DNA from: Xanthomonas sp. CFBP 8443
Lineage (GTDB): Bacteria; Pseudomonadota; Gammaproteobacteria; Xanthomonadales; Xanthomonadaceae
Reading direction: 5' to 3'
Assembly (NCBI RefSeq): GCF_025666195.1
Contig: NZ_CP102592.1
Coordinates: 3,720,001 to 3,784,000, forward strand
DNA length: 64,000 nt
Each line of letters opens with the position of its first letter. Position 1 is the first letter of the stretch. Position numbers and translations under genes: made by a program. The notes under the pieces were generated by a model. It ran no database searches. It was not told where the DNA came from and saw only the letters and a list, made by a program, of their open reading frames with translations. This document shows, piece by piece, positions 1 to 64,000 of this stretch.

Positions 1-59
1 GCGCCGTGCGCGAATGAGCGATCCGGCGCCGCAGCTATCAGCGAAAGCAGCGCGGACTT

Positions 60-540
60 TCCCCTGTAGGAGCGGTTTCAACCGCGACACAGACCCCGGC
101 GATCGCGGGCTTCGGCAGCGTCGGGACTGAAGTCCCTCCCACAGTGCACGCCAGCCGACTAACCGCATGCCCCTTTGTAGGAGCGGTTCCAACCGCGACA
201 CAGACCACAACGCGATAGCGTAGTTCGGCAGCGTCGGGACTGAAGTCCCTCCCACAGTGCACCGAACCAACTAACCGCAAGCCTCCTTGTAGGAGCGGTT
301 TCAACCACGACACAGACCACGACGCGATCGCGGACTTCGGCAGCGCCGGGACTGAAGTCCCTCCCACAGTGCGCCCAGCCAGCTAACTGCAAGCTCCTTG
401 TAGGAGCGGTTTCAACCGCGACACACACCACGACGAAGCAGCAAACTTCGGCAACCGGCGGGGCTGGCGCCCTCCCACAGTGCCCAAGGAAGCCCGACCG
501 CAAGCCCCCTGTGGGAGCGACTTCAGTCGCGACGAACGGA
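60..540. repeat. Tandem array of REP-like palindromes, about 111 bp period
   Basis: Five copies of a GTAGGAGCGGTTTCAACCGC-type hairpin begin at about 66, 177, 289, 400 and 511, a spacing of 111-112 bp. Each is followed by a spacer and a second palindrome of the form GGGACTGAAGTCCCTCCCAC and a CAGTGC box. The last unit carries the GACTTCAGTC variant. Short open frames across the array are by-products of the periodicity. A second array of the same design lies at 39677-40372. Confidence 0.85.
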
Positions 541-700
541 GCCTGCCACCAACCATCGATCTGGTGACATGCAGAGGCCGAAGCTCCTTCTGCAATGTCG
601 CGGACACTGACCGCAATCCGCATCATCGGCGGCAACCAAGATCGCTCCACCCCATACCGTCGCTGCGGTCCGATCACCCACGCACAAACCACCAGCGCCC

Positions 701-1438
701 CTACTCCGGCAACAGCGCCACCATCCGCCGCACCCGCTCCACATCGGTCTGCATGCGATCGCCGCCCAGGCTGCGCACATGCGGATGCGGCGCCAGCGCC
801 CGCGATGCCAGCGGCCCGCGCGCCGAACCATGAAACTCGCGCGCACCGGTCAGCGCCCGCAATCGCGCCAGATTGGTATCGGACACCCCCGACCCGGGCA
901 TCACGCTCAAACGCGCACCCGCCTGCTGCACCAACGCCGCGATCAGCGCTGCGCCCTCCTCCGCCGTCTCGCGCGCGCCGGACGTCAGCACCCGCTCGCA
1001 CCCCAACGCGATCGCATCCTCCAGCGCCCGCCGCGGATCGGCGCTGACGTCGATGGCGCGATGGAACGTGACGCCGAGCGATCCCGCCGCCGCGACCAGC
1101 ACTCGCATCGTCGCCATGTCGACCTCACCGGCCGGATCCAGCGCACCCAGCACCACCCCGTCGCAGCCCAGGCGCACGCACTGCTCCACGTCGCGGCGCA
1201 TCGCCTCCACTTCCGCTTCGTCGAACACGAAATCGCCGACCCGCGGACGGATCAGCACATACAGCGGAATGCGCAATTGATCGCGCAACACCGCCAGCGT
1301 GCCGAACGACGGCGTCAGCCCGCCGCCGTCCAGGCCGCCGCACAATTCCACCCGCATCGCCCCGCCAGCCTGCGCCGCCAGCGCCGAGCCGGTCGAATCG
1401 GCGGCCACCTCCAGCCCCATCTTCACCACCTCGCTCAT
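701..1438 (-). CDS. cutC: CutC family protein
   Basis: This 245-residue protein matches the CutC TIM-barrel family. The N-terminal part reads LEVAADS, then RVELCGGLDGGGLTPS, followed by PLYVLIRPR and GCDGVVLGALD, then TFHRAID and LTSG, and SVMPGSGV near the C-terminus. The family was first linked to copper homeostasis in E. coli, but its biochemical role is still debated. The chosen ATG at 1438 overlaps the stop codon of the upstream asparaginase gene (ATGA), so the two are probably translationally coupled. An internal ATG at MGLEVAAD, seven codons in, is an alternative start that would fit the family N-terminus slightly better. Confidence 0.88.
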   Translation of the reverse strand: MSEVVKMGLEVAADSTGSALAAQAGGAMRVELCGGLDGGGLTPSFGTLAVLRDQLRIPLYVLIRPRVGDFVFDEAEVEAMRRDVEQCVRLGCDGVVLGALDPAGEVDMATMRVLVAAAGSLGVTFHRAIDVSADPRRALEDAIALGCERVLTSGARETAEEGAALIAALVQQAGARLSVMPGSGVSDTNLARLRALTGAREFHGSARGPLASRALAPHPHVRSLGGDRMQTDVERVRRMVALLPE

Positions 1439-2484
1439 GCGGCCGGCTCCGCGAAATGGCTCTGTCCAGGCAGCAACAGATCCTGTTGCTGCGCATCGCA
1501 GACCGCGTAGCTGAAACCGGGCTGGATCGCGAACGCACCGACCTCGCCGCGCTTGTTCATCGCCAGGAACCCGACCTGCAGATCGCGGGTCAGCTGCGGC
1601 TTGCGCCGCACGATGCGCATCACCACCTCGCGGCAGGCCTCGGCCGGGCTCTTGCCCTGGCGCATCATCTCCACCACCGCGAAACTGCCGACATTGCGGA
1701 TCACCTCTTCGCCGACGCCGGTGGACGTGGCACCGCCGACCTCGTTGTCGACATACAACCCGGCGCCGATGATCGGACTGTCGCCGACCCGCCCGTGCAT
1801 CTTCCACGCCATGCCGCTGGTGGTGCAGGCCCCTGACAGATTGCCGTGCGCGTCCAGCGCCAGCATGCCGATGGTGTCGTGGTTGTCCTTGCCGCCAGGC
1901 AGCGTGCCCTTCTGGTACGCGCGGTTCTCGATGTTCGCTTCCGGCGCGTACTTGGAGGTCTTCAGCCACTCCTTCCACACCTTCTCCGAAGACGGCGTCA
2001 GCAACTTGGTGCGCTCGAAGCCTTGCGCCAGCGCGAACTGCAGCGCCCCGTCGCCGACCAGCATCACGTGCGGCGTCTTCTCCATCACCCGCCGCGCCAC
2101 CGAGATCGCATGCACGATGTCCTCCAGCGCCGCGACCGACCCGCAGCCGCCGGTGTGGTCCATGATGCAGGCATCGAGCGTGACCCGCCCATCGCGGTCG
2201 GGATAGCCGCCCAGCCCCACGGTGGGATTGTTCGGATCGGCCTCCGGCACCTTCACCCCGGCCTCCACCGCATCCAACGCCGCGCCACCGCGCGACAGCA
2301 CCTGCCACGCCGCCTGGTTCGCCGCGATCCCGAAGTCCCAGGTCGAGATCACCCGCGCCGCACCACGCGGCAGCGGCGCGACGCTGCCCTTGGAGCTCGC
2401 CCACGCGCGCGGCAACGCGGCGGCCAGGCCGGTGGCGAGGGCGCCGAAGGCGGCGGTCTTCAGGAAGTGGCGGCGTTCGTGCAT
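1435..2484 (-). CDS. N4-(beta-N-acetylglucosaminyl)-L-asparaginase, exported
   Basis: This 349-residue protein belongs to the Ntn-hydrolase glycosylasparaginase family, which cleaves the GlcNAc-Asn bond left after breakdown of N-glycoproteins. It opens with RRHFLKTAAFGALATGLAAA, a twin-arginine-like signal, so export through Tat is likely. Family landmarks are STWDFG, GGAALDAVEAGV, VGLGGYPDRDG, MDHTGGCGSVAALE and the autocleavage site HDTIGMLALD. The Thr of DTIG, near residue 211, becomes the N-terminal nucleophile after self-cleavage. The gene is first of a two-gene unit with cutC. A decayed partial copy of its 5' end and upstream region lies at 3447-3825. Confidence 0.9.
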   Translation of the reverse strand: MHERRHFLKTAAFGALATGLAAALPRAWASSKGSVAPLPRGAARVISTWDFGIAANQAAWQVLSRGGAALDAVEAGVKVPEADPNNPTVGLGGYPDRDGRVTLDACIMDHTGGCGSVAALEDIVHAISVARRVMEKTPHVMLVGDGALQFALAQGFERTKLLTPSSEKVWKEWLKTSKYAPEANIENRAYQKGTLPGGKDNHDTIGMLALDAHGNLSGACTTSGMAWKMHGRVGDSPIIGAGLYVDNEVGGATSTGVGEEVIRNVGSFAVVEMMRQGKSPAEACREVVMRIVRRKPQLTRDLQVGFLAMNKRGEVGAFAIQPGFSYAVCDAQQQDLLLPGQSHFAEPAA

Positions 2485-2826
2485 TGGGTGGCTCCGGCGC
2501 GGGAAGGAAGGGCGCAGCGAGAAGATCGCACGCGGCTAGCCTTGCATCATGCGGCAGAGTGGGAGTGGATTGAATGGGGGGCTGTGACGACGGCGCCAGC
2601 TGAGGCCAAGACCAACGCGTCGACACGGCCCGCCAGCGGCCACCGCGATAGCACACGCCTACATAGCCGCTGCTCAGCAAGATCTGCAGCGGGCGGGAGG
2701 TCATCAGCAGGATCCGCCACGGAAGCTGGCGAGGCATCGGTCGCAAACGCATGCCACTCAGATGGGGCGGTTGCCATGTCCTAGAAAGGCGAACACGACA
2801 ACTCCCAAAGTAGCCAAGCGCCGAGA
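2485..2826. other. Intergenic region upstream of the asparaginase gene
   Basis: No credible gene is seen. The segment at about 2536-2572 (GCATCATGCGGCAGAGTGGG and flanks) is repeated in diverged form at about 3790-3826 upstream of the asparaginase pseudogene. The duplication therefore includes the upstream region, where the promoter of this minus-strand gene should lie. Confidence 0.5.
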
Positions 2827-3402
2827 CTAGCGAATGGAATCCAACAGCGTCTGAGCTGCCTGCCTTACATGGGCAGCCGGATCGTCCAGGTAAGGCGTTA
2901 TCAGATAAGCGTCATCAGCGGAGATAAGCCCGTCCAGTTCATCAATCGCGTTTTCTCGAACAATTGGATCCTTGTCATCCAGGCCCGTCAGCAGCAGCGG
3001 CAGTGCGTCCTTACCGAGCGCTTCTTTTGCATATCTGAGCGCCGCGCCCCGGACGTAGGGAGAAGCATGGTGCAGTTGCGATGAAATGATCGGCCATTCC
3101 GCCGAACCGATCCGCCTCAAGCCATCAATAGCAGCGGCGACAACCAACGCCTCATCATGATGGAGGAAGCTTTTGATCGTCGGCTCACTCTCAATAGAAG
3201 AAGCTATCCCCAAGCCACAGATACCTGCGCGCAGACGTTTACTGGAGAGACTACCCAGAACACTTTCCAACGCATGTCGGTAGTCCTTAGCCAACTCAGC
3301 AGCGACGACATCATAGAAATCGTCATCATCAAGGATTTCGCAGAAAAAAAGCCCCATTAGCTCATCAAATGACTTCCCGACTATACTAATTAGAGTAGTC
3401 AT
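2827..3402 (-). CDS. HEAT-repeat protein
   Basis: This 191-residue protein shows no signal peptide or membrane segment. Its C-terminal two thirds is made of HEAT-like helical repeats: EALVVAAAIDGLRRIG, SPYVRGAALRYAKEALG, DPIVRENAIDELDGL and AAHVRQAAQTLL. HEAT repeats form a protein-binding solenoid, so a partner-binding role is inferred, but the partner is unknown. The ATG at 3402 is preferred over a TTG at 3420 because GGGGGCAGG lies just upstream at a good distance. The gene sits between the intact asparaginase gene and its broken copy, and its base composition is clearly more AT-rich than cutC. It may have arrived with the rearrangement that made the duplication, or it may be an immunity-like gene of the nearby Rhs island. 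Confidence 0.65.
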   Translation of the reverse strand: MTTLISIVGKSFDELMGLFFCEILDDDDFYDVVAAELAKDYRHALESVLGSLSSKRLRAGICGLGIASSIESEPTIKSFLHHDEALVVAAAIDGLRRIGSAEWPIISSQLHHASPYVRGAALRYAKEALGKDALPLLLTGLDDKDPIVRENAIDELDGLISADDAYLITPYLDDPAAHVRQAAQTLLDSIR

Positions 3403-3446
3403 CAGCCTGCCCCCCAGCAAATACGACGAATTTTATTCAAGCCCTT

Positions 3447-3738
3447 ACCACGATCGGGATAGCCGCCCAGCCCTACCGTCAGATTATTGGGGAGCGGCCT
3501 CCGGAACCCGCACCCAGGCTTCCACCGTATCCAGCGCCGCCACGCCCTGCGACAGCACCTGTCACGCCGCCTGGTCGCCGCGATCCCGAAGCCCCAAGTC
3601 GAGATCACACGCCGCGCCGCGCGGCAGCGGCGTAACCCGCTTACTAGACGCGGCCCATACGTGCGGAAGCGCGGTGACCAGAGCCGTGGCGACGGCGCCG
3701 AAGACTGCGGTCTTCAGGACGTGGCGGCGTTGGGGCAT
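3447..3738 (-). pseudogene. Decayed 5' fragment of a second glycosylasparaginase gene
   Basis: Reading from an ATG at 3738, the sequence encodes MPQRRHVLKTAVFGAVATAL and continues to LPRGAA, parallel to the first 45 residues of the intact gene at 1435-2484. It then loses frame. In other frames ISTWGFGIAA and VGLGGYPDRG can be recognised, matching the intact protein up to about residue 98. Similarity stops at about 3447. No downstream part (autocleavage site, C-terminus) is present. The upstream region (3739-3826) also matches that of the intact gene. This is a truncated, frameshifted duplicate and should not make an active enzyme. Confidence 0.85.
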
Positions 3739-3866
3739 AGGGGAAAACTCCGGCGGTGGAAGAGTGCTCGGGCGACGCACGCCGAGCCTCACATCGTGCG
3801 GTAGAGTAGGACGAGATTGAGCGCCTCGCTTGTCAGCGGATCACTCTCAGCTACCGCCTAGGAAAC

Positions 3867-4394
3867 CTAGATCACGACACCCGACCTTTTTAACTCTTCA
3901 GAAATTAAGGAGCCCCACTTTTTGACAGGTCCAAATTGGCTATCAGCTAGCAACAGAGAAATTCCACGAGCCCCACGCAAATCCCCTTGTGCCAAGGCAC
4001 GTGTAAAGTACGTGATTGCAACATCACCCTGACCGTTCCGCATCGCGGTCTCGCCAATCCAAATACTGGCATCGCTGGATCCAAAACAAGAAGCCTTTCG
4101 CATCAATGACCCAGCCTTACGACTAGACTTAGCTCCGCCCTCGCCAAGCAAAACCATCGACGCAAGATTAAAGGAAGCATCCGCATCACCTTGCTCGGCA
4201 GCCTTCGAATACCAATATCTAGCCAGTACAAGATTAGCCTCGACTCCATCCCCAATGGCATAGGAAGTAGCAAGAGTCGACTGAGCGGAAGCGTCTCCGC
4301 TCTCAGCAAGTTCTTTTAAGCTCGATATGTTCACATCAACAAAGTCATTTTCTTTTTCCACCCTTCCAACCTCTACAACTTCCGGCAAGGCCAT
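3867..4394 (-). CDS. Sel1-repeat protein, putative immunity protein of the orphan Rhs tip
   Basis: This 175-residue, probably cytosolic protein contains Sel1-like (TPR-related) repeats: GDASAQSTLATSYAIGDGVE, then LARYWYSKAAEQGDADASFN followed by LASMVLLGEG, and a degenerate repeat ending AITYFTRALAQGDLRGARG. Its start codon lies 50 bp inside the 3' end of the Rhs tip gene (4345-5088). This tight overlap is typical of toxin-immunity pairs, and Sel1-repeat immunity proteins are known for some secreted bacterial effectors. An immunity role is inferred from context only. Its AT-rich composition, unlike the surrounding chromosome, fits transfer together with the tip. A general Sel1 scaffold protein is the alternative. 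Confidence 0.65.
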   Translation of the reverse strand: MALPEVVEVGRVEKENDFVDVNISSLKELAESGDASAQSTLATSYAIGDGVEANLVLARYWYSKAAEQGDADASFNLASMVLLGEGGAKSSRKAGSLMRKASCFGSSDASIWIGETAMRNGQGDVAITYFTRALAQGDLRGARGISLLLADSQFGPVKKWGSLISEELKRSGVVI

Positions 4395-5088
4395 TGCAAT
4401 GCTTCTTCATGCAACCGACAGGTGTATTCATATTCGCAGCATCCCATGCATTGTTCCAAGCCTGCGCATCATTGGAACCCACGCCAAGCCCGTAAATAAA
4501 ATCGGGACATTGACAACCCTCCTGAGTTCGACCTCGGCCTGACGAACCATTTTCTTCAGCCTTGCATTTCATCACACACCAACTTCCATTCCGCCCAGCA
4601 CGCCCAACTGTTCGCCCCCAATCACGCGCGGTTGTGCCGTCCGCGGCAGTCGCTCGATCCCAAGGATCCGAGCTTGAATAATAGCCCTCTGGCACCCTCT
4701 CACTACCTGGAAATGGAATTGCAGGAGGCCACCACCAAGGAACCACAATAACGCGATCGAGCCCTGCTGGATCCACATAGCCGAGTGGTGCATGCTCAAC
4801 GTAGCTGTATGTTGAAGGTCCACCATCAAGCCCAATTGGGTCACTTTGCATGTACCGCCCAATGCCGGCGTCATAGTCTCGGAAGTAGTTCTGATTGAAC
4901 CCCGATGCTGCATCGTAGCGCTGCCCCGGGAAGCGCATGTCGAACACGAGTGCCGCGCCGTCCTTGTCCGGGTCTTGGTCCGGTGGGGTATTGCCGAAGG
5001 CTTCGCCCTTCAGGTCCCACGTCCAGATCGCGACATCGCGGACCGGATCGATCACTGCGCGGGGGGTGCCCAGGTGGTCCGGCTGCAC
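4345..5088 (-). CDS. Orphan Rhs C-terminal module with cysteine-rich tip
   Basis: The open frame of 247 codons (GTG at 5088) begins in the Rhs core with QPDHLGTPRAVIDPVRD. It continues through RYDAASGFNQNYFRDYDAGI and GRYMQSDPIGLDGG to the tip boundary PLGYVDPAGL. This matches the P-x4-DPxGL motif at which Rhs proteins are cleaved to release the tip. The following segment of about 140 residues has no match I recognise. It opens with a Trp/Pro-rich stretch (VPWWWPPAIPFPG) and ends with seven cysteines (SWCVMKC, EGCQCPDF, VGCMKKHCNGLAGSC) and a basic tail (WKGGKRK). I infer a polymorphic toxin tip. It has no intact N-terminal delivery part of its own, because the upstream core is scrambled. Confidence 0.7.
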   Translation of the reverse strand: MQPDHLGTPRAVIDPVRDVAIWTWDLKGEAFGNTPPDQDPDKDGAALVFDMRFPGQRYDAASGFNQNYFRDYDAGIGRYMQSDPIGLDGGPSTYSYVEHAPLGYVDPAGLDRVIVVPWWWPPAIPFPGSERVPEGYYSSSDPWDRATAADGTTARDWGRTVGRAGRNGSWCVMKCKAEENGSSGRGRTQEGCQCPDFIYGLGVGSNDAQAWNNAWDAANMNTPVGCMKKHCNGLAGSCRGWKGGKRK

Positions 5089-6036
5089 GTAATGCAGGCC
5101 GTTGCTCGCCAGCAGGCCGACCGGCAGGTCGCCGGTTGCCGGTGGCGTCGTAGCTGTAGCCGTCGATCACCGTGCCAGTGGGACCGTCCTTGAACGCGGT
5201 CAGCCGGCCCAGCGCGTCGTAGTTCAGGCTGACCACCGGAGCGGTGTTGCCCGCGGCGGTCAGGGCACTGAGGTTACCGGCCGGATCGAAGGCGAAGCCG
5301 GTGCTCAGGCCGTCGCTGCGGGTGTCGCTGACCGCCAGCGGATGGTAGTCCTGGTCCAGCACGCGCTGCATCGGGCGGCCGTTGCCGTAGGACCAGCTGG
5401 CCACCGGGCCGAACGGGTAGTAGGTGGCATTGCCCAACAGTACTTGCCGCGTGCCGCCGGCCGGGGTCACACCCACCTCCGTGGTCTGGCCTTGGGCGTT
5501 GCGCACGTAGTCCACCGCCGCGCCATCGGGATAGGTCAGCTGGCTCAGCTGACCGGCTTTGGTGTAGGCGTAGCGCAATACGAACACCTTGCCATTGGTG
5601 GTCTGCACCTTGTGTACCAGGTCGCCGAAGCGGTCGTAGCAGTAGTCGGTGATGCCGCTGCCGTCCTGCATGCGGGTCAGACGGCCGACCGCGTAGGTCT
5701 CGCCACTGGCGCACGTAGTCAGGTGATCTGGCTGCATGTAATGCAGGCTGTTGCCCGCCAGCATGCCGACCGGCAGGTCATCCAGCCAGATGGCCTGCTG
5801 CAGCGCGGCGCCGTTGTTATCGTAGTCGCCCAGCCAGTGCCCGGTTTCGTCGTACAGCGTGTAGGTGCTGGCGGTACCCAGGAACTTGCGGACCTGCTCG
5901 CCGCGCCCGTTGTATTGGCAGTTCATCACCACTGCGCTGAGGCGGTGATTGGTGGCCGGATAGGTATAGGTCTGCGTCGTGGTGTCGACCTTGCCGCTGA
6001 GCCGATTTCCGGTGGCATCGTAGCTTTGGCCGGGAG
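5089..6036 (-). pseudogene. Scrambled Rhs core remnant
   Basis: Reading leftward, three blocks of Rhs core can be matched to the intact gene at 6634-11304, but in the wrong order. The first block (about 6036-5735) runs from YDATGNRLSGKV to LHYMQPDHL and lacks about 40 residues present in the intact protein. The second block (about 5735-5140) jumps back to an earlier part, CASGETYAVGRLTRMQDGSG through SYDATGNR. At about 5125-5145 the sequence jumps to DLPVGLLASNGLHY with a change of frame, and this leads into the tip at 4345. There is no start or secretion signal. The blocks are 85-95% similar to the intact gene by eye, so the damage looks recent. Confidence 0.8.
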
Positions 6037-6256
6037 AGGCCGAATGGAGCAGGCGCGCTTGATACATGCCTATGCATGCGGGCGTATATTCCGTGGAAGT
6101 ATTCGGTGCCAAGCGATGCGCCATATAGGGCAGAGCACGATTCGCCTTGCACGGGCGGATCGGGAGCGCAAGCCGAATTTTGTGGGCCAGAACTTCTGTA
6201 CTAGGATTGCTTTTCGATGGGCGCGGATCGAGCGGCGGCTAAGTCCGGTGCTGACT

Positions 6257-6619
6257 TCATTTGTATCTAACCACATCAATCACGTGTAGATCGGCCTTGG
6301 CTATTTTGTATTGCGCACCGCCTCCACGCAAAAGCTGTCCTTTATACGGCTTTGGCAAGAATGTTACAACATAGCTGTCTTTTTCACCATGCATGGTAAT
6401 TTGATAATTTTCTATGTCTGAAAAATAAATCGACAATTCGGAAGAACCATCAGCTTGACCAACGATGCTCTTCGAAAATTCTTGATATGCGGCTTCCCCG
6501 GCAAGAAAGATTTTGGGAGGTAAGGAACCTCTATTGTCACTCGCAGCAGCACCTCCTACGGCAAGGCTGATTGCAATCGTACAAATATTTCGAATGATGC
6601 CGGGGTTAATTTTAGACAT
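6257..6619 (-). CDS. Exported small protein, putative immunity protein of the Rhs toxin
   Basis: This 120-residue protein begins MSKINPGIIRNICTIAISLA and reaches AVGGAAAS, a Sec signal peptide with cleavage near residue 28. The mature part of about 90 residues is predicted to be beta-rich (SELSIYFSDIENYQITMHG, DSYVVTFLPKP) and matches no family I recognise. The ATG at 6619 is chosen because AAGGG lies 6 bp upstream; an earlier ATG at 6649 would overlap the rhs gene. It follows the rhs stop codon by 14 bp and is AT-rich, the usual position and composition of an immunity gene. Periplasmic location would fit a toxin that is active in the periplasm or arrives there. The immunity role is inferred. 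Confidence 0.6.
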   Translation of the reverse strand: MSKINPGIIRNICTIAISLAVGGAAASDNRGSLPPKIFLAGEAAYQEFSKSIVGQADGSSELSIYFSDIENYQITMHGEKDSYVVTFLPKPYKGQLLRGGGAQYKIAKADLHVIDVVRYK

Positions 6620-6633
6620 ATCTAGCCCTTGAA

Positions 6634-9600
6634 TTATCGACATGTGCAAGCGTCGCCGTTATTTGGTTTCGGGTATGGCAAAACAGTAGTATTTCCGGTA
6701 TTTGGATCATATTTTTTTATTTTCCCTGCCGGAGTTCCGAGATACCCAATATTACCATTTTGAGCCGCAGCATTGTCCGCGGTAATTCCCGTGATGTCGG
6801 GATTTGAAAAATTTTCGTTGTCGTATCCCGGGTCATTAGCGCCATGAGTGTGATAATCACCAACGCTATTCGGCCCGACAGGTCCTGGGCTGGATCCCGC
6901 CATGCTACCCCGGCTAGGGGAAGTATATGAAAACGTCCCATTAGGGTTGCGATAAATCCTGCCTGCGTACTCAGCACCTTCTCTGATCGATGTGTAATTT
7001 ATGTCGTTAATCGCATTGGCTCCAGCTTTGTCCTTCGTTGGATAGCAGTCACCAGGCGCTAGTCCTAACGGATCAGTTCGGTTTACAGAATTCCCTCCGA
7101 CGTAGGAGTACGTGTTAATCCCGCCATTTAACCCAATTGGATCACTCTGCGAATACCGACCAATGCCAGGGTCGTAGTCCCGGAAGTAGTTCTGATTGAA
7201 CCCTGTCGCCGCATCGTAGCGTTGGCCAGGGAAGCGCATGTCGAACACAAAGGCCGTGCCGTCGCTGTCCGGGTCCTGATTCGGCGGAGTGTTACCGAAA
7301 GCTTCGCCCTTCAAGTCCCATTTCCAGATCGCGACGTCGCGGACCGGATCGATCACTGCACGCGGAGTGCCCAGGTGATCTGGTTGCACGTAGTGCAGAC
7401 CATTGCTCGCCAGCACGCCGACCGGCAGATCGTCCAGCCAGATCGCTTGTTGCAGTGCTTGGCCAGTGGAGTCGTAGTCGCCCAGCCAGTGCCCGGTTTC
7501 GTCGTACAGCGTGTAAGTACCGGCCGTGCCCAGGAACTTGCGGACCTGCTCGCCGCGTCCGTTGTACTGGTAGTTCATCACCGCCGCGCCCGCACGCTTG
7601 GCCTGGGCCATGCGGCCGTTGGTGTCGTACACGAATTCCCGCGCCGTGCCACCGATCGACAGCGTATTGCCTATCGCGTCGTAGGTGCGCGCGATGCCGG
7701 CGACCGCGCCGAGGCGGTGGCTGGTGGTCGGATAGGTGTAGCTCTGCGTGGTGGTGTTGACCTTGGCGCTAAGCCGGTTGCCGGTGGCGTCGTAGCTGTA
7801 GCCGTCGATCACCGCGCCCGTCGGGCCGTCCTTGAAGGCGGTCAATCGGCCCAGCGCGTCGTAGTCCAGGCTGACCACCGGAGCGGTATTGCCCGCGGCG
7901 GTCAGGGCGCTGAGATTGCCGGCCGGGTCGAAGGCGAAGCCGGTACTCAAGCCATCGCTGCGGGTGTCGCTGACCGCCAGCGGACGGTAGTCCTGATCCA
8001 GCAGGCGCTGCATCGGACGGCCGTTGCCATAGGACCAGTTCGCCACCGGGCCGAACGGGTAGTAAGTGGCATCGCCCAGCAGCACCTGTCGTGTGCCGCC
8101 GGCCGGGGTCACGCCGACCTCGGTCGTCTGGCCCTGGGCATTGCGGACGTAGTCCACCGCCGCGCCGTCGGGATAGGTTAGCCGGCTCAGCTGGCCTGCC
8201 TTGGTATAGGCGTAGCGCAGCACGAACACCTTGCCATTGGTGGTCTGCACCTTGCGCACCAGATCGCCGAAGCGGTCGTAGCAGTAGTCGGTGGTGCCGC
8301 TACCGTCCTGCATGCGGGTCAGACGGCCGACCGCGTAGGTTTCGCCGCTGGCGCAGACGGTCTGGCTCACGTCGTAGGTGTAGGTGACGTTGAGGCTGCT
8401 GGTCGGATAAGCGACTTGGATCAGCCGGTTCAGGGCGTCGTAGCTGTAAGTGGTGGTGACGTTGCGCGCATCGGTCTGGCTGGCACGGTTGCCGGCGCTG
8501 TCATATGTGTAGGTCGTCGTGCCGGTATCCGGGCTGGTCAGCGTGGTCAGGTCGCCAAGGCCGTTGTAGACATAGGTGGTGTCCAGGCCCTTTGGATCGG
8601 TGACCTTGGTCAGGTTGTCGAGCGCGTCGTAGCTCAACTTGGTCTCGGCCGCGATACCGCCCACGTCCTGCAGCGTGCGGGCCAGGCGGTTGAGCGGGTC
8701 GTAGTCGTTCTGGGTGACGTGGCCGAGCGCGTCGGTCACGGTCTTGGTGTTGCCGTTGGCGTCGTAGCCGAAGTCGGTCGGGTCGCCGCTGGCGGTGGCC
8801 TGAGTGGAAAGCTGGCCGAGTTGATTGTAGATCCGTGACAGCGTGCGCTTGAGTGTGCCGGACGCATCCTTGGTGTCTTCCTTGACCCGGTTGCCGGCAT
8901 TGTCCAGCGTGTAGTGCAGGGTGTTGCCGGTGTTGTCGGCAATATCAGTCAGGCGGTGCGCCGGATCGTAGGTGAAGCGGGTGAACGCGCCATCGGGCTG
9001 TGTCACCTGCTTGACCAGCCCGGTCGGCCAGTAGTCGATCAGGGTGATGTGGTCGTCGCTCTCGCTGCTGTCGTCGCTACCGCGCACCTTGCTGGCGGTG
9101 AGCCAGCCCCGTGGGTGGTAGGTGTAGTCGGTGACGAGGCCATTGGCGTCCTTCACCGACAGCACGCGACCAGCGCCGTCATAGGCCAAGTACTCGGTGG
9201 TCCGACCAAGGGCATTGCTGATCTTCCACAGGTCACCCTTGTGGTGCGCACAGGTGGCCGGTGCCGCGGTGCAGGCGCTGTCGTCGCTGGGGTAATAGGT
9301 ATAGCGGGTGGTGTCGTCGACGTCGGTGCGGGCGCCATCGACTGCCTTGAGCAGGCCCAGGATCGGACAGGTACTGTCGGTCGCGGCCACGTCGGACGCT
9401 TCGCAGTAGCTGTACGTCAGCGTGCGCTGTTCGCTGGAGGTCGTGCCGCTGGTCGACATCTGCACCGGTTGCAGTCGGCCGTTATAGGTGTAGGAAAGGG
9501 TACGCCCGCCGCTCTGCACCGACAGCACGCGATTGCTGGCGGCGGCCGTGCGCGTCGTCGTCGTGCGCTCCTGCGGTTGCCCGATGGCATCGCGGACGGT

Positions 9601-11304
9601 GTGGATGTTCACCTCAACGCCATTCTCGGTCGCCTCGACGTAGCTGTGCCCGGTCTCGACCCCACGCCGATCGATCACGCTGCTCAGCCGTCGGCGGAAG
9701 TCGCTGGCCTGGTCGTTGTAGCCGTACTGCAGCGTGCCGTCGTTCCTGGCCACGGCGCCGACCTTCGGCGATGCGCCACCGGCATTGGTCATCGTGTAAT
9801 CGGCCGTGTCGCCCAGCGCGTCGGTGACGGTGGTGCCGGTAGACGAATACGTGAGGGTGACGCCGTCGATGCCGCCGGCGTGCTGGCTGGAGATCGCGCG
9901 ACCGGCCTCGTCGTAGGCGAAGGTGCTGAACCGCTGCCCGTCTTCGGTAGTCACGCCAGTCAGGTGGCGTGGGAAGCGTGCATCCTCGTAGTGATAAGTC
10001 CGGCCATTGCCATCGGCATAGGTCACGGTGACCAAACGCTGTTGATCGTAGCCGTAGCTGGCGAGCTGTACGCCGCCAGAGACGACGCCTGCGATCAGCG
10101 CGTCGTCGCTGTCGTCGGCGTACACCAATTCGATGGAGCGGCCCTGCAGCGAGGTGATGCTCTGCAAGCGGCCGCGCGCGTTGTAGCCGTACAACAGCCC
10201 GCTACCGTCCTCCGCCATACGCGAGATCAGCTTGCCCTGGGCGTCGAAGGTGTAGAGGGCGTCCTGGCGATACAGTACCCATTGATCGCCATTGGCGATG
10301 ATGCGCTCGCCGGAGGCATTGGCTGCACGATAATCCGAGCCCACTTTGCGGAACGGCACGGCGTAACCGCTGCCCTCCACCAGGCCCAGCGCATCGCCCT
10401 GGACCGTCAGATGCAGGCTGTGCGAGAAGGTCCAGCCTGGCCCGAACCCTCCAGTGTTCAGTGCAATGCCCGAATGGTAGTAACGCGTCAGGGCGACCCA
10501 GCCCAGATCGAAATCCTGCTCGGCCTGGAATTTCTCGCCGGTCTTGACGTCGCAGGGGTTGCCGACCATGCCGGAGTTGCCGCCGCTGTTCTGACTGCCG
10601 TCTGGCTGCCCCTCGCACTGCAGGGTGGTGACTTCGATGGTCGCGAAGATCTCTTTATTCGTGCAGGCTTGGTCGCTGATGTGCCATGCCGCGTAGGGCT
10701 TAGGACACTCTGAACGTCGCGTGCGGTCCATGAATGTGATGTACTCTTCGGTGTCGCTGCAGTCATCATAAAAAGTCTGAACGCTATATTGCCTGCTCTG
10801 ACCTTCGATACCTATGTCGTACTCTGGATACGGGCCACTCAACGCCGTCCACGCTCCTGCCGGAGCGACGGACGCCGAACCACAGCTGGGACTTGATGTG
10901 TTGATGTCTTGGATAAGAGCAACAACGGCCTGCTCTTCCGTCGGGTATCTGGCAAGCCCCCACGCACTATATGTCCACTCCTCATCTTTGGCTTCGGTGC
11001 GCCCCATCCAGTAGGTGATCAACATCTTTCCGTCTTCACGGACTATCTGATCCTTGATAGTGTCGACGTACTGATAAGCATCCTCCATGTTCTGCGGTCC
11101 AGGAATCGCCTTGATCGCGGCCTCTGCCTGCGCCTGGGTGTCGTAGACGCCGTGGGACGCTCCTTGCGCATCGCGCACAAGAAATTGCTGCTTCTTTTCT
11201 TGAGCGGATACAAGCGGGGAAACCAAGAAAAGGCAGAGCATCGCCATCAAAAGCGCGAAGCGCTCGGTACCGATCTCTTTTTGGTTACGATGCGACGTGA
11301 TCAT
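6634..11304 (-). CDS. Rhs/YD-repeat toxin with Sec signal and DUF4329-like tip
   Basis: This 1556-residue protein begins with a signal peptide (ALLMAMLCLFLVSPLVSAQ). A unique N-terminal region of about 215 residues follows. A DUF6531-type entry to the Rhs barrel is seen near residue 249 (GNPCDVKTGEKF), then long YD repeats (DANGNTKTVTDALGHVTQND, YDALNRLIQ and others). The Rhs core ends near residue 1418 with DPIGLNGGINTYSYVGG and TDPLGL. The tip, about 138 residues, has DYHTHG followed by NFSNPDI: an HxH...SxxD pattern like JAB/JAMM metalloproteases and DUF4329. Proline of the P-x4-DPxGL cleavage motif is Ser here. ATG 11304 has AAGGA 6 bp upstream. No PAAR, VgrG or T6SS gene is nearby, so export by Sec is favoured. 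The 6257 gene is the likely immunity partner. Confidence 0.88.
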   Translation of the reverse strand: MITSHRNQKEIGTERFALLMAMLCLFLVSPLVSAQEKKQQFLVRDAQGASHGVYDTQAQAEAAIKAIPGPQNMEDAYQYVDTIKDQIVREDGKMLITYWMGRTEAKDEEWTYSAWGLARYPTEEQAVVALIQDINTSSPSCGSASVAPAGAWTALSGPYPEYDIGIEGQSRQYSVQTFYDDCSDTEEYITFMDRTRRSECPKPYAAWHISDQACTNKEIFATIEVTTLQCEGQPDGSQNSGGNSGMVGNPCDVKTGEKFQAEQDFDLGWVALTRYYHSGIALNTGGFGPGWTFSHSLHLTVQGDALGLVEGSGYAVPFRKVGSDYRAANASGERIIANGDQWVLYRQDALYTFDAQGKLISRMAEDGSGLLYGYNARGRLQSITSLQGRSIELVYADDSDDALIAGVVSGGVQLASYGYDQQRLVTVTYADGNGRTYHYEDARFPRHLTGVTTEDGQRFSTFAYDEAGRAISSQHAGGIDGVTLTYSSTGTTVTDALGDTADYTMTNAGGASPKVGAVARNDGTLQYGYNDQASDFRRRLSSVIDRRGVETGHSYVEATENGVEVNIHTVRDAIGQPQERTTTTRTAAASNRVLSVQSGGRTLSYTYNGRLQPVQMSTSGTTSSEQRTLTYSYCEASDVAATDSTCPILGLLKAVDGARTDVDDTTRYTYYPSDDSACTAAPATCAHHKGDLWKISNALGRTTEYLAYDGAGRVLSVKDANGLVTDYTYHPRGWLTASKVRGSDDSSESDDHITLIDYWPTGLVKQVTQPDGAFTRFTYDPAHRLTDIADNTGNTLHYTLDNAGNRVKEDTKDASGTLKRTLSRIYNQLGQLSTQATASGDPTDFGYDANGNTKTVTDALGHVTQNDYDPLNRLARTLQDVGGIAAETKLSYDALDNLTKVTDPKGLDTTYVYNGLGDLTTLTSPDTGTTTYTYDSAGNRASQTDARNVTTTYSYDALNRLIQVAYPTSSLNVTYTYDVSQTVCASGETYAVGRLTRMQDGSGTTDYCYDRFGDLVRKVQTTNGKVFVLRYAYTKAGQLSRLTYPDGAAVDYVRNAQGQTTEVGVTPAGGTRQVLLGDATYYPFGPVANWSYGNGRPMQRLLDQDYRPLAVSDTRSDGLSTGFAFDPAGNLSALTAAGNTAPVVSLDYDALGRLTAFKDGPTGAVIDGYSYDATGNRLSAKVNTTTQSYTYPTTSHRLGAVAGIARTYDAIGNTLSIGGTAREFVYDTNGRMAQAKRAGAAVMNYQYNGRGEQVRKFLGTAGTYTLYDETGHWLGDYDSTGQALQQAIWLDDLPVGVLASNGLHYVQPDHLGTPRAVIDPVRDVAIWKWDLKGEAFGNTPPNQDPDSDGTAFVFDMRFPGQRYDAATGFNQNYFRDYDPGIGRYSQSDPIGLNGGINTYSYVGGNSVNRTDPLGLAPGDCYPTKDKAGANAINDINYTSIREGAEYAGRIYRNPNGTFSYTSPSRGSMAGSSPGPVGPNSVGDYHTHGANDPGYDNENFSNPDITGITADNAAAQNGNIGYLGTPAGKIKKYDPNTGNTTVLPYPKPNNGDACTCR

Positions 11305-11748
11305 TGCGAGTCCTTGCAAGAAATCAATCAATCCAATGGAATCAAACGCTGCCGACGGCAGCGCCCGTCTGGATGCCCGTCGGGGCTAATCGGTGCGATC
11401 GATCTGCTCCCAGCACCTGCTGCCCGCGCAGGCGCAGGTGGCAGGGCGCAAGCCGATCAGGATATGGATAGAAATCACGATTCGGCCTGCCCTTAACAGA
11501 ACAAGACCAACTCATCCTTAAGAGAGGCAGCGCAAAAAACGGTAGACACACGTTTCGCATACGACAATCCTTGTCATCATTAGCGGGAGATACTAGACAA
11601 AGGCAAGACGAATGACAACCGAAAGTATCTGATCCGACTACCGCATCCAGCGTTGTCCGGAGAATGCACACCATCGGACAGCTTCGTTACATATTCAGGT
11701 CAAGCTGGAGACCGTTGAAAAACAGCATCAAGTGAAAACAGCATCAAG
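11305..11748. other. Intergenic region between rhs and chpC
   Basis: No credible gene is seen; the open frame at 11342-11674 lacks Rhs- or chemotaxis-like features and has an unlikely composition. The part near 11500-11720 is more AT-rich and should carry the promoter of rhs (minus strand). A 14-16 bp direct repeat (AAAACAGCATCAAG, two copies about 17 bp apart, 11718-11748) ends at the chpC stop codon. Confidence 0.45.
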
Positions 11749-12228
11749 CTAGAGCGCCGCCGAAAACCGCTCCCCAATCATCCCCTCGATCGCCTCCATA
11801 TCCGGCAGCAGCGCGCTCTGCTCGCCCAGCAGCACACGCATATGCACGCCAGCAGGCAAGGTTTCCTCGGAAGCGTCGGCGAGCAAACCGTCGCGCGGGA
11901 CCGAGATCAGTTGCGGAAAGGACTGGGTCAGCAAGGCGAAATACGGCAACTCGGGATTGCCGCCCAGCGCCTTCAGTACGACGATCTTGTTGTTGGAGGC
12001 GACGGTCTCGCTGCCCAGGCCGGTCAGGCGGGCGAAGGAGAACAGCGGCACTTTCCAGCCGTACCAGGCGATCTGGCCGAGCAGCCAGTGCGGGGCGTCG
12101 GGCAGCGGTTCGACCGGGATGCGCGACATCACTTCGGCGACGGTGGCGTTGGGCAGCAGGACGCGCTCGCTGCCGGCCTGGATCAGGACACCGCGGATTT
12201 CGTCGTTGCTGGCGTAGCTGCTGCTCAT
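11749..12228 (-). CDS. chpC: CheW-like adaptor ChpC of the type IV pilus chemosensory system
   Basis: This 159-residue protein has a single CheW-like fold: GVLIQAGSERVLLPNATVAE, WLLGQIAWYGWKVPLFSFAR and IVVLKALGGNPELPYFALL. CheW-type proteins couple chemoreceptors to the histidine kinase. As last gene of the pil-chp operon it is assigned as ChpC, which in Pseudomonas aeruginosa is a second adaptor besides PilI. The gap to the upstream chpB-like gene is 44 bp. Confidence 0.8.
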   Translation of the reverse strand: MSSSYASNDEIRGVLIQAGSERVLLPNATVAEVMSRIPVEPLPDAPHWLLGQIAWYGWKVPLFSFARLTGLGSETVASNNKIVVLKALGGNPELPYFALLTQSFPQLISVPRDGLLADASEETLPAGVHMRVLLGEQSALLPDMEAIEGMIGERFSAAL

Positions 12229-12272
12229 GGGTTACGTCGTCCTGGAACCGGGAAAAACGCGCGGGCGGCGGC

Positions 12273-13637
12273 TCAGCCGCCCCATCGCGCGGACAGGGCT
12301 TGCGCCAGCTGCACGGGGTCGCCGCCGGGATGGCCGCGGCCGGTCAGTTGCGCGCCGGCGGCCGGGTCGTAGCAGCCGTCGCCGGTCTGGCCGGCGACCC
12401 AGGCGCCTTGCGCGGCCAGGGCCAGCACGTCGTCGACCTGGTGCGGGTCGCTGCCGCTGAGCAGCAGCACGGCGCTGTGCGCGGCCGGCAAGCCGCCGAC
12501 CACCGAGGCGCCGGCCTCTTGGGCGACGAAGCGCAGGCCAGGGCCTTCGCCGCTGCGCACGCCGACGTCGTCGGGCAGGATGTAGACGTTGCCGGCGGCG
12601 ACCGGCGCGCCGGCTTCGGCCAGCAGTACCGGCAGCGCGGACACGCGCGCGATCTGCTTGACCAGATTGCCGTAGCGGCCGCCGTCCAGGCGCAGTTGCA
12701 CCAGCAGCGGCTGCGGGAAGTCCGACGGCAATGCGGCGAGCAGACGGCGGATGGCATCGGGGCCGCCGATGCCGGCCATCACCAGCACCGCGCCCTGCGC
12801 GATGGCCACTGCCGTGGAGGCGGCAGCGGCGGGATCGGTGGCGGCGTCCGCCTCCGAATCCAGCGCGACCAGCGACAGGCCTTCGGTGGAAATCTGCATC
12901 TGGCTCAGCGGCGCGCGCGCCTGCACGACCAGCGGTGCGTCGTCGTCCACCAGCGACCAGGCGCTGGCCGGCAACGGCGGCGGCGTGCTGACAGGCGCGG
13001 CGGCGGCTACGGCAACCGCGCTCTCCGGCTCTGGCGTCGTGACGGGCGCGGCCGCGTCGCCGGCGGCGATCTGATCGCGCGAGAACTGCAGGTCCTCGAA
13101 TCCGGGCGCGGCATCGGCGGGCGGTTGCCAAGTGTAGAAGCTGTCGCCGGGTACGGTGGTGGCGAAGCTGGCCGCCTCCTCGACGTGGAAGCCGATCGGC
13201 GCGCCTTCGTGCAATTGCGCCGGCGTGGCCGGCAGGCCGGGTTCGGGCTGCAGGCCGGTGTCGTTCTCGCGTCCCGGCGGCAGCACGTCCTGGTGGCCTT
13301 GCAGCTTGGCCGCCAGGTGCCGCGCCCAGCGCTGCGCTTCCCAGCCTTCGCGGCGCGCGGCCAGTTCGGCCTCGTCGAAGATCACGGTGAGGCCGGGCAG
13401 GTCCAGTGCCGCGTCGAGCCGTTCCAGCGCGTCCTCGATCGCCGGTTCCAGCGCGATCAGCACGGCGCTGGGCGCGGCATCGGCCAGGGTCTGCGCGTCG
13501 ATCGCGCCCGGGTCGTCCTCGAGCACGATCGCCGCGCCGACCTGGTGCAGCGCCTCGCGCAGGCGCTCGCGCGCCTGGCCGGGGCGCGCCAGCAGCGCGA
13601 CCGGGGTGCCGTTGCCTTCGCCGTCATTCGCGAACAC
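12273..13637 (-). CDS. ChpB-like protein with degenerate CheB methylesterase domain
   Basis: The protein has about 454 residues. Residues 1-115 resemble a receiver-like fold (LLARPGQARERLREAL, PSAVLIALEPA) and are followed by a Pro/Ala-rich linker of about 165 residues. Residues 280-454 align with the CheB methylesterase domain: VLVMAGIGGPDAIRRLLAAL, then LLVQLRLDGG, GNVYILPDD, LLLSGSDPH and GAWVAGQTGDGCYDP. In active CheB the catalytic Ser lies in GASTGG and the His in QHMP. Here these read AGIGG and QLRL, so both are missing; the Asp region (SGSD) may remain. It is therefore unlikely to be an active methylesterase. GTG at 13637 has GGGG 7 bp upstream; a TTG at 13643 is possible. It overlaps chpA by 14 bp, so coupling is likely. 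Confidence 0.72.
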   Translation of the reverse strand: MFANDGEGNGTPVALLARPGQARERLREALHQVGAAIVLEDDPGAIDAQTLADAAPSAVLIALEPAIEDALERLDAALDLPGLTVIFDEAELAARREGWEAQRWARHLAAKLQGHQDVLPPGRENDTGLQPEPGLPATPAQLHEGAPIGFHVEEAASFATTVPGDSFYTWQPPADAAPGFEDLQFSRDQIAAGDAAAPVTTPEPESAVAVAAAAPVSTPPPLPASAWSLVDDDAPLVVQARAPLSQMQISTEGLSLVALDSEADAATDPAAAASTAVAIAQGAVLVMAGIGGPDAIRRLLAALPSDFPQPLLVQLRLDGGRYGNLVKQIARVSALPVLLAEAGAPVAAGNVYILPDDVGVRSGEGPGLRFVAQEAGASVVGGLPAAHSAVLLLSGSDPHQVDDVLALAAQGAWVAGQTGDGCYDPAAGAQLTGRGHPGGDPVQLAQALSARWGG

Positions 13638-16600
13638 GGGCAATCCCCAGCAGGTCGTACACGTTGCGCATCAGATCCAACTCTTGGTAAGGCTTGCCGA
13701 GATAGCGCTGCACGCCGATCTCGAAGGCGCGCTGGCGGTGCTTGTCGCCGCTGCGCGAGGTGATCATCACGATCGGCACCGCTTTGTAGCGGGGGTCGGC
13801 GCGCATCGCGGTCGCCAGTTCGTAGCCATCCATGCGCGGCATCTCGATATCCAGCAGCATCAGGTCGGGAACGCGCTCTTCGAGGCGCTCCAGCGCCTCG
13901 ATGCCGTCGCGCGCGGCGATCACGTCGAAGTTGTGGCGTTCCAGCACGCGGCCGGTGACCTTGCGCATGGTCAGCGAGTCGTCGACCACCATCACCAGCG
14001 GCACGCGCCGCTGTTCGGTCGGTGCCGCTTCCACCACCGGCCTTGCCGGCTGCGCCAAGTAGCGGCGCACCAGCGGGGCGACGTCCAGGATCACCACCAC
14101 GCGGCCATCGCCGGTGATGGTGGCGCCGTAGATGCCGGGCACCGAGGCAATCTGCAGGCCGACCGGCTTGACCACGATTTCGCGGTTGCCGAGTACTTGG
14201 TCGATCGCCACCGCCGCGCGCAGGTCGCCGGCGCGTACCAGCAGCAGCGGCACCTGCACCTGGCCTTCAGCGCGTGCCGGGGCCTGGCCGACCAGCGAGC
14301 CGAGGTCGTGCAGCGCGAATTCCTCGCCGCTGTAGTGGTAGCCGCCGTCGGCCGCCTCGAAACGCTCGCGGCTGATGCGGCCGATGCCGCTGACCGAGGC
14401 CACCGGCACGGCGAAGGTGGTCTCGCCGATCTGCACGAACACCGCCTGGGTGACCGCCAGCGTCTGCGGCAGGCGCAGGGTGAAGGTGACGCCCTGGCCC
14501 CACACCGAGTGGATGTCCACCGAGCCGCCGAGCTGACGCACTTCGTTGCGCACCACGTCCATGCCCACGCCGCGGCCGGCCAGCTGGCTGACCTGGTCGT
14601 AGGTGCTGAAGCCGGGGGCGAAAATCAGCGAATCCAGTTCTTCCTCGGACAGCGCGGCGCCGATCGCGATCAGCCCGCGCTGTTCGGCGCGGTGGCGGAT
14701 CGCGTCGCGGTTGAGGCCGGCGCCGTCGTCGGCCACTTCCAGCACGATTTCCGAACCTTCGCGGCGCAGGCGGATGGCGATGCTGCCCTCCTCCAGCTTG
14801 CCGGCGGCGCGGCGTTGCTCCGGCGTTTCCAGGCCGTGCGCGACCGAGTTGCGCAGCATGTGCTCCAGCGGCGCGATCATGCGGTCGAGCACGTTGCGGT
14901 CGAGTTCGCCGTGGGTGCCTTCCAGGGTCAGGTGCACCTGCTTGCCGGTTTCGCTGGCGGCCTGGCGCACCACGCGGCGCAGCCGCGGCACCAGTCCGTC
15001 GAACGGCACCATGCGCGCGCGCATCAGCCCGTCCTGCAGTTCCGAGCTGACCCGCGACTGCTGTTGCAGCAGGCCGTCGTACTGCCGCGCCAGGTCGTCG
15101 AGCACGCCTTGCAGGCCACCCAGGTCGGCCGCCGATTCGTTCAGCGCGCGGCTGAGCTGTTGCAGCGTGGAGAAGCGGTCCAGTTCCAGCGGATCGAAGC
15201 TCTGTTCGGTCTGGTCCTGCTCGCGCTGGTAGCGGGCAACGATCTGCGCTTCGGTTTCCAGGTCGAGGCGGCGCAGCTGGTCGCGCAGACGCGCGTTGGT
15301 GCGGTCGAGTTCGGACATCGCGCCACGGAACGCGCCGAGCTGCTGTTCCAGCCGCGAACGGTAGATCGCCACTTCGCCGGCGTGGTTGACCAGGCGATCG
15401 AGCAGGTCGGCGCGCACGCGCACCTGTTCCTGCATCGGCCGCGCGATCATCGACTCCTCGTCGAGCGCGCCGTCCACCGGCAGCGGCGCCGACAACGGCG
15501 CCGGTTCCGGTGCGGGCACCGATTCCGGATCGACCGCGGCCTGGATCATCGCCGCCACGTCGGCATCGTCGGCATGGACGTCGACGCTAGCATCGGCATC
15601 GGCCGGCACGCTGCGGCCGTGGGTGCGCGCGTCGAAGCGGCCGATCAGGTCGATCGGCATCGCCACCGCGCGGTGGTTGCCGGTGAGGGTGAGCAACTGG
15701 TGCAGGCGGTCGAAGCCGCGCTCGAGCAGCTGCACGTCGCTGCGATCGAGTTCGGTGCGGTTGGCCGCCACCGCCTCCAGCAGCGATTCGATGCCGTGGC
15801 CGAGGTCGCCGATCGGATTGACCCCGGCCATGCGCGCGCCGCCCTTGAGCGTATGCAGGTCGCGCTGCAGGCCGGCGAGCGCATCGCGGTCCTGCGGCGC
15901 GGCGCGCAGCTCGGCGATCAGGCGATCGCAATGGTCGAGCAGGTCCTTGCCTTCCTCGACGAAGATATCGACGAGTTCGCGATCCAGGTCGGCGAAGTCC
16001 AGCGGCCCCATGTCGACGGCGGCCAGGTCGGCCGGCGCGGCGTCGTGGTGGGCGGCTTCGGCGAACGATGCTGCGTCGGCTGCGTCGGCGGGCGCGTGGT
16101 GTTCGTCGCTGGTTGCGGCGTCGGCTTGGACGGCGGTGTCTGCAAGTGCAAGTTCGCGATCGGCGTCCGTCGGGTGTTCGATGGCTTCCGGCGCTTCTGC
16201 GTCTGCAGGCTCGACGTCCGTCGGATGCTCGGCGTCGGACAGGTCGGTCGGCTGCGTCTGGTCGATGTGCGCGTCATCGGCATCCGACGGTGCGTCTAGG
16301 CCGGCATCGCCTTCGTGCACGGCATCGTGCGTTGCCGCGTCGTGTGTGTCGGTGGGATGCGTCGCTTCGGCGTGGGCCGTTGCGACAGGAGCGGCGTCGG
16401 CGACATCGGGCGTGGCGGCATCGGCGTGCGGCGCCAACGTGTGGCCGCCCTCGTCGGTCGCAGCGGCATCGGCCGGATATGCCTGGATGTCGGCTCGTGC
16501 GGCATCGCTATCGACATCGCCGGCTGCGGCGTCCGGCTGCGATTCGGCTGCAGCGTCCGCGTCGTCCTGCGCGTGCAACCCAGCGCCAGCATCCGTGGCC

Positions 16601-19600
16601 TGCACGTGATCGCCCGCATCGGCCGGATGCGCATCGGCGTCGGCCTGCGCGGCGTGGCGATCGGTCTCGTCGGCAGCGCCGTCCGGGAACGAACCGGCTG
16701 CGGCCTCCATGTCGCTCTCGACATGCGACGCGACATCGGCATCGACGTCAGCATCGGCATGCGCCGCAGCGTCGTCGGCCGCCTGCGGTTCGGCATCGTC
16801 GTTCGCCGAGGCGGGTTCGGTGCCGTGCCAATGCGTGGACGGCTGCGCGGACTCGGCGCTGAACGCATAGCCCTGCGGATCGCGTTCCTGGTCGTGCTCG
16901 TGCTCGGCACGTGCGTCCTGGTCCTGATCCTGGTCGTGCGTGTCCTGGTCCGATTCGCCCGGGCGCTCGCCATGAAGCGATGCGTCATGCACCGTGGTGT
17001 CGTCGGCGGTCGCGTCCTGCTCCTGCGGTTCGATCGCGCCTTCCGGCGGCGGCAGCTCGCTGTCCGCCGGCACGCGCTCGTCGGCCAGCGGCGCGTCGAC
17101 GGTCAGTTCATCGAGCTTGCCGTCCTGGGCCAGCAGCGCCTGTTCGTCGGCGTCGATCGCGGCAGGCGCGCTGCCGCTGTCGGCCGGCGGCGCGGCGATC
17201 GCGTTCGATTCCTCCGCGTCGCCATCGGCCGGCGCAACGTCGGCGACGGTGGCGTCGTCTCGCTCGCCGAACGACGCGTTGGTGTCGTCGGAAACAGGCG
17301 TCGCCGAGGCAAGGTCTTCGGCAGAGGCGTCGCTCGGCGCGGGCACGTCGGTATCGTCGGACGTCGGCGGCCATGCCAGTGGCGCATCGGCCTGCGCCGC
17401 GGATGCATCGGCGTCGGCGTCGGCGACAGGCGCACGCTCCGCGTCCGTGCCGGCCGCATCGAGATGCCTGGCGTCGCCCAGGTAGGCCGACAGGTCGTCG
17501 GCGGCGGTGAGTTCCACCGCCTGCAGCAAGGTCGGGTCCAGCGCCGCGTCGGCGTGCGCCGGCGCCGCGTCTTCGTCGTCCTCGTCGTGCGCGACCACGG
17601 GCCACTGCGCTTCCGGCAACGTGGCGACCAGCGCCTGCAGGCGCTGCGCCAGTTCGGTGAACGGCGGGATCACCGGCGACGGCGCCTGCAGTTCCTCGAT
17701 GGTGCCGGCGATCGCGTGCGCGGCATCGTCGAGCGCGCGGACGCCGTCGGCGCTGGGCAGCATGTCGGCGGCCAGCAGGCGCTTGACGTAGCTCTCCGCC
17801 GGGCCGGTGACCTCGGTGATCTCCGGCACGTCGGTCATCGCGAACGCGCCGCTCATCGTGTGCACTGCGCGCAGCAGCGCTTCGGTGGCCGGCTGCGGCG
17901 CATGCTGCAGCCAGTCGCGGACCGTTTCCAGGTGGGTGCCGACCTCGGCCTCGAGGATCTCGCGCAGCACGCTGTCCACCGAGGCCGGGGTGCCGGCGCG
18001 TGGCGCGGCGGCGGCCGGCGTCGGCGCGGCGGCGAAGTAGTAGGCATCCTCGCCGGCGGCGATGCGCTCGGCGACCGCCTGTATCGCGTCCAGATCGGCA
18101 TGGATGACGCCATGCCCGCGCAGCGCGGCATTGAGTTGCGGCAAGACGTCGTAGGCCAGTTCGACCATCGTCACTACCGCTGGACTGGCCGCGCGGGTGC
18201 CGTCGAGCACGCGGTTGAGCATGCTCTCGATCTTCCAACTGAACTCGCCGAGCACGCGCGCGCCGACCAGCCGGCCACTGCCCTTCAGGGTGTGGAACAC
18301 GCGGCGGATCGGGCGCAGGCTTTCCATGTGGCCGGGCGAGGCGCGCCATGCCGGCAGCAGGTTGCCGAGGTTGACCAGTTCCTCGTCGAATTCCTCGAGG
18401 AACACTTCGCGGATGTCGGCGTCGATCTCGCCACCGTCGTCCACGAAACCGCCGTCGATGGTGGCGGGCGCAGCGGCCTGCACCGCGTCGGTGGCCGATT
18501 GCGGGTGTTCATCGGCGGCGGATGCACCGGCGGCGCCGGCCGTGGTCGCTGCGGCGACGTCGAACTGCGCGGCGGCAGCGTCGAGCTCGGCGAGGAACGC
18601 CGCCGACGCGTCGTCCAGTTCGATCGGCTGGATGCTGGCCTTGTGCACGCCGGGCGCCGGCGCTTCCGGCTCCGGGGTCGGCTCCGGCCAGGTCAGGTCG
18701 ACGAATGGGCTCGGTTCGGCGTCGGCCTGCTCCGCCTCTCCTGCGTATGGGTGCGGCGTTGTGTCGCTGGCGGCCTCTGCCTCGGCCTCGGTCGAGAACA
18801 CGGTATCGCTCGCCGACAGGTCGATGGTGGGCGTGTCGTGTTCGGCGGCGACATCGCTGTCGTCGTCGGCCAGGCTCGCCGGCGCGTCGCTCCAGGCGAT
18901 GCTGTGGACGTCGTCGGATGCGGCCAGCGGTGCGTCGGCGAAGGCGGGCGCATCCTCCAGCTCGATCACCAGCACATCGTCGTCGGCGCTGCCGCTGAAT
19001 GCAGGGGCGGGCGTGTCGACGATGACCAGGCTGGCGTCGTCGGCCGCGGGTTCGGATTCGGCGTACTCGGCGGCCACCGGGTCGAAGCCGTAGCCGGCCG
19101 GCGCCGTGGCGTCGGCCACAGGCGCGGCGGGCTGGTCGGACGATACATCCGTCTCCGGACGGAACGCATCGCCTTCCAACGCCAGCGTGTCGACGCTGAT
19201 GTGCAGCGGCGCGGAGGCCGCCGACCATTCGTCCTGCTCGGCGGCGACCGGATCGAAACTGGTCGACGCCGGCGCGACGATGGAGCTGCCGTCGCTGTCC
19301 GCAGCGCTCACGTCCGCGTCGGACGGCATGCCTTCGTCGGCGACGCCGCCGATGGTCTCGGCGGCCGCAGCGTTCCCTGCGACATCGGCGGCTTCGTCCA
19401 GCGTCCACTGCGGCGCCTGCGGCACCTCGCCAGGCAGCGGCGGCGGCAGGCTGGCGGCGACCGGCGCGTCCGTGGCCGGTGCCAGATCCCAGGACGGCAC
19501 CGGCGGCGGTGCGGACACCGCGCGCGGCGCTTCGGCAATGGCATCGGTCGATGCAAGGCCCAACTCGGGCATCGGCGCGAGCGGCGACGCATCGGCTGCG

Positions 19601-20877
19601 ATCGGCACCACGCCCTGCGGCGCCGGCGCGTCGCTCGGCAGCGGCCAGTAGCGCAGCGTTTCCAGGCTGGTGCGGGTGATGTCGAGGATTTCCTCGCGAC
19701 CCGGGCGGCGCTCGCGCAGCGCTTCCAGGTAGTACTCCAGGCTGGCCATCGCATCGGCCAGCGTGTCGAGCTGGCGCCCGCTGGGCACGCGGCGCTTGCC
19801 GATCAGTTCGACGGCGACGTAGCGGCGCACGCCTTCCAGGTAATCGGCCGGCTGCGGCAGTTCCAGCATGCGCAGCGCACCGGCGACCTCGCCGAGCAGG
19901 CGCGGCACGTCGCCCAGGCGCTCGTGTTCCCAGTTGGTCTCGATGAAGGCGACGAAATGCTCGCGCGCCGCGGCGAAATTGGCGATCGCCTCGTGCGCCA
20001 GCACCTCCACCGTGCGCCGCGCCTCGGCGGCGCTGGCATCGTCGTGGATGCCGGCGCTGGCGCCGAGATAGGCGACCTGGTCGTCCAGCGAGGCGTCCAC
20101 GTACAGCAGCGCGCCAGCGATATCCAGCAACACGCCTTCGTCGGCCTCGCGCTCGCCCTCGACGATGCTGCGCAGCGAATCGCGCTGCTGCACCACCACG
20201 CCGCGGGCCACGCCCAGGCCCATCACCCCGAGGGTGTCGGCGACGTTGCCGAGTTCGTCCACCTGGGTCTGCAACGCGGCGACGTCGCCGCCGGTGCGCA
20301 GGTGCAGGTCGAGCGCGTCCTTGACCCGCAGCAGTTCTTCCTTGATCGCGGTGCCGACGGTGTCGAGCAGTTCGCGGTTGCGGCCGCTGAGGCTGCCGCG
20401 GGCGTGGTCCAGTTCGGCCTCGGTGACCGCGCTGGCATCCGGCGACAGCGCGAACAGTGCGCCTTCGCTCAGGCCCGGCTCGCCGCGCGAGGCGCGGATC
20501 TCGTTGAGCAGCGGCAGCAGCACGATCGGGATGTCGCGATGGCCGTCCTGCAGGCGCTCCAGGTAGTCGGGCAGCAGCACGGTGCCGCGCATCAGCGTCG
20601 CGCAGGCCTCGTCGCGATCGGGCACCTGGCCGTTCTGCACGGCGATGGCCAGCAGTTCCAGTTCCTCGGCGACCATCGCCGGCGCGTACAGCTCGACCAT
20701 GCGCAAGGTGCCCTGCACCTGGTGCAGGTAGCCGGCGCAGAAGCGCATGCGGCTGGTGTCGGCCGGATCTTCGACGAAGTATTCGATCTCACCGCGTACC
20801 TGGCGCAGAGTCTCGTCCAGCTCCGGCTTGACCCAGCCCAGGGCGGCGTGGCTCATCGCATCGCGCAGCGCGCTCAT
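13624..20877 (-). CDS. chpA: ChpA hybrid histidine kinase of twitching motility
   Basis: This 2417-residue protein is close in size to Pseudomonas ChpA. Phosphotransfer (Hpt) boxes are seen near residues 50 (LHQVQGTLRMVEL), 861 (HTLKGSGRLVGA), 1006 (HTMSGAF) and 1674 (HTLKGGARMAG). Other Hpt-like segments lack His. A very acidic Ala/Asp/His-rich linker spans about residues 1130-1620. The CheA core follows: dimerisation helices, ATPase N-box EHMLRNSVAHGLE near 2007, DDGAGLN and GRGVGMDVV, then a CheW-like domain. A C-terminal receiver has VVDDSLTMRK and LLDIEMPRMDG. The kinase relays signals from PilJ to PilG and PilH, which control pilus extension and retraction. ATG 20877 is chosen over an ATG at 20901 on SD spacing (GGGG, 7 bp). 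Confidence 0.93.
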   Translation of the reverse strand: MSALRDAMSHAALGWVKPELDETLRQVRGEIEYFVEDPADTSRMRFCAGYLHQVQGTLRMVELYAPAMVAEELELLAIAVQNGQVPDRDEACATLMRGTVLLPDYLERLQDGHRDIPIVLLPLLNEIRASRGEPGLSEGALFALSPDASAVTEAELDHARGSLSGRNRELLDTVGTAIKEELLRVKDALDLHLRTGGDVAALQTQVDELGNVADTLGVMGLGVARGVVVQQRDSLRSIVEGEREADEGVLLDIAGALLYVDASLDDQVAYLGASAGIHDDASAAEARRTVEVLAHEAIANFAAAREHFVAFIETNWEHERLGDVPRLLGEVAGALRMLELPQPADYLEGVRRYVAVELIGKRRVPSGRQLDTLADAMASLEYYLEALRERRPGREEILDITRTSLETLRYWPLPSDAPAPQGVVPIAADASPLAPMPELGLASTDAIAEAPRAVSAPPPVPSWDLAPATDAPVAASLPPPLPGEVPQAPQWTLDEAADVAGNAAAAETIGGVADEGMPSDADVSAADSDGSSIVAPASTSFDPVAAEQDEWSAASAPLHISVDTLALEGDAFRPETDVSSDQPAAPVADATAPAGYGFDPVAAEYAESEPAADDASLVIVDTPAPAFSGSADDDVLVIELEDAPAFADAPLAASDDVHSIAWSDAPASLADDDSDVAAEHDTPTIDLSASDTVFSTEAEAEAASDTTPHPYAGEAEQADAEPSPFVDLTWPEPTPEPEAPAPGVHKASIQPIELDDASAAFLAELDAAAAQFDVAAATTAGAAGASAADEHPQSATDAVQAAAPATIDGGFVDDGGEIDADIREVFLEEFDEELVNLGNLLPAWRASPGHMESLRPIRRVFHTLKGSGRLVGARVLGEFSWKIESMLNRVLDGTRAASPAVVTMVELAYDVLPQLNAALRGHGVIHADLDAIQAVAERIAAGEDAYYFAAAPTPAAAAPRAGTPASVDSVLREILEAEVGTHLETVRDWLQHAPQPATEALLRAVHTMSGAFAMTDVPEITEVTGPAESYVKRLLAADMLPSADGVRALDDAAHAIAGTIEELQAPSPVIPPFTELAQRLQALVATLPEAQWPVVAHDEDDEDAAPAHADAALDPTLLQAVELTAADDLSAYLGDARHLDAAGTDAERAPVADADADASAAQADAPLAWPPTSDDTDVPAPSDASAEDLASATPVSDDTNASFGERDDATVADVAPADGDAEESNAIAAPPADSGSAPAAIDADEQALLAQDGKLDELTVDAPLADERVPADSELPPPEGAIEPQEQDATADDTTVHDASLHGERPGESDQDTHDQDQDQDARAEHEHDQERDPQGYAFSAESAQPSTHWHGTEPASANDDAEPQAADDAAAHADADVDADVASHVESDMEAAAGSFPDGAADETDRHAAQADADAHPADAGDHVQATDAGAGLHAQDDADAAAESQPDAAAGDVDSDAARADIQAYPADAAATDEGGHTLAPHADAATPDVADAAPVATAHAEATHPTDTHDAATHDAVHEGDAGLDAPSDADDAHIDQTQPTDLSDAEHPTDVEPADAEAPEAIEHPTDADRELALADTAVQADAATSDEHHAPADAADAASFAEAAHHDAAPADLAAVDMGPLDFADLDRELVDIFVEEGKDLLDHCDRLIAELRAAPQDRDALAGLQRDLHTLKGGARMAGVNPIGDLGHGIESLLEAVAANRTELDRSDVQLLERGFDRLHQLLTLTGNHRAVAMPIDLIGRFDARTHGRSVPADADASVDVHADDADVAAMIQAAVDPESVPAPEPAPLSAPLPVDGALDEESMIARPMQEQVRVRADLLDRLVNHAGEVAIYRSRLEQQLGAFRGAMSELDRTNARLRDQLRRLDLETEAQIVARYQREQDQTEQSFDPLELDRFSTLQQLSRALNESAADLGGLQGVLDDLARQYDGLLQQQSRVSSELQDGLMRARMVPFDGLVPRLRRVVRQAASETGKQVHLTLEGTHGELDRNVLDRMIAPLEHMLRNSVAHGLETPEQRRAAGKLEEGSIAIRLRREGSEIVLEVADDGAGLNRDAIRHRAEQRGLIAIGAALSEEELDSLIFAPGFSTYDQVSQLAGRGVGMDVVRNEVRQLGGSVDIHSVWGQGVTFTLRLPQTLAVTQAVFVQIGETTFAVPVASVSGIGRISRERFEAADGGYHYSGEEFALHDLGSLVGQAPARAEGQVQVPLLLVRAGDLRAAVAIDQVLGNREIVVKPVGLQIASVPGIYGATITGDGRVVVILDVAPLVRRYLAQPARPVVEAAPTEQRRVPLVMVVDDSLTMRKVTGRVLERHNFDVIAARDGIEALERLEERVPDLMLLDIEMPRMDGYELATAMRADPRYKAVPIVMITSRSGDKHRQRAFEIGVQRYLGKPYQELDLMRNVYDLLGIARVRE

Positions 20878-20988
20878 CGCAGCGCCCCGGCGGACGGCCA
20901 CGCGCCGCGCGGCGTCGGCGCGGCAGCGGAGTGCAGGGATTTTTCACGGTACGTCATGTGCGCTTCCTTCCACCCTGTTCCGATCCGC

Positions 20989-23025
20989 TCACGCTGGCAG
21001 CTTGAAGTCGGCGACCGAGCGCCGCAGGTCCGCTGCCAGTTCCGCCAGGCGCCCGATCGAGTCGGCGGTCTGGCCGGCGCCTTGCGAGGTCTGGCCGGTG
21101 ATGCGACGGATCACGTCCATCGTCTGGGTGATGTCCGTCGCCGCCGCGGACTGCTGGTGCGCGGCGATGGAGATGTTCTTGATGAGGTTGTTCAAGGCGT
21201 TGGAGACGCGCTCGATCTCGGTCAGCGCGGTGCCGGCGTCCTCGGCCAGGCGCGCGCCGGACACCACTTCGGAGGTGGTCTGCTCCATCGAGCTGACCGC
21301 TTCGTTGGTATCGGCCTGAATCGTCTGCACCAGGCCTTCGATGCGGCGCGTGGCGCCGGAGGTGCGTTCGGCCAGGCGCTGCACTTCGTCGGCGACCAGC
21401 GCGAAACCGCGGCCGGCCTCGCCCGCCGAGGCGGCCTGCACCGCGGCGTTGAGCGCCAGGATGTTGGTCTGCTCGGAAATGTCGTTGATCAGTTCGACGA
21501 TCGAGCCGATCTCCTGGGTCGATTCGCCCAGGCGCTTGATGCGCTTGGAGGTTTCCTGGATCTGGTCGCGGATCTGGTCCATGCCCTGGATGGTCTCGCG
21601 GACCACGCCGGCGCCCTCGGCGGCGATCACCACCGAGCGCTGCGCCACCTCGGCCGACTCGCTGGAGTTGCGCGAGACCTGTTCGATGCTGGCGGCGATT
21701 TCGTTGATGCGCTCGGACGCCGAACCGATCTGCTCGGCCTGGTGGCCGGCGGCCTCGGCCAGCTGCAGCGCGGTGGCCTGGGTTTCCTCGGTGGAGATGG
21801 CGACCTTGGCCGAGGTGTCGTTGATGGTGGTGACCAGGTGGCGCAGCTCGTCGACCGCGTAGTTGATCGCGTCGGCGATGGCGCCGGTCATGTCCTCGGT
21901 GACCGAGGCCTTGACGGTCAGGTCGCCTTCGCCGAGCGAGCTGATTTCGTCGAGCAGGCGCATGATCGCCTGCTGGTTGCGGCTGTTGTATTCGACCTGG
22001 GTCTGGTAGCGGATTTCCTGGTCGCGGGTGCGGCTGCGCACCGAGGTCCAGACGAAGCCGATGATCGACAGCAGCGCCAGCAGGCCGGACACCACGCCCA
22101 GCCAGAAATTCGGGAACAGGCGGGTGTCGCGCACCGAGCCGAACGCGGAGAACGCGTCGAACAGCTTCTTGCTGTCGTCGAGCATCTTGTCCGAGCCGGC
22201 GGTCAGCGCCGCGGCCGAGGACTGCGCGGCGAACAGGCTGCGCGAGCTGGCCAGCAGCGCGTCCAGGTCCTTCTTCATTTCCGCCCACTGCGCCTGCGAC
22301 TGCTCCAGCGCGCCCAGCGCGGCGGCGTTGCGCACCGGCGCGATGCCCAGTTCCTCGTTGCCGTTGCGCAGGCCTTCGAGCATCTGCCCGAACACCACCG
22401 AGTCGCGCGCCAGCGCGTCGCCGGCGCTGGCCGCGCCGCTGCCGCCGGCGCGCATTTCGGTGACGCGGCGGGCCATGGTGCCGGCCACCACCACCTGCTG
22501 CAGGGTGTTGTAGATCTGCGCGGCGGGGGCGCCGCCGACGGTCATCGCGCGCACCACCTCGTTGAGCTGCGCCTGCAGCTGCGGCACGCCGCCGACGAAG
22601 CGTTCGGCGTTGCCGGCCAGCGCCAGCACCGCCGGCTCGCTGTCCACCACCTGCTGCGCGTTCTTGCCCAGCGGGGTCCAGGTGCGGTTGAGTTCGGCCA
22701 GCGGGCCGGCGATGCCGGTCTCGTTGGCATAGCGCGCATTGAGCTCGGCGACCGTGCTCTCCACCCGCGCCTTGGTCTGCTTGAACTGCTTGTAGGTGGC
22801 GGCGTTGCCGGACACCGCGTCGCGGCCCTGGTTGGCCAGCTGCTGCGACAGCACCTGCAGGTCGGCCGCGCCGGTGCTGGCGCCGGCCAGGCGATTGCCC
22901 TGCCAGGTGGCCACGCCGGTGTTGGCGCCGAACACGATCAGCGACAGTGCCAGCAGGCCCAGCCAGAAACTCGTCCCCATGCTGCCAAGCTTGTTGGCCT
23001 TGGGGGCGTCCGCTGCAGTACTCAT
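20989..23025 (-). CDS. pilJ: Chemoreceptor PilJ of type IV pili
   Basis: This 678-residue methyl-accepting chemotaxis protein has a first membrane helix at about residues 18-38 (FWLGLLALSLIVFGANTGVA). A periplasmic sensor region of about 270 residues follows, with two PilJ-type repeats. The second helix lies near residue 300 (FWLGVVSGLLALLSIIGFVW), followed by HAMP-like and signalling domains. The signalling tip reads NILALNAAVQAASAGEAGRG, then FALVADEVQRLAERT, typical of receptors. It feeds the ChpA kinase through PilI and ChpC. The lack of an obvious active ChpB and of PilK in this operon raises the question of whether it is methylated. Confidence 0.95.
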   Translation of the reverse strand: MSTAADAPKANKLGSMGTSFWLGLLALSLIVFGANTGVATWQGNRLAGASTGAADLQVLSQQLANQGRDAVSGNAATYKQFKQTKARVESTVAELNARYANETGIAGPLAELNRTWTPLGKNAQQVVDSEPAVLALAGNAERFVGGVPQLQAQLNEVVRAMTVGGAPAAQIYNTLQQVVVAGTMARRVTEMRAGGSGAASAGDALARDSVVFGQMLEGLRNGNEELGIAPVRNAAALGALEQSQAQWAEMKKDLDALLASSRSLFAAQSSAAALTAGSDKMLDDSKKLFDAFSAFGSVRDTRLFPNFWLGVVSGLLALLSIIGFVWTSVRSRTRDQEIRYQTQVEYNSRNQQAIMRLLDEISSLGEGDLTVKASVTEDMTGAIADAINYAVDELRHLVTTINDTSAKVAISTEETQATALQLAEAAGHQAEQIGSASERINEIAASIEQVSRNSSESAEVAQRSVVIAAEGAGVVRETIQGMDQIRDQIQETSKRIKRLGESTQEIGSIVELINDISEQTNILALNAAVQAASAGEAGRGFALVADEVQRLAERTSGATRRIEGLVQTIQADTNEAVSSMEQTTSEVVSGARLAEDAGTALTEIERVSNALNNLIKNISIAAHQQSAAATDITQTMDVIRRITGQTSQGAGQTADSIGRLAELAADLRRSVADFKLPA

Positions 23026-23065
23026 GATTCGACCTCGATCTTCGATGCGAAGGCAGGCCGCGCGC

Positions 23066-23596
23066 TCAGGCGGCGGCTTGACGGAATTCGGGTGTACGCG
23101 ACAGCAGCGACAGCGAGAACACGCCCCAGTCGTTGCTGTCGCCGCGGAACGCGCGGTCGACGAAGTGCGCGTAGCGGCCCTGGGCCAGCTCGCCGGGTTC
23201 CACCGCCTGCGACTCGGCGAAGCTGCGCTGGCCGAACAGTTCGTCGATGGTCAGCGCCACGTCGCCGCCGCTCTGGCGCATGATCAGCACGCGCTGGCCT
23301 TCCAGCAGCGAGGTGCGCTGGCCTTCCATGAACTGCTTCAAATCGACCACCGGGAACAGGTTGCCGCGCAGGTTGCCCACGCCCAGCAGCCACGGCTGTG
23401 CGCCCGGCACCGGGGTGATCGGCGGCATGCGCACGATTTCCACCACCTCGCGGAAATCGGACACCAGATGGCGGTTGCCGACGCGGAAGCCGACCCCGCG
23501 CCAGATGTTCTCGTCGAACTCGCGCTCGGGCATCTGCACCGCGTGCGCCAGGCTGCGCCGCTCGTAGGCCTCGAGGATGTCGAAGGGCGAACGCAC
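23066..23596 (-). CDS. pilI: CheW-like adaptor PilI
   Basis: The 176-residue protein has one CheW-like domain: WRGVGFRVGNRHLVSDFREV, WLLGVGNLRGNLFPVVDLKQ and RVLIMRQSGGDVALTIDELF. It links PilJ to ChpA. The ATG at 23596 lies 1 bp from the pilH stop codon, and the pilJ start is 40 bp further on. Confidence 0.92.
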   Translation of the reverse strand: MRSPFDILEAYERRSLAHAVQMPEREFDENIWRGVGFRVGNRHLVSDFREVVEIVRMPPITPVPGAQPWLLGVGNLRGNLFPVVDLKQFMEGQRTSLLEGQRVLIMRQSGGDVALTIDELFGQRSFAESQAVEPGELAQGRYAHFVDRAFRGDSNDWGVFSLSLLSRTPEFRQAAA

Positions 23597-23597
23597 G

Positions 23598-23960
23598 TCA
23601 GCCGACCAATTGGTTGATGCGGGCGATCAGGTCGTCTTCGCGCGGCGGCTTGACGATGTAGTCGGTGGCGCCCTGGCGCATGCCCCAGACCTTGTCGGTC
23701 TCCATGCTCTTGGTGCTGATGATCAGCACCGGGATGTGCCGGGTGGCCTCGTCGCGCGACAGCGCGCGGGTGGCCTGGAAGCCGCTCATCCCCGGCAGCA
23801 CCACGTCCATCAGCACCAGGCTGGGCGCCTGCTCGCGGACGATCTTCAGCCCGTCCTCGGCGTTGTCGGTGGCGAGCACCTCGTGCCCGGCCTTTTCCAG
23901 CCATTGCGTAAACACCGCCCGGTCGGTCGGTGAGTCCTCGATCAACAAGATTCGAGCCAT
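23598..23960 (-). CDS. pilH: Response regulator PilH
   Basis: This stand-alone receiver of 120 residues has the acidic pocket in LLIEDSPTDRA, the phosphoacceptor Asp in LVLMDVVLPGMSGF, Thr/Ser in LIISTKSME and the conserved Lys in YIVKPPRE. In Pseudomonas, PilH supports pilus retraction and can act as a phosphate sink for ChpA. The open frame extends further upstream, but the ATG at 23960 with GGGGAAAGG about 5 bp before it gives the family's normal N-terminus, MARILLIEDS. The gap to pilG is 17 bp. Confidence 0.95.
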   Translation of the reverse strand: MARILLIEDSPTDRAVFTQWLEKAGHEVLATDNAEDGLKIVREQAPSLVLMDVVLPGMSGFQATRALSRDEATRHIPVLIISTKSMETDKVWGMRQGATDYIVKPPREDDLIARINQLVG

Positions 23961-23977
23961 GGTGCCTTTCCCCCTGG

Positions 23978-24379
23978 TCAGGCGTTGACGTACGTACGGA
24001 TCGCGCCCAGCAGTTCTTCGCGTGTGAAGGGTTTGGTGAGGTACTGCTCGGAACCGACGATGCGCCCGCGCGCCTTGTCGAACAGGCCGTCCTTGGAGGA
24101 CAGCATGATCACCGGCGTCGCCTTGAACAGCTGGTTGCCCTTGATCAGCGCGCAGGTCTGATAGCCGTCCAGCCGCGGCATCATGATGTCCACGAAGATG
24201 ATCTGCGGCTGCTGATCGGCGATCTTGGCCAAGGCCTCGAACCCATCGGTGGCGGTGACCACCTCGCACCCCTCGCGCTTCAACAGCGTTTCGGCGGTAC
24301 GGCGGATCGTCTTCGAGTCATCGATCACCATGACTCTCAGTCCTGCGAGTTCCCCACCCGCAGTCGTGTTTTCACTCAT
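23978..24379 (-). CDS. pilG: Response regulator PilG
   Basis: This 133-residue stand-alone receiver has acidic residues in VMVIDDSKTIRR, phosphoacceptor Asp in IIFVDIMMPRLDGY, SSKDG and Lys in YLTKPFTRE. PilG is the output regulator for pilus extension in the Pil-Chp system. It is the first gene of the operon and has GGGGGG about 9 bp before the ATG. A candidate sigma-70 promoter lies 58 bp upstream. The gene is divergent from gshB. Confidence 0.95.
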   Translation of the reverse strand: MSENTTAGGELAGLRVMVIDDSKTIRRTAETLLKREGCEVVTATDGFEALAKIADQQPQIIFVDIMMPRLDGYQTCALIKGNQLFKATPVIMLSSKDGLFDKARGRIVGSEQYLTKPFTREELLGAIRTYVNA

Positions 24380-24437
24380 TCACTTGCCCCCCAGGCGCGC
24401 GACGCTTCATCGGATCCGACGTCGCTGCGAAACGACA

Positions 24438-24466
24438 TGTATCCCAAGACCCGCTCAGACTGTCAA
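24438..24466 (-). promoter_or_regulatory. Candidate sigma-70 promoter of pilGHIJ-chpA
   Basis: On the minus strand, TTGACA (24466-24461, a perfect -35) is followed after 17 bp by GATACA (24443-24438, three of six -10 bases). It lies 58 bp upstream of the pilG start. The match is seen in sequence; activity is inferred. Confidence 0.5.
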
Positions 24467-24624
24467 GGCCGTCGCCACGGCGCTGCGTTGGACCACTTTC
24501 CGGAGCCAACTATGTCACAGTTTGGCTGCCGCCGCAGGGTGCTGCGCGGCCCGGCGGCGGTGACCTTGCGCGCGCCCGGCGCCGACCCGCTACCATCTTC
24601 TCGCTCAGTCCCCCAGGTGCCGCC

Positions 24625-25575
24625 ATGTCGTTCGATGTCATCGTGGTGATGGATCCCATCGCCAGCATCAAGATTGCCAAAGACACTACCTTCGCGATGT
24701 TGCTGGAAGCGCAGCGCCGCGGCCACCGGCTGCACTACGTGCGCCCCGGCGGGCTGTCGCTGCGCGAGGGCCGCGCGCTGGCGCAGGCCGCGCCGCTGCA
24801 GGTGCGCGACGACAAGGCCGGCTGGTTCGAGCTGGGCGCGTTCGCCGAGCTGGCGTTCGGCACCGGCCAGGTGGTGCTGATGCGCAAGGACCCGCCGTTC
24901 GACTCGGAATTCCTGTACGACACCCATGTGCTGAGCGTGGCACAGCGCGCCGGCGCCCAGGTCATCAACGACCCGCAGGGCCTGCGCGACTTCAACGAGA
25001 AGCTGGCCGCGCTGCTGTTCCCGCAATGCTGCCCGCCGACCCTGGTCAGCCGCGACGCGGCGGCGCTGAAGGCGTTCGTGCTCGAGCACGGCCAGGCGGT
25101 GCTGAAGCCGCTGGACGGGATGGGCGGGCGTTCGATCTTCCGCAGCGGCACCGGCGACCCCAACCTCAACGTGATCCTGGAGACGCTGACCGACGGCGGC
25201 CGCAAGCTGGCCCTGGCGCAGCGCTTCATTCCCGACATCAGCGCCGGCGACAAGCGCATCCTGCTGGTCGACGGGGTGCCGGTGGACTACTGCCTGGCGC
25301 GGATCCCGCAGGGCGACGAGTTCCGCGGCAACCTGGCCGCCGGCGGCCGCGGCGAAGGCCGCCCGCTGAGCGAGCGCGACCGCTGGATCGCCGGCCAGGT
25401 CGGCCCGGAGATGCAGCGCCGCGGCATGCGCTTCGTCGGCCTGGACGTGATCGGCGACTACCTGACCGAGGTCAACGTCACCAGCCCCACCTGCGTGCGC
25501 GAACTGGACGCGCAGTACGGGCTGAACATCGCCGGGCTGCTGTTCGACGCGATCGAGGCCTACCCGGCGCGATGA
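24625..25575 (+). CDS. gshB: Glutathione synthetase
   Basis: This 316-residue ATP-grasp enzyme joins gamma-glutamylcysteine and glycine to give glutathione. Landmarks are VIVVMDPIASIKIAKDTTFA near the N-terminus, LMRKDPPFDSEFLYDTH, VINDPQGLRDFNEKL, AVLKPLDGMGGRSIFR and DYLTEVNVTSPTC near the C-terminus. The length is the usual one for the family. Its stop codon overlaps the tonB start (ATGA at 25572), so the two genes form an operon. Location next to pilG is also seen in Pseudomonas. Confidence 0.96.
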   Translation: MSFDVIVVMDPIASIKIAKDTTFAMLLEAQRRGHRLHYVRPGGLSLREGRALAQAAPLQVRDDKAGWFELGAFAELAFGTGQVVLMRKDPPFDSEFLYDTHVLSVAQRAGAQVINDPQGLRDFNEKLAALLFPQCCPPTLVSRDAAALKAFVLEHGQAVLKPLDGMGGRSIFRSGTGDPNLNVILETLTDGGRKLALAQRFIPDISAGDKRILLVDGVPVDYCLARIPQGDEFRGNLAAGGRGEGRPLSERDRWIAGQVGPEMQRRGMRFVGLDVIGDYLTEVNVTSPTCVRELDAQYGLNIAGLLFDAIEAYPAR

Positions 25576-26453
25576 GCGCGGCCGCCGCGACGCCCGCGCC
25601 GCGCATCGGCGAGCGCGAACGGCTCAGCGCCACGCTGGTGCTGTCGTTGATCGTGCACGGCCTGCTGATCCTGGGGGTCGGCTTCGCGATCGACGACGAC
25701 GCGCCGCTGGTGCCGACCCTGGACGTGATCTTCAGCCAGACCAGCACCCCACTGACGCCCAAGCAGGCCGACTTCCTGGCCCAGGCCAACCAGCAGGGCG
25801 GCGGCGACCACGACACCCCCCAACGCCCGCGCGACAGCCAGCCCGGGGTGGTGCCGCAGCAGCACGACGGCCTGGCGCCGCAGGCGCTGCGCGCGCAGAC
25901 CGCGGCGGCGGCGCCGGAGCCGACCCCGCGCGTGGTCAGCAGCGCGCGTGGCGAACAGCCGCTGCCGGCGCCGCAGACCCAGCCGCGCACCGACGCCCCG
26001 ACCCAGCCGGTGGACGCGCAACGCGAGCAGCGCGACGCGGAGATGGCGCGCCTGGCCGCCGAGGTGCACCTGCGCTCGGAGCAGTACGCCAAGCGCCCGA
26101 ACCGCAAGTTCGTGTCCGCCAGCACCCGCGAGTACGCCTATGCCAACTACCTGCGCGCCTGGGTCGACCGTGCCGAGCGCGTCGGCAACCTCAACTATCC
26201 CGACGAAGCGCGACGGCAGCGGCTGGGCGGCCAGGTGGTGATCAGCGTCGGGGTCCGCCGCGACGGCAGCATCGAGAGCAGCCGCGTGCTGCGCTCCAGC
26301 GGCGTGCCGATGCTCGATGCCGCGGCGCTGCGGGTGGTGCAGCTGGCGCAACCGTTCCCACCGCTGCCGCACACCGAAGACAACATCGACATCCTGCAGG
26401 TGACCCGCACCTGGGTGTTCCTGCCCGGCGGCACGCTGCGCGACGATCGTTGA
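25572..26453 (+). CDS. TonB-family energy transducer (TonB3-like)
   Basis: The 293-residue protein has a short cytosolic N-terminus and one membrane helix (residues 18-40, LSATLVLSLIVHGLLILG). It contains the S-x3-H pair (Ser25, His29) used by TonB to couple to ExbB/ExbD. A Pro/Gln-rich periplasmic linker leads to a TonB C-terminal domain (NLNYPDEARRQRLGGQVVIS, GVPMLDAAALRVVQLAQPFP). No exbB or exbD gene is adjacent. In P. aeruginosa, tonB3 lies in the same position next to gshB and pilG and is needed for twitching motility. A pilus-related role is therefore plausible but inferred. Confidence 0.85.
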   Translation: MSAAAATPAPRIGERERLSATLVLSLIVHGLLILGVGFAIDDDAPLVPTLDVIFSQTSTPLTPKQADFLAQANQQGGGDHDTPQRPRDSQPGVVPQQHDGLAPQALRAQTAAAAPEPTPRVVSSARGEQPLPAPQTQPRTDAPTQPVDAQREQRDAEMARLAAEVHLRSEQYAKRPNRKFVSASTREYAYANYLRAWVDRAERVGNLNYPDEARRQRLGGQVVISVGVRRDGSIESSRVLRSSGVPMLDAAALRVVQLAQPFPPLPHTEDNIDILQVTRTWVFLPGGTLRDDR

Positions 26454-26498
26454 GCGCGCGCTTCGCATCGGACGCGCACGCGCCGAGACTGCGACAAG

Positions 26499-27200
26499 CC
26501 CCTCTCCCACCGGGAGAGGGGTTGGGGTGAGGGTACGGCCGCCACGGACCGCCTGGCGGCACCGAACATTTCCAGGCTTCGCCCGTACCCTCATCCGCCC
26601 CTTCGGGGCACCTTCTCCCGACGGGAGAAGGAACAGATCGAGCCCCTCTCCCGCCAGGAGAGGGGTTGGGGTGAGGGTACGTCGGCACCGATCGCCTGAC
26701 GCAACCGAACTTCCCAGCCTTCCCCCGTACCCTCATCCGCCCCTTCGGGGCACCTTCTCCCGACGGGAGAAGGACAAGTCGAGCCCCTCTCCCACCGGGA
26801 GAGGGGTTGGGGTGAGGGTACGTCGGCACCGACCACCTGATGCAACCGAACTTCCCAAGGCTTCGCCCGTACCCTCATCCGCCCCTTCGGGGCACCTTCT
26901 CCCGACGGGAGAAGGACAAGTCGAGCCCCTCTCCCACCGGGAGAGGGGTTGGGGTGAGGGTACGTCGGCACCGATCGCCTGATGCAAGCGAACTTCCAAG
27001 GCTTCGCCCGTACCCTCATCCGCCCCTGCGGGGCACCTTCTCCCGCAGGGAGAAGGGACGATCGAGCCCCTCTCCCGCTGGGAGAGGGGTTGGGGTGAGG
27101 GTAGGTCGGCACCGACCACCTGATGCAACCGAACTTCCCAAGGCTCCGCCCGTACCCTCATCCGCCCCTGCGGGGCACCTTCTCCCGCAGGGAGAAGGGA
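26499..27200. repeat. Tandem array of paired palindromes, about 142 bp period
   Basis: Five units repeat with a spacing of 141-144 bp; the GTGAGGGTAC mark occurs at 26527, 26671, 26812, 26954 and 27095. Each unit has a palindrome CCCCTCTCCC...GGGAGAGGGG followed by TTGGGGTGAGGGTAC, a spacer of about 45 bp, then GTACCCTCATCCGCCCC and a second palindrome CCTTCTCCC...GGGAGAAGG. The GAGGGTAC/GTACCCTC pair makes each unit a large inverted repeat. Short open frames here are artefacts. The array separates tonB from the Oar-like receptor gene. Confidence 0.9.
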
Positions 27201-27414
27201 GACGCAGGGCGCGCCGTGTGTCGGCAGGCGCCACAGCAACGGCAGAGATAACGATTGGTGCCGCCGACATAACCACGCGGCATTTCTGAATAGGCATCGC
27301 ATTAAGGTTAATGGGGGCGGGAACGTTACCGCGCGCACCGCATCACCCAAGGATGAGTGGACCGGAGGCCGGCGTGGGTGCGTCCCCGCCCCCACCACCC
27401 GAGCCGCCTCCTCC

Positions 27415-30405
27415 ATGAAAAAGCTTTCCCTTCTCCGCAGGCCCGCCCTGCTCGCGCTGGCGCTGGGCGCTGCCCTCGCCGCGCCGCCCGCCCTGGCCCA
27501 GTCCACCACCGGCGCCGTCGCCGGGCAGGCGCCGGCCAACGCGCAACGCGTGCAGGTGCGCAGCGACAGCGGCCTCAGCCGCGAAGTCGCGGTCGATGCG
27601 CGCGGCCGCTACAGCATCGGCCAGTTGCCGCTGGGCACCTACACCATCGTCGCCAAGGGCGCCGACGACGCCGTGCTCGGCAGCCGCGAAGGCGTGGGCC
27701 TGACCGTCGGCGCGGTCACCGATGTCTCCTTCGCCGCGGTCACCAGCCTGACCGGGGTCAACGTCAGCGCCGACCGCGCCGCCGCGGCGATCGACGTCAG
27801 CAGCGTCGACTCGCGCACCGTGATCAATGCCGAACAGCTGCAGCGGCTGCCGCTGGGGCGCTCGGCCGAGGCGATCGCGCAGCTGGCGCCCGGCGTGTCC
27901 GGCAACAGCGGCAGCGGCACCTACATCGGCCCGACCGGCGCGCAGCTGCTCAGCTTCGGCGGCTCGTCGGCCGCCGAGAACGCCTATTACATCAACGGCT
28001 TCAACACCACCGACCCGCTGCGCGGACTGGGCGGGCTGACCCTGCCCTACGGCAGCATCGACCAGTTGGAGGTCTACACCGGCGGCTACAGCGCCAAGTA
28101 CGGCCGCTCCGACGGCGGCGTGATCAACGCGGTCGGCAAGCGCGGCAGCAACGAATGGCATTTCGGCGGCCAGGCGACCTGGGAACCGGACGGCCTGCGC
28201 ACTTCGCAGAAGGACGTCTACGCGCCCGGCGACGGCACCCTGTACCGGCCGGACAGCAAGAGCAGCGCCACGCTCAGCACGCAGAGCGTGTATGCGGGCG
28301 GCCCGCTGATCCAGGACAAGCTGTTCTTCTTCGGTTCCTACGAACTGCAACGCCAGGACGGCGACAGGTTCTACGGTTCCCGGGAGAACAACACCGGCTA
28401 CTACGACTACGACTACCGGCGCCCGAGCTGGTACGCCAAGCTCGACTGGAACATCAGCGACAACCAGTTGCTGGAGATCACCGGCGCCTCCAGCCGCTAC
28501 ATCACCCGCGGCAGCTACTACGACTACAGCGGCTACGACATCGGCGCGCGCCGCGGCAGCGCCGACACCACCAAGACCGGCGGCGACCTGTGGACCGCCA
28601 AGTACACCGGCTATCTCACCGACCGCCTGACCTTCAGCGCCCAGTACGGCAAGCAGCGCACCGACGACTACGTCGGCAACCCCAACTACAGCGGCGCGCT
28701 GACCTACGTCGACGACGCCGCGTTCCAGAACCCGGCCTACACCGGCGGCACCCCGATCACCAACGCACAGACCACCGCGCTGCTGGTCGATCCGGACCGC
28801 GGCAACCGCACCGACAACCTGCGCCTGGACCTGAATTACGTCATCGGCGAACACAGCATCACCATCGGCATCGACAACCAGAACGCGCGCGCGCTCAACC
28901 GCGGCTCGGTGGCATCGGCCGATGGCTACCAGTGGATCTACGGCCAGTCCAACCCGAACGTGCCGATCAACACCGGCCTCGGCGTGCCGGCCACCGGCGG
29001 CTACGCCAACGGCGAGGACGGCTACTACGTGCGCCAATACGTCTATAGCGCCCTGGCCTCGGTGCGCGCGGTGCAGCGTGCGCAGTACATCGAGGACAAC
29101 TGGCAGGTGAGCGAGCGCTTCCTGCTCAGCCTTGGCCTGCGCCTGGACCAGTTCACCAACTACAACCGCGATGGCGACGCCTACATCAAGCAGACCAGCG
29201 GGCAGTGGGCGCCGCGCCTGGGCTTCAGCTGGGACGTCGACGGCGACGCGCGCTTCAAGGTGTACGGCAACGCCGGCCGCTACTACCTGGCGCTGCCGCT
29301 AAATCCGGCATTCAATGCCGCCGGCGCGACCCTGGCGACCTCGACCTACTACACCTACGGCGGCATCGACGGCAACGGCTACCCGACCGACCTGACCCAG
29401 ATCTCCGACGCGGTCTCCTCCAACAACAACTACGGCATCCTGCCCGATCCGAAGACCGTGGCCACGCAGGGCATCAAGCCCTCGTTCCAGGACGAGTTCA
29501 TCCTCGGCTTCACCAAGGCCTGGGGCGACGACTGGGTCTACGGCGCCAAGGCCACCTACCGCGTGCTGCGCAGCGGCGTGGACGACTACTGCGACAGCGA
29601 CACCGTGTTCGCCGCCGCGGCGGCGCAAGGGCACGCGGTGACCCTGGCCAGCAACCCGGTCAGCTGCTGGCTGATCAATCCGGGCAAGTCCAACACCTTC
29701 ACCCTGGTCGACACCTCGGGCAACTACGTCAGCGTGCCGCTGAGCAATGCCGAACTCGGCTTTCCCAAGTTCAAGCGCAACTACTACGGGCTCAACCTGT
29801 CGCTGGAGCACCCGTTCGACCAGCGCTGGTACGGCCGCGTCGACTACACCTGGTCGCGCAGCTACGGCACCACCGAGGGCCAGCTGCTGTCGGGCATCGG
29901 CCAGACCGCCGTCTCCACCACCCAGGCCTGGGACTACGCGCAGCTGATGGAACATACCAACGGCCCGCAGAGCAACGACCACACCCACCAGTTCAAGTTC
30001 TACGGCTACTACCAGTTCACGCCCGAATGGCTGGTGTCGGCCAACCTCAAGCTGATGTCCGGCACGCCGTTCAGTGCGCTCGGCTCGTACGGCGCCGACC
30101 AGAGCGATCCGTCCGGCTACGGCATCGCCTACCACTATTACCAGGGCGAAGCGGCGCCTCCGGGCAGCCAGGGCCGGCTGCCGTGGCTGAAGCAGCTCGA
30201 TCTGGGCGTGTCGTGGCGGCCGGCGTATGCGGACCACAAGCTGGCCTTCAACCTGGACGTGTTCAACGCCTTCAACGGCCAGGCCACGCTGTGGAAGTAT
30301 CCGTATTCGGAAACGGACCCGGGCAACAGCGATCCGGTATATGGCGCGGCATTGCTGCGCCAGGCGCCGCGCTCGCTGCGGTTGAGCGTCAGCTACGACT
30401 ACTGA
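27415..30405 (+). CDS. Oar-like TonB-dependent outer-membrane receptor
   Basis: This 996-residue protein starts with a signal peptide (LLRRPALLALALGAALAAPP, cleavage after ALAQ). A carboxypeptidase-regulatory-like domain covers about residues 30-110 (VAVDARGRYSIGQLPLGTYT). The plug follows, with NAEQLQRLPLGRSAEAIAQL and YYINGFNTTDPLRGLGGLTL and SIDQLEVYTGGYSAKYG. A large barrel rich in aromatic strands ends in LRLSVSYDY, with an aromatic last residue as expected for outer-membrane insertion. Such receptors are numerous in Xanthomonas; the substrate is unknown. No Fur box is apparent upstream. The nearest energiser gene is the tonB at 25572. Confidence 0.9.
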   Translation: MKKLSLLRRPALLALALGAALAAPPALAQSTTGAVAGQAPANAQRVQVRSDSGLSREVAVDARGRYSIGQLPLGTYTIVAKGADDAVLGSREGVGLTVGAVTDVSFAAVTSLTGVNVSADRAAAAIDVSSVDSRTVINAEQLQRLPLGRSAEAIAQLAPGVSGNSGSGTYIGPTGAQLLSFGGSSAAENAYYINGFNTTDPLRGLGGLTLPYGSIDQLEVYTGGYSAKYGRSDGGVINAVGKRGSNEWHFGGQATWEPDGLRTSQKDVYAPGDGTLYRPDSKSSATLSTQSVYAGGPLIQDKLFFFGSYELQRQDGDRFYGSRENNTGYYDYDYRRPSWYAKLDWNISDNQLLEITGASSRYITRGSYYDYSGYDIGARRGSADTTKTGGDLWTAKYTGYLTDRLTFSAQYGKQRTDDYVGNPNYSGALTYVDDAAFQNPAYTGGTPITNAQTTALLVDPDRGNRTDNLRLDLNYVIGEHSITIGIDNQNARALNRGSVASADGYQWIYGQSNPNVPINTGLGVPATGGYANGEDGYYVRQYVYSALASVRAVQRAQYIEDNWQVSERFLLSLGLRLDQFTNYNRDGDAYIKQTSGQWAPRLGFSWDVDGDARFKVYGNAGRYYLALPLNPAFNAAGATLATSTYYTYGGIDGNGYPTDLTQISDAVSSNNNYGILPDPKTVATQGIKPSFQDEFILGFTKAWGDDWVYGAKATYRVLRSGVDDYCDSDTVFAAAAAQGHAVTLASNPVSCWLINPGKSNTFTLVDTSGNYVSVPLSNAELGFPKFKRNYYGLNLSLEHPFDQRWYGRVDYTWSRSYGTTEGQLLSGIGQTAVSTTQAWDYAQLMEHTNGPQSNDHTHQFKFYGYYQFTPEWLVSANLKLMSGTPFSALGSYGADQSDPSGYGIAYHYYQGEAAPPGSQGRLPWLKQLDLGVSWRPAYADHKLAFNLDVFNAFNGQATLWKYPYSETDPGNSDPVYGAALLRQAPRSLRLSVSYDY

Positions 30406-30462
30406 CCGCGCTGGCGGTGTGCGGGGGCGCCGGCCAGGGACGGCCGGCTTCCCTGCCCGCTG

Positions 30463-31380
30463 TTATTCCGCGACGCTGGCCTGGTGCAGGCGATCGGCCA
30501 GCGCGACGATCTCCGCCGCATCCTGCACGCGCGCGCGCCAGGCGGCGGGGATCCTGTCGATGCCGTAGAAGGCGCCGGCCAGCTGCCCGCAGATCGCCGC
30601 GGTGGTATCGGCGTCGTCGCCGAGATTGGCTGCGCGCAAGACCGCATCGGCGAAACTGTCGGTCGTCGCGAAACACCACAGCGCCGCCGACAGGGCGTCG
30701 ACCACATAACCAGTGCCGCGGATGTGCGCCGCCGGCACCGTAGCGTGGTCGCGCACCGCCAGTGCGCGCAGCGCCGGCGTCTCCAACGCCACATCCTGCG
30801 CGTGCAGCACCTGCGTCCGATTGCCGCCAACAAGCGCGGCGCGCAACTGCAAGGCAAACAGCCGGCACGCATCCAGCGCCTCGGCGGCGGCATGCGTGGT
30901 GCGCGAACTGTCCGCCGCGCGTTCGGCCAGCACTTCGGGGCGATGCGCGTAGTACATCGCCACCGGCGCCAGCCGCATCAGCGAGCCGTTGCCGGCCGAG
31001 CGCGGATCGTCGCTGCCGCTGAAGGCCCCTTCCCCTTCCAGGTAGCGCTCCAGCGCCTGGCGCACGGTGTTGCCGATGTCGAAGCAGGCGCCGGTGCTGC
31101 TGAGGTAGCCATGGCGGTACCAGTTGCAATAGCGGTTCATCTGGTCCGCGGAGTCGAAGCCTTCGCGGTACAGCAGGCTGTGCGCCAGGCACAGCGCCAT
31201 CGAGGTGTCGTCGGTCCACTGCCCCGGCTGCAGATCGAACGGACCGCCGCCGATCATGTCGTCGATCGGGGCGAAGCTGCCGGGCGCCTTGAATTCCAGC
31301 GTCGTCCCCAGCGCATCGCCAACGGCCAGGCCCAGCAGGCAGCCGCGGAAACGTGCGCGCTCGTCTTCGGCCGTGCTCAT
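30463..31380 (-). CDS. ADP-ribosylglycohydrolase family protein
   Basis: This 305-residue protein has the DraG/ARH fold signatures: FRGCLLGLAVGDALGTTLEF, QWTDDTSMALCLAHSLL with the TDDT metal ligands, GNGSLMRLAPVAMYY, and NLGDDADTTAAICGQLAGAF carrying the second metal-binding Asp pair. Such enzymes remove ADP-ribose from proteins or other targets; the target here is unknown. The ATG at 31380 overlaps the tsaB stop codon by 4 bp (ATGA), so it is likely co-translated with tsaB. No ADP-ribosyltransferase gene is seen next to it. Confidence 0.9.
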   Translation of the reverse strand: MSTAEDERARFRGCLLGLAVGDALGTTLEFKAPGSFAPIDDMIGGGPFDLQPGQWTDDTSMALCLAHSLLYREGFDSADQMNRYCNWYRHGYLSSTGACFDIGNTVRQALERYLEGEGAFSGSDDPRSAGNGSLMRLAPVAMYYAHRPEVLAERAADSSRTTHAAAEALDACRLFALQLRAALVGGNRTQVLHAQDVALETPALRALAVRDHATVPAAHIRGTGYVVDALSAALWCFATTDSFADAVLRAANLGDDADTTAAICGQLAGAFYGIDRIPAAWRARVQDAAEIVALADRLHQASVAE

Positions 31381-32078
31381 CGCGCGGCGCGCTGCGCCTG
31401 CTGCTCGGCCAGGGTCAGCGCGACGTTGTCGCGCAGGTAGGCCGGTTCGGCGCGTTCCGGGGCGATCGCTTCGCCGCGCGCATAGGCGGCCAGCGCCAGG
31501 GTCAGCACGTCGGCGGCATGCGGCAGCGCCTGCGCATCGACGCTGCGCAGCTGCGCGCCCAGGCGCCGCTGCAACGCACCGTCGATCGCCGCCAGCCCGG
31601 TGCCGACGCCATGCCAGTGCGCGTCCGCATCGGGCAGCACGAACGCGTCCGGCACCAGCACCTGCTCCGGCGTCAGCGCGTGCAGGCCGTCGGCGTCGCG
31701 CACGAAGGTCGCCGCATAGATTTCGCCCATGCGCGCATCGATCGCGGCCAGCACGCGCGGTGCGTCGGCCGGCGCGCGCAAGGCCAGCGCGTGCAAGGTG
31801 GACACCGGCAGCACCGGCAGGTCCAGCGCCAGCGCGATGCCCTGCGCCAGCGCGATCGCCAAGCGCACGCCGGTGAACGCGCCAGGGCCGCGGCCGAAGG
31901 CGATCGCATCGAGCTGGCCGCGGGCGATACCGGCCTCGGCCAGCAACTGCTCGGCCCACGGCAGCGCCAGCTCGGCATGCCGGCGCGGCGCGAGTTCGAA
32001 GCGCTCGAGCACCGCGCCATCGACGTGCACGGCGACGGACAGGGCTTCTGTGGCGGTTTCGAAGGCGAGGATGTTCAT
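31377..32078 (-). CDS. tsaB: tRNA threonylcarbamoyladenosine biosynthesis protein TsaB
   Basis: This 233-residue ASKHA-fold protein has MNILAFETATEALSVAVHVD at the N-terminus, HAELALPWAEQLL, and AFGRGPGAFTGVRLAIALAQ. TsaB binds TsaD in the complex that makes t6A37 on ANN-decoding tRNAs. No Shine-Dalgarno sequence is seen: an inverted-repeat element begins 7 bp upstream of the ATG (32085), leaving a C-rich leader. Confidence 0.95.
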   Translation of the reverse strand: MNILAFETATEALSVAVHVDGAVLERFELAPRRHAELALPWAEQLLAEAGIARGQLDAIAFGRGPGAFTGVRLAIALAQGIALALDLPVLPVSTLHALALRAPADAPRVLAAIDARMGEIYAATFVRDADGLHALTPEQVLVPDAFVLPDADAHWHGVGTGLAAIDGALQRRLGAQLRSVDAQALPHAADVLTLALAAYARGEAIAPERAEPAYLRDNVALTLAEQQAQRAAR

Positions 32079-32084
32079 TGCGGG

Positions 32085-32299
32085 CCGGGACTGGGGACTC
32101 GGGACTGGGGACCCGGAAAGGCGGAAAGCCTAGCATCCATCGCCTCATCGGCACCTGGACGAGCGCACATCCGGAGGCTCCCAGACCGAAGGCCGTGGCG
32201 GCGAGCGAACATCAGCGCGCCTCCGCTTCTTCGAGTCCCGAGTCCCCGGTCCCGAGTCCCGACGCTTCGAGTCCCGAGTCCCCAGTCCCGAGTCCCGAG
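32085..32299. repeat. 14-base-unit inverted-repeat element, copy 1
   Basis: The left arm (32085-32116) reads GGGACTGGGGACTC repeated. The right arm (about 32231-32299) is its reverse complement, built from GAGTCCCGAGTCCCC units with an internal duplication. The arms enclose about 115 bp. The element fills the gap between dinG and tsaB and includes the dinG stop codon and the last 27-28 dinG codons. Other copies are at 34246, 50271 and 53644. Confidence 0.85.
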
Positions 32300-34239
32300 G
32301 CAAAAAACGCCCTCACCTCCTCCACATCGCGGGTCCGCGCGAACGGCGGCAGCGACTCCAGGAAGGTGCGGCCGTAGGACTTGGACAGCAGCCGCGGGTC
32401 GCACAGCACCAGCACGCCGCGGTCGGTCTCGCTGCGGATCAGCCGGCCCACGCCCTGCTTCAGCGCGATCACCGCCTGCGGCAGCTGTTCGTCGCGGAAC
32501 GGGTTGCCGCCGTCGCGGCGGATCGCGTCCAGCCGCGCTTCGAACACCGGATCGTCCGGCGCGGCGAACGGCAGCTTGTCGATCACCACCACGCTCAGCG
32601 CATCGCCGACCACGTCCACGCCTTCGCGGAAGCTGGCCGAGCCGAGCAGCACGCCGTTGCCGGACTCGCGGAAGCGTTGCAGCAAGGTCGCACGCGGCGC
32701 CTCGCCCTGCACGAACAGCGGCCACGGCCCGTCGCGCAGCGCCTCGGCGGCCTCGCGCAGCGCGCGGTGCGAGGCGAACAGCAGGAAGGCACGGCCCTGG
32801 GAGGCCTGCAACACCGGATGCAGCGCGGCGATCAGCGCGGTGCCGAAGCCGCGCGCGTTCGGGTCCGGCAGCGCCGGCAGGTAGCACAGCGCCTGCCGCG
32901 CCCAGTCGAACGGACTGGGCTGCAGCAAGGTCATCGGATCGCTCAGCCCCAGGCGGGTGGCGATGTGCTCGAAATCGCCCTTCACCGCCAGCGTCGCCGA
33001 GGTGAACACCCAGGCCGCGTGCGATTTCTCGCGATGCATGCGCAGCGGGCCGGACACGTCCAGCGGCGTGCGCTGGCAGCGGAAGCCGCGCGCGCTCAGT
33101 TCGTACCACAGCACGTCGTTGGACGGCGGCGCCGGCTCGGCCTCAAAATCCGGGATCGGCGCATCGTCGCCGAGCCAGTGGCCCAGCCGTGCGCGCATCT
33201 CCTGCGCGCGCGCGGCGCAGGCATCGAAACCGGGCGAGGCCTCGCGCAGCACCGCCAGGCTCTCCTGCAGCCGCGCCAGTTCCGCCAGCAGCGCGTCGAA
33301 GCCGTCGCGCACCTGCGGCTTGGCCAGCAAGCGCCATTGCGTGCCGCGGGTGGGCAGCCCTTCCATCGCCGCGCGCAGTTCGCGCAGGGCCTGTTCCAGC
33401 GCCTGCACCGGCGCCTGCAGGCTGGCCAGCGCGCCGGCGACGTGGCGGCTCTCGGCCAGGCAGTCGCGCGCCAGCTCCTGCAGCGGGCGCATGCCGAAGC
33501 TCTCGCCGAAGAAGTTCGCCGCCAGTTCCGGCAGCTGGTGCGCCTCGTCGATGACGAAGGCCTGCGCGCCGGGCAAGATCTCGCCGAAACCCTCCTGCTT
33601 CAGCGCCAGGTCGGCCAGCAGCAGATGGTGGTTGACCACCACCACATCGGCGGCCTGCGCGCGCTGCCGCGCCTGCACCACGAAGCACTCGCTCCAGAAC
33701 GGGCATTCGGTGCCGAGGCAGTTGTCCATCGTCGAGGTGACCATCGGCAGCAGCGGCGAATCGTCGGGCAGCGCCTCCAGTTCGGCGATGTCGCCGAAAC
33801 GGGTGCGCCCGCCCCAGGCGACGATGCGCTGGAACTGCGCGATCTGCTCGCGCGCGGTGAAGCGCGGCTCGCCCTTGGCCTGCTCCAGCCGGTACTTGCA
33901 CAGATAGTTGGCGCGGCCCTTCAGCAGCGCGCTGTTGAGGCCCACGCCCAGCGCCGCGCGCACCCGCGGCAGGTCGCGGTGGTAGAGCTGGTCCTGCAGC
34001 GCGCGGGTGCCGGTGGAGACGATGGTCTTCAATCCCGACAGCAGCGCCGGCACCAGGTACGCGTAGGTCTTGCCGGTGCCGGTCCCGGCCTCGGCCAGCA
34101 GCACGTCGCGCTGCTCGAACGCCTCGGCGATGGCCGCGGTCAAGCGCAACTGCGCCGCGCGCGGCACGAACGCATCGAGCTGGCGGGCAAGCGCACCGCC
34201 TTCGCTGAGCGCTTCGGTGCTGGCGTGGCTGAGGGACAT
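32212..34239 (-). CDS. DinG/YoaA-type XPD-family DNA helicase
   Basis: The 675-residue superfamily 2 helicase has Walker A in LLAEAGTGTGKTYAYL and a DEAH box in AFVIDEAHQLPEL. Four cysteines for an iron-sulfur cluster are seen (NYLCKYRL; NCLGTECPFWSEC). Motif VI is GVGRLIRSETDRGVLVLCD. Lengths and motifs fit YoaA of E. coli better than DinG; these proteins unwind 5'-tailed DNA during repair of replication damage. The native protein probably ends near VRAFFA: the final 27-28 residues (SGLGTGDSGLEASGLGTGDS and on) are encoded by the right arm of repeat copy 1. Another copy begins 7 bp upstream of the ATG, and no Shine-Dalgarno is visible. Confidence 0.92.
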   Translation of the reverse strand: MSLSHASTEALSEGGALARQLDAFVPRAAQLRLTAAIAEAFEQRDVLLAEAGTGTGKTYAYLVPALLSGLKTIVSTGTRALQDQLYHRDLPRVRAALGVGLNSALLKGRANYLCKYRLEQAKGEPRFTAREQIAQFQRIVAWGGRTRFGDIAELEALPDDSPLLPMVTSTMDNCLGTECPFWSECFVVQARQRAQAADVVVVNHHLLLADLALKQEGFGEILPGAQAFVIDEAHQLPELAANFFGESFGMRPLQELARDCLAESRHVAGALASLQAPVQALEQALRELRAAMEGLPTRGTQWRLLAKPQVRDGFDALLAELARLQESLAVLREASPGFDACAARAQEMRARLGHWLGDDAPIPDFEAEPAPPSNDVLWYELSARGFRCQRTPLDVSGPLRMHREKSHAAWVFTSATLAVKGDFEHIATRLGLSDPMTLLQPSPFDWARQALCYLPALPDPNARGFGTALIAALHPVLQASQGRAFLLFASHRALREAAEALRDGPWPLFVQGEAPRATLLQRFRESGNGVLLGSASFREGVDVVGDALSVVVIDKLPFAAPDDPVFEARLDAIRRDGGNPFRDEQLPQAVIALKQGVGRLIRSETDRGVLVLCDPRLLSKSYGRTFLESLPPFARTRDVEEVRAFFASGLGTGDSGLEASGLGTGDSGLEEAEAR

Positions 34240-34245
34240 TGGGGG

Positions 34246-34411
34246 GCGGGATTGGGGATTCGGGATTGGGGATTCGGCAAAAGCGGCGCGTCGGTTCGCT
34301 AACTACGCGTGCGCGCCGAAGATAGAGGGCACCACAGCGATACGGCTCATCCGCAACAACTGGTCAGCCGCGGCTTTTACCGAATCTCCAATCCCGAATC
34401 CCCAATCCCGG
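34246..34411. repeat. 14-base-unit inverted-repeat element, copy 2
   Basis: The left arm (34246-34284) contains two GGGATTGGGGATTC units and ends CGGCAAAAGC. The right arm (34373-34411) starts GCTTTTACCG and carries the reverse complement with one or two changes. The core is about 88 bp. It lies 7 bp from the dinG start and 8 bp from the lpoP-like stop, so it makes up nearly the entire intergenic region. Confidence 0.9.
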
Positions 34412-34418
34412 CTCTCAA

Positions 34419-34937
34419 TCAGTACCGCTTCACACCCGCCACCGTGCAGCGTTCGATCTGCGCATGCGCGGACGCCGCGTTCTCCTTCTGCCCGCGCGCC
34501 AGCCGCGATTGCTCGATCGTGGCCCAGTGCCGGCGGCACAGCGGGCCGGTCTGCGAGCCCAGGTCGATGGCGCGCTTGGCGAAGGCCTCGGCCTGCGCGT
34601 CGTCCTTCAGCAGCAAGGCCAGCTCGGCGCGGTCCTGCAGCAGCGCCGGGTCTTCCGGCACCAGTTGCAGGGCCTGGTCCAGTGCCGCCGCGGCGCCGGC
34701 AAGGTCGCCGGCCGCGCGCTTGCGCTTGGCGCCGTCGCGCAGGTCCTCGACCTGCGGATCGCGCAGCGGTTGCACGCTCAGTTCGGTGTCGTCGACGCCG
34801 CCGCTGGCTTCGATCGCGGCGACGCGCTGTGCCGGCGTGGTGGTGTCCACCGGCGGCGGGGGCGGCGGAGGCGGCGCGCTGACGCAGGAGGCCAGCAGCA
34901 GGCTGAGGGCGGCGATGGCGGGGGCGTATCGGGTCAT
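34419..34937 (-). CDS. TPR lipoprotein, probable PBP1b activator (LpoP-like)
   Basis: This 172-residue protein has a lipoprotein signal (TRYAPAIAALSLLLASC) with the lipid-bearing Cys in LLASC. A proline run (eight Pro) and a disordered stretch follow, then a TPR-like region (AAGDLAGAAAALDQALQLVP, DPALLQDRAELALLLKD, AEAFAKRAIDLG). It lies directly downstream of the PBP1b gene, about 16 bp away. In Pseudomonas aeruginosa, LpoP is a TPR-containing outer-membrane lipoprotein that activates PBP1b. Architecture and position point to the same role here, which I infer. An ATG at 34946 (three codons earlier) is also possible. Confidence 0.7.
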   Translation of the reverse strand: MTRYAPAIAALSLLLASCVSAPPPPPPPPVDTTTPAQRVAAIEASGGVDDTELSVQPLRDPQVEDLRDGAKRKRAAGDLAGAAAALDQALQLVPEDPALLQDRAELALLLKDDAQAEAFAKRAIDLGSQTGPLCRRHWATIEQSRLARGQKENAASAHAQIERCTVAGVKRY

Positions 34938-34953
34938 GGCAGGCATCCGTGGA

Positions 34954-37398
34954 TCATTGCGCTGGCGGTGTGGACGCCGCGTCGGCGGGCGGCGTTTCCT
35001 TCTTCTTGTCCAGGCCGAACCAGCTGCGCCAGCCGCCGCCCTGGCCCTGGCTCTCGCCGTCGGCCGGTTGCGCTTCCTCGGGCAGCACCTGCGGCGGCGC
35101 GCATGGCGCGTACGCCGGGGCGAAGCCGACCACGAACGGGAACTGGCGCGCGCCGGGGCAGCCGGGGTCGGTGCTGTTGCTGCCGGCCGGGTCCATCCAC
35201 TGCCAGTCGATGCCCTTGCCCTGCACCTTCAGCGGCGAACTCGGCAGCCGCGCGAAGATGCCCGACCACACCCGCATCGCGCCGGTGGCGCCGTACAGGC
35301 CGGTCTGCTTGTTCTGGTCGTTGCCGATCCAGATCACCGCCAGGTGATCGCCGGTGTAGCCGGCATACCAGCTGTCCACCCCATCGTTGCTGGTGCCGGT
35401 CTTGCCCGCAGGGGATAGCTTGCCCAGGCCGTCGCCGAGCAGCTGCCGCGCGGTGCCGTTGCTGACCACCTGCTGCAGCGCCAGCCCGACCAGGTTGGCG
35501 GCGACCGAATCGCCTTCCTGCGCCGGCGCCGGCGCCTTGTCGTAACGCTTGAGCAGCTTGCCCTGCGGATCGAGCACGCCGCGCACCGCGTGCAGCGGCT
35601 GGATCTCGCCGCCGGAGGCCAGGAACTGGTACAGCTGGGTCATCGCGTACGGGCTCTGGTCGGTCGCGCCCAGGATCAGCGAGGGATTGACCTCGGCCTC
35701 GAGCCCGGCCAGCACCTTGACCAGCTGCGCCACCCGCTCCGGCCCGACCTGCATGCCGATCCGCACCGTGGCCTGGTTGTACGAATGCGCCAGCGCATCG
35801 ACCAGGCGCACCGTGCCGTGGCTGCGGTTGTCCGAATTGCCCGGGGTCCAGCGCTTGCCGCGGCTGAGCTGCACCGTCACCGGCGAATCGTCGACCCAAC
35901 TGGCCAGCGAATAGCGGTCCGGCTGCGCCAGCGCCAGCAGGTACACGAACGGCTTGAGCAGCGAGCCGACCTGGCGCTGCGCCTCGATCGCGCGGTTGAA
36001 GCCGGGCTGCGACACGTCGCGGCTGCCGACCACCGCCAGCACGTCGCCGTTGTGGGTATCGGTCAGCACCAGGCCGGCCTGCAGCGGCGGCCGCTTCTTG
36101 TTGGTCTCCAGCGATTTGAGGGTGCGGGTCACCGCGCCTTCGGCATAGGCCTGCGCCGACGGCGACATGCCGGTCAGCACGCTCAGCCCGGCGCCCTGCA
36201 GCGCGCTTTCCGGGTAGTCGCGCGCCAGCTGGCGGCGCACCAGGTCCACGTACGCCGGGAAGCGGTTGGCCGCGACCAGCCCCGGATTGGCCGGCACGCC
36301 CAGCGGCGCGGCCAGCGCCTGGCGGTAGGTGGGCTCGTCGATCAGTTCGCTCTGGCGCAACTTGCCGAGCACGAAATTGCGCCGGTCCAGCGCGCGCTCG
36401 GGATAACGGCGCGGGTCGTAGTAGGACGGTCCCTTGACCAGGCCGATCAGCAGCGCCACCTGTTCCGGCGGCAATGCGTCCAGCTCGCGCCCGAACCAGA
36501 ATTCCGCGCCCGAGGCCACGCCGTGGATCGCCTGGCTGCCGCGCTGGCCCAGGTACACCTGGTTCAGATAGGCCTCCAGGATGGTGCGCTTGTCGTAGCG
36601 CGCCTCCATGATCAGCGCGTACAGGATCTCGTTGAACTTGCGGGTGAGCGTCTGCTCCTTGCCGATGCCGAGCAGGCCGCTGCGCGCCAGCTGCTGGGTC
36701 AGGGTGCTGGCGCCCTGCCGGCTCTTGCCGCCGGAGCGCACCATCACCCACGCCGCGCGCACCATGCCGCTGAGGTCGATGCCGTGGTGGTAGTTGAAGT
36801 CGCGGTCTTCCACCGCCTGCAGGCCGGTGACCAGCAGCTCGGGCACTTCGTCAACACGCACCAGCCGCCGCTCTTCCTGCTTCTGCCCGTACAAGGTGGC
36901 GATGCGCGCCGGATCCAGCCGTGCGGTGGTCAGCGACTTGCGCGTCTGCGCATCGCGCAGCGCCGCCACGCGGCCGCCGGACAGGCTCACTTCCACCCGC
37001 TTGGGCGCGACCCGGCCGTCCACGTCGACGTAGCCGCGGCTGGCGATGACGAAGCGGTTGCCGTCCTGCTGATAGCTGCCGGGGCGCTGCGCGCCGGCGT
37101 CCTCGCGGTAGCTGGCCGCGTCCAGTTCGGTCTTCAGCGTCTGCGCGTCCATCGCCGTGTCCGGCGCCAGCGCCAGCGGCCGTGCGTAGACCCGGGTCGG
37201 AATCTGCCAGCGCAGTTCGCCGAAGCGCTGCGTCACCTGCTTGTTCAGATAGACCGTGTACGGGATCAGGAAGCCCAGGCCCAGCGCGGCTGCGGCCAGC
37301 CCCCAGGTGAGCAGGCGCCGGCGCCAGGGCGAGGCGCCGCTGTCGAGATCGTCGGTGTCCTGATCGTCGGTGTCGTTGTCGTCGTAGCGTCGTGGCAC
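34954..37398 (-). CDS. mrcB: Penicillin-binding protein 1B
   Basis: This 814-residue bifunctional peptidoglycan synthase has an acidic cytosolic N-terminus, one membrane helix at about residues 30-50 (LLTWGLAAAALGLGFLIPY) and a UB2H-like region. The glycosyltransferase domain carries the catalytic Glu in GLQAVEDRDFNYHHGID, then GASTLTQQLARSGLL. The transpeptidase domain has the nucleophile in QVGSLLKPFVY, SYN in LAHSYNQATV and KTGTS in LSPAGKTGTSNDG. It polymerises and cross-links peptidoglycan during elongation and division. The C-terminus is Pro/Gln-rich. Its activator candidate is the next gene, and it is divergent from a glycosyltransferase gene. Confidence 0.95.
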   Translation of the reverse strand: MPRRYDDNDTDDQDTDDLDSGASPWRRRLLTWGLAAAALGLGFLIPYTVYLNKQVTQRFGELRWQIPTRVYARPLALAPDTAMDAQTLKTELDAASYREDAGAQRPGSYQQDGNRFVIASRGYVDVDGRVAPKRVEVSLSGGRVAALRDAQTRKSLTTARLDPARIATLYGQKQEERRLVRVDEVPELLVTGLQAVEDRDFNYHHGIDLSGMVRAAWVMVRSGGKSRQGASTLTQQLARSGLLGIGKEQTLTRKFNEILYALIMEARYDKRTILEAYLNQVYLGQRGSQAIHGVASGAEFWFGRELDALPPEQVALLIGLVKGPSYYDPRRYPERALDRRNFVLGKLRQSELIDEPTYRQALAAPLGVPANPGLVAANRFPAYVDLVRRQLARDYPESALQGAGLSVLTGMSPSAQAYAEGAVTRTLKSLETNKKRPPLQAGLVLTDTHNGDVLAVVGSRDVSQPGFNRAIEAQRQVGSLLKPFVYLLALAQPDRYSLASWVDDSPVTVQLSRGKRWTPGNSDNRSHGTVRLVDALAHSYNQATVRIGMQVGPERVAQLVKVLAGLEAEVNPSLILGATDQSPYAMTQLYQFLASGGEIQPLHAVRGVLDPQGKLLKRYDKAPAPAQEGDSVAANLVGLALQQVVSNGTARQLLGDGLGKLSPAGKTGTSNDGVDSWYAGYTGDHLAVIWIGNDQNKQTGLYGATGAMRVWSGIFARLPSSPLKVQGKGIDWQWMDPAGSNSTDPGCPGARQFPFVVGFAPAYAPCAPPQVLPEEAQPADGESQGQGGGWRSWFGLDKKKETPPADAASTPPAQ

Positions 37399-37491
37399 GG
37401 GGATGCGAGAATGTAAATTCCGGCGAGTCTAGCGCAGGCCAGCAGGCAGCGCGGCGCGGGTCCCCTTTTGTTTAAGCTGGAGTTGCAACGG

Positions 37492-39588
37492 ATGTCGATG
37501 TCCTGGGCGAACCTGCGCTACGCCCTGAACCGCCTGACCGGCCTGCTCCGGCGCGGCCTGGCCAGCCTGCGCACGCGCGGCTGGCGCAGCACCTGGCAGC
37601 GCCTGCGCGTGCATGCGCAGCCGTTGCCGCCGCCGCGGCGCGCGCTGTTCGCGGTCGCGCCGCGGCCGTTCGCGCCATTCGCGGTGCCGGCCAGCGACGC
37701 GCCGCTGGCGAGCATCGTGATCCCGGTCTACAACCACATCGCGCACACCCTGGCCTGCCTGCGCGCGCTGGCCGCGCACCCGCCGGCGGCGGCCTGCGAG
37801 ATCCTGGTGATCGACGACGGCAGCAGCGACGAGACCGTGCAGTGGCTACCGCAGATCCAGGGCCTGCACTACCACGTGCGCAGCCAGAACGGCGGCTTCA
37901 TCGCCACCTGCAACGACGGCGCGGCGCGCGCGCGCGGCAAGTACCTGGTGTTCCTCAACAACGACACGGTGCCGCAGCCGGGCTGGCTGGACGCCCTGCT
38001 GGACACCTTCGCGCAGGTGCCGCAGGCCGGCCTGGTCACCGCGCAACTGCTGTACCCGGACGGGCGCCTGCAGGAAGCCGGCGGCGTGGTCTTCGCCGAC
38101 GGCAGCGCCTGGAGCTACGGCCGCTTCGAATCGCCGGACGATCCGCGCTACGCCTACCTGCGCGCCATCGACTACGGCGCCGGCGCGGCGCTGGCGATCG
38201 AACGCGCACGCTTCCTGGCGCTGGGCGGCTTCGACACGCGCTACATGCCGGCCTACTACGAAGACACCGACCTCGCCTTCGCCGTGCGCAACGCCGGACT
38301 GCGCACCCTGCTGCAGCCGGCGAGCCAGGTGGTGCACGACGAAGGCACCAGCAACGGCACCGACACCGGTAGCGGAATCAAGGCGTATCAGGTGCGCAAC
38401 CGCGCCGTGTTCGCCGACAAATGGGCCAGCGTGCTGGCGCAGCAGCCGGCGCCAGGTACCACGCCGACACCGGCGCTGTTGCACCGGCACCAGCGCCAGG
38501 TACTGATCATCGACGAGGCGCTGCCGCAACCGGACCGCGACTCGGCCTCGCTGCGCCAGCTCAACCTGATCCGCCTGCTGCTGCAGGAAGGCGCGCACGT
38601 GGTGCTGGTGCCCAGCGGCCGCGAATACGCCAGCCGCCACAGCGAGGCGCTGCAGCGGCTCGGCGTGGAGGTGTGGTACGCGCCGTACCTGAAGAGCCTG
38701 AGCGGATTCCTGCAGGAGCATGGCGCGCGCTTCCACGCCGTGCTGCTGGTGCGCCACCACGTCGCCCACGCCTGCCTGCCGCTGCTGCGCCGCTTCGCGC
38801 CGCAGGCGCGGCGGCTGTTCGACACCGTCGACCTGCACTACCTGCGCGAGCGCCGCGGCGCCGAGCTGGCCGGCGACGCACGCCTGCTGCGCGAGGCCGA
38901 ACGCACCCGCGCGCGCGAACTGGAGGTGATGGCCCAGGTCGATGTCACCGTGCTGGTCAGCGAGGTCGAACGCGCGCAGTTGCAGCGCGAAGCGCCGCAG
39001 GTGCGCACCGCGCTGATCTCCAACCTGCACGAGGTCGCCGGGCCGGGCCTGCCGTGGGCGCAGCGCCGCGACCTGGTGTTCGTCGGCGGCTTCCGCCATG
39101 CGCCCAACGTCGACGCGATGCGCTGGTTCCTGCAGGAGGTGTTTCCGCCGCTGCGCGCGCTGCTGCCGGAACTGCGCTTCCACTGCATCGGCGCCGATAT
39201 GCCCGAGGACATCCGCCGCCTCGGCACGGCCACGCCCGGGGTGGAGCTGCTCGGCCACGTGCCGGACATCGTCCCCTACATGGACGACATCCGCATCGCG
39301 GTGGCGCCGCTGCGTTTCGGTGCCGGGGTCAAGGGCAAGGTCAACCTGAGCATGGCCCACGGCCAGCCGGTGGTGGCCACCCCGTGCGCGGTGGAAGGCA
39401 TGCACCTGCGCCACGGCGAGGACGTGCTGATCGCCGAGACCGCGCCGCAGTTCGTCGCTGCACTGGCGCAGCTGTACACCGACGAGACGCTGTGGAACAC
39501 GCTGGCGGGCAATGGCCTGCGCAACATCGCTACCCACTTCTCGCTGGATGCGGCACGCGCCACGGTGCGACAGGTGTTTCTCGACTAG
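37492..39588 (+). CDS. Two-domain glycosyltransferase (GT2 + GT4-like)
   Basis: The 698-residue protein joins two transferase folds. The N-terminal family 2 domain begins near residue 70 with ASIVIPVYNHIAHTLACLRA. It has LVIDDGSSDETV, the metal-binding VFLNNDTVPQPGW and the acidic YYEDTDLAFAVRNAG. The C-terminal part (from about residue 340) resembles GT-B enzymes: VLVPSGREYASRHSEALQRL, DLVFVGGFRHAPNVDAMRWF, LLGHVPDIVPYMDDIRIAVA and FGAGVKGKVN. Such fusions usually build surface polysaccharides or decorate glycans; the acceptor is unknown. ATG 37492 is preferred (GGAG 9 bp upstream) over a TTG at 37468. No other polysaccharide gene is adjacent. Confidence 0.85.
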   Translation: MSMSWANLRYALNRLTGLLRRGLASLRTRGWRSTWQRLRVHAQPLPPPRRALFAVAPRPFAPFAVPASDAPLASIVIPVYNHIAHTLACLRALAAHPPAAACEILVIDDGSSDETVQWLPQIQGLHYHVRSQNGGFIATCNDGAARARGKYLVFLNNDTVPQPGWLDALLDTFAQVPQAGLVTAQLLYPDGRLQEAGGVVFADGSAWSYGRFESPDDPRYAYLRAIDYGAGAALAIERARFLALGGFDTRYMPAYYEDTDLAFAVRNAGLRTLLQPASQVVHDEGTSNGTDTGSGIKAYQVRNRAVFADKWASVLAQQPAPGTTPTPALLHRHQRQVLIIDEALPQPDRDSASLRQLNLIRLLLQEGAHVVLVPSGREYASRHSEALQRLGVEVWYAPYLKSLSGFLQEHGARFHAVLLVRHHVAHACLPLLRRFAPQARRLFDTVDLHYLRERRGAELAGDARLLREAERTRARELEVMAQVDVTVLVSEVERAQLQREAPQVRTALISNLHEVAGPGLPWAQRRDLVFVGGFRHAPNVDAMRWFLQEVFPPLRALLPELRFHCIGADMPEDIRRLGTATPGVELLGHVPDIVPYMDDIRIAVAPLRFGAGVKGKVNLSMAHGQPVVATPCAVEGMHLRHGEDVLIAETAPQFVAALAQLYTDETLWNTLAGNGLRNIATHFSLDAARATVRQVFLD

Positions 39589-39676
39589 GACGTTGCGGCG
39601 TTGGCGGCCGCTGCCGGCAGCGCAGATGCAGCGGCTCGGAGCGGCCCGAATGACCGATCGCCGCCCAGCCGTATCG

Positions 39677-40372
39677 CGTCGGGGCTGAAGCCCCTCCCAC
39701 AGTGCACCCGGCAAGCTCGCCGCAAGTCCCTGTAGGAGCGGCTTCAGCCGCGACGAGCGAAGTCGGAAACTACCAAGGCCTCGCCTACTGTCAGGGCTAA
39801 AGCCCTTTTACAGTGCATCCGGCAAGCTCGCCGCAAGCCCGTGCAGGAGCGGCTTCAGCCGCGACGAACGAAGCCGGAAACTACGACAGCTGCGACCACT
39901 GCCGGGGCTGAGCCCCTCTTACAGGTGCACCCAGCGCGTTGGCCGCGAGCCTCTTGTGGGAGCGACTTCAGTCGCGACGAGCGAAGTTCGGAACTGCCAC
40001 GGCGTCGGCCACTGCCCTGACTTGAGCCCCTCCTGCAGTGCACCCAGCGCGCTGGCCGCGAGCCTCTTGTGGGAGCGGCTTCAGTCGCGACGAGCGAAGT
40101 TCGGAACTGCCACGGCGTCGACCACTGCCGGGGCTGAGCCCCTCCTGCAGTGCACCCAGCACGCTGGCCGCGAGCCCCTCTTGTGGGAGCGACTTCAGTC
40201 GCGACGAGCGAAGTTCGGAACTGCCACGGCGTCGGCCACTGCCCTGACTTGAGCCCCTCCTACAGTGCACCCAGCACGCTGGCCGCGAGCCCCTCTTGTG
40301 GGAGCGACTTCAGTCGCGACGAGCGAAGTTCGGAACTACCACGGCATCGGCCACTGCCCTGACTTGAGCCTG
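39677..40372. repeat. Second tandem REP-like array, 109-115 bp period
   Basis: Six copies of the TGTAGGAGCGGCTTCAGCCG or TGTGGGAGCGACTTCAGTCG hairpin occur at about 39732, 39841, 39956, 40069, 40183 and 40298. Each is followed by GCGACGAGCGAAG, a variable spacer, a GGGGCTGAGCCCCTCC-type palindrome and CAGTGCACCCAGC. The last units are nearly identical (40183 and 40298), so recent unit duplication is likely. The rest of the gap, 40373-40527, shows no feature I can identify. Confidence 0.9.
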
Positions 40373-40527
40373 CAACGTACCAGCAGCCAGCAGAAGCGAT
40401 TCCGGGCGGTCTCGCACCATCGCCCGGGGCGAAACAGCGGCGGAACGGTGCGCTTCGCCAACCATCGGAACGAATCCCAAGGGTCCAACATCCCTCCTGC
40501 AGCAATCGGATTCTCTGCGCAAGACGC

Positions 40528-42057
40528 TCAGCGCCCAGGCGACAAACTCCGCAAGCGCTGTGCGAATGCCGCCAGCTCCGGCGTACCCGGATCGATCGCG
40601 CGGGCGCGGCGCAGTGCCTCGCGTGCGAACTCGGCATCGCCAGCGCTCAAGCGTTCGTCGCCGACCGCGAGCCAGCGCTGCGCCAGCCGTCGCCGCGCCG
40701 CGGCCACGCCGTTGCCGCCCGGCGCCAGCGCCCGCCACGCGTCGTAGCACGCGCTCGCCGCCAGCACCCGGTTGCCGCGCAGTTCGTCGTCGAAGCACTG
40801 CCGCAGCGCCGCCAGCACGCGCTGCTCGGCGCTGCGCACGCGCGCATCGCGCGGCGCCAGCACCTGCGCCGCCAGCAGCGTGTCGTAGGCGCTGGCGCCA
40901 GGTGGGGTCAGCCAGTCGCCGCGCGCTTCGGCGGCCTGCAACGCCGCCAGCAACGCCTGCAGGCGGCGTGCGCGCTCGGCTGGCGAGAGCCGCGACTGCA
41001 GCGTGGCCTGGCTCTGCCGTGCGCGCGCCAACGCCTGCCGCGCATCGGCGAGCGCGCGGCTGTCGGGCGCCAACGCCTGCCCCTTCTGCAAGGCCCGCTC
41101 GGCCTCGGCAAAACGGAAATCGGCGGCGGCACGCATGGCCTGCGCCGCGTATGCGGCGGCCACGCGTTCCTCGCCGTCGCCCACGCCGGCAGCGTCCGGC
41201 GCGGCGGCGCGCAGCTTGGCGAAGGCGCGCGCCGCCGCGTCCAGGCGCTGCCGGCGCAAGGCCAGTTCGGCCTCGCGCTGCAGCGCTTCCAGTGCCCGGT
41301 TCAGCGCCGCCTGCGCCGCGGGTAGATCGACATGCCCGGGGTCGTAGTCGCGCGCGCTGGCGACCAGCGTCGCGGCCGCCGGCACGTCACCACGCGCCAG
41401 CGCCGCCTGCGCCCGTTGCAGCAGCTCCGACAACGCATCCTCACGACCTTCCAGCGCTTCGGTGCGTTCCGGCGCGAACTCCAGCACCTGCCGGTACAGC
41501 GGCAGCGCCGCATCGGGCGCGCCGTCCAGGCGCCCCTCGCCGCGCGCCTGCGCCGCGCGTTGCAGCAGTTGGTCGAGTCCGGCATGCGCGGCCTCGCGCT
41601 GGCGCAGCGCGGCCTCGATGCGGTCGGCCTCGGCGCGCGGCACCTGCAGCGCGCGCGCCAGCGCCAGCGCCGAGCGCACCTGCGCATAGCGTCCCGCCGC
41701 CAGTGCCGCACGCGCCTGGCCGAGCGCGGCGCGGCCGGTCGCGGCCAACCCGGCACGCGCCTGCAGGCGATCGCCATCCAGCGCCAGCGCGGCCTCGAAC
41801 CGCTCGCGCGCGCCGCTGCCGTCGGCCACGCTGAGGCGGCCGGCGCGCAACGCGGCATGGCCCTGGTCGAGCAGCTGCTGGATGCGCGTCTCCGGCCACA
41901 GCAGATCGGCCAGCGGGCGGCGGAACACCACCAGGGTCATCGCCACCAGCAGCAGCGCCGCCAGCGCCCAACGCCAGACACGGCGATCGCGCCACAGCGG
42001 CACCCGTCGCTGCGGGCGCCGGCGTTCGTCCTTGATCTGATCTGGCGGCTTGCTCAC
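40528..42057 (-). CDS. Inner-membrane TPR-like helical repeat protein
   Basis: This 509-residue protein has a basic N-terminus and a single membrane helix at about residues 29-46 (WRWALAALLLVAMTLVVF). The rest is Ala/Arg-rich helix: pairs such as GHAALRAGRLSVADGSGARE, ALARGDVPAAATLVASARDY and FRFAEAERALQKGQALAPDS suggest a long array of degenerate TPR units. The topology would place the repeats in the periplasm. I recognise no named family. It reads in the same direction as relA, 114 bp downstream. A scaffold role is inferred from the repeats only. Confidence 0.75.
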   Translation of the reverse strand: MSKPPDQIKDERRRPQRRVPLWRDRRVWRWALAALLLVAMTLVVFRRPLADLLWPETRIQQLLDQGHAALRAGRLSVADGSGARERFEAALALDGDRLQARAGLAATGRAALGQARAALAAGRYAQVRSALALARALQVPRAEADRIEAALRQREAAHAGLDQLLQRAAQARGEGRLDGAPDAALPLYRQVLEFAPERTEALEGREDALSELLQRAQAALARGDVPAAATLVASARDYDPGHVDLPAAQAALNRALEALQREAELALRRQRLDAAARAFAKLRAAAPDAAGVGDGEERVAAAYAAQAMRAAADFRFAEAERALQKGQALAPDSRALADARQALARARQSQATLQSRLSPAERARRLQALLAALQAAEARGDWLTPPGASAYDTLLAAQVLAPRDARVRSAEQRVLAALRQCFDDELRGNRVLAASACYDAWRALAPGGNGVAAARRRLAQRWLAVGDERLSAGDAEFAREALRRARAIDPGTPELAAFAQRLRSLSPGR

Positions 42058-42170
42058 CGCGCAAGCTTAACGCGCGCGCATGACGAAGGCCTGTTGCGGT
42101 GAGTCCTGCGCGCCAACACGGCATTGCGGATCCGGCACCGGGCCCAGTCGCCCCTGCTCGCCGCCCGCCC

Positions 42171-44327
42171 TCAACCCAGGCGCCGTGCCTCGTCCACGCC
42201 GGGCAGCGCGTCGAGCTTGCCGAGCAGGGTCGACAGCTGGCCGTAGTCGCCCACCTTCAGCCGCAGGCGCAGCTGCGCGCGGCCGCTGTCGCGCACGTTG
42301 TCGCTGTTGATCTCCAGCACGTGGGCGTCCTCCTGCGCGATCAGGTTGGTGATGTCCTTGAGCAGCCAGCGTCGGTCCATCGCCCGCACCAGCACGTCGA
42401 CCTCGTAGCCGCCGCCGGCCTGGCCCCACTCCACCGGCAGCACCCGCTGCGGGCTGCCGGCGGCGAGCCGGGCGAAGGCGGCGCAATCGACACGATGCAC
42501 GGTGACGCCACGGGTGCGGGTCAGGTAGCCGGCGATCGGTTCGCCGGCCACCGGCTGGCAGCAGCGCGCCAGCTGCACCAGCAGGTTGCCCACGCCCTGC
42601 ACGGTGAACTTGGACTTGGCCAGTCCGCTGCGGCGTGCGGTCGGTCGCGGCAGCGCCGGCGCCGCCGGCTGCGCCGCGGCGCGCTCGGCCTCGTGCAGGG
42701 CGCGGCCGACCTGGCTGGGGCCGACGTCGCCCAGCGCGACCTGGATGTACAGCTCTTCGATGCTGTCGGCATGGAATTTCTTCGCCGCCGGCAGCAGGTC
42801 GGCATGCTGCAGGCCCAGGCGCTTGAGCTCGCGCTCGAGCAGGTCCTTGCCGGCCTGCACGTTGCGCGCGCGGTCGAGCTTGTGGAACCAGGCGCGCACC
42901 TTGTCGCGCGAGCGGCCGCTGGCCAGGTAGCCGTTGGCCGGCAGCAGCCAGTCGCGGCGCGGCTCGGCCTCCTTGCCGGTGAGGATCTCCACGCGGTCGC
43001 CGCTGCGCAGCTTGTGGGTCAGCGGCACGATGCGGTTGTTGACCTTGGCGCCGCGGCAGCGATGCCCGACCATGGTGTGCACGTGGTAGGCGAAATCCAG
43101 CGGCGTGGCGCCCTGCGGCAGGTCGATCACCTCGCCCATCGGGGTCAGCGCGTAGACCCGGTCCTCGACCAGTTCGGCATCGAGCGCGCCGGCCAGCCCG
43201 CCCTGCTCGCCGTCCTGCGACTGCTCCAGCAGCTGCCGCATCCAGGTGATCTTGCGGTCGAAGGCCTTCTCCGCGCCCTTGCCGCCTTCCTTGTATTTCC
43301 AATGCGCGGCCACGCCCAGCTCGGCCTGCGCATGCATGTCGTGGGTGCGGATCTGCACCTCGATCGTGCGCCCTTCCGGACCGACCACCGCGGTGTGCAG
43401 CGAGCGGTAGTCGTTGGCCTTGGGCCGGGCGATGTAGTCGTCGAACTCGCTGGGCACTGGCGCCCACAACGCATGCACCACGCCCAGCGCGGCGTAGCAG
43501 GCGGCGACGTCGTCGACCATCACCCGCACCGCGCGCAGGTCGTACAGTTGGTCGAAGGCCAGCCGCTTCTTCTGCATCTTCCGCCAGATGCTGTAGATGT
43601 GCTTGGGCCGGCCGCTGATTTCCGCGCGCAGGCCCTGCTCGCCCAGCGCCTTGGACAGGAGCTTCTTGACCGCCTCGATGTAGCGCTCGCGCGCCACCCG
43701 GCTCTCGTCCACTTCGCGCGCGATGCGCCGATAGGTGTCCGGCTCCAGGTGGCGGAACGCCAGGTCCTCCAGTTCCCATTTCAGCTGCCAGATGCCCAGC
43801 CGGTTGGCCAGCGGTGCGTGGATGTCGCGGGTCAGCTGCGCCAGCGCGCGGCGCTGCGCCTCGGGCAGCTTGTCGGCATCGCGCATCTTCGCCAGCTGCC
43901 GCGCCAGCAGGATCGGCACCACGCGCAGGTCCTGCACGATCGACAGCAGCAGCCGGCGCAGGCCCTCGCTGTTGCGCCCGGCCTCGCGCCCGGCATGCAG
44001 CGCCCACACCTGGTCGGCCGCATCCTGCCCGTCGAGCAGGCCGGCCACCGCCTGCGCCCGCGCCGGCGGCGCCACCGGCAACTGCGCCAGGTGCGCACGC
44101 AAGCCGGGCAGATCGAACAACAACGCGGCCAGCAGCGCCGCCTCGTCGGCGGACAGCAGCGCCAGCGCGTCCAGGGTGTCGGCCAGCACCGGCCACGGCG
44201 CGCGTGCGACCTGCTCCGGCTGCGCGTGCCAGGCCTGCAGCAGCGCCTCGCGCAGCGCGGGCGCCAGGACAGCCGCCGCCGGGCGCTGCAGCAGCGCCTC
44301 CAGGCCGGGATGGGAAGAGTGGTTCAA
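42171..44327 (-). CDS. relA: GTP pyrophosphokinase RelA
   Basis: This 718-residue (p)ppGpp synthetase makes the alarmone in response to uncharged tRNA on ribosomes. The HD hydrolase domain (about residues 30-180) lacks the HD dyad. The synthetase domain has GRPKHIYSIWRKMQKK, YDLRAVRVMV, and the EFDDYIARPKANDYRSLHTA segment. The EFDD form is typical of the RelA (synthetase-only) class rather than bifunctional SpoT. TGS (VYALTPMGEVIDLPQGATPL), zinc-finger-like (ARCCQPVAGEPIAGYLT) and ACT domains follow. It diverges from the pqq operon. Confidence 0.95.
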   Translation of the reverse strand: MNHSSHPGLEALLQRPAAAVLAPALREALLQAWHAQPEQVARAPWPVLADTLDALALLSADEAALLAALLFDLPGLRAHLAQLPVAPPARAQAVAGLLDGQDAADQVWALHAGREAGRNSEGLRRLLLSIVQDLRVVPILLARQLAKMRDADKLPEAQRRALAQLTRDIHAPLANRLGIWQLKWELEDLAFRHLEPDTYRRIAREVDESRVARERYIEAVKKLLSKALGEQGLRAEISGRPKHIYSIWRKMQKKRLAFDQLYDLRAVRVMVDDVAACYAALGVVHALWAPVPSEFDDYIARPKANDYRSLHTAVVGPEGRTIEVQIRTHDMHAQAELGVAAHWKYKEGGKGAEKAFDRKITWMRQLLEQSQDGEQGGLAGALDAELVEDRVYALTPMGEVIDLPQGATPLDFAYHVHTMVGHRCRGAKVNNRIVPLTHKLRSGDRVEILTGKEAEPRRDWLLPANGYLASGRSRDKVRAWFHKLDRARNVQAGKDLLERELKRLGLQHADLLPAAKKFHADSIEELYIQVALGDVGPSQVGRALHEAERAAAQPAAPALPRPTARRSGLAKSKFTVQGVGNLLVQLARCCQPVAGEPIAGYLTRTRGVTVHRVDCAAFARLAAGSPQRVLPVEWGQAGGGYEVDVLVRAMDRRWLLKDITNLIAQEDAHVLEINSDNVRDSGRAQLRLRLKVGDYGQLSTLLGKLDALPGVDEARRLG

Positions 44328-44596
44328 GGACGGGCATTCGTGGCGAAACAGTGCCGCCTACACTAGCGCGCTTGCGCGCTTTCCCACAATTGCACGCGGC
44401 GCTGCCGGCCGCCGTGGCGTCCGTTGCGCATACGCACCGCAAGCTCAGTGTGATGCGCTTGCGACTTGGCCTGCCTTACCGGAATTTTCACATCCACGGC
44501 GAGGGGCAGGCCTATTCTCGAAGTCGACGCCGTCGCCCCGCCGCAGGCGGATGCCGCCGTCGTCGCCCTGTCGTCCCACTCTGAAGAGGAATGCCC

Positions 44597-44677
44597 ATGA
44601 AGCAGTGGAACAAGCCAGTGATCCGCGAGATCTGCGTCGGCGCGGAGATCAACTGCTACGCATCCGGCGAGCTTTGA
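44597..44677 (+). CDS. pqqA: PQQ precursor peptide PqqA
   Basis: This 26-residue peptide starts MKQWNKPVIREICVGAEINC and ends YASGEL. It holds the Glu and Tyr that are cross-linked to form pyrroloquinoline quinone (Glu17 and Tyr21, spaced E-x3-Y). AGGA lies 6 bp before the ATG at 44597; the ATG at 44591 would be too close to it. It is too short for normal ORF calling and stands 61 bp upstream of pqqB. Confidence 0.95.
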   Translation: MKQWNKPVIREICVGAEINCYASGEL

Positions 44678-44738
44678 TCGCGCGTTAGCCCCTTTCCCGA
44701 AACGATGTGACCGGCCAGGCGCCGTAGACGGAGACCGG

Positions 44739-45638
44739 ATGCACCTCATCGTATTGGGATCGGCGGCCGGCGGGGGGCACCCGCAATGGAACTGCCATAC
44801 GCCCGCGAGCCTGCGGGCATGGCAACAGCTTGCGGGTGCCCAACGTCGCACCCAGGCCAGCATCGCGGTCAGCGCCGACAACCAGCGCTGGCTGTTGATC
44901 AACGCCTCCCCCGATTTCCGCCAGCAACTGCTGGCGACCCCGGCACTGTGGCCGCAACGCGACCTGCGCCATTCCCCGATCGAGGCCGTGCTGCTGACCA
45001 GCGGCGAGATCGACCATATCGCCGGCCTGCTGTCGATGCGCGAGAGCCAGCGCTTCGACCTGCATGCCAGCGGCCGCGTGCTCGACCTGCTGGCGCAGAA
45101 TCCGATCTTCGACGCGCTGCACCCGGCCTACGTGCAGCGCCATGCCTTCGCCCTGGACACGCCGCTGTCGCTGCTCGGCCTGCAGGTGACCCCGTTCGCG
45201 GTGCCGGGCAAGGTGCCGTTGTTCATGGAGAGCCGCCACAGCGGCGACCTGGCCGGCTCCGACGAGGAAACCCTGGGCCTGACCATCGACGACGGCCACC
45301 ATCGCCTGCACTACATCCCCGGCTGCGCGGCGATGACCGACGCGCTGCGCGCGCGCCTGCGCGGCGCCGAACTGGTGTTCTTCGACGGCACCCTGTGGCG
45401 CGACGACGAACTGGTGCAGCTCGGGGTCAGCGCCAAGACCGGCCAGCGCATGGGCCATCTCAGCATCGACGGCGAGGCCGGCACCCTGCGCGCGTTCGCC
45501 GACCTGGACGTAACGCGCAAGGTCTTCATCCACATCAACACCACCAACCCGATCCTCGACGCCGGCTCGGCCGAACGCGCAGCGGTGGCCGCGCACGGCT
45601 GGGACGTCGCCCACGACGGCATGGACATCGCGCTGTGA
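44739..45638 (+). CDS. pqqB: PQQ biosynthesis protein PqqB
   Basis: This 299-residue metallo-beta-lactamase-fold protein begins MHLIVLGSAAGGGHPQWNCH. It also has LLTSGEIDHIAGLLSMRESQ, VFFDGTLWRDDELVQLGVS and GHLSIDGEAGT. PqqB acts as an iron-dependent oxidase on a tyrosine-derived intermediate in PQQ formation. Length is typical for the family. Confidence 0.95.
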   Translation: MHLIVLGSAAGGGHPQWNCHTPASLRAWQQLAGAQRRTQASIAVSADNQRWLLINASPDFRQQLLATPALWPQRDLRHSPIEAVLLTSGEIDHIAGLLSMRESQRFDLHASGRVLDLLAQNPIFDALHPAYVQRHAFALDTPLSLLGLQVTPFAVPGKVPLFMESRHSGDLAGSDEETLGLTIDDGHHRLHYIPGCAAMTDALRARLRGAELVFFDGTLWRDDELVQLGVSAKTGQRMGHLSIDGEAGTLRAFADLDVTRKVFIHINTTNPILDAGSAERAAVAAHGWDVAHDGMDIAL

Positions 45639-45663
45639 GCCATCCACCTGTGAGCATCCATCC

Positions 45664-46410
45664 GTGAGCGCCTTGCTCAGCCCCGACCAGTTGGAAGCGG
45701 AGCTGCGCGCGATCGGCGCGCGCCTGTACCACGACCAGCACCCGTTCCACGCGCTGCTGCACAGCGGCCGGCTCGACCGCGGCCAGGTCCAGGCCTGGGC
45801 GCTGAACCGCTACGAATACCAGCGCTGCATCCCGCTGAAGGACGCGGCGATCCTGGCGCGGATGGACGATCCGGCGCTGCGCCGGATCTGGCGCCAGCGC
45901 ATCGTCGACCACGACGGCAGCGCCGACGGCGAAGGCGGCATCGCGCGCTGGCTGCACCTGACCGACGCGCTGGGCCTGGACCGCGAACTGGTGCAGTCCG
46001 GCCGCGCCCTGCTGCCCGGCACCCGCTTCGCGGTGCAGGCCTACCTGCACTTCGTGCGCGAGAAGAGCCTGCTCGAGGCGATCGCCTCGTCGCTGACCGA
46101 ACTGTTCGCGCCGGGCATCATCGGCCGCCGCGTCGCCGGCATGCTGCAGCACTACGATTTCGTCTCGCGCGAGGCGCTGGCGTATTTCGAGCACCGCCTG
46201 CACGAGGCGCCGCGCGATTCGGACTTCGCCCTGGACTACGTCAAGCGCCACGCCGACACGGTCGAGAAGCAGCAACTGGTGCAGGACGCGCTGCGCTTCA
46301 AGTGCGGCGTGCTGTGGTCGCAGCTGGACGCGCTGCATTTCGCCTATGTGCAACCCGGCGTGGCTTGGCCGGAGGCGTTCGCCGCCGCGCCGGCGCAGGC
46401 GGTGGCATGA
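45664..46410 (+). CDS. pqqC: PQQ synthase PqqC
   Basis: The 248-residue cofactor-free oxidase performs the last ring closure and oxidation to PQQ. Family segments are RLYHDQHPFHALLHSGRLDR, NRYEYQRCIPLKDAAIL, RIVDHDGSADGEGGIARWL and HYDFVSREALAYFEHRL. It starts with GTG at 45664, 25 bp after pqqB, and its stop overlaps the pqqD start (ATGA). Confidence 0.95.
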   Translation: MSALLSPDQLEAELRAIGARLYHDQHPFHALLHSGRLDRGQVQAWALNRYEYQRCIPLKDAAILARMDDPALRRIWRQRIVDHDGSADGEGGIARWLHLTDALGLDRELVQSGRALLPGTRFAVQAYLHFVREKSLLEAIASSLTELFAPGIIGRRVAGMLQHYDFVSREALAYFEHRLHEAPRDSDFALDYVKRHADTVEKQQLVQDALRFKCGVLWSQLDALHFAYVQPGVAWPEAFAAAPAQAVA

Positions 46411-46685
46411 GCACGCTGGCGCCGGCCAGCTGCCCGCGGCTGGCCGCCGGCGTGCGCCTGCAGCACGATCGCGCCCGCGCGCAGTGGGTGCTGCTGGCGC
46501 CGGAACGGGTGATCGAACTGGACGAGATCGCGCATGCGATCGTGTCGCGCTGCGACGGCGTACGCAGCCTCGCGGCGATCGCGGCCGAACTGGCCGCGGA
46601 ATTCGACGCTGACCCGGCCGAGGTCGAGCGCGACGTGCTCGAGCTGGCCGCGCAGCTGCACGACAAACGCCTGCTGCGCGCATGA
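46407..46685 (+). CDS. pqqD: PqqA-binding chaperone PqqD
   Basis: This 92-residue protein presents the PqqA peptide to PqqE. It has the family segments [38 protein letters not shown] and [14 protein letters not shown]. The open frame extends upstream, but the ATG at 46407 overlapping the pqqC stop gives the normal length. Its stop overlaps the pqqE start (ATGA at 46682). Confidence 0.94.
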
Positions 46686-47803
46686 ACGCGACCGTGCCGC
46701 CGCCGCTGTCGCTGCTGCTGGAGCTGACCCACCGCTGCCCGCTGGCCTGCCCGTACTGCTCCAACCCGATCGCGCTGGCCGCGCTGCGCGAGGAGATGGA
46801 CACCGCCGGCTGGCGCTCGGCGCTGGACCAGGCCGCGGCGATGGGCGTGCTGCAGGCGCATTTCTCTGGCGGCGAGCCGATGCTGCGCAAGGACCTGCCC
46901 GACCTGGTCGCGCATGCGCGCGCGCTGGGCCTGTACAGCAACCTGATCACCTCCGGCGTGGCCGGCGGCGCGCCGATGCTGGCGCAACTCGCCGACGCCG
47001 GGCTGGAGCACGTGCAACTGAGCGTGCAGGACGCCGATGCCGCCGGCGCCGACCGCATCGCCGGCTACCGCGACAGCCTGGCCAAGAAGCGCGCGTTCGC
47101 CGCCGCGGTCACCGCGCTCGGCCTGCCGCTGACGATCAACGCGGTGATCCACCGCCACAACGCCGAACGGGTGCCGGCGATGATCGAACTGGCGCTGGAA
47201 CTGGGCGCCGAGCGCCTGGAAGTGGCGCACACCCAGTACTACGGCTGGGGCCTGCGCAACCGCGCCGCACTGATGCCCAGCCGCGCGCAGATCGACGCCA
47301 CCGTGGTCGCGGTGACCGCGGCGCGCGAGCGCCTGCGCGAGCGCCTGACGATCGATTTCGTCACCCCCGACTACTACGCGCACCGGCCCAAGGCGTGCAT
47401 GGGCGGCTGGGGCCAGCGCTTCGTCAACATCTCCCCGCGCGGCGACGTGCTGCCCTGCCACGCCGCCGAGACCCTGCCGGACATGGTGTTCGAGAACCTG
47501 CGCGAACGGCCGCTGGCAGCGATCTGGCAGGACGGCGAGGCGTTCGTGCGCTTCCGCGGCACCGCCTGGATGCCGGAGGTCTGCCAGGGCTGTCCGAAGC
47601 GCGAGATCGACTGGGGCGGCTGCCGTTGCCAGGCGCTGGCGCTGAGCGGCGACGCGGCGACGCTGGACCCGGTCTGCGAGCGCGCGCCCGAGCATGCCGA
47701 CCTGCAGGCGCTGGCCCAGCGCGAGGCGGCCGACGCGGCGCCGGCCTTCGTGTACCGGCGCCCGGCGCGACCGCACGCCGCCACCGAGCCCAGCACCGGC
47801 TGA
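46682..47803 (+). CDS. pqqE: Radical SAM enzyme PqqE
   Basis: This 373-residue radical SAM protein forms the Glu-Tyr carbon-carbon bond in PqqA. The cluster motif is in [20 protein letters not shown] (CxxxCxxC). The SPASM-type C-terminus has [49 protein letters not shown] and LDPVCERA, which bind further iron-sulfur clusters. No pqqF-type peptidase gene follows in this window; the peptidase that frees the cross-linked residues must be encoded elsewhere. Confidence 0.95.
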
Positions 47804-47955
47804 GCGCTGGGGCCCTGCCCGCCGCCCGCGCCAACCGCGATCCGCGACGGCGTGGATGGCGCGCAACCCGGCACGACGGCGCGCCGCCACCCACCCGGCA
47901 CCGGCGGCGCGGCTTGCGACTACACTAGCCCGCATCCCACTGCCCGGATCCCGCC

Positions 47956-48468
47956 ATGCTGCTTGCGCGCCTCACTCCCCTGGTCCTGTGCGCGGCGCTC
48001 GCCGTGTCCGCCGCTCCCGCCGCCGCCCAACGCACCGTCGCCGGCGACCTGCAGACGCAGATGTCGGCGCAGGAGTTCAAGGCCGCCGGCCTGGACAAAC
48101 TGTCGCCACAGGAACTGGCCGCGCTGAACGATTGGCTGCAGGGCAAGGTCGCCAAGGAAACCGCGGTGGCGCTGGAGAAGGCCAAGGAAGAAGGCCGCCA
48201 GGAAGTGATCGTGAAGAACCGCGGCTTCTTCGACTTCGGCAGCCAGGAGCCGATCGTCAGCACCCTGGTCGGCGACTTCACCGGCTTCTCCAAGGGCCGC
48301 CGCTATGTGCTGGCCAACGGCCAGGAATGGGAGCAGACCGAATCGGCCAGCCTGAGCAGCGTGCACCGCAGCGCGCCCAAGGTGCGGATCAAGCCCGGCA
48401 TCGCCGGCGTGTGGTACATGCAGGTCGACACCTACAACACCCAGGCCAAGGTCCGGCGCGTCAAGTAA
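47956..48468 (+). CDS. Exported protein of unknown function
   Basis: This 170-residue protein has a clear signal peptide (LLARLTPLVLCAALAVSAAP, cleavage near AAAQ). The mature part starts with a helical segment, MSAQEFKAAGLDKLSPQELA, then a charged helix rich in Glu and Lys. It ends in a beta-rich half (FGSQEPIVSTLVGDFTGFSK, NGQEWEQTESASL, WYMQVDTYN). It resembles short periplasmic proteins common in Xanthomonas and relatives, but I do not know a function. It lies 152 bp after pqqE and 10 bp before the ClC gene, so it may be cotranscribed with the latter. Confidence 0.75.
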   Translation: MLLARLTPLVLCAALAVSAAPAAAQRTVAGDLQTQMSAQEFKAAGLDKLSPQELAALNDWLQGKVAKETAVALEKAKEEGRQEVIVKNRGFFDFGSQEPIVSTLVGDFTGFSKGRRYVLANGQEWEQTESASLSSVHRSAPKVRIKPGIAGVWYMQVDTYNTQAKVRRVK

Positions 48469-48478
48469 GGCGCGTGCC

Positions 48479-50260
48479 GTGAACGTGCGCCAGCACCCGC
48501 GGCTGGGCCTGGCCGACGCCTCGCACAGCCTGGCCGACGCGCTGCGCCGGCGCTTCCGCGCCAGCGACGTCTGGTTCATCGCGCTGGCGCTGCTGGTCGG
48601 CCTGATCGCCGGCCTGCTGACCCTGTTGCAGAGCGGCCTGGCGCACCACGCGCAGGCCTGGTTGTACGGCCTGGACGCCGACGCCCGGCTCAGCGCGCTG
48701 CCCGAACTGAGCCTGGGCCAGTTGCTGGTGTTGCCGCTGGGCGGACTGCTGGTCGGCCTGCTCGGCATGGCCGCACGCGCGCGCAAGCGCCAGCTGATCG
48801 ATGCGGTCGAAGCCAACGCACTGTACGGCGGGCGCATGTCGATGCGCGACAACCTGATCGTGTCCGCGCAGACCCTGCTGTCCAACGGCTGCGGCGCTTC
48901 GGTCGGGCTGGAAGCGGCGTACACGCAGATGGGCGCGGGCAGCGGCTCGCACCTGGGGCGGATCCTGCGCCTGCGTCGCGCCGACATCCGCACCCTGGTC
49001 GGCGCCGGCGCCGGCGCGGCCATCGCCGCCGCGTTCGGCGCGCCGCTGGCCGGCGCGTTCTATGCATTCGAGATCGTGATCGGCGCGTACTCGCCATCGG
49101 CGCTGGCGCCGGTCGCGGTGGCGTCGCTGGGCGCGGTGTTCGTGGCCCAGGCCGCCGGCGTGCAGCCGTACCTGCTGCCGGCCTCGGCGGCGTCCGCGCT
49201 GGAAGCGCGCGACTACGCGCTGTACGCGCTGCTCGGCGTGATCTGCGCGCTGCTGGCGGTGGCGGTGATGCGCCTGGTCACGGCGATCGAGCAGGCAGTC
49301 AACCGCAGCCCGCTGCCGCGCTGGGCGCGGCCGGTAGCCGGCGGCCTGATGCTGATCCCGCTGGCGCTGATCACCCCACAGGTGCTCTCCTCCGGGCACG
49401 GCGCGCTGCACCTGGACCTGACCAGCCCGACCTCGCTGCAATGGCTGGGCATGCTGTTGCTGCTCAAGTGCCTGGCCTCTGGCATCTCGCTCGGCTTCGG
49501 CTTCCGCGGCGGCCTGTTCTTCGCCTCGCTGTTCATGGGCTCGCTGGTCGGCGGCCTGTTCGCCGGCCTGTTGAACCTGGGCAGCGGCATGGCCCTGGTC
49601 GACGGCACCGCCGCCTCGCTGGCCGGCATGGCCGCATTGGCCGCAGCCGTGGTCGGCGCGCCGATGACGATGGCGATGCTGGTGCTCGAAGGCACCCACG
49701 ATTTCGTGCTGGCCAGCGCGGTGATGGTGGCGGTGCTGGTGGCCAACACCATCGTGCGCCAGGTGTTCGGCTATTCGTTCTCGACCTGGCGCCTGCACCT
49801 GCGCGGCGAGACCATCAAGAGCGCGCGCGACGTGGGCTGGGTCAAGCACCTGAGCGCCGGGCGGATGATGCGCAAGGACGTGCACCCGCTCGCCGCCGCC
49901 ACCTCGGTGGCCGAGTTCCGCCGCCGCTTCCCGCTCGGCTCGGGCACGCGCGTGGTGCTGGAGGACGAACACGGCCACTACGCCGGCCTGGTGACGCTGG
50001 CCGCGGCCTACGCCGACGGCGTCGATGCCGACGCGGCGATCGCCGACTACGCCGGCAACCGCGATGTGGCGCTGCGCGCCGACACCGACGTGGTCACCGC
50101 GATGCGCCAGTTCGACCTGACCCAGAGCGACGAACTTGCGGTGGTCGACGAACACGGCCAGATCCTCGGCGTGCTGACCGAAGGCTTCGTGCGCAAGCGC
50201 TACGCCGAGGAGCTGGACAAGCGCCAGCGCGAGCTGATGGGCGAGCGGGTGGATGATTGA
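48479..50260 (+). CDS. ClC-family chloride channel or exchanger with CBS domains
   Basis: The 593-residue protein has about ten or more hydrophobic helices in the first 430 residues and a cytosolic tail with CBS-like segments (DVHPLAAATSVAEFRRRFPL, DTDVVTAMRQFDLTQSDELA). ClC landmarks are SNGCGASVGLEAAYTQMGAG, AAFGAPLAGAFYAFEIVIGA and GFGFRGGLFFASLFMGSLVG. The gating glutamate of GREGP is kept, but the motif reads GLEAA. The start is a GTG at 48479. A short inverted-repeat element follows the stop codon by 10 bp. Confidence 0.88.
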   Translation: MNVRQHPRLGLADASHSLADALRRRFRASDVWFIALALLVGLIAGLLTLLQSGLAHHAQAWLYGLDADARLSALPELSLGQLLVLPLGGLLVGLLGMAARARKRQLIDAVEANALYGGRMSMRDNLIVSAQTLLSNGCGASVGLEAAYTQMGAGSGSHLGRILRLRRADIRTLVGAGAGAAIAAAFGAPLAGAFYAFEIVIGAYSPSALAPVAVASLGAVFVAQAAGVQPYLLPASAASALEARDYALYALLGVICALLAVAVMRLVTAIEQAVNRSPLPRWARPVAGGLMLIPLALITPQVLSSGHGALHLDLTSPTSLQWLGMLLLLKCLASGISLGFGFRGGLFFASLFMGSLVGGLFAGLLNLGSGMALVDGTAASLAGMAALAAAVVGAPMTMAMLVLEGTHDFVLASAVMVAVLVANTIVRQVFGYSFSTWRLHLRGETIKSARDVGWVKHLSAGRMMRKDVHPLAAATSVAEFRRRFPLGSGTRVVLEDEHGHYAGLVTLAAAYADGVDADAAIADYAGNRDVALRADTDVVTAMRQFDLTQSDELAVVDEHGQILGVLTEGFVRKRYAEELDKRQRELMGERVDD

Positions 50261-50270
50261 GTGAGAGGCC

Positions 50271-50362
50271 GGGATTTGGGATTGGGGATTGGGGATTCGT
50301 AAAAGCGATTACGGATGTCTGATCGCGCGCTTTGCGCTTTTACGAATCCCCAATCCCGAATC
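50271..50362. repeat. 14-base-unit inverted-repeat element, copy 3
   Basis: The left arm (50271-50306) has GGGATT units and ends ATTCGTAAAAGCG. The right arm (50335-50362) starts CGCTTTTACGAAT and carries CCCCAATCCCGAATC. The core is only 28 bp, so the element could form a long hairpin. It fills the gap between the convergent ClC and hrpA genes, and the hrpA stop codon (50361-50363) lies at its edge. Confidence 0.9.
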
Positions 50363-53300
50363 ACCGCAACTGAGCCACCCGCTGCGCCAGCTTCTTCGCC
50401 GAGATCCCGGCCTTGGCGCCCAGCTCCTGCGCGAACAGCGACACGCGCAATTCCTCCAGGTCCCAGCGCAGCGCCTGCCATTGCGGATCGCCGCTGCGCC
50501 CGGCCGCGGCGGCGGCAGCCAGCGCGTCGACGAACGGCTTCAATTCCAGCATCCGCGCCTGGTCGCGCGCCGGGTCGCGCTTGGCGCGTTCGGCGCGCAG
50601 GATCATCGCGCGCAGGTAGCGCGGGAACTGCGCCAGCGCCGTCGCCGGCGTCTCGCGCAGGAAGCCCGGATGCACCAGCGCCGCCAGCTGCGCGCGCAGG
50701 TCGTCGAGGTTGCCGCTGGCCCAGCCCATCAGCGGCGATTCCAGCTGCGGCTTCAGTTCCGCCGCCGCGCCCATGATCGCCTCGGCCAGTTTCAGCCGCT
50801 CCATCGCCTCGCCGAACAGCTGCTTGCCGGCGGCATCGCGGCGCTGGGCGAAGCTGCCGGGGTCGCGGATCGCGTCCAGGCCATCTTCGAGCAATGCATT
50901 CAACGCCGCATCGACCAAATCGCCGCGCAGCCGCTCCTGCGACTCGATCGCCGCATACAGCAGCCCGGTCTTCGGCGACACCGGCAGTTGCTTGCGTGCC
51001 TGCTTGACCTTGTCCGCCAGCGCGATCTCCAGCAGCCGGCGCACGCCGCGCGGATGTTCGGCCTCGGCCTGCGCGCGGTCGGCGAAGATGCGCAGCGCCG
51101 CGGCCTCGCCTTCGTCGACCAGCGCCGGATACGCCGGCACGCCGGCTTCGCCCGGCACCTGCAGCGGGATCGGCGCGGACGGGAATTCGCGCAGCCCGTC
51201 GGCGGCCATTTCGCGTCCGGCGCGGGCCGCGAACGCCTGCCCGGCGCGGTCGCCGAAGCGCGCGCGCAGCGCCTCCAGGTCGCGCGCTTCGGCCAGCACT
51301 TTGCCGGCGTCGTCGCGCAGCCGCAGGTTCATGCGCAGATGCGGTTCCAGCGTGGTCTCGTCGAAGTCCAACGCACTCAGCGCCGCGCCGGTGGCGCGCT
51401 GCAGGAAACGCGCCAGCTCGCCGCGGATGTCGTCGGCGCTGGGCTGCGGGAACGCCTCGTAGAAGGCGCGGGCGAAATCCGGCGCGGGCACGTAGTTGCG
51501 GCGCAGCGCCTTGGGCAGGCTACGAATCAGCGCCGCGGCCTTGTCGGCGACGAAACCCGGCGCCAGCCACGACAGCCGCGCCGCATCCAGCGCGTTGAGC
51601 AGGTGCAGCGGCACCTCCAGGGTCACGCCGTCGTCGGCCGCGCCGGGCTCGAATTTATAGTGCAGCGCCAGCCGCGCGTCGCCCAGCGCGAAGTACTTCG
51701 GATAGCGATCGGCCTCGCTGCCCTCGCCCGGCAGCAGGTCGGTCAGCGACCAGTGCAGCGCGCGCCGCTGCTCCGGCGGCAGCGCCTTCCACCACGCGTC
51801 CAGGCCGGCGGCGGAGTGGATCTCGCCCGGAATCCGGTCCAGGTACCAGCGCGCCTGCCAGTCCTCGTCGGCGACGATGCCGGCGCGGCGCAGCTTGGCT
51901 TCTTCCTCGTGCGCCTGCGCCAGCACCTTCTGGTTGTCGGCGACGAAACTGGCGCGGGTGTTGATCTCGCCCGGCACCAGGCCCTGGCGCACGAACAGCT
52001 CGTGCGCGCCGGGCGGATCGATACGGCCGTAATGCACCGGCTTCTTCGGCGCCAGCACCAGCCCGAACAGGCTGATCTGTTCGGAGGCCAGCACCTGCCC
52101 CTGCGCGCGCGACCAGTGCGGGTCGAAGTGCTTGCGCGCCAGCAGGTGCGGCAGTTCGGCGATGACCCAGTCCGGCTCGACCGCGGCATTGGTCAGGCCC
52201 CACACCTTCTGCGTGTCCAGCAGCGTGGCCGGCAGCACCCACGGCGGCGGCTTGCGGGCAAGCGTGGAGCCGGGGAACAGCAGGAAACGGCGCTGCCGCG
52301 GCGCCAGGAAATCGCCCTTCTCGGTGCGATGGCCGACCTGCGTCGGCAGGCCGGCGAGCAGCGCGCGATGCAGCGCCTGGTAGGCGGCGGCGCGTTCGCG
52401 CTCGCTCGCACGTGGCGCGTCGTCGGCCGCATTGGCCGGCGGCGCGGGCCTGGTCTCGACCGGCGCCGCCGTCGGCTCGCTGCGCCCTTCGCGCGCCAGC
52501 CGCGCGGCACGGTGCAGCTGCCCGCGCGTGGCCCGCGCATTGGTCTCGGCATCGCGCGCCGGCGGCAGCGACGCGGCGCCGGCCAGCAGCGGCAGCAGCG
52601 AGGCCGCCGCCGGCTCCTCGCTCCAGCCCAGTTCCTCGCACAGCAGGTGCAGCTGGCGGTGCAGTTCGCGCCACTCGCGCATGCGCAGGAAGCCGAGGAA
52701 CTGCCGCCCGCACCAGTCGCGCAGCTTGGACTGGGTCAGCTCCTCATGCGCCTGCCGATAGCCGTCCCACAGGCGCAGGATGCCGACGAATTCCGAGCGC
52801 GCATCGGCGAACTTGGCGTGCGCGTTGTCGGCCGCCTCGCGCGCTTCCGGCGGGCGCTCGCGCGGGTCCTGGATGCCCAGGAACGCGGCGATCACCAGCA
52901 TCGGCCGCAGGCAGCCATGCTGCTGCGCGGCCACCAGCATCCGCGCCAGCTTCACGTCCACCGGCAGCCGCGCCATCTTGCGGCCGGTCTCGGTGAGCTT
53001 GCGCAGGCCATGCCGGTCGGGCTCGCCGACTGCGCCCAGCTCCACCAGCTGCTGCCAGCCGTCGGCGACCGCGCGCTCGTCCGGCGGCTCCAGGAACGGG
53101 AAATCCTCGATCCGCCCCAGGCCCAACTGCAGCATGCGCAGGATCACCCCGGCCAGGCTGGAGCGGCGGATCTCCGGATCAGTGAATTCCGGCCGCGCCT
53201 GGAAATCGGCCTCGGCGTACAGCCGGTAGCAGATACCTTCGGCCACGCGCCCGCAGCGGCCCTTGCGCTGGTTGGCGCTGGCCTGCGAGATCGGCTCGAT

Positions 53301-54548
53301 GTGCAGCCGGTCCAGCTTCTGCCGCGGACTGTAGCGCTTGACCCGCGCATAGCCCGGATCGACCACGTAGCGGATCCGCGGCACCGTCAGCGAGGTCTCG
53401 GCGACGTTGGTGGCCAGCACCAGGCGCCGCCGCGGGCCGGGATTGAACACCCGGTCCTGGTCGCTGTTGGACAGCCGCGCGTACAACGGCAGCACCTCGG
53501 TCTCGCGGTACTTGCGCCGCTCCAGCGCCTGGTGCGCATCGCGGATCTCGCGCTCGCCGGGCAGGAACAGCAGCACGTCGCCGCGCGGATCGAGCCGAGT
53601 GATCTCGTCCACCGCCGCCACGATCGCATCGTTGACTGTGAGGCCGGGATTGGGGAGTCGGGAGTCGGGAGTCGCAACCGCAACGGCCGTTCGCGGCGAA
53701 CGCTGGCCTTCTCGCGCTTCTGCCAATCCCGAATCCCCACTCTCCAATCCCGGCTCTTCCAGCGGTCGGTAGCGCACCTCCACCGGGAAGGTGCGGCCCT
53801 CGACGCTGATCACCGGCGCGCCGTCGAAATGTTCGGCGAAGCGCGCGGTGTCGATCGTCGCCGAGGTCACGATCACCTTCAGCTCCGGGCGCTTGCGCAG
53901 CAGCTGCTTGAGGTAGCCGAGCAGGAAGTCGATGTTGAGGCTGCGCTCGTGCGCCTCGTCGACGATGATCGTGTCGTAGCTGGACAGCCAGCGGTCGCTG
54001 GCGATCTCGGCCAGCAGGATGCCGTCGGTCATGAACTTGATCCGGGTCTCCTCGCCGACCCGGTCGTTGAAGCGCACCTGGAAGCCGACCACCCCGCCCA
54101 CCGGCGTGCGCAATTCCTCGGCCACGCGCGCGGCCACCGCGCGCGCGGCGATGCGCCGCGGCTGGGTGCAGCCGATCATGCCGGCGGCGCCGCGGCCGGC
54201 GGCCAGGCACAGCTTCGGCAGCTGGGTGGTCTTGCCCGAGCCGGTCTCGCCGGCGATGACCACCACCTGGTGCGCGCGGATCAGCGCCACGATGCGCTCG
54301 GCCTCGCGCGCGATCGGCAGCTGCTCGTCCAGGGTGATCGCCGGCTGCGCCGCCGCGCGCGCCTCGCAGCGCGCCCGTGACTGGCCCAGTGCCTGCTCGA
54401 ACGCGGCCTCCGCTGCGGGATTGCCGGGCGCGGCCTGCCAGCGCGACCATAGGCCGAACAGGCGGCCGCGGTCGCGGGTCAACGCCCCGTCGATCGCGTC
54501 GCGGCGCTCGCGCAGGCGGGCGGGCAATTGTTTTTCGATAGTGCTCAT
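50361..54548 (-). CDS. hrpA: ATP-dependent RNA helicase HrpA
   Basis: This 1395-residue DEAH helicase has Walker A in VIAGETGSGKTTQLPKLCLA, DEAH in TIIVDEAHERSLNIDFLLGY, SAT in VIVTSATIDTARFAEHF, then YARLSNSDQDRVF and QRKGRCGRVAEGICYRLY. HA2, OB and the long HrpA C-terminal region follow. HrpA resolves stalled or collided ribosomes in E. coli. A segment of about 37 residues between RPLEEPGL and NPGLTVNDAI is encoded by repeat copy 4 (53644-53753) inserted in frame between helicase motifs. The stop codon sits at the edge of repeat copy 3. ATG 54548 gives the expected N-terminus (MSTIEKQLPARLRERRD); an ATG at 54584 is possible. Confidence 0.93.
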   Translation of the reverse strand: MSTIEKQLPARLRERRDAIDGALTRDRGRLFGLWSRWQAAPGNPAAEAAFEQALGQSRARCEARAAAQPAITLDEQLPIAREAERIVALIRAHQVVVIAGETGSGKTTQLPKLCLAAGRGAAGMIGCTQPRRIAARAVAARVAEELRTPVGGVVGFQVRFNDRVGEETRIKFMTDGILLAEIASDRWLSSYDTIIVDEAHERSLNIDFLLGYLKQLLRKRPELKVIVTSATIDTARFAEHFDGAPVISVEGRTFPVEVRYRPLEEPGLESGDSGLAEAREGQRSPRTAVAVATPDSRLPNPGLTVNDAIVAAVDEITRLDPRGDVLLFLPGEREIRDAHQALERRKYRETEVLPLYARLSNSDQDRVFNPGPRRRLVLATNVAETSLTVPRIRYVVDPGYARVKRYSPRQKLDRLHIEPISQASANQRKGRCGRVAEGICYRLYAEADFQARPEFTDPEIRRSSLAGVILRMLQLGLGRIEDFPFLEPPDERAVADGWQQLVELGAVGEPDRHGLRKLTETGRKMARLPVDVKLARMLVAAQQHGCLRPMLVIAAFLGIQDPRERPPEAREAADNAHAKFADARSEFVGILRLWDGYRQAHEELTQSKLRDWCGRQFLGFLRMREWRELHRQLHLLCEELGWSEEPAAASLLPLLAGAASLPPARDAETNARATRGQLHRAARLAREGRSEPTAAPVETRPAPPANAADDAPRASERERAAAYQALHRALLAGLPTQVGHRTEKGDFLAPRQRRFLLFPGSTLARKPPPWVLPATLLDTQKVWGLTNAAVEPDWVIAELPHLLARKHFDPHWSRAQGQVLASEQISLFGLVLAPKKPVHYGRIDPPGAHELFVRQGLVPGEINTRASFVADNQKVLAQAHEEEAKLRRAGIVADEDWQARWYLDRIPGEIHSAAGLDAWWKALPPEQRRALHWSLTDLLPGEGSEADRYPKYFALGDARLALHYKFEPGAADDGVTLEVPLHLLNALDAARLSWLAPGFVADKAAALIRSLPKALRRNYVPAPDFARAFYEAFPQPSADDIRGELARFLQRATGAALSALDFDETTLEPHLRMNLRLRDDAGKVLAEARDLEALRARFGDRAGQAFAARAGREMAADGLREFPSAPIPLQVPGEAGVPAYPALVDEGEAAALRIFADRAQAEAEHPRGVRRLLEIALADKVKQARKQLPVSPKTGLLYAAIESQERLRGDLVDAALNALLEDGLDAIRDPGSFAQRRDAAGKQLFGEAMERLKLAEAIMGAAAELKPQLESPLMGWASGNLDDLRAQLAALVHPGFLRETPATALAQFPRYLRAMILRAERAKRDPARDQARMLELKPFVDALAAAAAAGRSGDPQWQALRWDLEELRVSLFAQELGAKAGISAKKLAQRVAQLR
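53644..53753. repeat. 14-base-unit inverted-repeat element, copy 4, in frame inside hrpA
   Basis: The left arm (53644-53673) reads CCGGGATTGGGGAGTC with two further GGGAGTC units. The right arm (53723-53753) is CCAATCCCGAATCCCC followed by ACTCTCCAATCCCGG. The core is about 50 bp. The hrpA frame stays open through the element; the encoded stretch begins GLESGDSGLAEAREGQ and ends ATPDSRLPNPGL. Confidence 0.88.
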
Positions 54549-54642
54549 CAATCGGGTGCCGTTGAACTTTGAATAACAGCGCATGCTTTAGTCTGTCTAT
54601 TGTGACGCCATATCGTTCCCAACCCCTCAAGAGGATTCCCCG

Positions 54643-55194
54643 ATGGCCAAGAGCAAGACCCCCGGCAAGACCAAGAGCCTCGCCACCAAGCCGCTGGCGG
54701 CGCTGGCGCCGTCCGCGCCCAACATCGATATCGGGATCAGCGGCGGCGACCGCAAGAAGATCGCCGACGGCCTGTCGCAGTTCATGGCCGACGCGTTCAC
54801 CCTGTACCTGAAGACCCACAACTTCCACTGGAACGTGACCGGGTCGATGTTCAATTCGCTGCACCTGATGTTCGAGACCCAGTACACCGAGCAGTGGGCC
54901 GCGCTGGACGATGTCGCCGAGCGCATCCGCGCACTGGGCTTCAACGCGCCCGGCTCGTACAAGGAATTCGCCGCGCTGACCTCGATCCCGGAAGAGCCGG
55001 GCCTGACCGACAGCGCCGACTGGCGCGAGATGGTGCGCCAGCTGGTGGTCGGCAACGAAGCGCTGTGCCGCACCGCGCGCAAGGCGCTCAAGACCGCCGA
55101 CGACGCCGGCGACGATCCGTCGGTGGACATGCTGACCCAGCGCTTGCAGACCCACGAAAAGTACGCGTGGATGTTGCGGTCGCTGCTGCAGTAA
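54643..55194 (+). CDS. dps: Dps-family ferritin-like DNA-binding protein
   Basis: This 183-residue protein has a Lys-rich N-terminal tail (MAKSKTPGKTKSLATK), as in DNA-binding Dps. The four-helix ferritin-like domain shows the inter-subunit ferroxidase ligands in LKTHNFHWNVTGSMFNSLHL and QWAALDDVAERIRALG. Dps stores iron and protects DNA from peroxide. AGAGGA lies 7 bp before the ATG. It diverges from hrpA. No clear OxyR site was found upstream. Two stem-loops follow the gene. Confidence 0.93.
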   Translation: MAKSKTPGKTKSLATKPLAALAPSAPNIDIGISGGDRKKIADGLSQFMADAFTLYLKTHNFHWNVTGSMFNSLHLMFETQYTEQWAALDDVAERIRALGFNAPGSYKEFAALTSIPEEPGLTDSADWREMVRQLVVGNEALCRTARKALKTADDAGDDPSVDMLTQRLQTHEKYAWMLRSLLQ

Positions 55195-55201
55195 GGGTAC
55201 G

Positions 55202-55255
55202 GCCAGGCCTGCGCAGCAGGCATGGCCTCCCGGAGTTTGCGCTGCAAACTCCGGG
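55202..55255 (+). repeat. Two adjacent stem-loops downstream of dps
   Basis: The first hairpin (about 55202-55226) pairs GCCAGGCCTGC with GCAGGCATGGC, with one mismatch. The second (55229-55255) is a perfect 12 bp stem, CCCGGAGTTTGC / GCAAACTCCGGG, with a GCT loop. No T-run follows, so these are not standard intrinsic terminators; they may stabilise the dps mRNA or be REP-like. A third short hairpin (55373-55390, GCGGAGC/GCTCCGC) stands just upstream of the next gene. Confidence 0.6.
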
Positions 55256-55405
55256 CCCCAGCAGCATGCTCCCGATCCCCGCGCCTTCGGCGCCCCCCCC
55301 CTTACCAAGGGGGCTTGCACGCCGGGGCTTCAACGCAAGCGCCCGGGTCGCAAGCGTCGGGCATACTGGCGGGCGGAGCAGCCGCTCCGCCTACATGGAC
55401 GTTCG

Positions 55406-55948
55406 ATGGCCGCCCCGTTTCCGTATCCCTCGCTGCGTCGCCCACTGCTGGCCATCGTGCTGGGCTGCGCCGTTGGCATCGCGGCTGGTTTGGCCGCGGG
55501 TTTTCATGCCTGGTGGCAGCTCGGCGACTCCGGCGTGCCCACCAATAGTGGACATGGGCTGGTCGCGTTGCTGCTCGCGGTGCTGACCGTGATCGGCTAC
55601 AGCGTCGGTTTTCTCGTGCCCGCGCTGAACTGGTTCGCCGGGGTGTGGGCCGCCTGCGTCGCCCTGGCCCTGGCGGTGGACAGCTACCAGCCGCAGCAGC
55701 GCAGCGTGCCGAAGATGACCGCGCTGGCCTTGCTGCTGCTGGCGAGCGGCCTGGGCGTGCTGGCGGTGACGTGGTGGGCGCGCGGATACGACCCCGACCA
55801 TCCGGCGCAGCTGGTGGCGCTGATCGCGCCGGCGCTGGCGTGTTCGGCAGGGCTGCTGGTCGCGCTGCCGGTGCTGGTGATCGGCCACTTCGTCGGCAGG
55901 CGCCGCGCGCGTCGGGCAATGCCGACGCATGCCGCATCGCTTGCCTGA
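55406..55948 (+). CDS. Small integral membrane protein of unknown function
   Basis: This 180-residue protein has four predicted membrane helices: PLLAIVLGCAVGIAAGLAAG, GLVALLLAVLTVIGYSVGFL with the following WFAGVWAACVALALAV, MTALALLLLASGLGVLAVTW, and ALIAPALACSAGLLVALPVL. The C-terminus is basic (GRRRARRA). No motif links it to a known family. A 7 bp hairpin lies 15 bp upstream of the ATG. Confidence 0.65.
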   Translation: MAAPFPYPSLRRPLLAIVLGCAVGIAAGLAAGFHAWWQLGDSGVPTNSGHGLVALLLAVLTVIGYSVGFLVPALNWFAGVWAACVALALAVDSYQPQQRSVPKMTALALLLLASGLGVLAVTWWARGYDPDHPAQLVALIAPALACSAGLLVALPVLVIGHFVGRRRARRAMPTHAASLA

Positions 55949-56007
55949 CACCGCGGAGCACGGTGGCGCCGCTCTGGCGCACTTGACCTACGCGGTATCC
56001 TAGGCGC

Positions 56008-57816
<1,809 letters not shown>

Positions 57817-57992
57817 CTGGGCTGGCCTGGCGGCGGACGTTTGCCGCCGCATCGCGCCCTGTGGCCGGCACCGGCAAGAAAATCCCCGGCCGCCGACAGG
57901 CCGGGTTCAACGTGGTATTGATAGCGTCGCGTTGTGGCGGCGCGCAGCTGCGGCTGCAGCCACCGAGCCCTTCTTTCCTTGGCGTACGTCCG

Positions 57993-58487
57993 ATGAAGCG
58001 ATCCCTCCTGCTTGCCTGCGCCCTGCTCGCCGGCCCGGCGATGGCGCAAACCTCCGCCGACAGCGGCAACAGCGACAGCGAAGCGGCCAAGCGCGCGCTG
58101 GACCTGAGCGTGCCGCAGCAGCCGATCACCTACGGCACCGACCCGGTGTACAAGGCCGACCCGCCGGGCGCCTACTACGGCGACACCAGCGGCACCTCGG
58201 CCTCGGCGCAGAAGGCCGCGGCCACCCAGGCCCTGGCCGAGGCGCAACAGGCGCGCGCCGACCGCTGCAAGGGCGACGTGCACGGCAGTGTCGCCACCGG
58301 CTTCGGCTATTCCTCGCGCGGCGGCAACAGCAACTACCAGGCCGCCAACCTCAACCTGTGCAAGACCTACTACAACGATGACGGCAAGCCGCGCGAAGTC
58401 GGCATCAGCATCAGCGTGGGCCAGAGCGAAGGCCATGGCGGCTATTACGGCCACGGCGGTTACGGCTATCCCTACGGCGGCTGGTAA
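57993..58487 (+). CDS. Exported protein with Gly/Tyr/His-rich C-terminus
   Basis: This 164-residue protein starts with a signal peptide (MKRSLLLACALLAGPAMAQ). The middle part is Ala/Gln/Ser-rich. It then contains two cysteines in DRCKGDVHGSVATGFGYSSR and NLNLCKTYYNDDGKPREVGI, which could form a disulfide. It ends HGGYYGHGGYGYPYGGW. The His/Gly/Tyr tail could bind metal or stick to surfaces, but no function is known to me. It stands 176 bp after recQ. Confidence 0.72.
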   Translation: MKRSLLLACALLAGPAMAQTSADSGNSDSEAAKRALDLSVPQQPITYGTDPVYKADPPGAYYGDTSGTSASAQKAAATQALAEAQQARADRCKGDVHGSVATGFGYSSRGGNSNYQAANLNLCKTYYNDDGKPREVGISISVGQSEGHGGYYGHGGYGYPYGGW

Positions 58488-58815
58488 GTAGCCGCCAGAC
58501 GGCCGGCGCAGCGGCTGCCTGCCCGCACCGGCATCCGGCAGGCGAACGCCACGCATGGATTCCGGCGCGAGCGGCCGGAAAGCGCGATCGGATACCTAGC
58601 GCGATCGGACACCTGTTGCAGGCGCTGCTCGACAACGCCGCCGATGCCGGCGAACGCGCCGACCCGGCAAATGGCCCTAGTCAGCCAGCCACGAATGGCT
58701 GCACGGCCCGCCGCCATCCGCCGCGTCCGTCGTCCGACCTAGAACCATGCGGACACCGCGCCGCAACGCTGCACCTGCGGACGCGCTCAAGCGCGCGTCA
58801 CGCAGCCGCCGCCGC
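58488..58815. other. Intergenic region downstream of two convergent genes
   Basis: No credible gene is seen. A 15-16 bp tandem repeat (GCGCGATCGGATACCTA then GCGCGATCGGACACCTG) lies at about 58582-58616. The remaining sequence shows no terminator with a T-run. Confidence 0.45.
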
Positions 58816-60924
58816 TCAGAAATCCAGGCTGTAGCCCACCGTCAGCGTGCGCCCGCGCCCGGCAAAATAGCGATCCGGTTCGACCAGCGCGCTCTGCGAG
58901 TAATAGGTGATGTACTGGCGATCGAGCAGGTTGGCCACAGCCAGACGCAGTTCGCCCTGGCGCAGCCTGTAGTTCAGCGCGGCATCGACCAGCGCGTAGC
59001 CGCTGAACCGCTTCTGCGGATCGTCGAAGCTGCGGCTGAACGCGTATTGCGCCTGCACGAAGCTGGACAGCCGCGGCGTCCACTGCGACGACCAACTGCC
59101 GATGACCCGGTTGGGCGCGATGTTCAGCCCGTCCAGATGCGCGTCCAGGCTGCCGTTGCCGTCGCTGTCGTAGCGCCCGCGCGTATACGCATAGGCCAGG
59201 CCGAGGCGCTGCCGGTCGTTGAGCCGGTACTTGGCGCTGGCGTCCACGCCCTCGATGCGGGTCTTCTCCCGCGCCATCTGGAACGCGCCGTCCACCGCGA
59301 TCACGCGGGTGCCGTAATCCGAGCGCGACTGGAACACGCCGACATCGACATCCCACGCATCGCCGCGCAGGCGCGTGCCCAGTTCGACGTTGCGGGTCAG
59401 CACCGGCTGCAGCGCGCTCAGGCTGGCGACGCTGGTGCCGGGCGTATTGATCGAGCGCAGCACGCGGCCCACGTCGGGCATGCCGAAGCCTTCGGAATAG
59501 CTGGCGAAGACACTGAAACGCTCGCTCGGCGCCAGCACCGCGCCGGCGTTGTACAGCGTCTCGGCGAAGGACAGGCTGCCGCCCTGCACCTGCACCCGGT
59601 TGTAGCGCGCCAGGGTCTGGTAGCTGTCGATGGTCAGCTTGGCGTCCTCGTGGCGCACGCCGCCATGCACGGTCAGCTGCGGCAGCAGCCGGTATTCGCC
59701 CTGCACGAAGGCGGCCAGGTCGCGGAACTCCGACTCGGGCACATAGGTGCGGCCGGTGCCGTACAGGTCCTGCTTGCCGCTGTCCCACAGGGTATCGACG
59801 CCGCCGGTGAGCTTGAGCCGGCCATCGAGCAGGTCGTCCTTGCCGAGGCTGGTCTTGGAACCCCACTTGGACGCGACCGAGCGCGACTGGTCGTACAGCG
59901 TGCCGTTGGGCGCGATGCGCGGGTCCTGGAAGGTGGCCGAGTTGTCGGCGCCGAACAGGCCCTCGAACTCCTGGTTGAACACCATCGCCTTCAGTTCCAT
60001 GCCCGCCAGATCGTGATGGGCGTAGGACAGGCCGGTGGTCCACACGTCGTTCCAGGGCGGCGTGCCCTGCGGCCGGCCGCGCACCGAGGTGGTCGGGATG
60101 CCGAGATCGCGATCGCCGGCCACGCCGAGGTACTCGGCCTTGGACTTGATCCGGTAGCGGTTGGAACTGAACTGCAGCTCCTGCCGGTCGTCGATCCAGT
60201 AGCCCAGCTTGGCGTGCACGTCGTAGGCGCGCGTGGCCATCAGATCGCCCTGGGTCACGTCGGTGCCGATCGCGCGTCCGTCGCCGTCCAGGTACAGGCC
60301 CTGGTCCTCGTAGCCGACGGCGAGCAGGTAGTCGAGCTTGTCGCGGCGCCCGTCGATGCGGTAGCTGGTCCTGTAGCTCGCGGTCTCGGCATCGACGTCG
60401 GTGGTCGGCACGCTGGCCTGCACCTCGACATGCTGGTTGAGCGCGCCCGGCTGCGGGCGGCGCGTGACCAGATTGATGGTGCCGCCGGTGGCGCCCAGGC
60501 CGTTCATCGCGTTGGCGCCCTGGATCACTTCGATGCGCTCGACCATCGCATAGTCGATCGTGTGCGCTTCGCGCCCGGTCGGACGCAGCGGATTGGACTG
60601 CGGAATGCCGTCGACCAGGATCAGCGGCGTGCGTCCGCGCAAGGTCTCGCCGCTGCCGTTCATCTTGCCGCGGCTCGGCGTATACGACGGCAGCAGGCTG
60701 GACAGCAGGTCCGACGAATTGCTGCTGATGCTGAGCTGCTGGGCGATCTCCTGCTGGTCGATCACCACCACGGTCTGTGGCGCCGTGTCCGCGGGTTGAT
60801 CGGTCCGCGATGCGCTGACGACCACGGCGTCCAGCGTTTGCGTGGAGGGCGACTGCGCCCGGGCATCGGGAATGGCGGCCGTCGCCGGCAGCATCGCGGC
60901 GAACAGGGAAAGCGGCAAACGCAT
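58816..60924 (-). CDS. TonB-dependent receptor, probable siderophore uptake
   Basis: This 702-residue protein has a signal peptide (MRLPLSLFAAMLPATAA), then a TonB box-like segment LDAVVVSASR. The plug has TVVVIDQQEIAQQLSI, TLRGRTPLILVDGIPQ and MVERIEVIQGANAMNGLGAT with GGTINLVTRRP. The barrel ends GRTLTVGYSLDF with the terminal Phe of outer-membrane proteins, preceded by LAVANLLDRQYITYYSQ. ATG 60924 is preferred over 60954 because AAGGA lies 7 bp upstream. A candidate Fur box is 49 bp upstream, so iron-repressed ferric-siderophore uptake is the likely role; the ligand is unknown. A divergent TetR-type regulator may also control it. Confidence 0.88.
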   Translation of the reverse strand: MRLPLSLFAAMLPATAAIPDARAQSPSTQTLDAVVVSASRTDQPADTAPQTVVVIDQQEIAQQLSISSNSSDLLSSLLPSYTPSRGKMNGSGETLRGRTPLILVDGIPQSNPLRPTGREAHTIDYAMVERIEVIQGANAMNGLGATGGTINLVTRRPQPGALNQHVEVQASVPTTDVDAETASYRTSYRIDGRRDKLDYLLAVGYEDQGLYLDGDGRAIGTDVTQGDLMATRAYDVHAKLGYWIDDRQELQFSSNRYRIKSKAEYLGVAGDRDLGIPTTSVRGRPQGTPPWNDVWTTGLSYAHHDLAGMELKAMVFNQEFEGLFGADNSATFQDPRIAPNGTLYDQSRSVASKWGSKTSLGKDDLLDGRLKLTGGVDTLWDSGKQDLYGTGRTYVPESEFRDLAAFVQGEYRLLPQLTVHGGVRHEDAKLTIDSYQTLARYNRVQVQGGSLSFAETLYNAGAVLAPSERFSVFASYSEGFGMPDVGRVLRSINTPGTSVASLSALQPVLTRNVELGTRLRGDAWDVDVGVFQSRSDYGTRVIAVDGAFQMAREKTRIEGVDASAKYRLNDRQRLGLAYAYTRGRYDSDGNGSLDAHLDGLNIAPNRVIGSWSSQWTPRLSSFVQAQYAFSRSFDDPQKRFSGYALVDAALNYRLRQGELRLAVANLLDRQYITYYSQSALVEPDRYFAGRGRTLTVGYSLDF

Positions 60925-60973
60925 CAATGGGTCCTTGGGACGAGACGGCGCCACCCAGGCGCCGTCGACTAAC

Positions 60974-60992
60974 GAGAATGATTATTATACGC
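60974..60992 (-). promoter_or_regulatory. Candidate Fur box overlapping a -10 element
   Basis: On the minus strand the 19 bases GCGTATAATAATCATTCTC match the Fur consensus GATAATGATAATCATTATC at 14 of 19 positions. They contain a perfect TATAAT (60989-60984) that can serve as -10 for the receptor gene. No good -35 is visible. Binding of Fur here would block the receptor promoter and may also affect the divergent tetR-type gene. Confidence 0.65.
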
Positions 60993-61108
60993 ACACGTGC
61001 GATCCGACCGCCGCCGTCCCGCACCCGCGACTCCGCATTCGCGCTGGTCCGGCATGGCGCCAGCAGCACAACCGCGTCACCATGTTTTTCCGCCCAGGAC
61101 CGATCTCC

Positions 61109-61741
61109 ATGTCCAACCTTATTGATCTGCGCAGCGCCAGGGAACGCGAGCAACGCCTCTATGACGCCGCGCTGGACGCGGCCGAACAGTGCATCGCCGA
61201 CAAGGGTGTCGGCGCGACCACCTTCGAACTGATCGCCCAGACCAGCGACGTCTCCTGCAGCACATTGCGCCGGCGCTTCGGCGACAGGCGCGGACTGGTG
61301 CGGGCGCTGATGGAACGCAGCTACGAGAGGTCGCTGCGCGCGATGTGGACGACCGAACGGCCGCCGCACCTGGACGCGACCGACTTCATCGCCGGCGCGC
61401 TGGAGGAATGGCTGCTATCCGAGGTCGACGAGCGCCGGCTGAGGTTCAACCTGGAAATGGACCTGGCCGCCGCGCGCGACCCCGAGCTGACCGCGTATGC
61501 GCGGCGCCTGGCCGTCTCCCTGGTCGAACACCTCGGCGACATGCTCAAGCGCCTGTTGCGCGGACACGGCAGCTGGAACGGCAGCGACCAGGAATTCCAG
61601 GCGCGGGTCTACGCGGTCGCGGCGATGTGCGCCGGCCTGCAACTGATGATGATGGGCGTGGAACTCAAGCGCATGCACCTGCAATTGATCCTCAGCGAAA
61701 GCCTGGCCGGGATGCTCAGCAGTGCGCCCGCCTCCGCGTAG
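61109..61741 (+). CDS. TetR-family transcriptional regulator
   Basis: The 210-residue protein has an N-terminal TetR-type helix-turn-helix: LYDAALDAAEQCIADKGVGA, TTFELIAQTSDVSCSTLRRR, FGDRRGLVRALMERSYE. The C-terminal ligand-binding part is helical, with a Met-rich stretch LQLMMMGVELKRMHLQLIL. The frame is open further upstream; ATG 61109 (AGGA 9 bp before it) gives the usual family length. It diverges from the TonB-dependent receptor, the usual position of a local regulator; the inducer is unknown. Confidence 0.82.
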   Translation: MSNLIDLRSAREREQRLYDAALDAAEQCIADKGVGATTFELIAQTSDVSCSTLRRRFGDRRGLVRALMERSYERSLRAMWTTERPPHLDATDFIAGALEEWLLSEVDERRLRFNLEMDLAAARDPELTAYARRLAVSLVEHLGDMLKRLLRGHGSWNGSDQEFQARVYAVAAMCAGLQLMMMGVELKRMHLQLILSESLAGMLSSAPASA

Positions 61742-61828
61742 CGGCCACCGGGCCAGCGCTTCGCTTGCCGCTGGCCTACCGCGACCGGCCGCTTGCCGCT
61801 GCAGTACCTCGCATTGCCGCCGAGCGCG

Positions 61829-62458
61829 TCAGCCAAGCGGCCGCGACAGCAGCAACAGGCACAGCGCCAGCATGAACACCGCGATGCATGCATCCAGCAC
61901 CCGCCATGCGTTGGGCTTGCGGAACACCGGCTGCAGCAATCGCGCGCCATAGCCCAGGCTGCAGAACCAGGCCACGCTCGCCAGGCAGGCGCCGAACGCG
62001 AACGCCCAGCGCAGCGCTCCCGGATAGCGGGTGGACAGGCTGCCGAGCAGGATCATCGTGTCGAGATACACGTGCGGGTTGAGAAAGGTAAAAGCCAGGC
62101 AGGTCAGCAGGATGCGGCGCCAACTCGCCGGCTCCTCGCCCTGCGCCTTCAATGCGCCGGCACCGCGCCATACGCGCTGCGCCGCCATCAGGCCATAGAC
62201 GCCAAGGAAGGCCGCGCCTGCGTAGCGCAACACCTGCAGCAGTGCCGGCCATTGCTGCGCCAGCGCACCGATGCCGGCGACCCCGAGCACGATCAGCGCG
62301 ATATCCCCGAAGGCGCAGACCACCACCACCACGCCTACATGCTGCCGCTGCAACCCCTGGCGCAGGACGAACGCGTTCTGCGCGCCGATCGCGATGATCA
62401 AGCCGGCGCTGGCGACGAAGCCGGCAAGCGATGCTTCGAGCAACATGGGGATGTCCAA
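61829..62458 (-). CDS. argO: LysE/ArgO family amino-acid exporter
   Basis: This 209-residue inner-membrane protein has six predicted helices. Family signatures are GLIIAIGAQNAFVLRQGLQR near the N-terminus and LLTCLAFTFLNPHVYLDTMI in the middle, with ARLLQPVFRKPNAWRVLDAC near the end. Relatives export arginine or lysine. It diverges from an ArgP/LysG-like regulator, the standard arrangement in which the regulator activates the exporter when the basic amino acid is high. Confidence 0.9.
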   Translation of the reverse strand: MDIPMLLEASLAGFVASAGLIIAIGAQNAFVLRQGLQRQHVGVVVVVCAFGDIALIVLGVAGIGALAQQWPALLQVLRYAGAAFLGVYGLMAAQRVWRGAGALKAQGEEPASWRRILLTCLAFTFLNPHVYLDTMILLGSLSTRYPGALRWAFAFGACLASVAWFCSLGYGARLLQPVFRKPNAWRVLDACIAVFMLALCLLLLSRPLG

Positions 62459-62548
62459 GACTGCGGAAAGCGCATGCTGGCCCTGGCCACGGCATTAGCC
62501 AAGCTAAATATTCTGTAGCCTATGAAGAAATTCTAATCGGCCAGGCGC

Positions 62549-63457
62549 ATGGACCTGCTGCATCCACAACTGTCTGCCTTCGCCGCCGTGCTCGACGAAG
62601 GCAGCTTCGAGGCGGCCGCGCGCCGGCTTTCGCTGACCCCTTCGGCGATCTCGCAACGGATCAAGGCGCTCGAGGACCGCCTGGGGCAGGTGCTGGTGGT
62701 GCGCCAGGCGCCGTGCCGGCCGACGCCTGCGGGAGAAGCGCTGCTGCGCCGGGTGCGGCCGATGCAGGCGCTGGAGGCCGAGGCGCTGGCCGACTTCGTG
62801 CCGAGCGCGGCCACCGCGGGACCCGCGCGCAGCATCGCGATCGCGGTCAACGACGACTCGCTGCAGACCTGGTTCCTCGCCGCACTGTCAGCCCTGCACG
62901 ATGCGCACGGTTTTCTGTTCGACGTGCACGTGGACGACCAGGACCACACCCTGGAACTGCTGCGCAACGGCACCGTGCTTGGCGCGGTCACCTCCGCGAG
63001 CAAGCCGCTGCAGGGCTGCAACGTCCATCCCCTGGGCGCCATGCGCTACTACGCGATCGCCTCGCCGGCATTCGTCGCCCGCCACTTCGCCGCCGGATTC
63101 GGCGCCGCGGCACTGGCGCAGGCGCCGATGATGGTGTTCAACCGCAAGGACGCGCTGCAGGCGCGCTTCGTACGGCGCATCACCCGCACCCGCCTCGCCC
63201 CTCCCATCCACTACCTGCCGACCTCCACCGGCTTCGTCGAAGCCGCCGCACGCGGTCTCGGATGGTGCCTCGCCCCCGAGCAGATGCTCGCGTCCGGATT
63301 GCGCGAGAAGCAGATCGTGATCATCGATCCGCAGCGCTGGCTCGACGTTCCGCTCTACTGGCAACACGCGGCGGTGCGCTCGAGCGCCTTGCAGCACATC
63401 GGCCAGGCACTGCGCACGGCGGCATCGAGCATGCAGGGCGGCCGGCAACGCGCTTGA
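62549..63457 (+). CDS. argP: LysR-type regulator ArgP/LysG
   Basis: This 302-residue protein has the LysR winged helix-turn-helix: LLHPQLSAFAAVLDEGSFEA and RRLSLTPSAISQRIKALEDR, followed by LGQVLVVRQAPCRPTPAGEA. The VLVVR-x-x-PCRxTPAG pattern is typical of the ArgP/LysG subgroup. The effector domain follows. The 90 bp gap to argO (62459-62548) is AT-rich at 62496-62540 and should hold the operator; I could not define it. Confidence 0.9.
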   Translation: MDLLHPQLSAFAAVLDEGSFEAAARRLSLTPSAISQRIKALEDRLGQVLVVRQAPCRPTPAGEALLRRVRPMQALEAEALADFVPSAATAGPARSIAIAVNDDSLQTWFLAALSALHDAHGFLFDVHVDDQDHTLELLRNGTVLGAVTSASKPLQGCNVHPLGAMRYYAIASPAFVARHFAAGFGAAALAQAPMMVFNRKDALQARFVRRITRTRLAPPIHYLPTSTGFVEAAARGLGWCLAPEQMLASGLREKQIVIIDPQRWLDVPLYWQHAAVRSSALQHIGQALRTAASSMQGGRQRA

Positions 63458-63478
63458 GCGCGGCGTGCTCAGTCGCTG

Positions 63479-63506
63479 CGCTTGTCGCGACGGAAGCCGC
63501 TCCCTT
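63479..63506. repeat. Single degenerate REP-like palindrome
   Basis: GCTTGTCGCGACGGAAGCCGCTCCC is the reverse of the hairpin repeated in the two tandem arrays (compare GGGAGCGGCTTCAGTCGCGA). It stands alone in the gap between argP and tRNA-Lys, which otherwise shows no feature. Confidence 0.65.
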
Positions 63507-63704
63507 TGACTTGCGATCAGGTGCACGGCGGCAGAAGCTACAGTCCCGACAGCCGCGTGCAGGTTTGTTCGACGCGTAAGCAGCGACGCAGTTCCCGCGG
63601 CAACCGCAACGATGCGTGCTCGCCCGCACCGCCAGATTTTCTGGCGTGCTTTCAGCAAGCGGTGACGAGACCAGCGAAGGCGACGCTCGGATCGCTGATC
63701 GAAG

Positions 63705-63780
63705 TGGTGGGCCGTGATGGATTCGAACCATCGACCAAAAGATTAAAAGTCTTCTGCTCTACCGACTGAGCTAACGGCCC
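63705..63780 (-). tRNA. tRNA-Lys (anticodon UUU)
   Basis: The 76 bases on the minus strand fold as a cloverleaf: acceptor GGGCCGT/ACGGCCC, D-arm AGCTCAGTCGGTAGAGCA, anticodon loop ACTTTTAAT within GAAGACTTTTAATCTTTTGG, T-arm TGGTTCGAATCCA. The 3' CCA is encoded (63707-63705). UUU reads both lysine codons. Confidence 0.97.
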
Positions 63781-63808
63781 AAAACAATGCCCCGGCATTG
63801 CGCCGGGG
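63781..63808 (-). terminator. Stem-loop with T-run between queC and tRNA-Lys
   Basis: On the minus strand a perfect 7 bp stem CCCCGGC/GCCGGGG (63808-63790) with a 5-base loop is followed by ATTGTTTT, 35 bp after the queC stop codon. This fits an intrinsic terminator for queC. It abuts the tRNA 5' end, so it could also lie in the tRNA leader. TAGAAT at 63819-63814 is a possible -10 for the tRNA. Confidence 0.5.
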
Positions 63809-63843
63809 TGCGTATTCTACCCCAGCCCCGGGTCAACGCGAAA

Positions 63844-64000
63844 TCAGGCGTAGCGGGTCGGGTCGGCCACGCCGGCGTCGGCGAAGCCGGCGGCGCGCAG
63901 GCGGCAGGCGTCGCAGTGGCCGCAGGCGCGGCCGGCGGCATCGGCGCGGTAGCAGGACACGGTCAGGCCGAAGTCCACGCCCAGACGCACGCCCTCGCGC
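63844..64000 (-). CDS. queC: 7-cyano-7-deazaguanine synthase, 3' end only
   Basis: The last 51 codons are in the window; the 5' part lies beyond it. The residues include [20 protein letters not shown], then [18 protein letters not shown] and the end VADPTRYA. The four zinc-binding cysteines (C...C-x2-C-x2-C) and this ending are typical of QueC, which makes preQ0 for queuosine in tRNA. Confidence 0.93.

Follow-up and report, generated by a model that had tools for sequence, protein, structure and literature searches.

G-rich heptamer arrays of Xanthomonas at conserved addresses, with a spelling that differs between species

Four inverted repeats lie beside or within genes in the window, the whole 64,000-nucleotide stretch of DNA analysed here, which comes from a 5.24-Mb Xanthomonas genome (G000 in the comparisons below). 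What are these elements, and what keeps copies at separate sites alike? The original prediction described four inverted copies built of 14-base units. All four are present, with arms that face each other (convergent) around a core. The unit is a heptamer, however; the 14-mer is two heptamers, ending in G and in C, and this G/C alternation is common only in the ATT variant. The usual arm is (GGGANNS)x4, 27 bp long, and stands either alone or opposite a convergent partner across a variable core. The arm consensus is GCC-(GGGANNS)x4-CGNAAAAGCG, and its outer end often lies against a gene end.

The window copies and their repeat class

The arms in the window, and the two genes that they enter, are located as follows.

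32087-32113, plus strand: left arm of copy 1, four heptamers of the ACT/ACC variant, 8 bp from the start codon of a TsaD-domain ORF (31377-32078, minus strand)
32234-32260, minus strand: right arm of copy 1, four heptamers
32270-32296, minus strand: second right-hand array (duplicate) of copy 1, within the helicase reading frame
32212-34239, minus strand: YoaA/DinG-family helicase ORF, stop at 32212; the NCBIfam YoaA match covers residues 9-647 of 675
34248-34274, plus strand: left arm of copy 2, four ATT heptamers, 8 bp from the helicase start codon
34383-34409, minus strand: right arm of copy 2, four ATT heptamers (one base off), 9 bp from the stop of an ORF at 34419-34946 (minus strand)
50271-50297, plus strand: left arm of copy 3, four ATT heptamers, 10 bp past the stop of a ClC-channel ORF (48479-50260)
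50345-50364, minus strand: right arm of copy 3, three units, overlapping the hrpA stop codon (50361-50363)
50361-54584, minus strand: hrpA (HrpA helicase, 1407 aa), which reads copy 4 in frame as an enlarged linker
53646-53672, plus strand: left arm of copy 4, one ATT unit and then AGT units, within hrpA; ends set by eye
53725-53751, minus strand: right arm of copy 4, ATT/AGT units, within hrpA; ends set by eye

The predicted distance of 7-10 bp to the neighbouring start or stop codon holds at either end of copy 2 (8 and 9 bp) and for the left arms of copies 1 (8 bp) and 3 (10 bp), but not for the right arm of copy 3, which overlaps the hrpA stop, or for copy 4, which is inside hrpA. Copy 4 thus lies in no gap between genes, and the helicase frame runs through both right-hand arrays of copy 1; therefore, copy 1 is more than gap filler. 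Our array census caught copies 1-3 fully and copy 4 in part, because the AGT units fall outside its unit definition. Copy 2 could be placed in 13 of 14 relatives and copy 3 in only 3 of 9. An Rfam scan of the window returned a tRNA as the sole match.

With up to two mismatches allowed, GGGATTGGGGATTC has 15 matches in the window against 0.21 expected, a count that 100 shuffles never attained. Across the genome, there are 98 exact copies of the 14-mer (46 on the plus strand and 52 on the minus strand; 0 in the reversed control), so that copies are not few in either orientation. GGGAYTNGGGAYTNG has 735 matches versus 13 in the control, and the strict four-unit pattern has 384 versus 0 in the reversed control. 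Exactly four units are found in 192 of 287 arrays. The dominant units in this genome are GGGACT, GGGATT and GGGACC, not GGGAAT; the GGGAATC spelling GGGAATCGGGAATCGGGAA has 2 matches, as opposed to 108 for ATT and 324 for ACT (overlapping matches counted). Among 36 pairs of neighbouring arrays less than 400 bp apart in 860 kb, 34 are convergent, two lie on the same strand and none is divergent. Under a wider unit definition, six regions gave 100 convergent pairs out of 112, with 12 on the same strand and again none divergent. Single arms are also common. The paired orientation and the copy number bear out the prediction of a hairpin-capable inverted element in many copies.

The prediction held the form to be non-standard, but the class had already been described. 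The exact repeat strings found no match in a literature text search. According to the available sections of Rehm et al. 2015 (PMC4692102), Xanthomonas carries G-rich heptamers, GGGNATC, that are tandem, dispersed and mostly intergenic, with a preference for four units; convergent pairs (70 in Xcc, 75 in Xac) lie close to a gene end, the gene context is alike between Xcc and Xac in 83%, and oligonucleotides form G4 structures, with CD data for related spellings. The arrays studied here agree in being tandem (GGGANTN)n repeats of at least two units, dispersed and over-represented, in preferring four units and in forming convergent pairs. Their ACC units fall outside GGGANTN, and the strict rule in those sections, GGGAATC at least once, does not describe the dominant units. 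The window copies are members of this Xanthomonas class. The GGGGA(C/T)T repeats of Nostoc are presumably the ones called STRR. They are nearly identical to the Xanthomonas heptamers, form G4 structures and are biased to intergenic DNA, but include few convergent pairs as described in the same sections (PMC4692102), whereas the pairs here are mostly convergent.

Conserved addresses and altered genes

We followed 36 elements of a 400-kb region (two gaps counted twice) into four congeners. Both flanks were found in order in 124 of 144 comparisons, and 105 of these 124 retained an array of at least three units; 33 of the 36 elements have such an array in at least one congener. In one 400-kb region, 52 of 53 arrays fell within the 339 of 400 1-kb windows that are conserved in at least two congeners, and a single array fell in the other 61; accessory DNA there is nearly array-free. 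A broader form of the four-unit pattern matched 102 of 299 genomes of the order, and the presence of arrays is patchy between genera. In GPE 39 (G040), a nearly array-free relative, decayed arms were found at 6 of 10 distinct gaps tested.

The claim that the element reshapes genes was upheld: in-frame segments were found in hrpA, purL (twice), murF (identified by an NCBIfam scan at L121:801-2708) and valS, and the YoaA/DinG-type helicase carries a tail, encoded through the copy 1 arrays as GLGTGDSGLEASGLGTGDSGLEE. In HrpA (97% to X. bonasiae), the linker from YRPL to IVAA is 45 aa long with copy 4 and 18-28 aa in 14 matched relatives without copy 4, from a widened pattern applied to 20 sequences. 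In a coding test with 240-bp flanks, the frame was open throughout at 0 of 36 sites, probably owing to nearby gene ends; with the flanks set to 60 bp, 11 of 27 sites with at least three comparable genomes stayed open. Named proteins back the open frames at sites e3, e8, e9 and e20, and the others may be chance open frames. These cases show how repeats of this kind extend essential proteins by segments read in frame.

Dialects of the arrays, their flanks and cores

The two arms of a pair usually carry one heptamer variant, or dialect (32 of 34 pairs). This agreement exceeded chance in three of five genomes (G000, 0 of 10000 shuffles; G031, p 0.0003; G030, p 0.025) and was not significant in G044 (p 0.49), where nearly all arms are ATT, or in G046 (p 0.075). 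Species have their own dominant dialects, ATT, ACT, ACC or AAT, around the constant core GGGA, and G000 is mixed, with two or more dialects side by side. Among five congeners, the variant differed at 35 of 40 independent orthologous arm sets (37 of 42 before the doubly counted gaps e13/e14 and e21/e22 were removed). The mutual information between genome and variant was 0.607, compared with at most 0.197 in 2000 within-set permutations. Arms from different loci of the same genome were more alike (0.388) than orthologous arms from different genomes (0.294), which is the signature of concerted evolution; because the latter exceed unrelated arms of different genomes (0.212), some content has been inherited. 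Whereas the positions are ancient and for the most part shared between species, what they contain has been renewed repeatedly.

To our knowledge, dispersed repeats as short as 27 bp are generally regarded as too small for concerted evolution. In the genome stretches compared, the dialect differences at the same addresses point to an active copying or recognition process, as is implied by such repeats changing their spelling together between species about 5-7% apart. Mutation bias towards GC was rejected as the cause of the dialects: G031 has moved to the GC-richest variant, although its region is the lowest in GC among those compared and its flanks have shifted towards AT relative to G030 (2019 versus 1188).

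The change of dialect extends beyond the array in the best-sampled species pairs. The difference in the outer 8 bp was 0.15 for arms of the same variant (n=11) and 0.50 for arms of different variants (n=12) between G000 and G030, 0.16 (n=8) and 0.43 (n=12) between G000 and G044, and 0.04 (n=3) and 0.57 (n=11) between G030 and G031. No effect was seen between G000 and G031 (0.48, n=7; 0.46, n=14) or between G031 and G046 (0.54, n=3; 0.38, n=4); the other five species pairs have at most five arms in one class, or an empty class. Core identity was 0.78 when the variant was the same, 0.74 when one arm differed and 0.56 when both did (shuffled null 0.49); in 25 of 50 comparisons with both arms different, it was still above 0.6. 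At e16 and e20, the arms changed and the core stayed homologous. Both observations suggest that arm-only and whole-element renewal may be mixed. We consider the arm agreement, the species dialects, the variant difference at orthologous arms and the flank and core changes to be new. The available sections of Rehm et al. (PMC4692102) report variation in length and sequence, and contain no mention of species dialects, arm agreement, replacement of flanks, decay within an array-poor lineage or elements read in frame by named essential genes.

Most cores are unlike any other core. Four elements, at positions 4168303, 4169768, 3911924 and 3936578 of contig C1 of G000, have a common 41-50-bp core of their own, although their arms are of the ACC or the ACT type; in another group of three, the shared sequence is confined to stretches with a nested REP-like sequence. 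The core common to the four elements gives limited support to the predicted mobility. A MITE-like element could be moved by a transposase encoded elsewhere, with dialects as subfamilies and new copies landing preferentially in old gene-end copies. The inverted termini, a subfamily consensus that takes in the seventh base and the inner flank, and the replacement of the core along with the arms at many fixed sites would all fit. However, neither the target-site duplication nor the clean empty site that marks a MITE was seen by eye at 15 aligned A-region sites or at window copies 1, 2 and 4, single arms are common, and many sites would require repeated insertion at one place. We regard this explanation as distinctly unlikely.

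REPINs are high-copy extragenic inverted pairs with a variable spacer, and they form sequence families. As far as that description reaches, the arrays resemble them in high copy number, extragenic inverted pairing, variable spacer and division into sequence families. RAYT genes were surveyed at one locus per genome, 20 in total. The REPs here have the sequence GTAGGAGCGGCTTCAGCCGCGAC or GTGGGAGGGACTTCAGTCCCGAC and adjoin the RAYT gene, with a REP-like core within 500 bp at 12 of 20 loci, including all ten of the genus; by contrast, arrays of at least three heptamers occurred at 0 of the 20 Y1_Tnp loci, and the arrays are not GTAG-type tagged palindromes adjoining a RAYT gene. RAYT was therefore rejected as the mover. 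Among 12 genomes of the genus, the presence of Y1_Tnp tracks that of the arrays, with G028 and G040, both array-poor, as the only genomes without it; X. populi (G013) lacks a Y1_Tnp match although arrays are present (27 matches).

Candidate processes of renewal

The reading that we tentatively prefer, at somewhat less than even confidence, is that arms and elements at conserved addresses by gene ends are copied anew from one dispersed copy to another. Renewal would take entire arms or elements from copies elsewhere that carry the dialect prevailing at the time, by ectopic gene conversion or by template-switch repair primed in the G-rich arrays, and the second arm could be copied from the first through the hairpin. 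A role as 3'-end hairpins or G-quadruplexes may be the reason why gene ends tolerate or retain the copies. The decayed arms of GPE 39, read as a loss of renewal, count in favour, and renewed and decayed arrays in sister lineages offer a direct test bed for a repeat class of open function. No donor-recipient pair or mapped conversion tract was caught, and ectopic conversion by itself does not explain the genome-wide direction of a dialect.

Alternatively, the arrays could be read by a sequence-specific protein, for instance a DNA-uptake receptor of the kind that ComP is for the DUS of Neisseriaceae or a chromosome-binding protein, whose changed taste would pull all sites to a new spelling through selection or uptake-biased recombination. 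DUS are about 10-12 bp long. In the available parts of one account (PMC3630211), DUS are a dispersed short motif with species dialects, a constant core and co-occurring dialects; inverted pairs are linked to terminators, and some genera lack the motif. The arrays parallel this in their species dialects around GGGA, in the mixed dialects of G000, in convergent pairs at gene ends, in tolerance within coding sequence and in patchiness between genera; their near absence from accessory DNA (one 400-kb region) and the loss of renewal in GPE 39 also count in favour. Judged by sequence, they would then form, in the Xanthomonas group, a dialect system akin to DUS, with several hundred conserved chromosomal addresses kept alike by a putative reader or copier, respelled genome-wide when the reader changes, also inside essential genes, and left only as decayed arms in reader-less lineages. 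However, DUS number thousands per genome, are not tandem heptamers and have ComP as a known receptor (PMC3630211, same parts), and a dialect change by selection on bases gives no reason to expect altered flanks and cores. GspH/FimT-type pilins number 3-4 per genome in 20 of 20 genomes, including the array-poor G040 (GPE 39) and G028 and the array-free S. maltophilia (G016), which shows no loss of a receptor and lends no support to the idea that array-poor genomes lost an uptake pilin. A reader is a doubtful candidate, and the full dialect system no less so, with the recopying of arms or elements still preferred to both.

Copying could also draw on an RNA template, if a telomerase-like reverse transcriptase added heptamers to broken ends that were then rejoined. 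In each arm, the G-rich 3' strand is directed towards the centre, which is the geometry expected of a healed double-strand break; the 34 convergent and 0 divergent of 36 close pairs, the favoured unit number and a spelling as if from one template also fit, and DRT10 is, in the available part of its description (PMC12632851), a bacterial reverse transcriptase that makes tandem-repeat DNA from an RNA template. PF00078 matched in 11 of 29 genomes with no relation to arrays, and was absent from G000 and from the array-rich G043, G041, G033, G036, G008, G009 and G024. Because this model found no match in the window's genome, templating was rejected for now, and we think it very improbable.

Plain simple-sequence evolution would replace copying between sites by heptamer mutation, slippage that homogenises the array and hairpin-templated correction of the arms, with a G-quadruplex or terminator function keeping four units. 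Some long arrays (8, 11 and 15 units) and mixed arrays look slippage-like, the unit number was constant in only 12 of 42 orthologous sets, and four G-runs are the quadruplex minimum, as stated in the available sections of Rehm et al. 2015 (PMC4692102). A-/T-tracts at both arms (7 of 37 cores versus 0 of 111 controls), one strong core hairpin and alternative hairpins at e34 and e35 would suit a terminator. However, these processes give no common direction across loci and oppose the drift in base composition in G031, and they predict unchanged flanks when the variant changes, contrary to the results for G000-G030, G000-G044 and G030-G031. Such evolution is improbable on these grounds, and the expansion by slippage that was originally proposed fits poorly with the four-unit majority and with the base changes outside the array in the best-sampled species pairs.

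An intrinsic terminator is a hairpin just past a stop codon. The arrays resemble terminators, as far as sequence can indicate, in the hairpin after a stop, in the A-/T-tracts at some arms, which would suit bidirectional terminators, and in the other hairpins that take the slot in two array-less cases; they differ in their very long G-rich stem and in occurring singly and within coding sequence. Cores alone folded slightly better than shuffled sequences (mean z -1.0, control -0.18), a weak signal for cores as structured RNA. At e34 and e35, species without the array carry another hairpin in the same slot. Near 4028200 on contig C1 of G000, one core was seen by eye to hold a strong hairpin together with A- and T-runs.

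Structure of the repeat and its known class

The observation of repeats in the original prediction is sound, and all four inverted-repeat copies are present in the window. The proposed 14-base unit did not hold; the real unit is a heptamer, GGGANNS, and the 14-mer corresponds to its ATT variant, in which the seventh base often alternates between G and C (it is mostly C in ACT arms and mostly G in ACC arms). The arms fall into ATT, ACT, ACC, and AAT subfamilies, plus a rarer ACG, and the window copies are spelled as follows:

32085-32299, copy 1, ACT/ACC-type
34246-34411, copy 2, ATT
50271-50362, copy 3, ATT
53644-53753, copy 4, ATT mixed with AGT

The survey covered 860 kb of the window's 5.24-Mb genome (G000), in the two stretches 900001-1300000 and 3720001-4180000. 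They contain 114 arrays of at least two units; the reversed-sequence controls contain 15, all two-unit. The predicted paired orientation was borne out: among neighbouring arrays at most 400 bp apart, 34 of 36 are convergent and two same-strand, with no divergent case. Both arms carry the same variant in 32 of the 34 convergent pairs, with ACT and ACC counted as one class. The commonest arm consists of four heptamers (27 bp); across six regions, with the unit defined more broadly, the length is exactly four units in 192 of the 287 arrays that have at least three, and the reversed controls total 3. A C precedes the array in 82% of 85 arms of at least three units; on the inner flank the commonest bases are CGNAAAAGCG, each A occurring in 45-64%. 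One paired element (G000:C1, about 4028092-4028431) has a left array of 15 ACT units and a core with a strong hairpin, A- and T-runs, and REP-like sequence.

The claim that no standard element has this form was mistaken. Rehm et al. 2015 (PMC4692102) describe GGGNATC heptamers in Xanthomonas and Nostoc, with four units preferred; in the two Xanthomonas genomes that they counted, convergent pairs number 70 and 75. These repeats are mostly intergenic and close to a gene end, 83% keep their gene context between two species, and they form G4 in vitro; the authors left the function open. The window elements are members of this class in all but spelling. The literature searched, with subscription papers thinly covered and work on concerted evolution of such repeats in Xanthomonas included, yielded no further description of the heptamer element. 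The novelty lies in the concerted respelling at fixed addresses, the class itself being known.

Spelling at orthologous sites

Genomes differ by species in preferred spelling; none of the tested genomes of Stenotrophomonas, Lysobacter, and Arenimonas had a match to the AAT, ATT, or ACT spelling.

Table. Spelling counts, from a set of 28 genomes. Matches overlap, so long arrays count several times; ACC is left out.
Genome: AAT/ATT/ACT
Window genome: 2/108/324
X. bonasiae: 23/196/66
X. sp. NCPPB 1128: 7/137/2
X. sp. F10: 5/211/3
X. cucurbitae: 164/19/0
X. floridensis: 189/37/0
X. arboricola: 54/57/0
P. wuyuanensis: 12/7/71
[Pseudomonas] boreopolis: 0/202/25

We compared a 400-kb region of G000 with four congeners (G044, G030, G031, and G046; 92-95% identity over a 4-kb query). 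Both flanks were in order at 124 of 144 site comparisons, and an array was present in 105 of these. The main spelling is ATT in G044 and G030, ACC in G031, and ACT in G046; G000 is mixed. Spelling differs in 35 of 40 independent orthologous arm sets, each held by at least three genomes. Genome and spelling share a mutual information of 0.607, against a mean of 0.101 and a maximum of 0.197 in 2000 within-set permutations. Mean spelling similarity is 0.643 for arms within an element, 0.388 between loci of one genome, 0.294 for orthologous arms across genomes, and 0.212 for the remaining comparisons. Agreement between arms is above chance in G000, G031, and G030; G044 (p 0.49) and G046 (p 0.075) do not show this.

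Base composition as the driver of spelling was ruled out by G031, which has the GC-richest spelling yet the lowest regional GC (0.678 versus 0.699 in G030); its flanks differ from those of G030 toward AT at 2019 sites versus 1188. We tentatively favour recopying of arms and elements among dispersed copies. The strongest rival, a DUS-like dialect (as in DNA uptake sequences) driven by a reader, appears rather unlikely.

With respect to recopying, the outer 8 bp differ more where spelling differs than where it is the same in G000-G030 (0.50, n=12, versus 0.15, n=11), G000-G044 (0.43, n=12, versus 0.16, n=8), and G030-G031 (0.57, n=11, versus 0.04, n=3). The effect is absent in G000-G031 (0.46 versus 0.48) and G031-G046 (0.38 versus 0.54), and in each of the other five genome pairs one class is sparse or empty. 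In 86 comparisons, core identity is 0.78 with the same spelling (n=20), 0.74 with one arm differing (n=16), and 0.56 with both differing (n=50; shuffled null 0.49), although it exceeds 0.6 in 25 of these 50. In elements e16 and e20, the arms changed and the core is still homologous. Renewal therefore seems to be a mix of arm-only and whole-element events. Copying of entire elements can be seen in a single group: four G000 elements have a common 41-50-bp core, and two of them carry ACC arms, one ACT/ACC arms, and one ACT arms. Similarity was also found among three long cores, but their common stretch includes a nested REP-like sequence.

Gene context and in-frame elements

The gaps between genes are filled by copies 2 and 3, as predicted. 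The end of a YoaA/DinG-type helicase ORF reads through copy 1; of the 675 residues, the family match extends as far as 647, and the tail beyond it includes GLGTGDSGLEASGLGTGDSGLEE. The right arm of copy 1 is duplicated in the window (32270-32296). By eye, the right arm is multiplied at the copy 1 sites of G031 and G043 (L260, L268), with 2 and 4 arrays. Copy 4 is in frame within hrpA, in the linker following YRPL. Among 20 sequences compared, this linker has 43-45 residues in the window, X. bonasiae, X. sp. NCPPB 1128, and Pseudoxanthomonas winnipegensis, and 18-28 in 14; the pattern was unmatched in two (GPE 39 and S. maltophilia), and a looser match showed that the GPE 39 linker lacks the element. 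Further in-frame elements of G000, all from the 400-kb region compared above, are:

L115:11842-11977 and 12586-12699, e8 and e9, purL (twice)
L121:2469-2611, e20, murF
L114:18293-18319, e3, valS

At these sites the congeners have other spellings or no array.

At the e34 and e35 slots (G000:C1:1276011 and 1291776), in G030/G044 and G031, the array-less species have an unrelated hairpin directly after the stop codon; it looks as if terminator-like hairpins substitute for each other. The copy 3 slot of P. winnipegensis (L034) holds a different inverted repeat, of CCCCCT units. A putative terminator or G4 role of arrays at gene ends is plausible.

Decay, candidate agents, and distribution

Strict four-unit matches number one in the nearly array-free X. 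sp. GPE 39 (G040) and five in the similar genome G028. Orthologous GPE 39 gaps in 60 kb were scored against random segments drawn from that stretch. Six of ten distinct gaps outscore 95% of the random segments (8 of 12 when rows are counted, in which two gaps appear twice): those of e20, e21/22, and e25 have clear arms, such as three intact ACC units in murF, that of e13/14 has a weaker arm, and those of e15 and e24 have weak absolute scores. The other four gaps show no arm trace under this scoring. By eye, GPE 39 and G028 also seem to retain a degenerate arm, inner motif included, at their copy 1 site. Given the decayed arms, the arrays probably predate the GPE 39 lineage, and are probably cleaned elsewhere by something that this lineage lacks or no longer needs.

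Y1_Tnp matches occur in 26 of 29 genomes, with none in G028, G040, or X. populi (G013). No heptamer array was found at the 20 Y1_Tnp loci inspected, L237 (G000:C1:245001-253000) and 19 others; 12 of the 20 have a REP-like core at most 500 bp from the RAYT gene, reading GTAGGAGCGGCTTCAGCCGCGAC or GTGGGAGGGACTTCAGTCCCGAC. The window's genome has no PF00078 reverse transcriptase, and the GspH/FimT pilins did not vary among the genomes tested. G046 has 21 Y1_Tnp matches with near-equal high scores and one in-frame TAG within each, perhaps a recent IS200/IS605-like burst.

At least one four-unit match is found in 102 of 299 genomes of the order (39 of 85 genera, several families), but the true number of element-bearing genomes is lower, since part of the matches each consist of one long simple repeat that is spelled differently; the reversed control equals or exceeds the matches in some of the 299. 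In G060, which belongs to a different family within the order, the four-unit matches number 749 (control 38), almost twice as many as in the window's genome. The reversed pattern is abundant in the genomes G084, G098, and G071 (382+491, 106+56, and 45+77 matches), so that a distinct G-rich heptamer family, AGGGSNN, seems to be present there.
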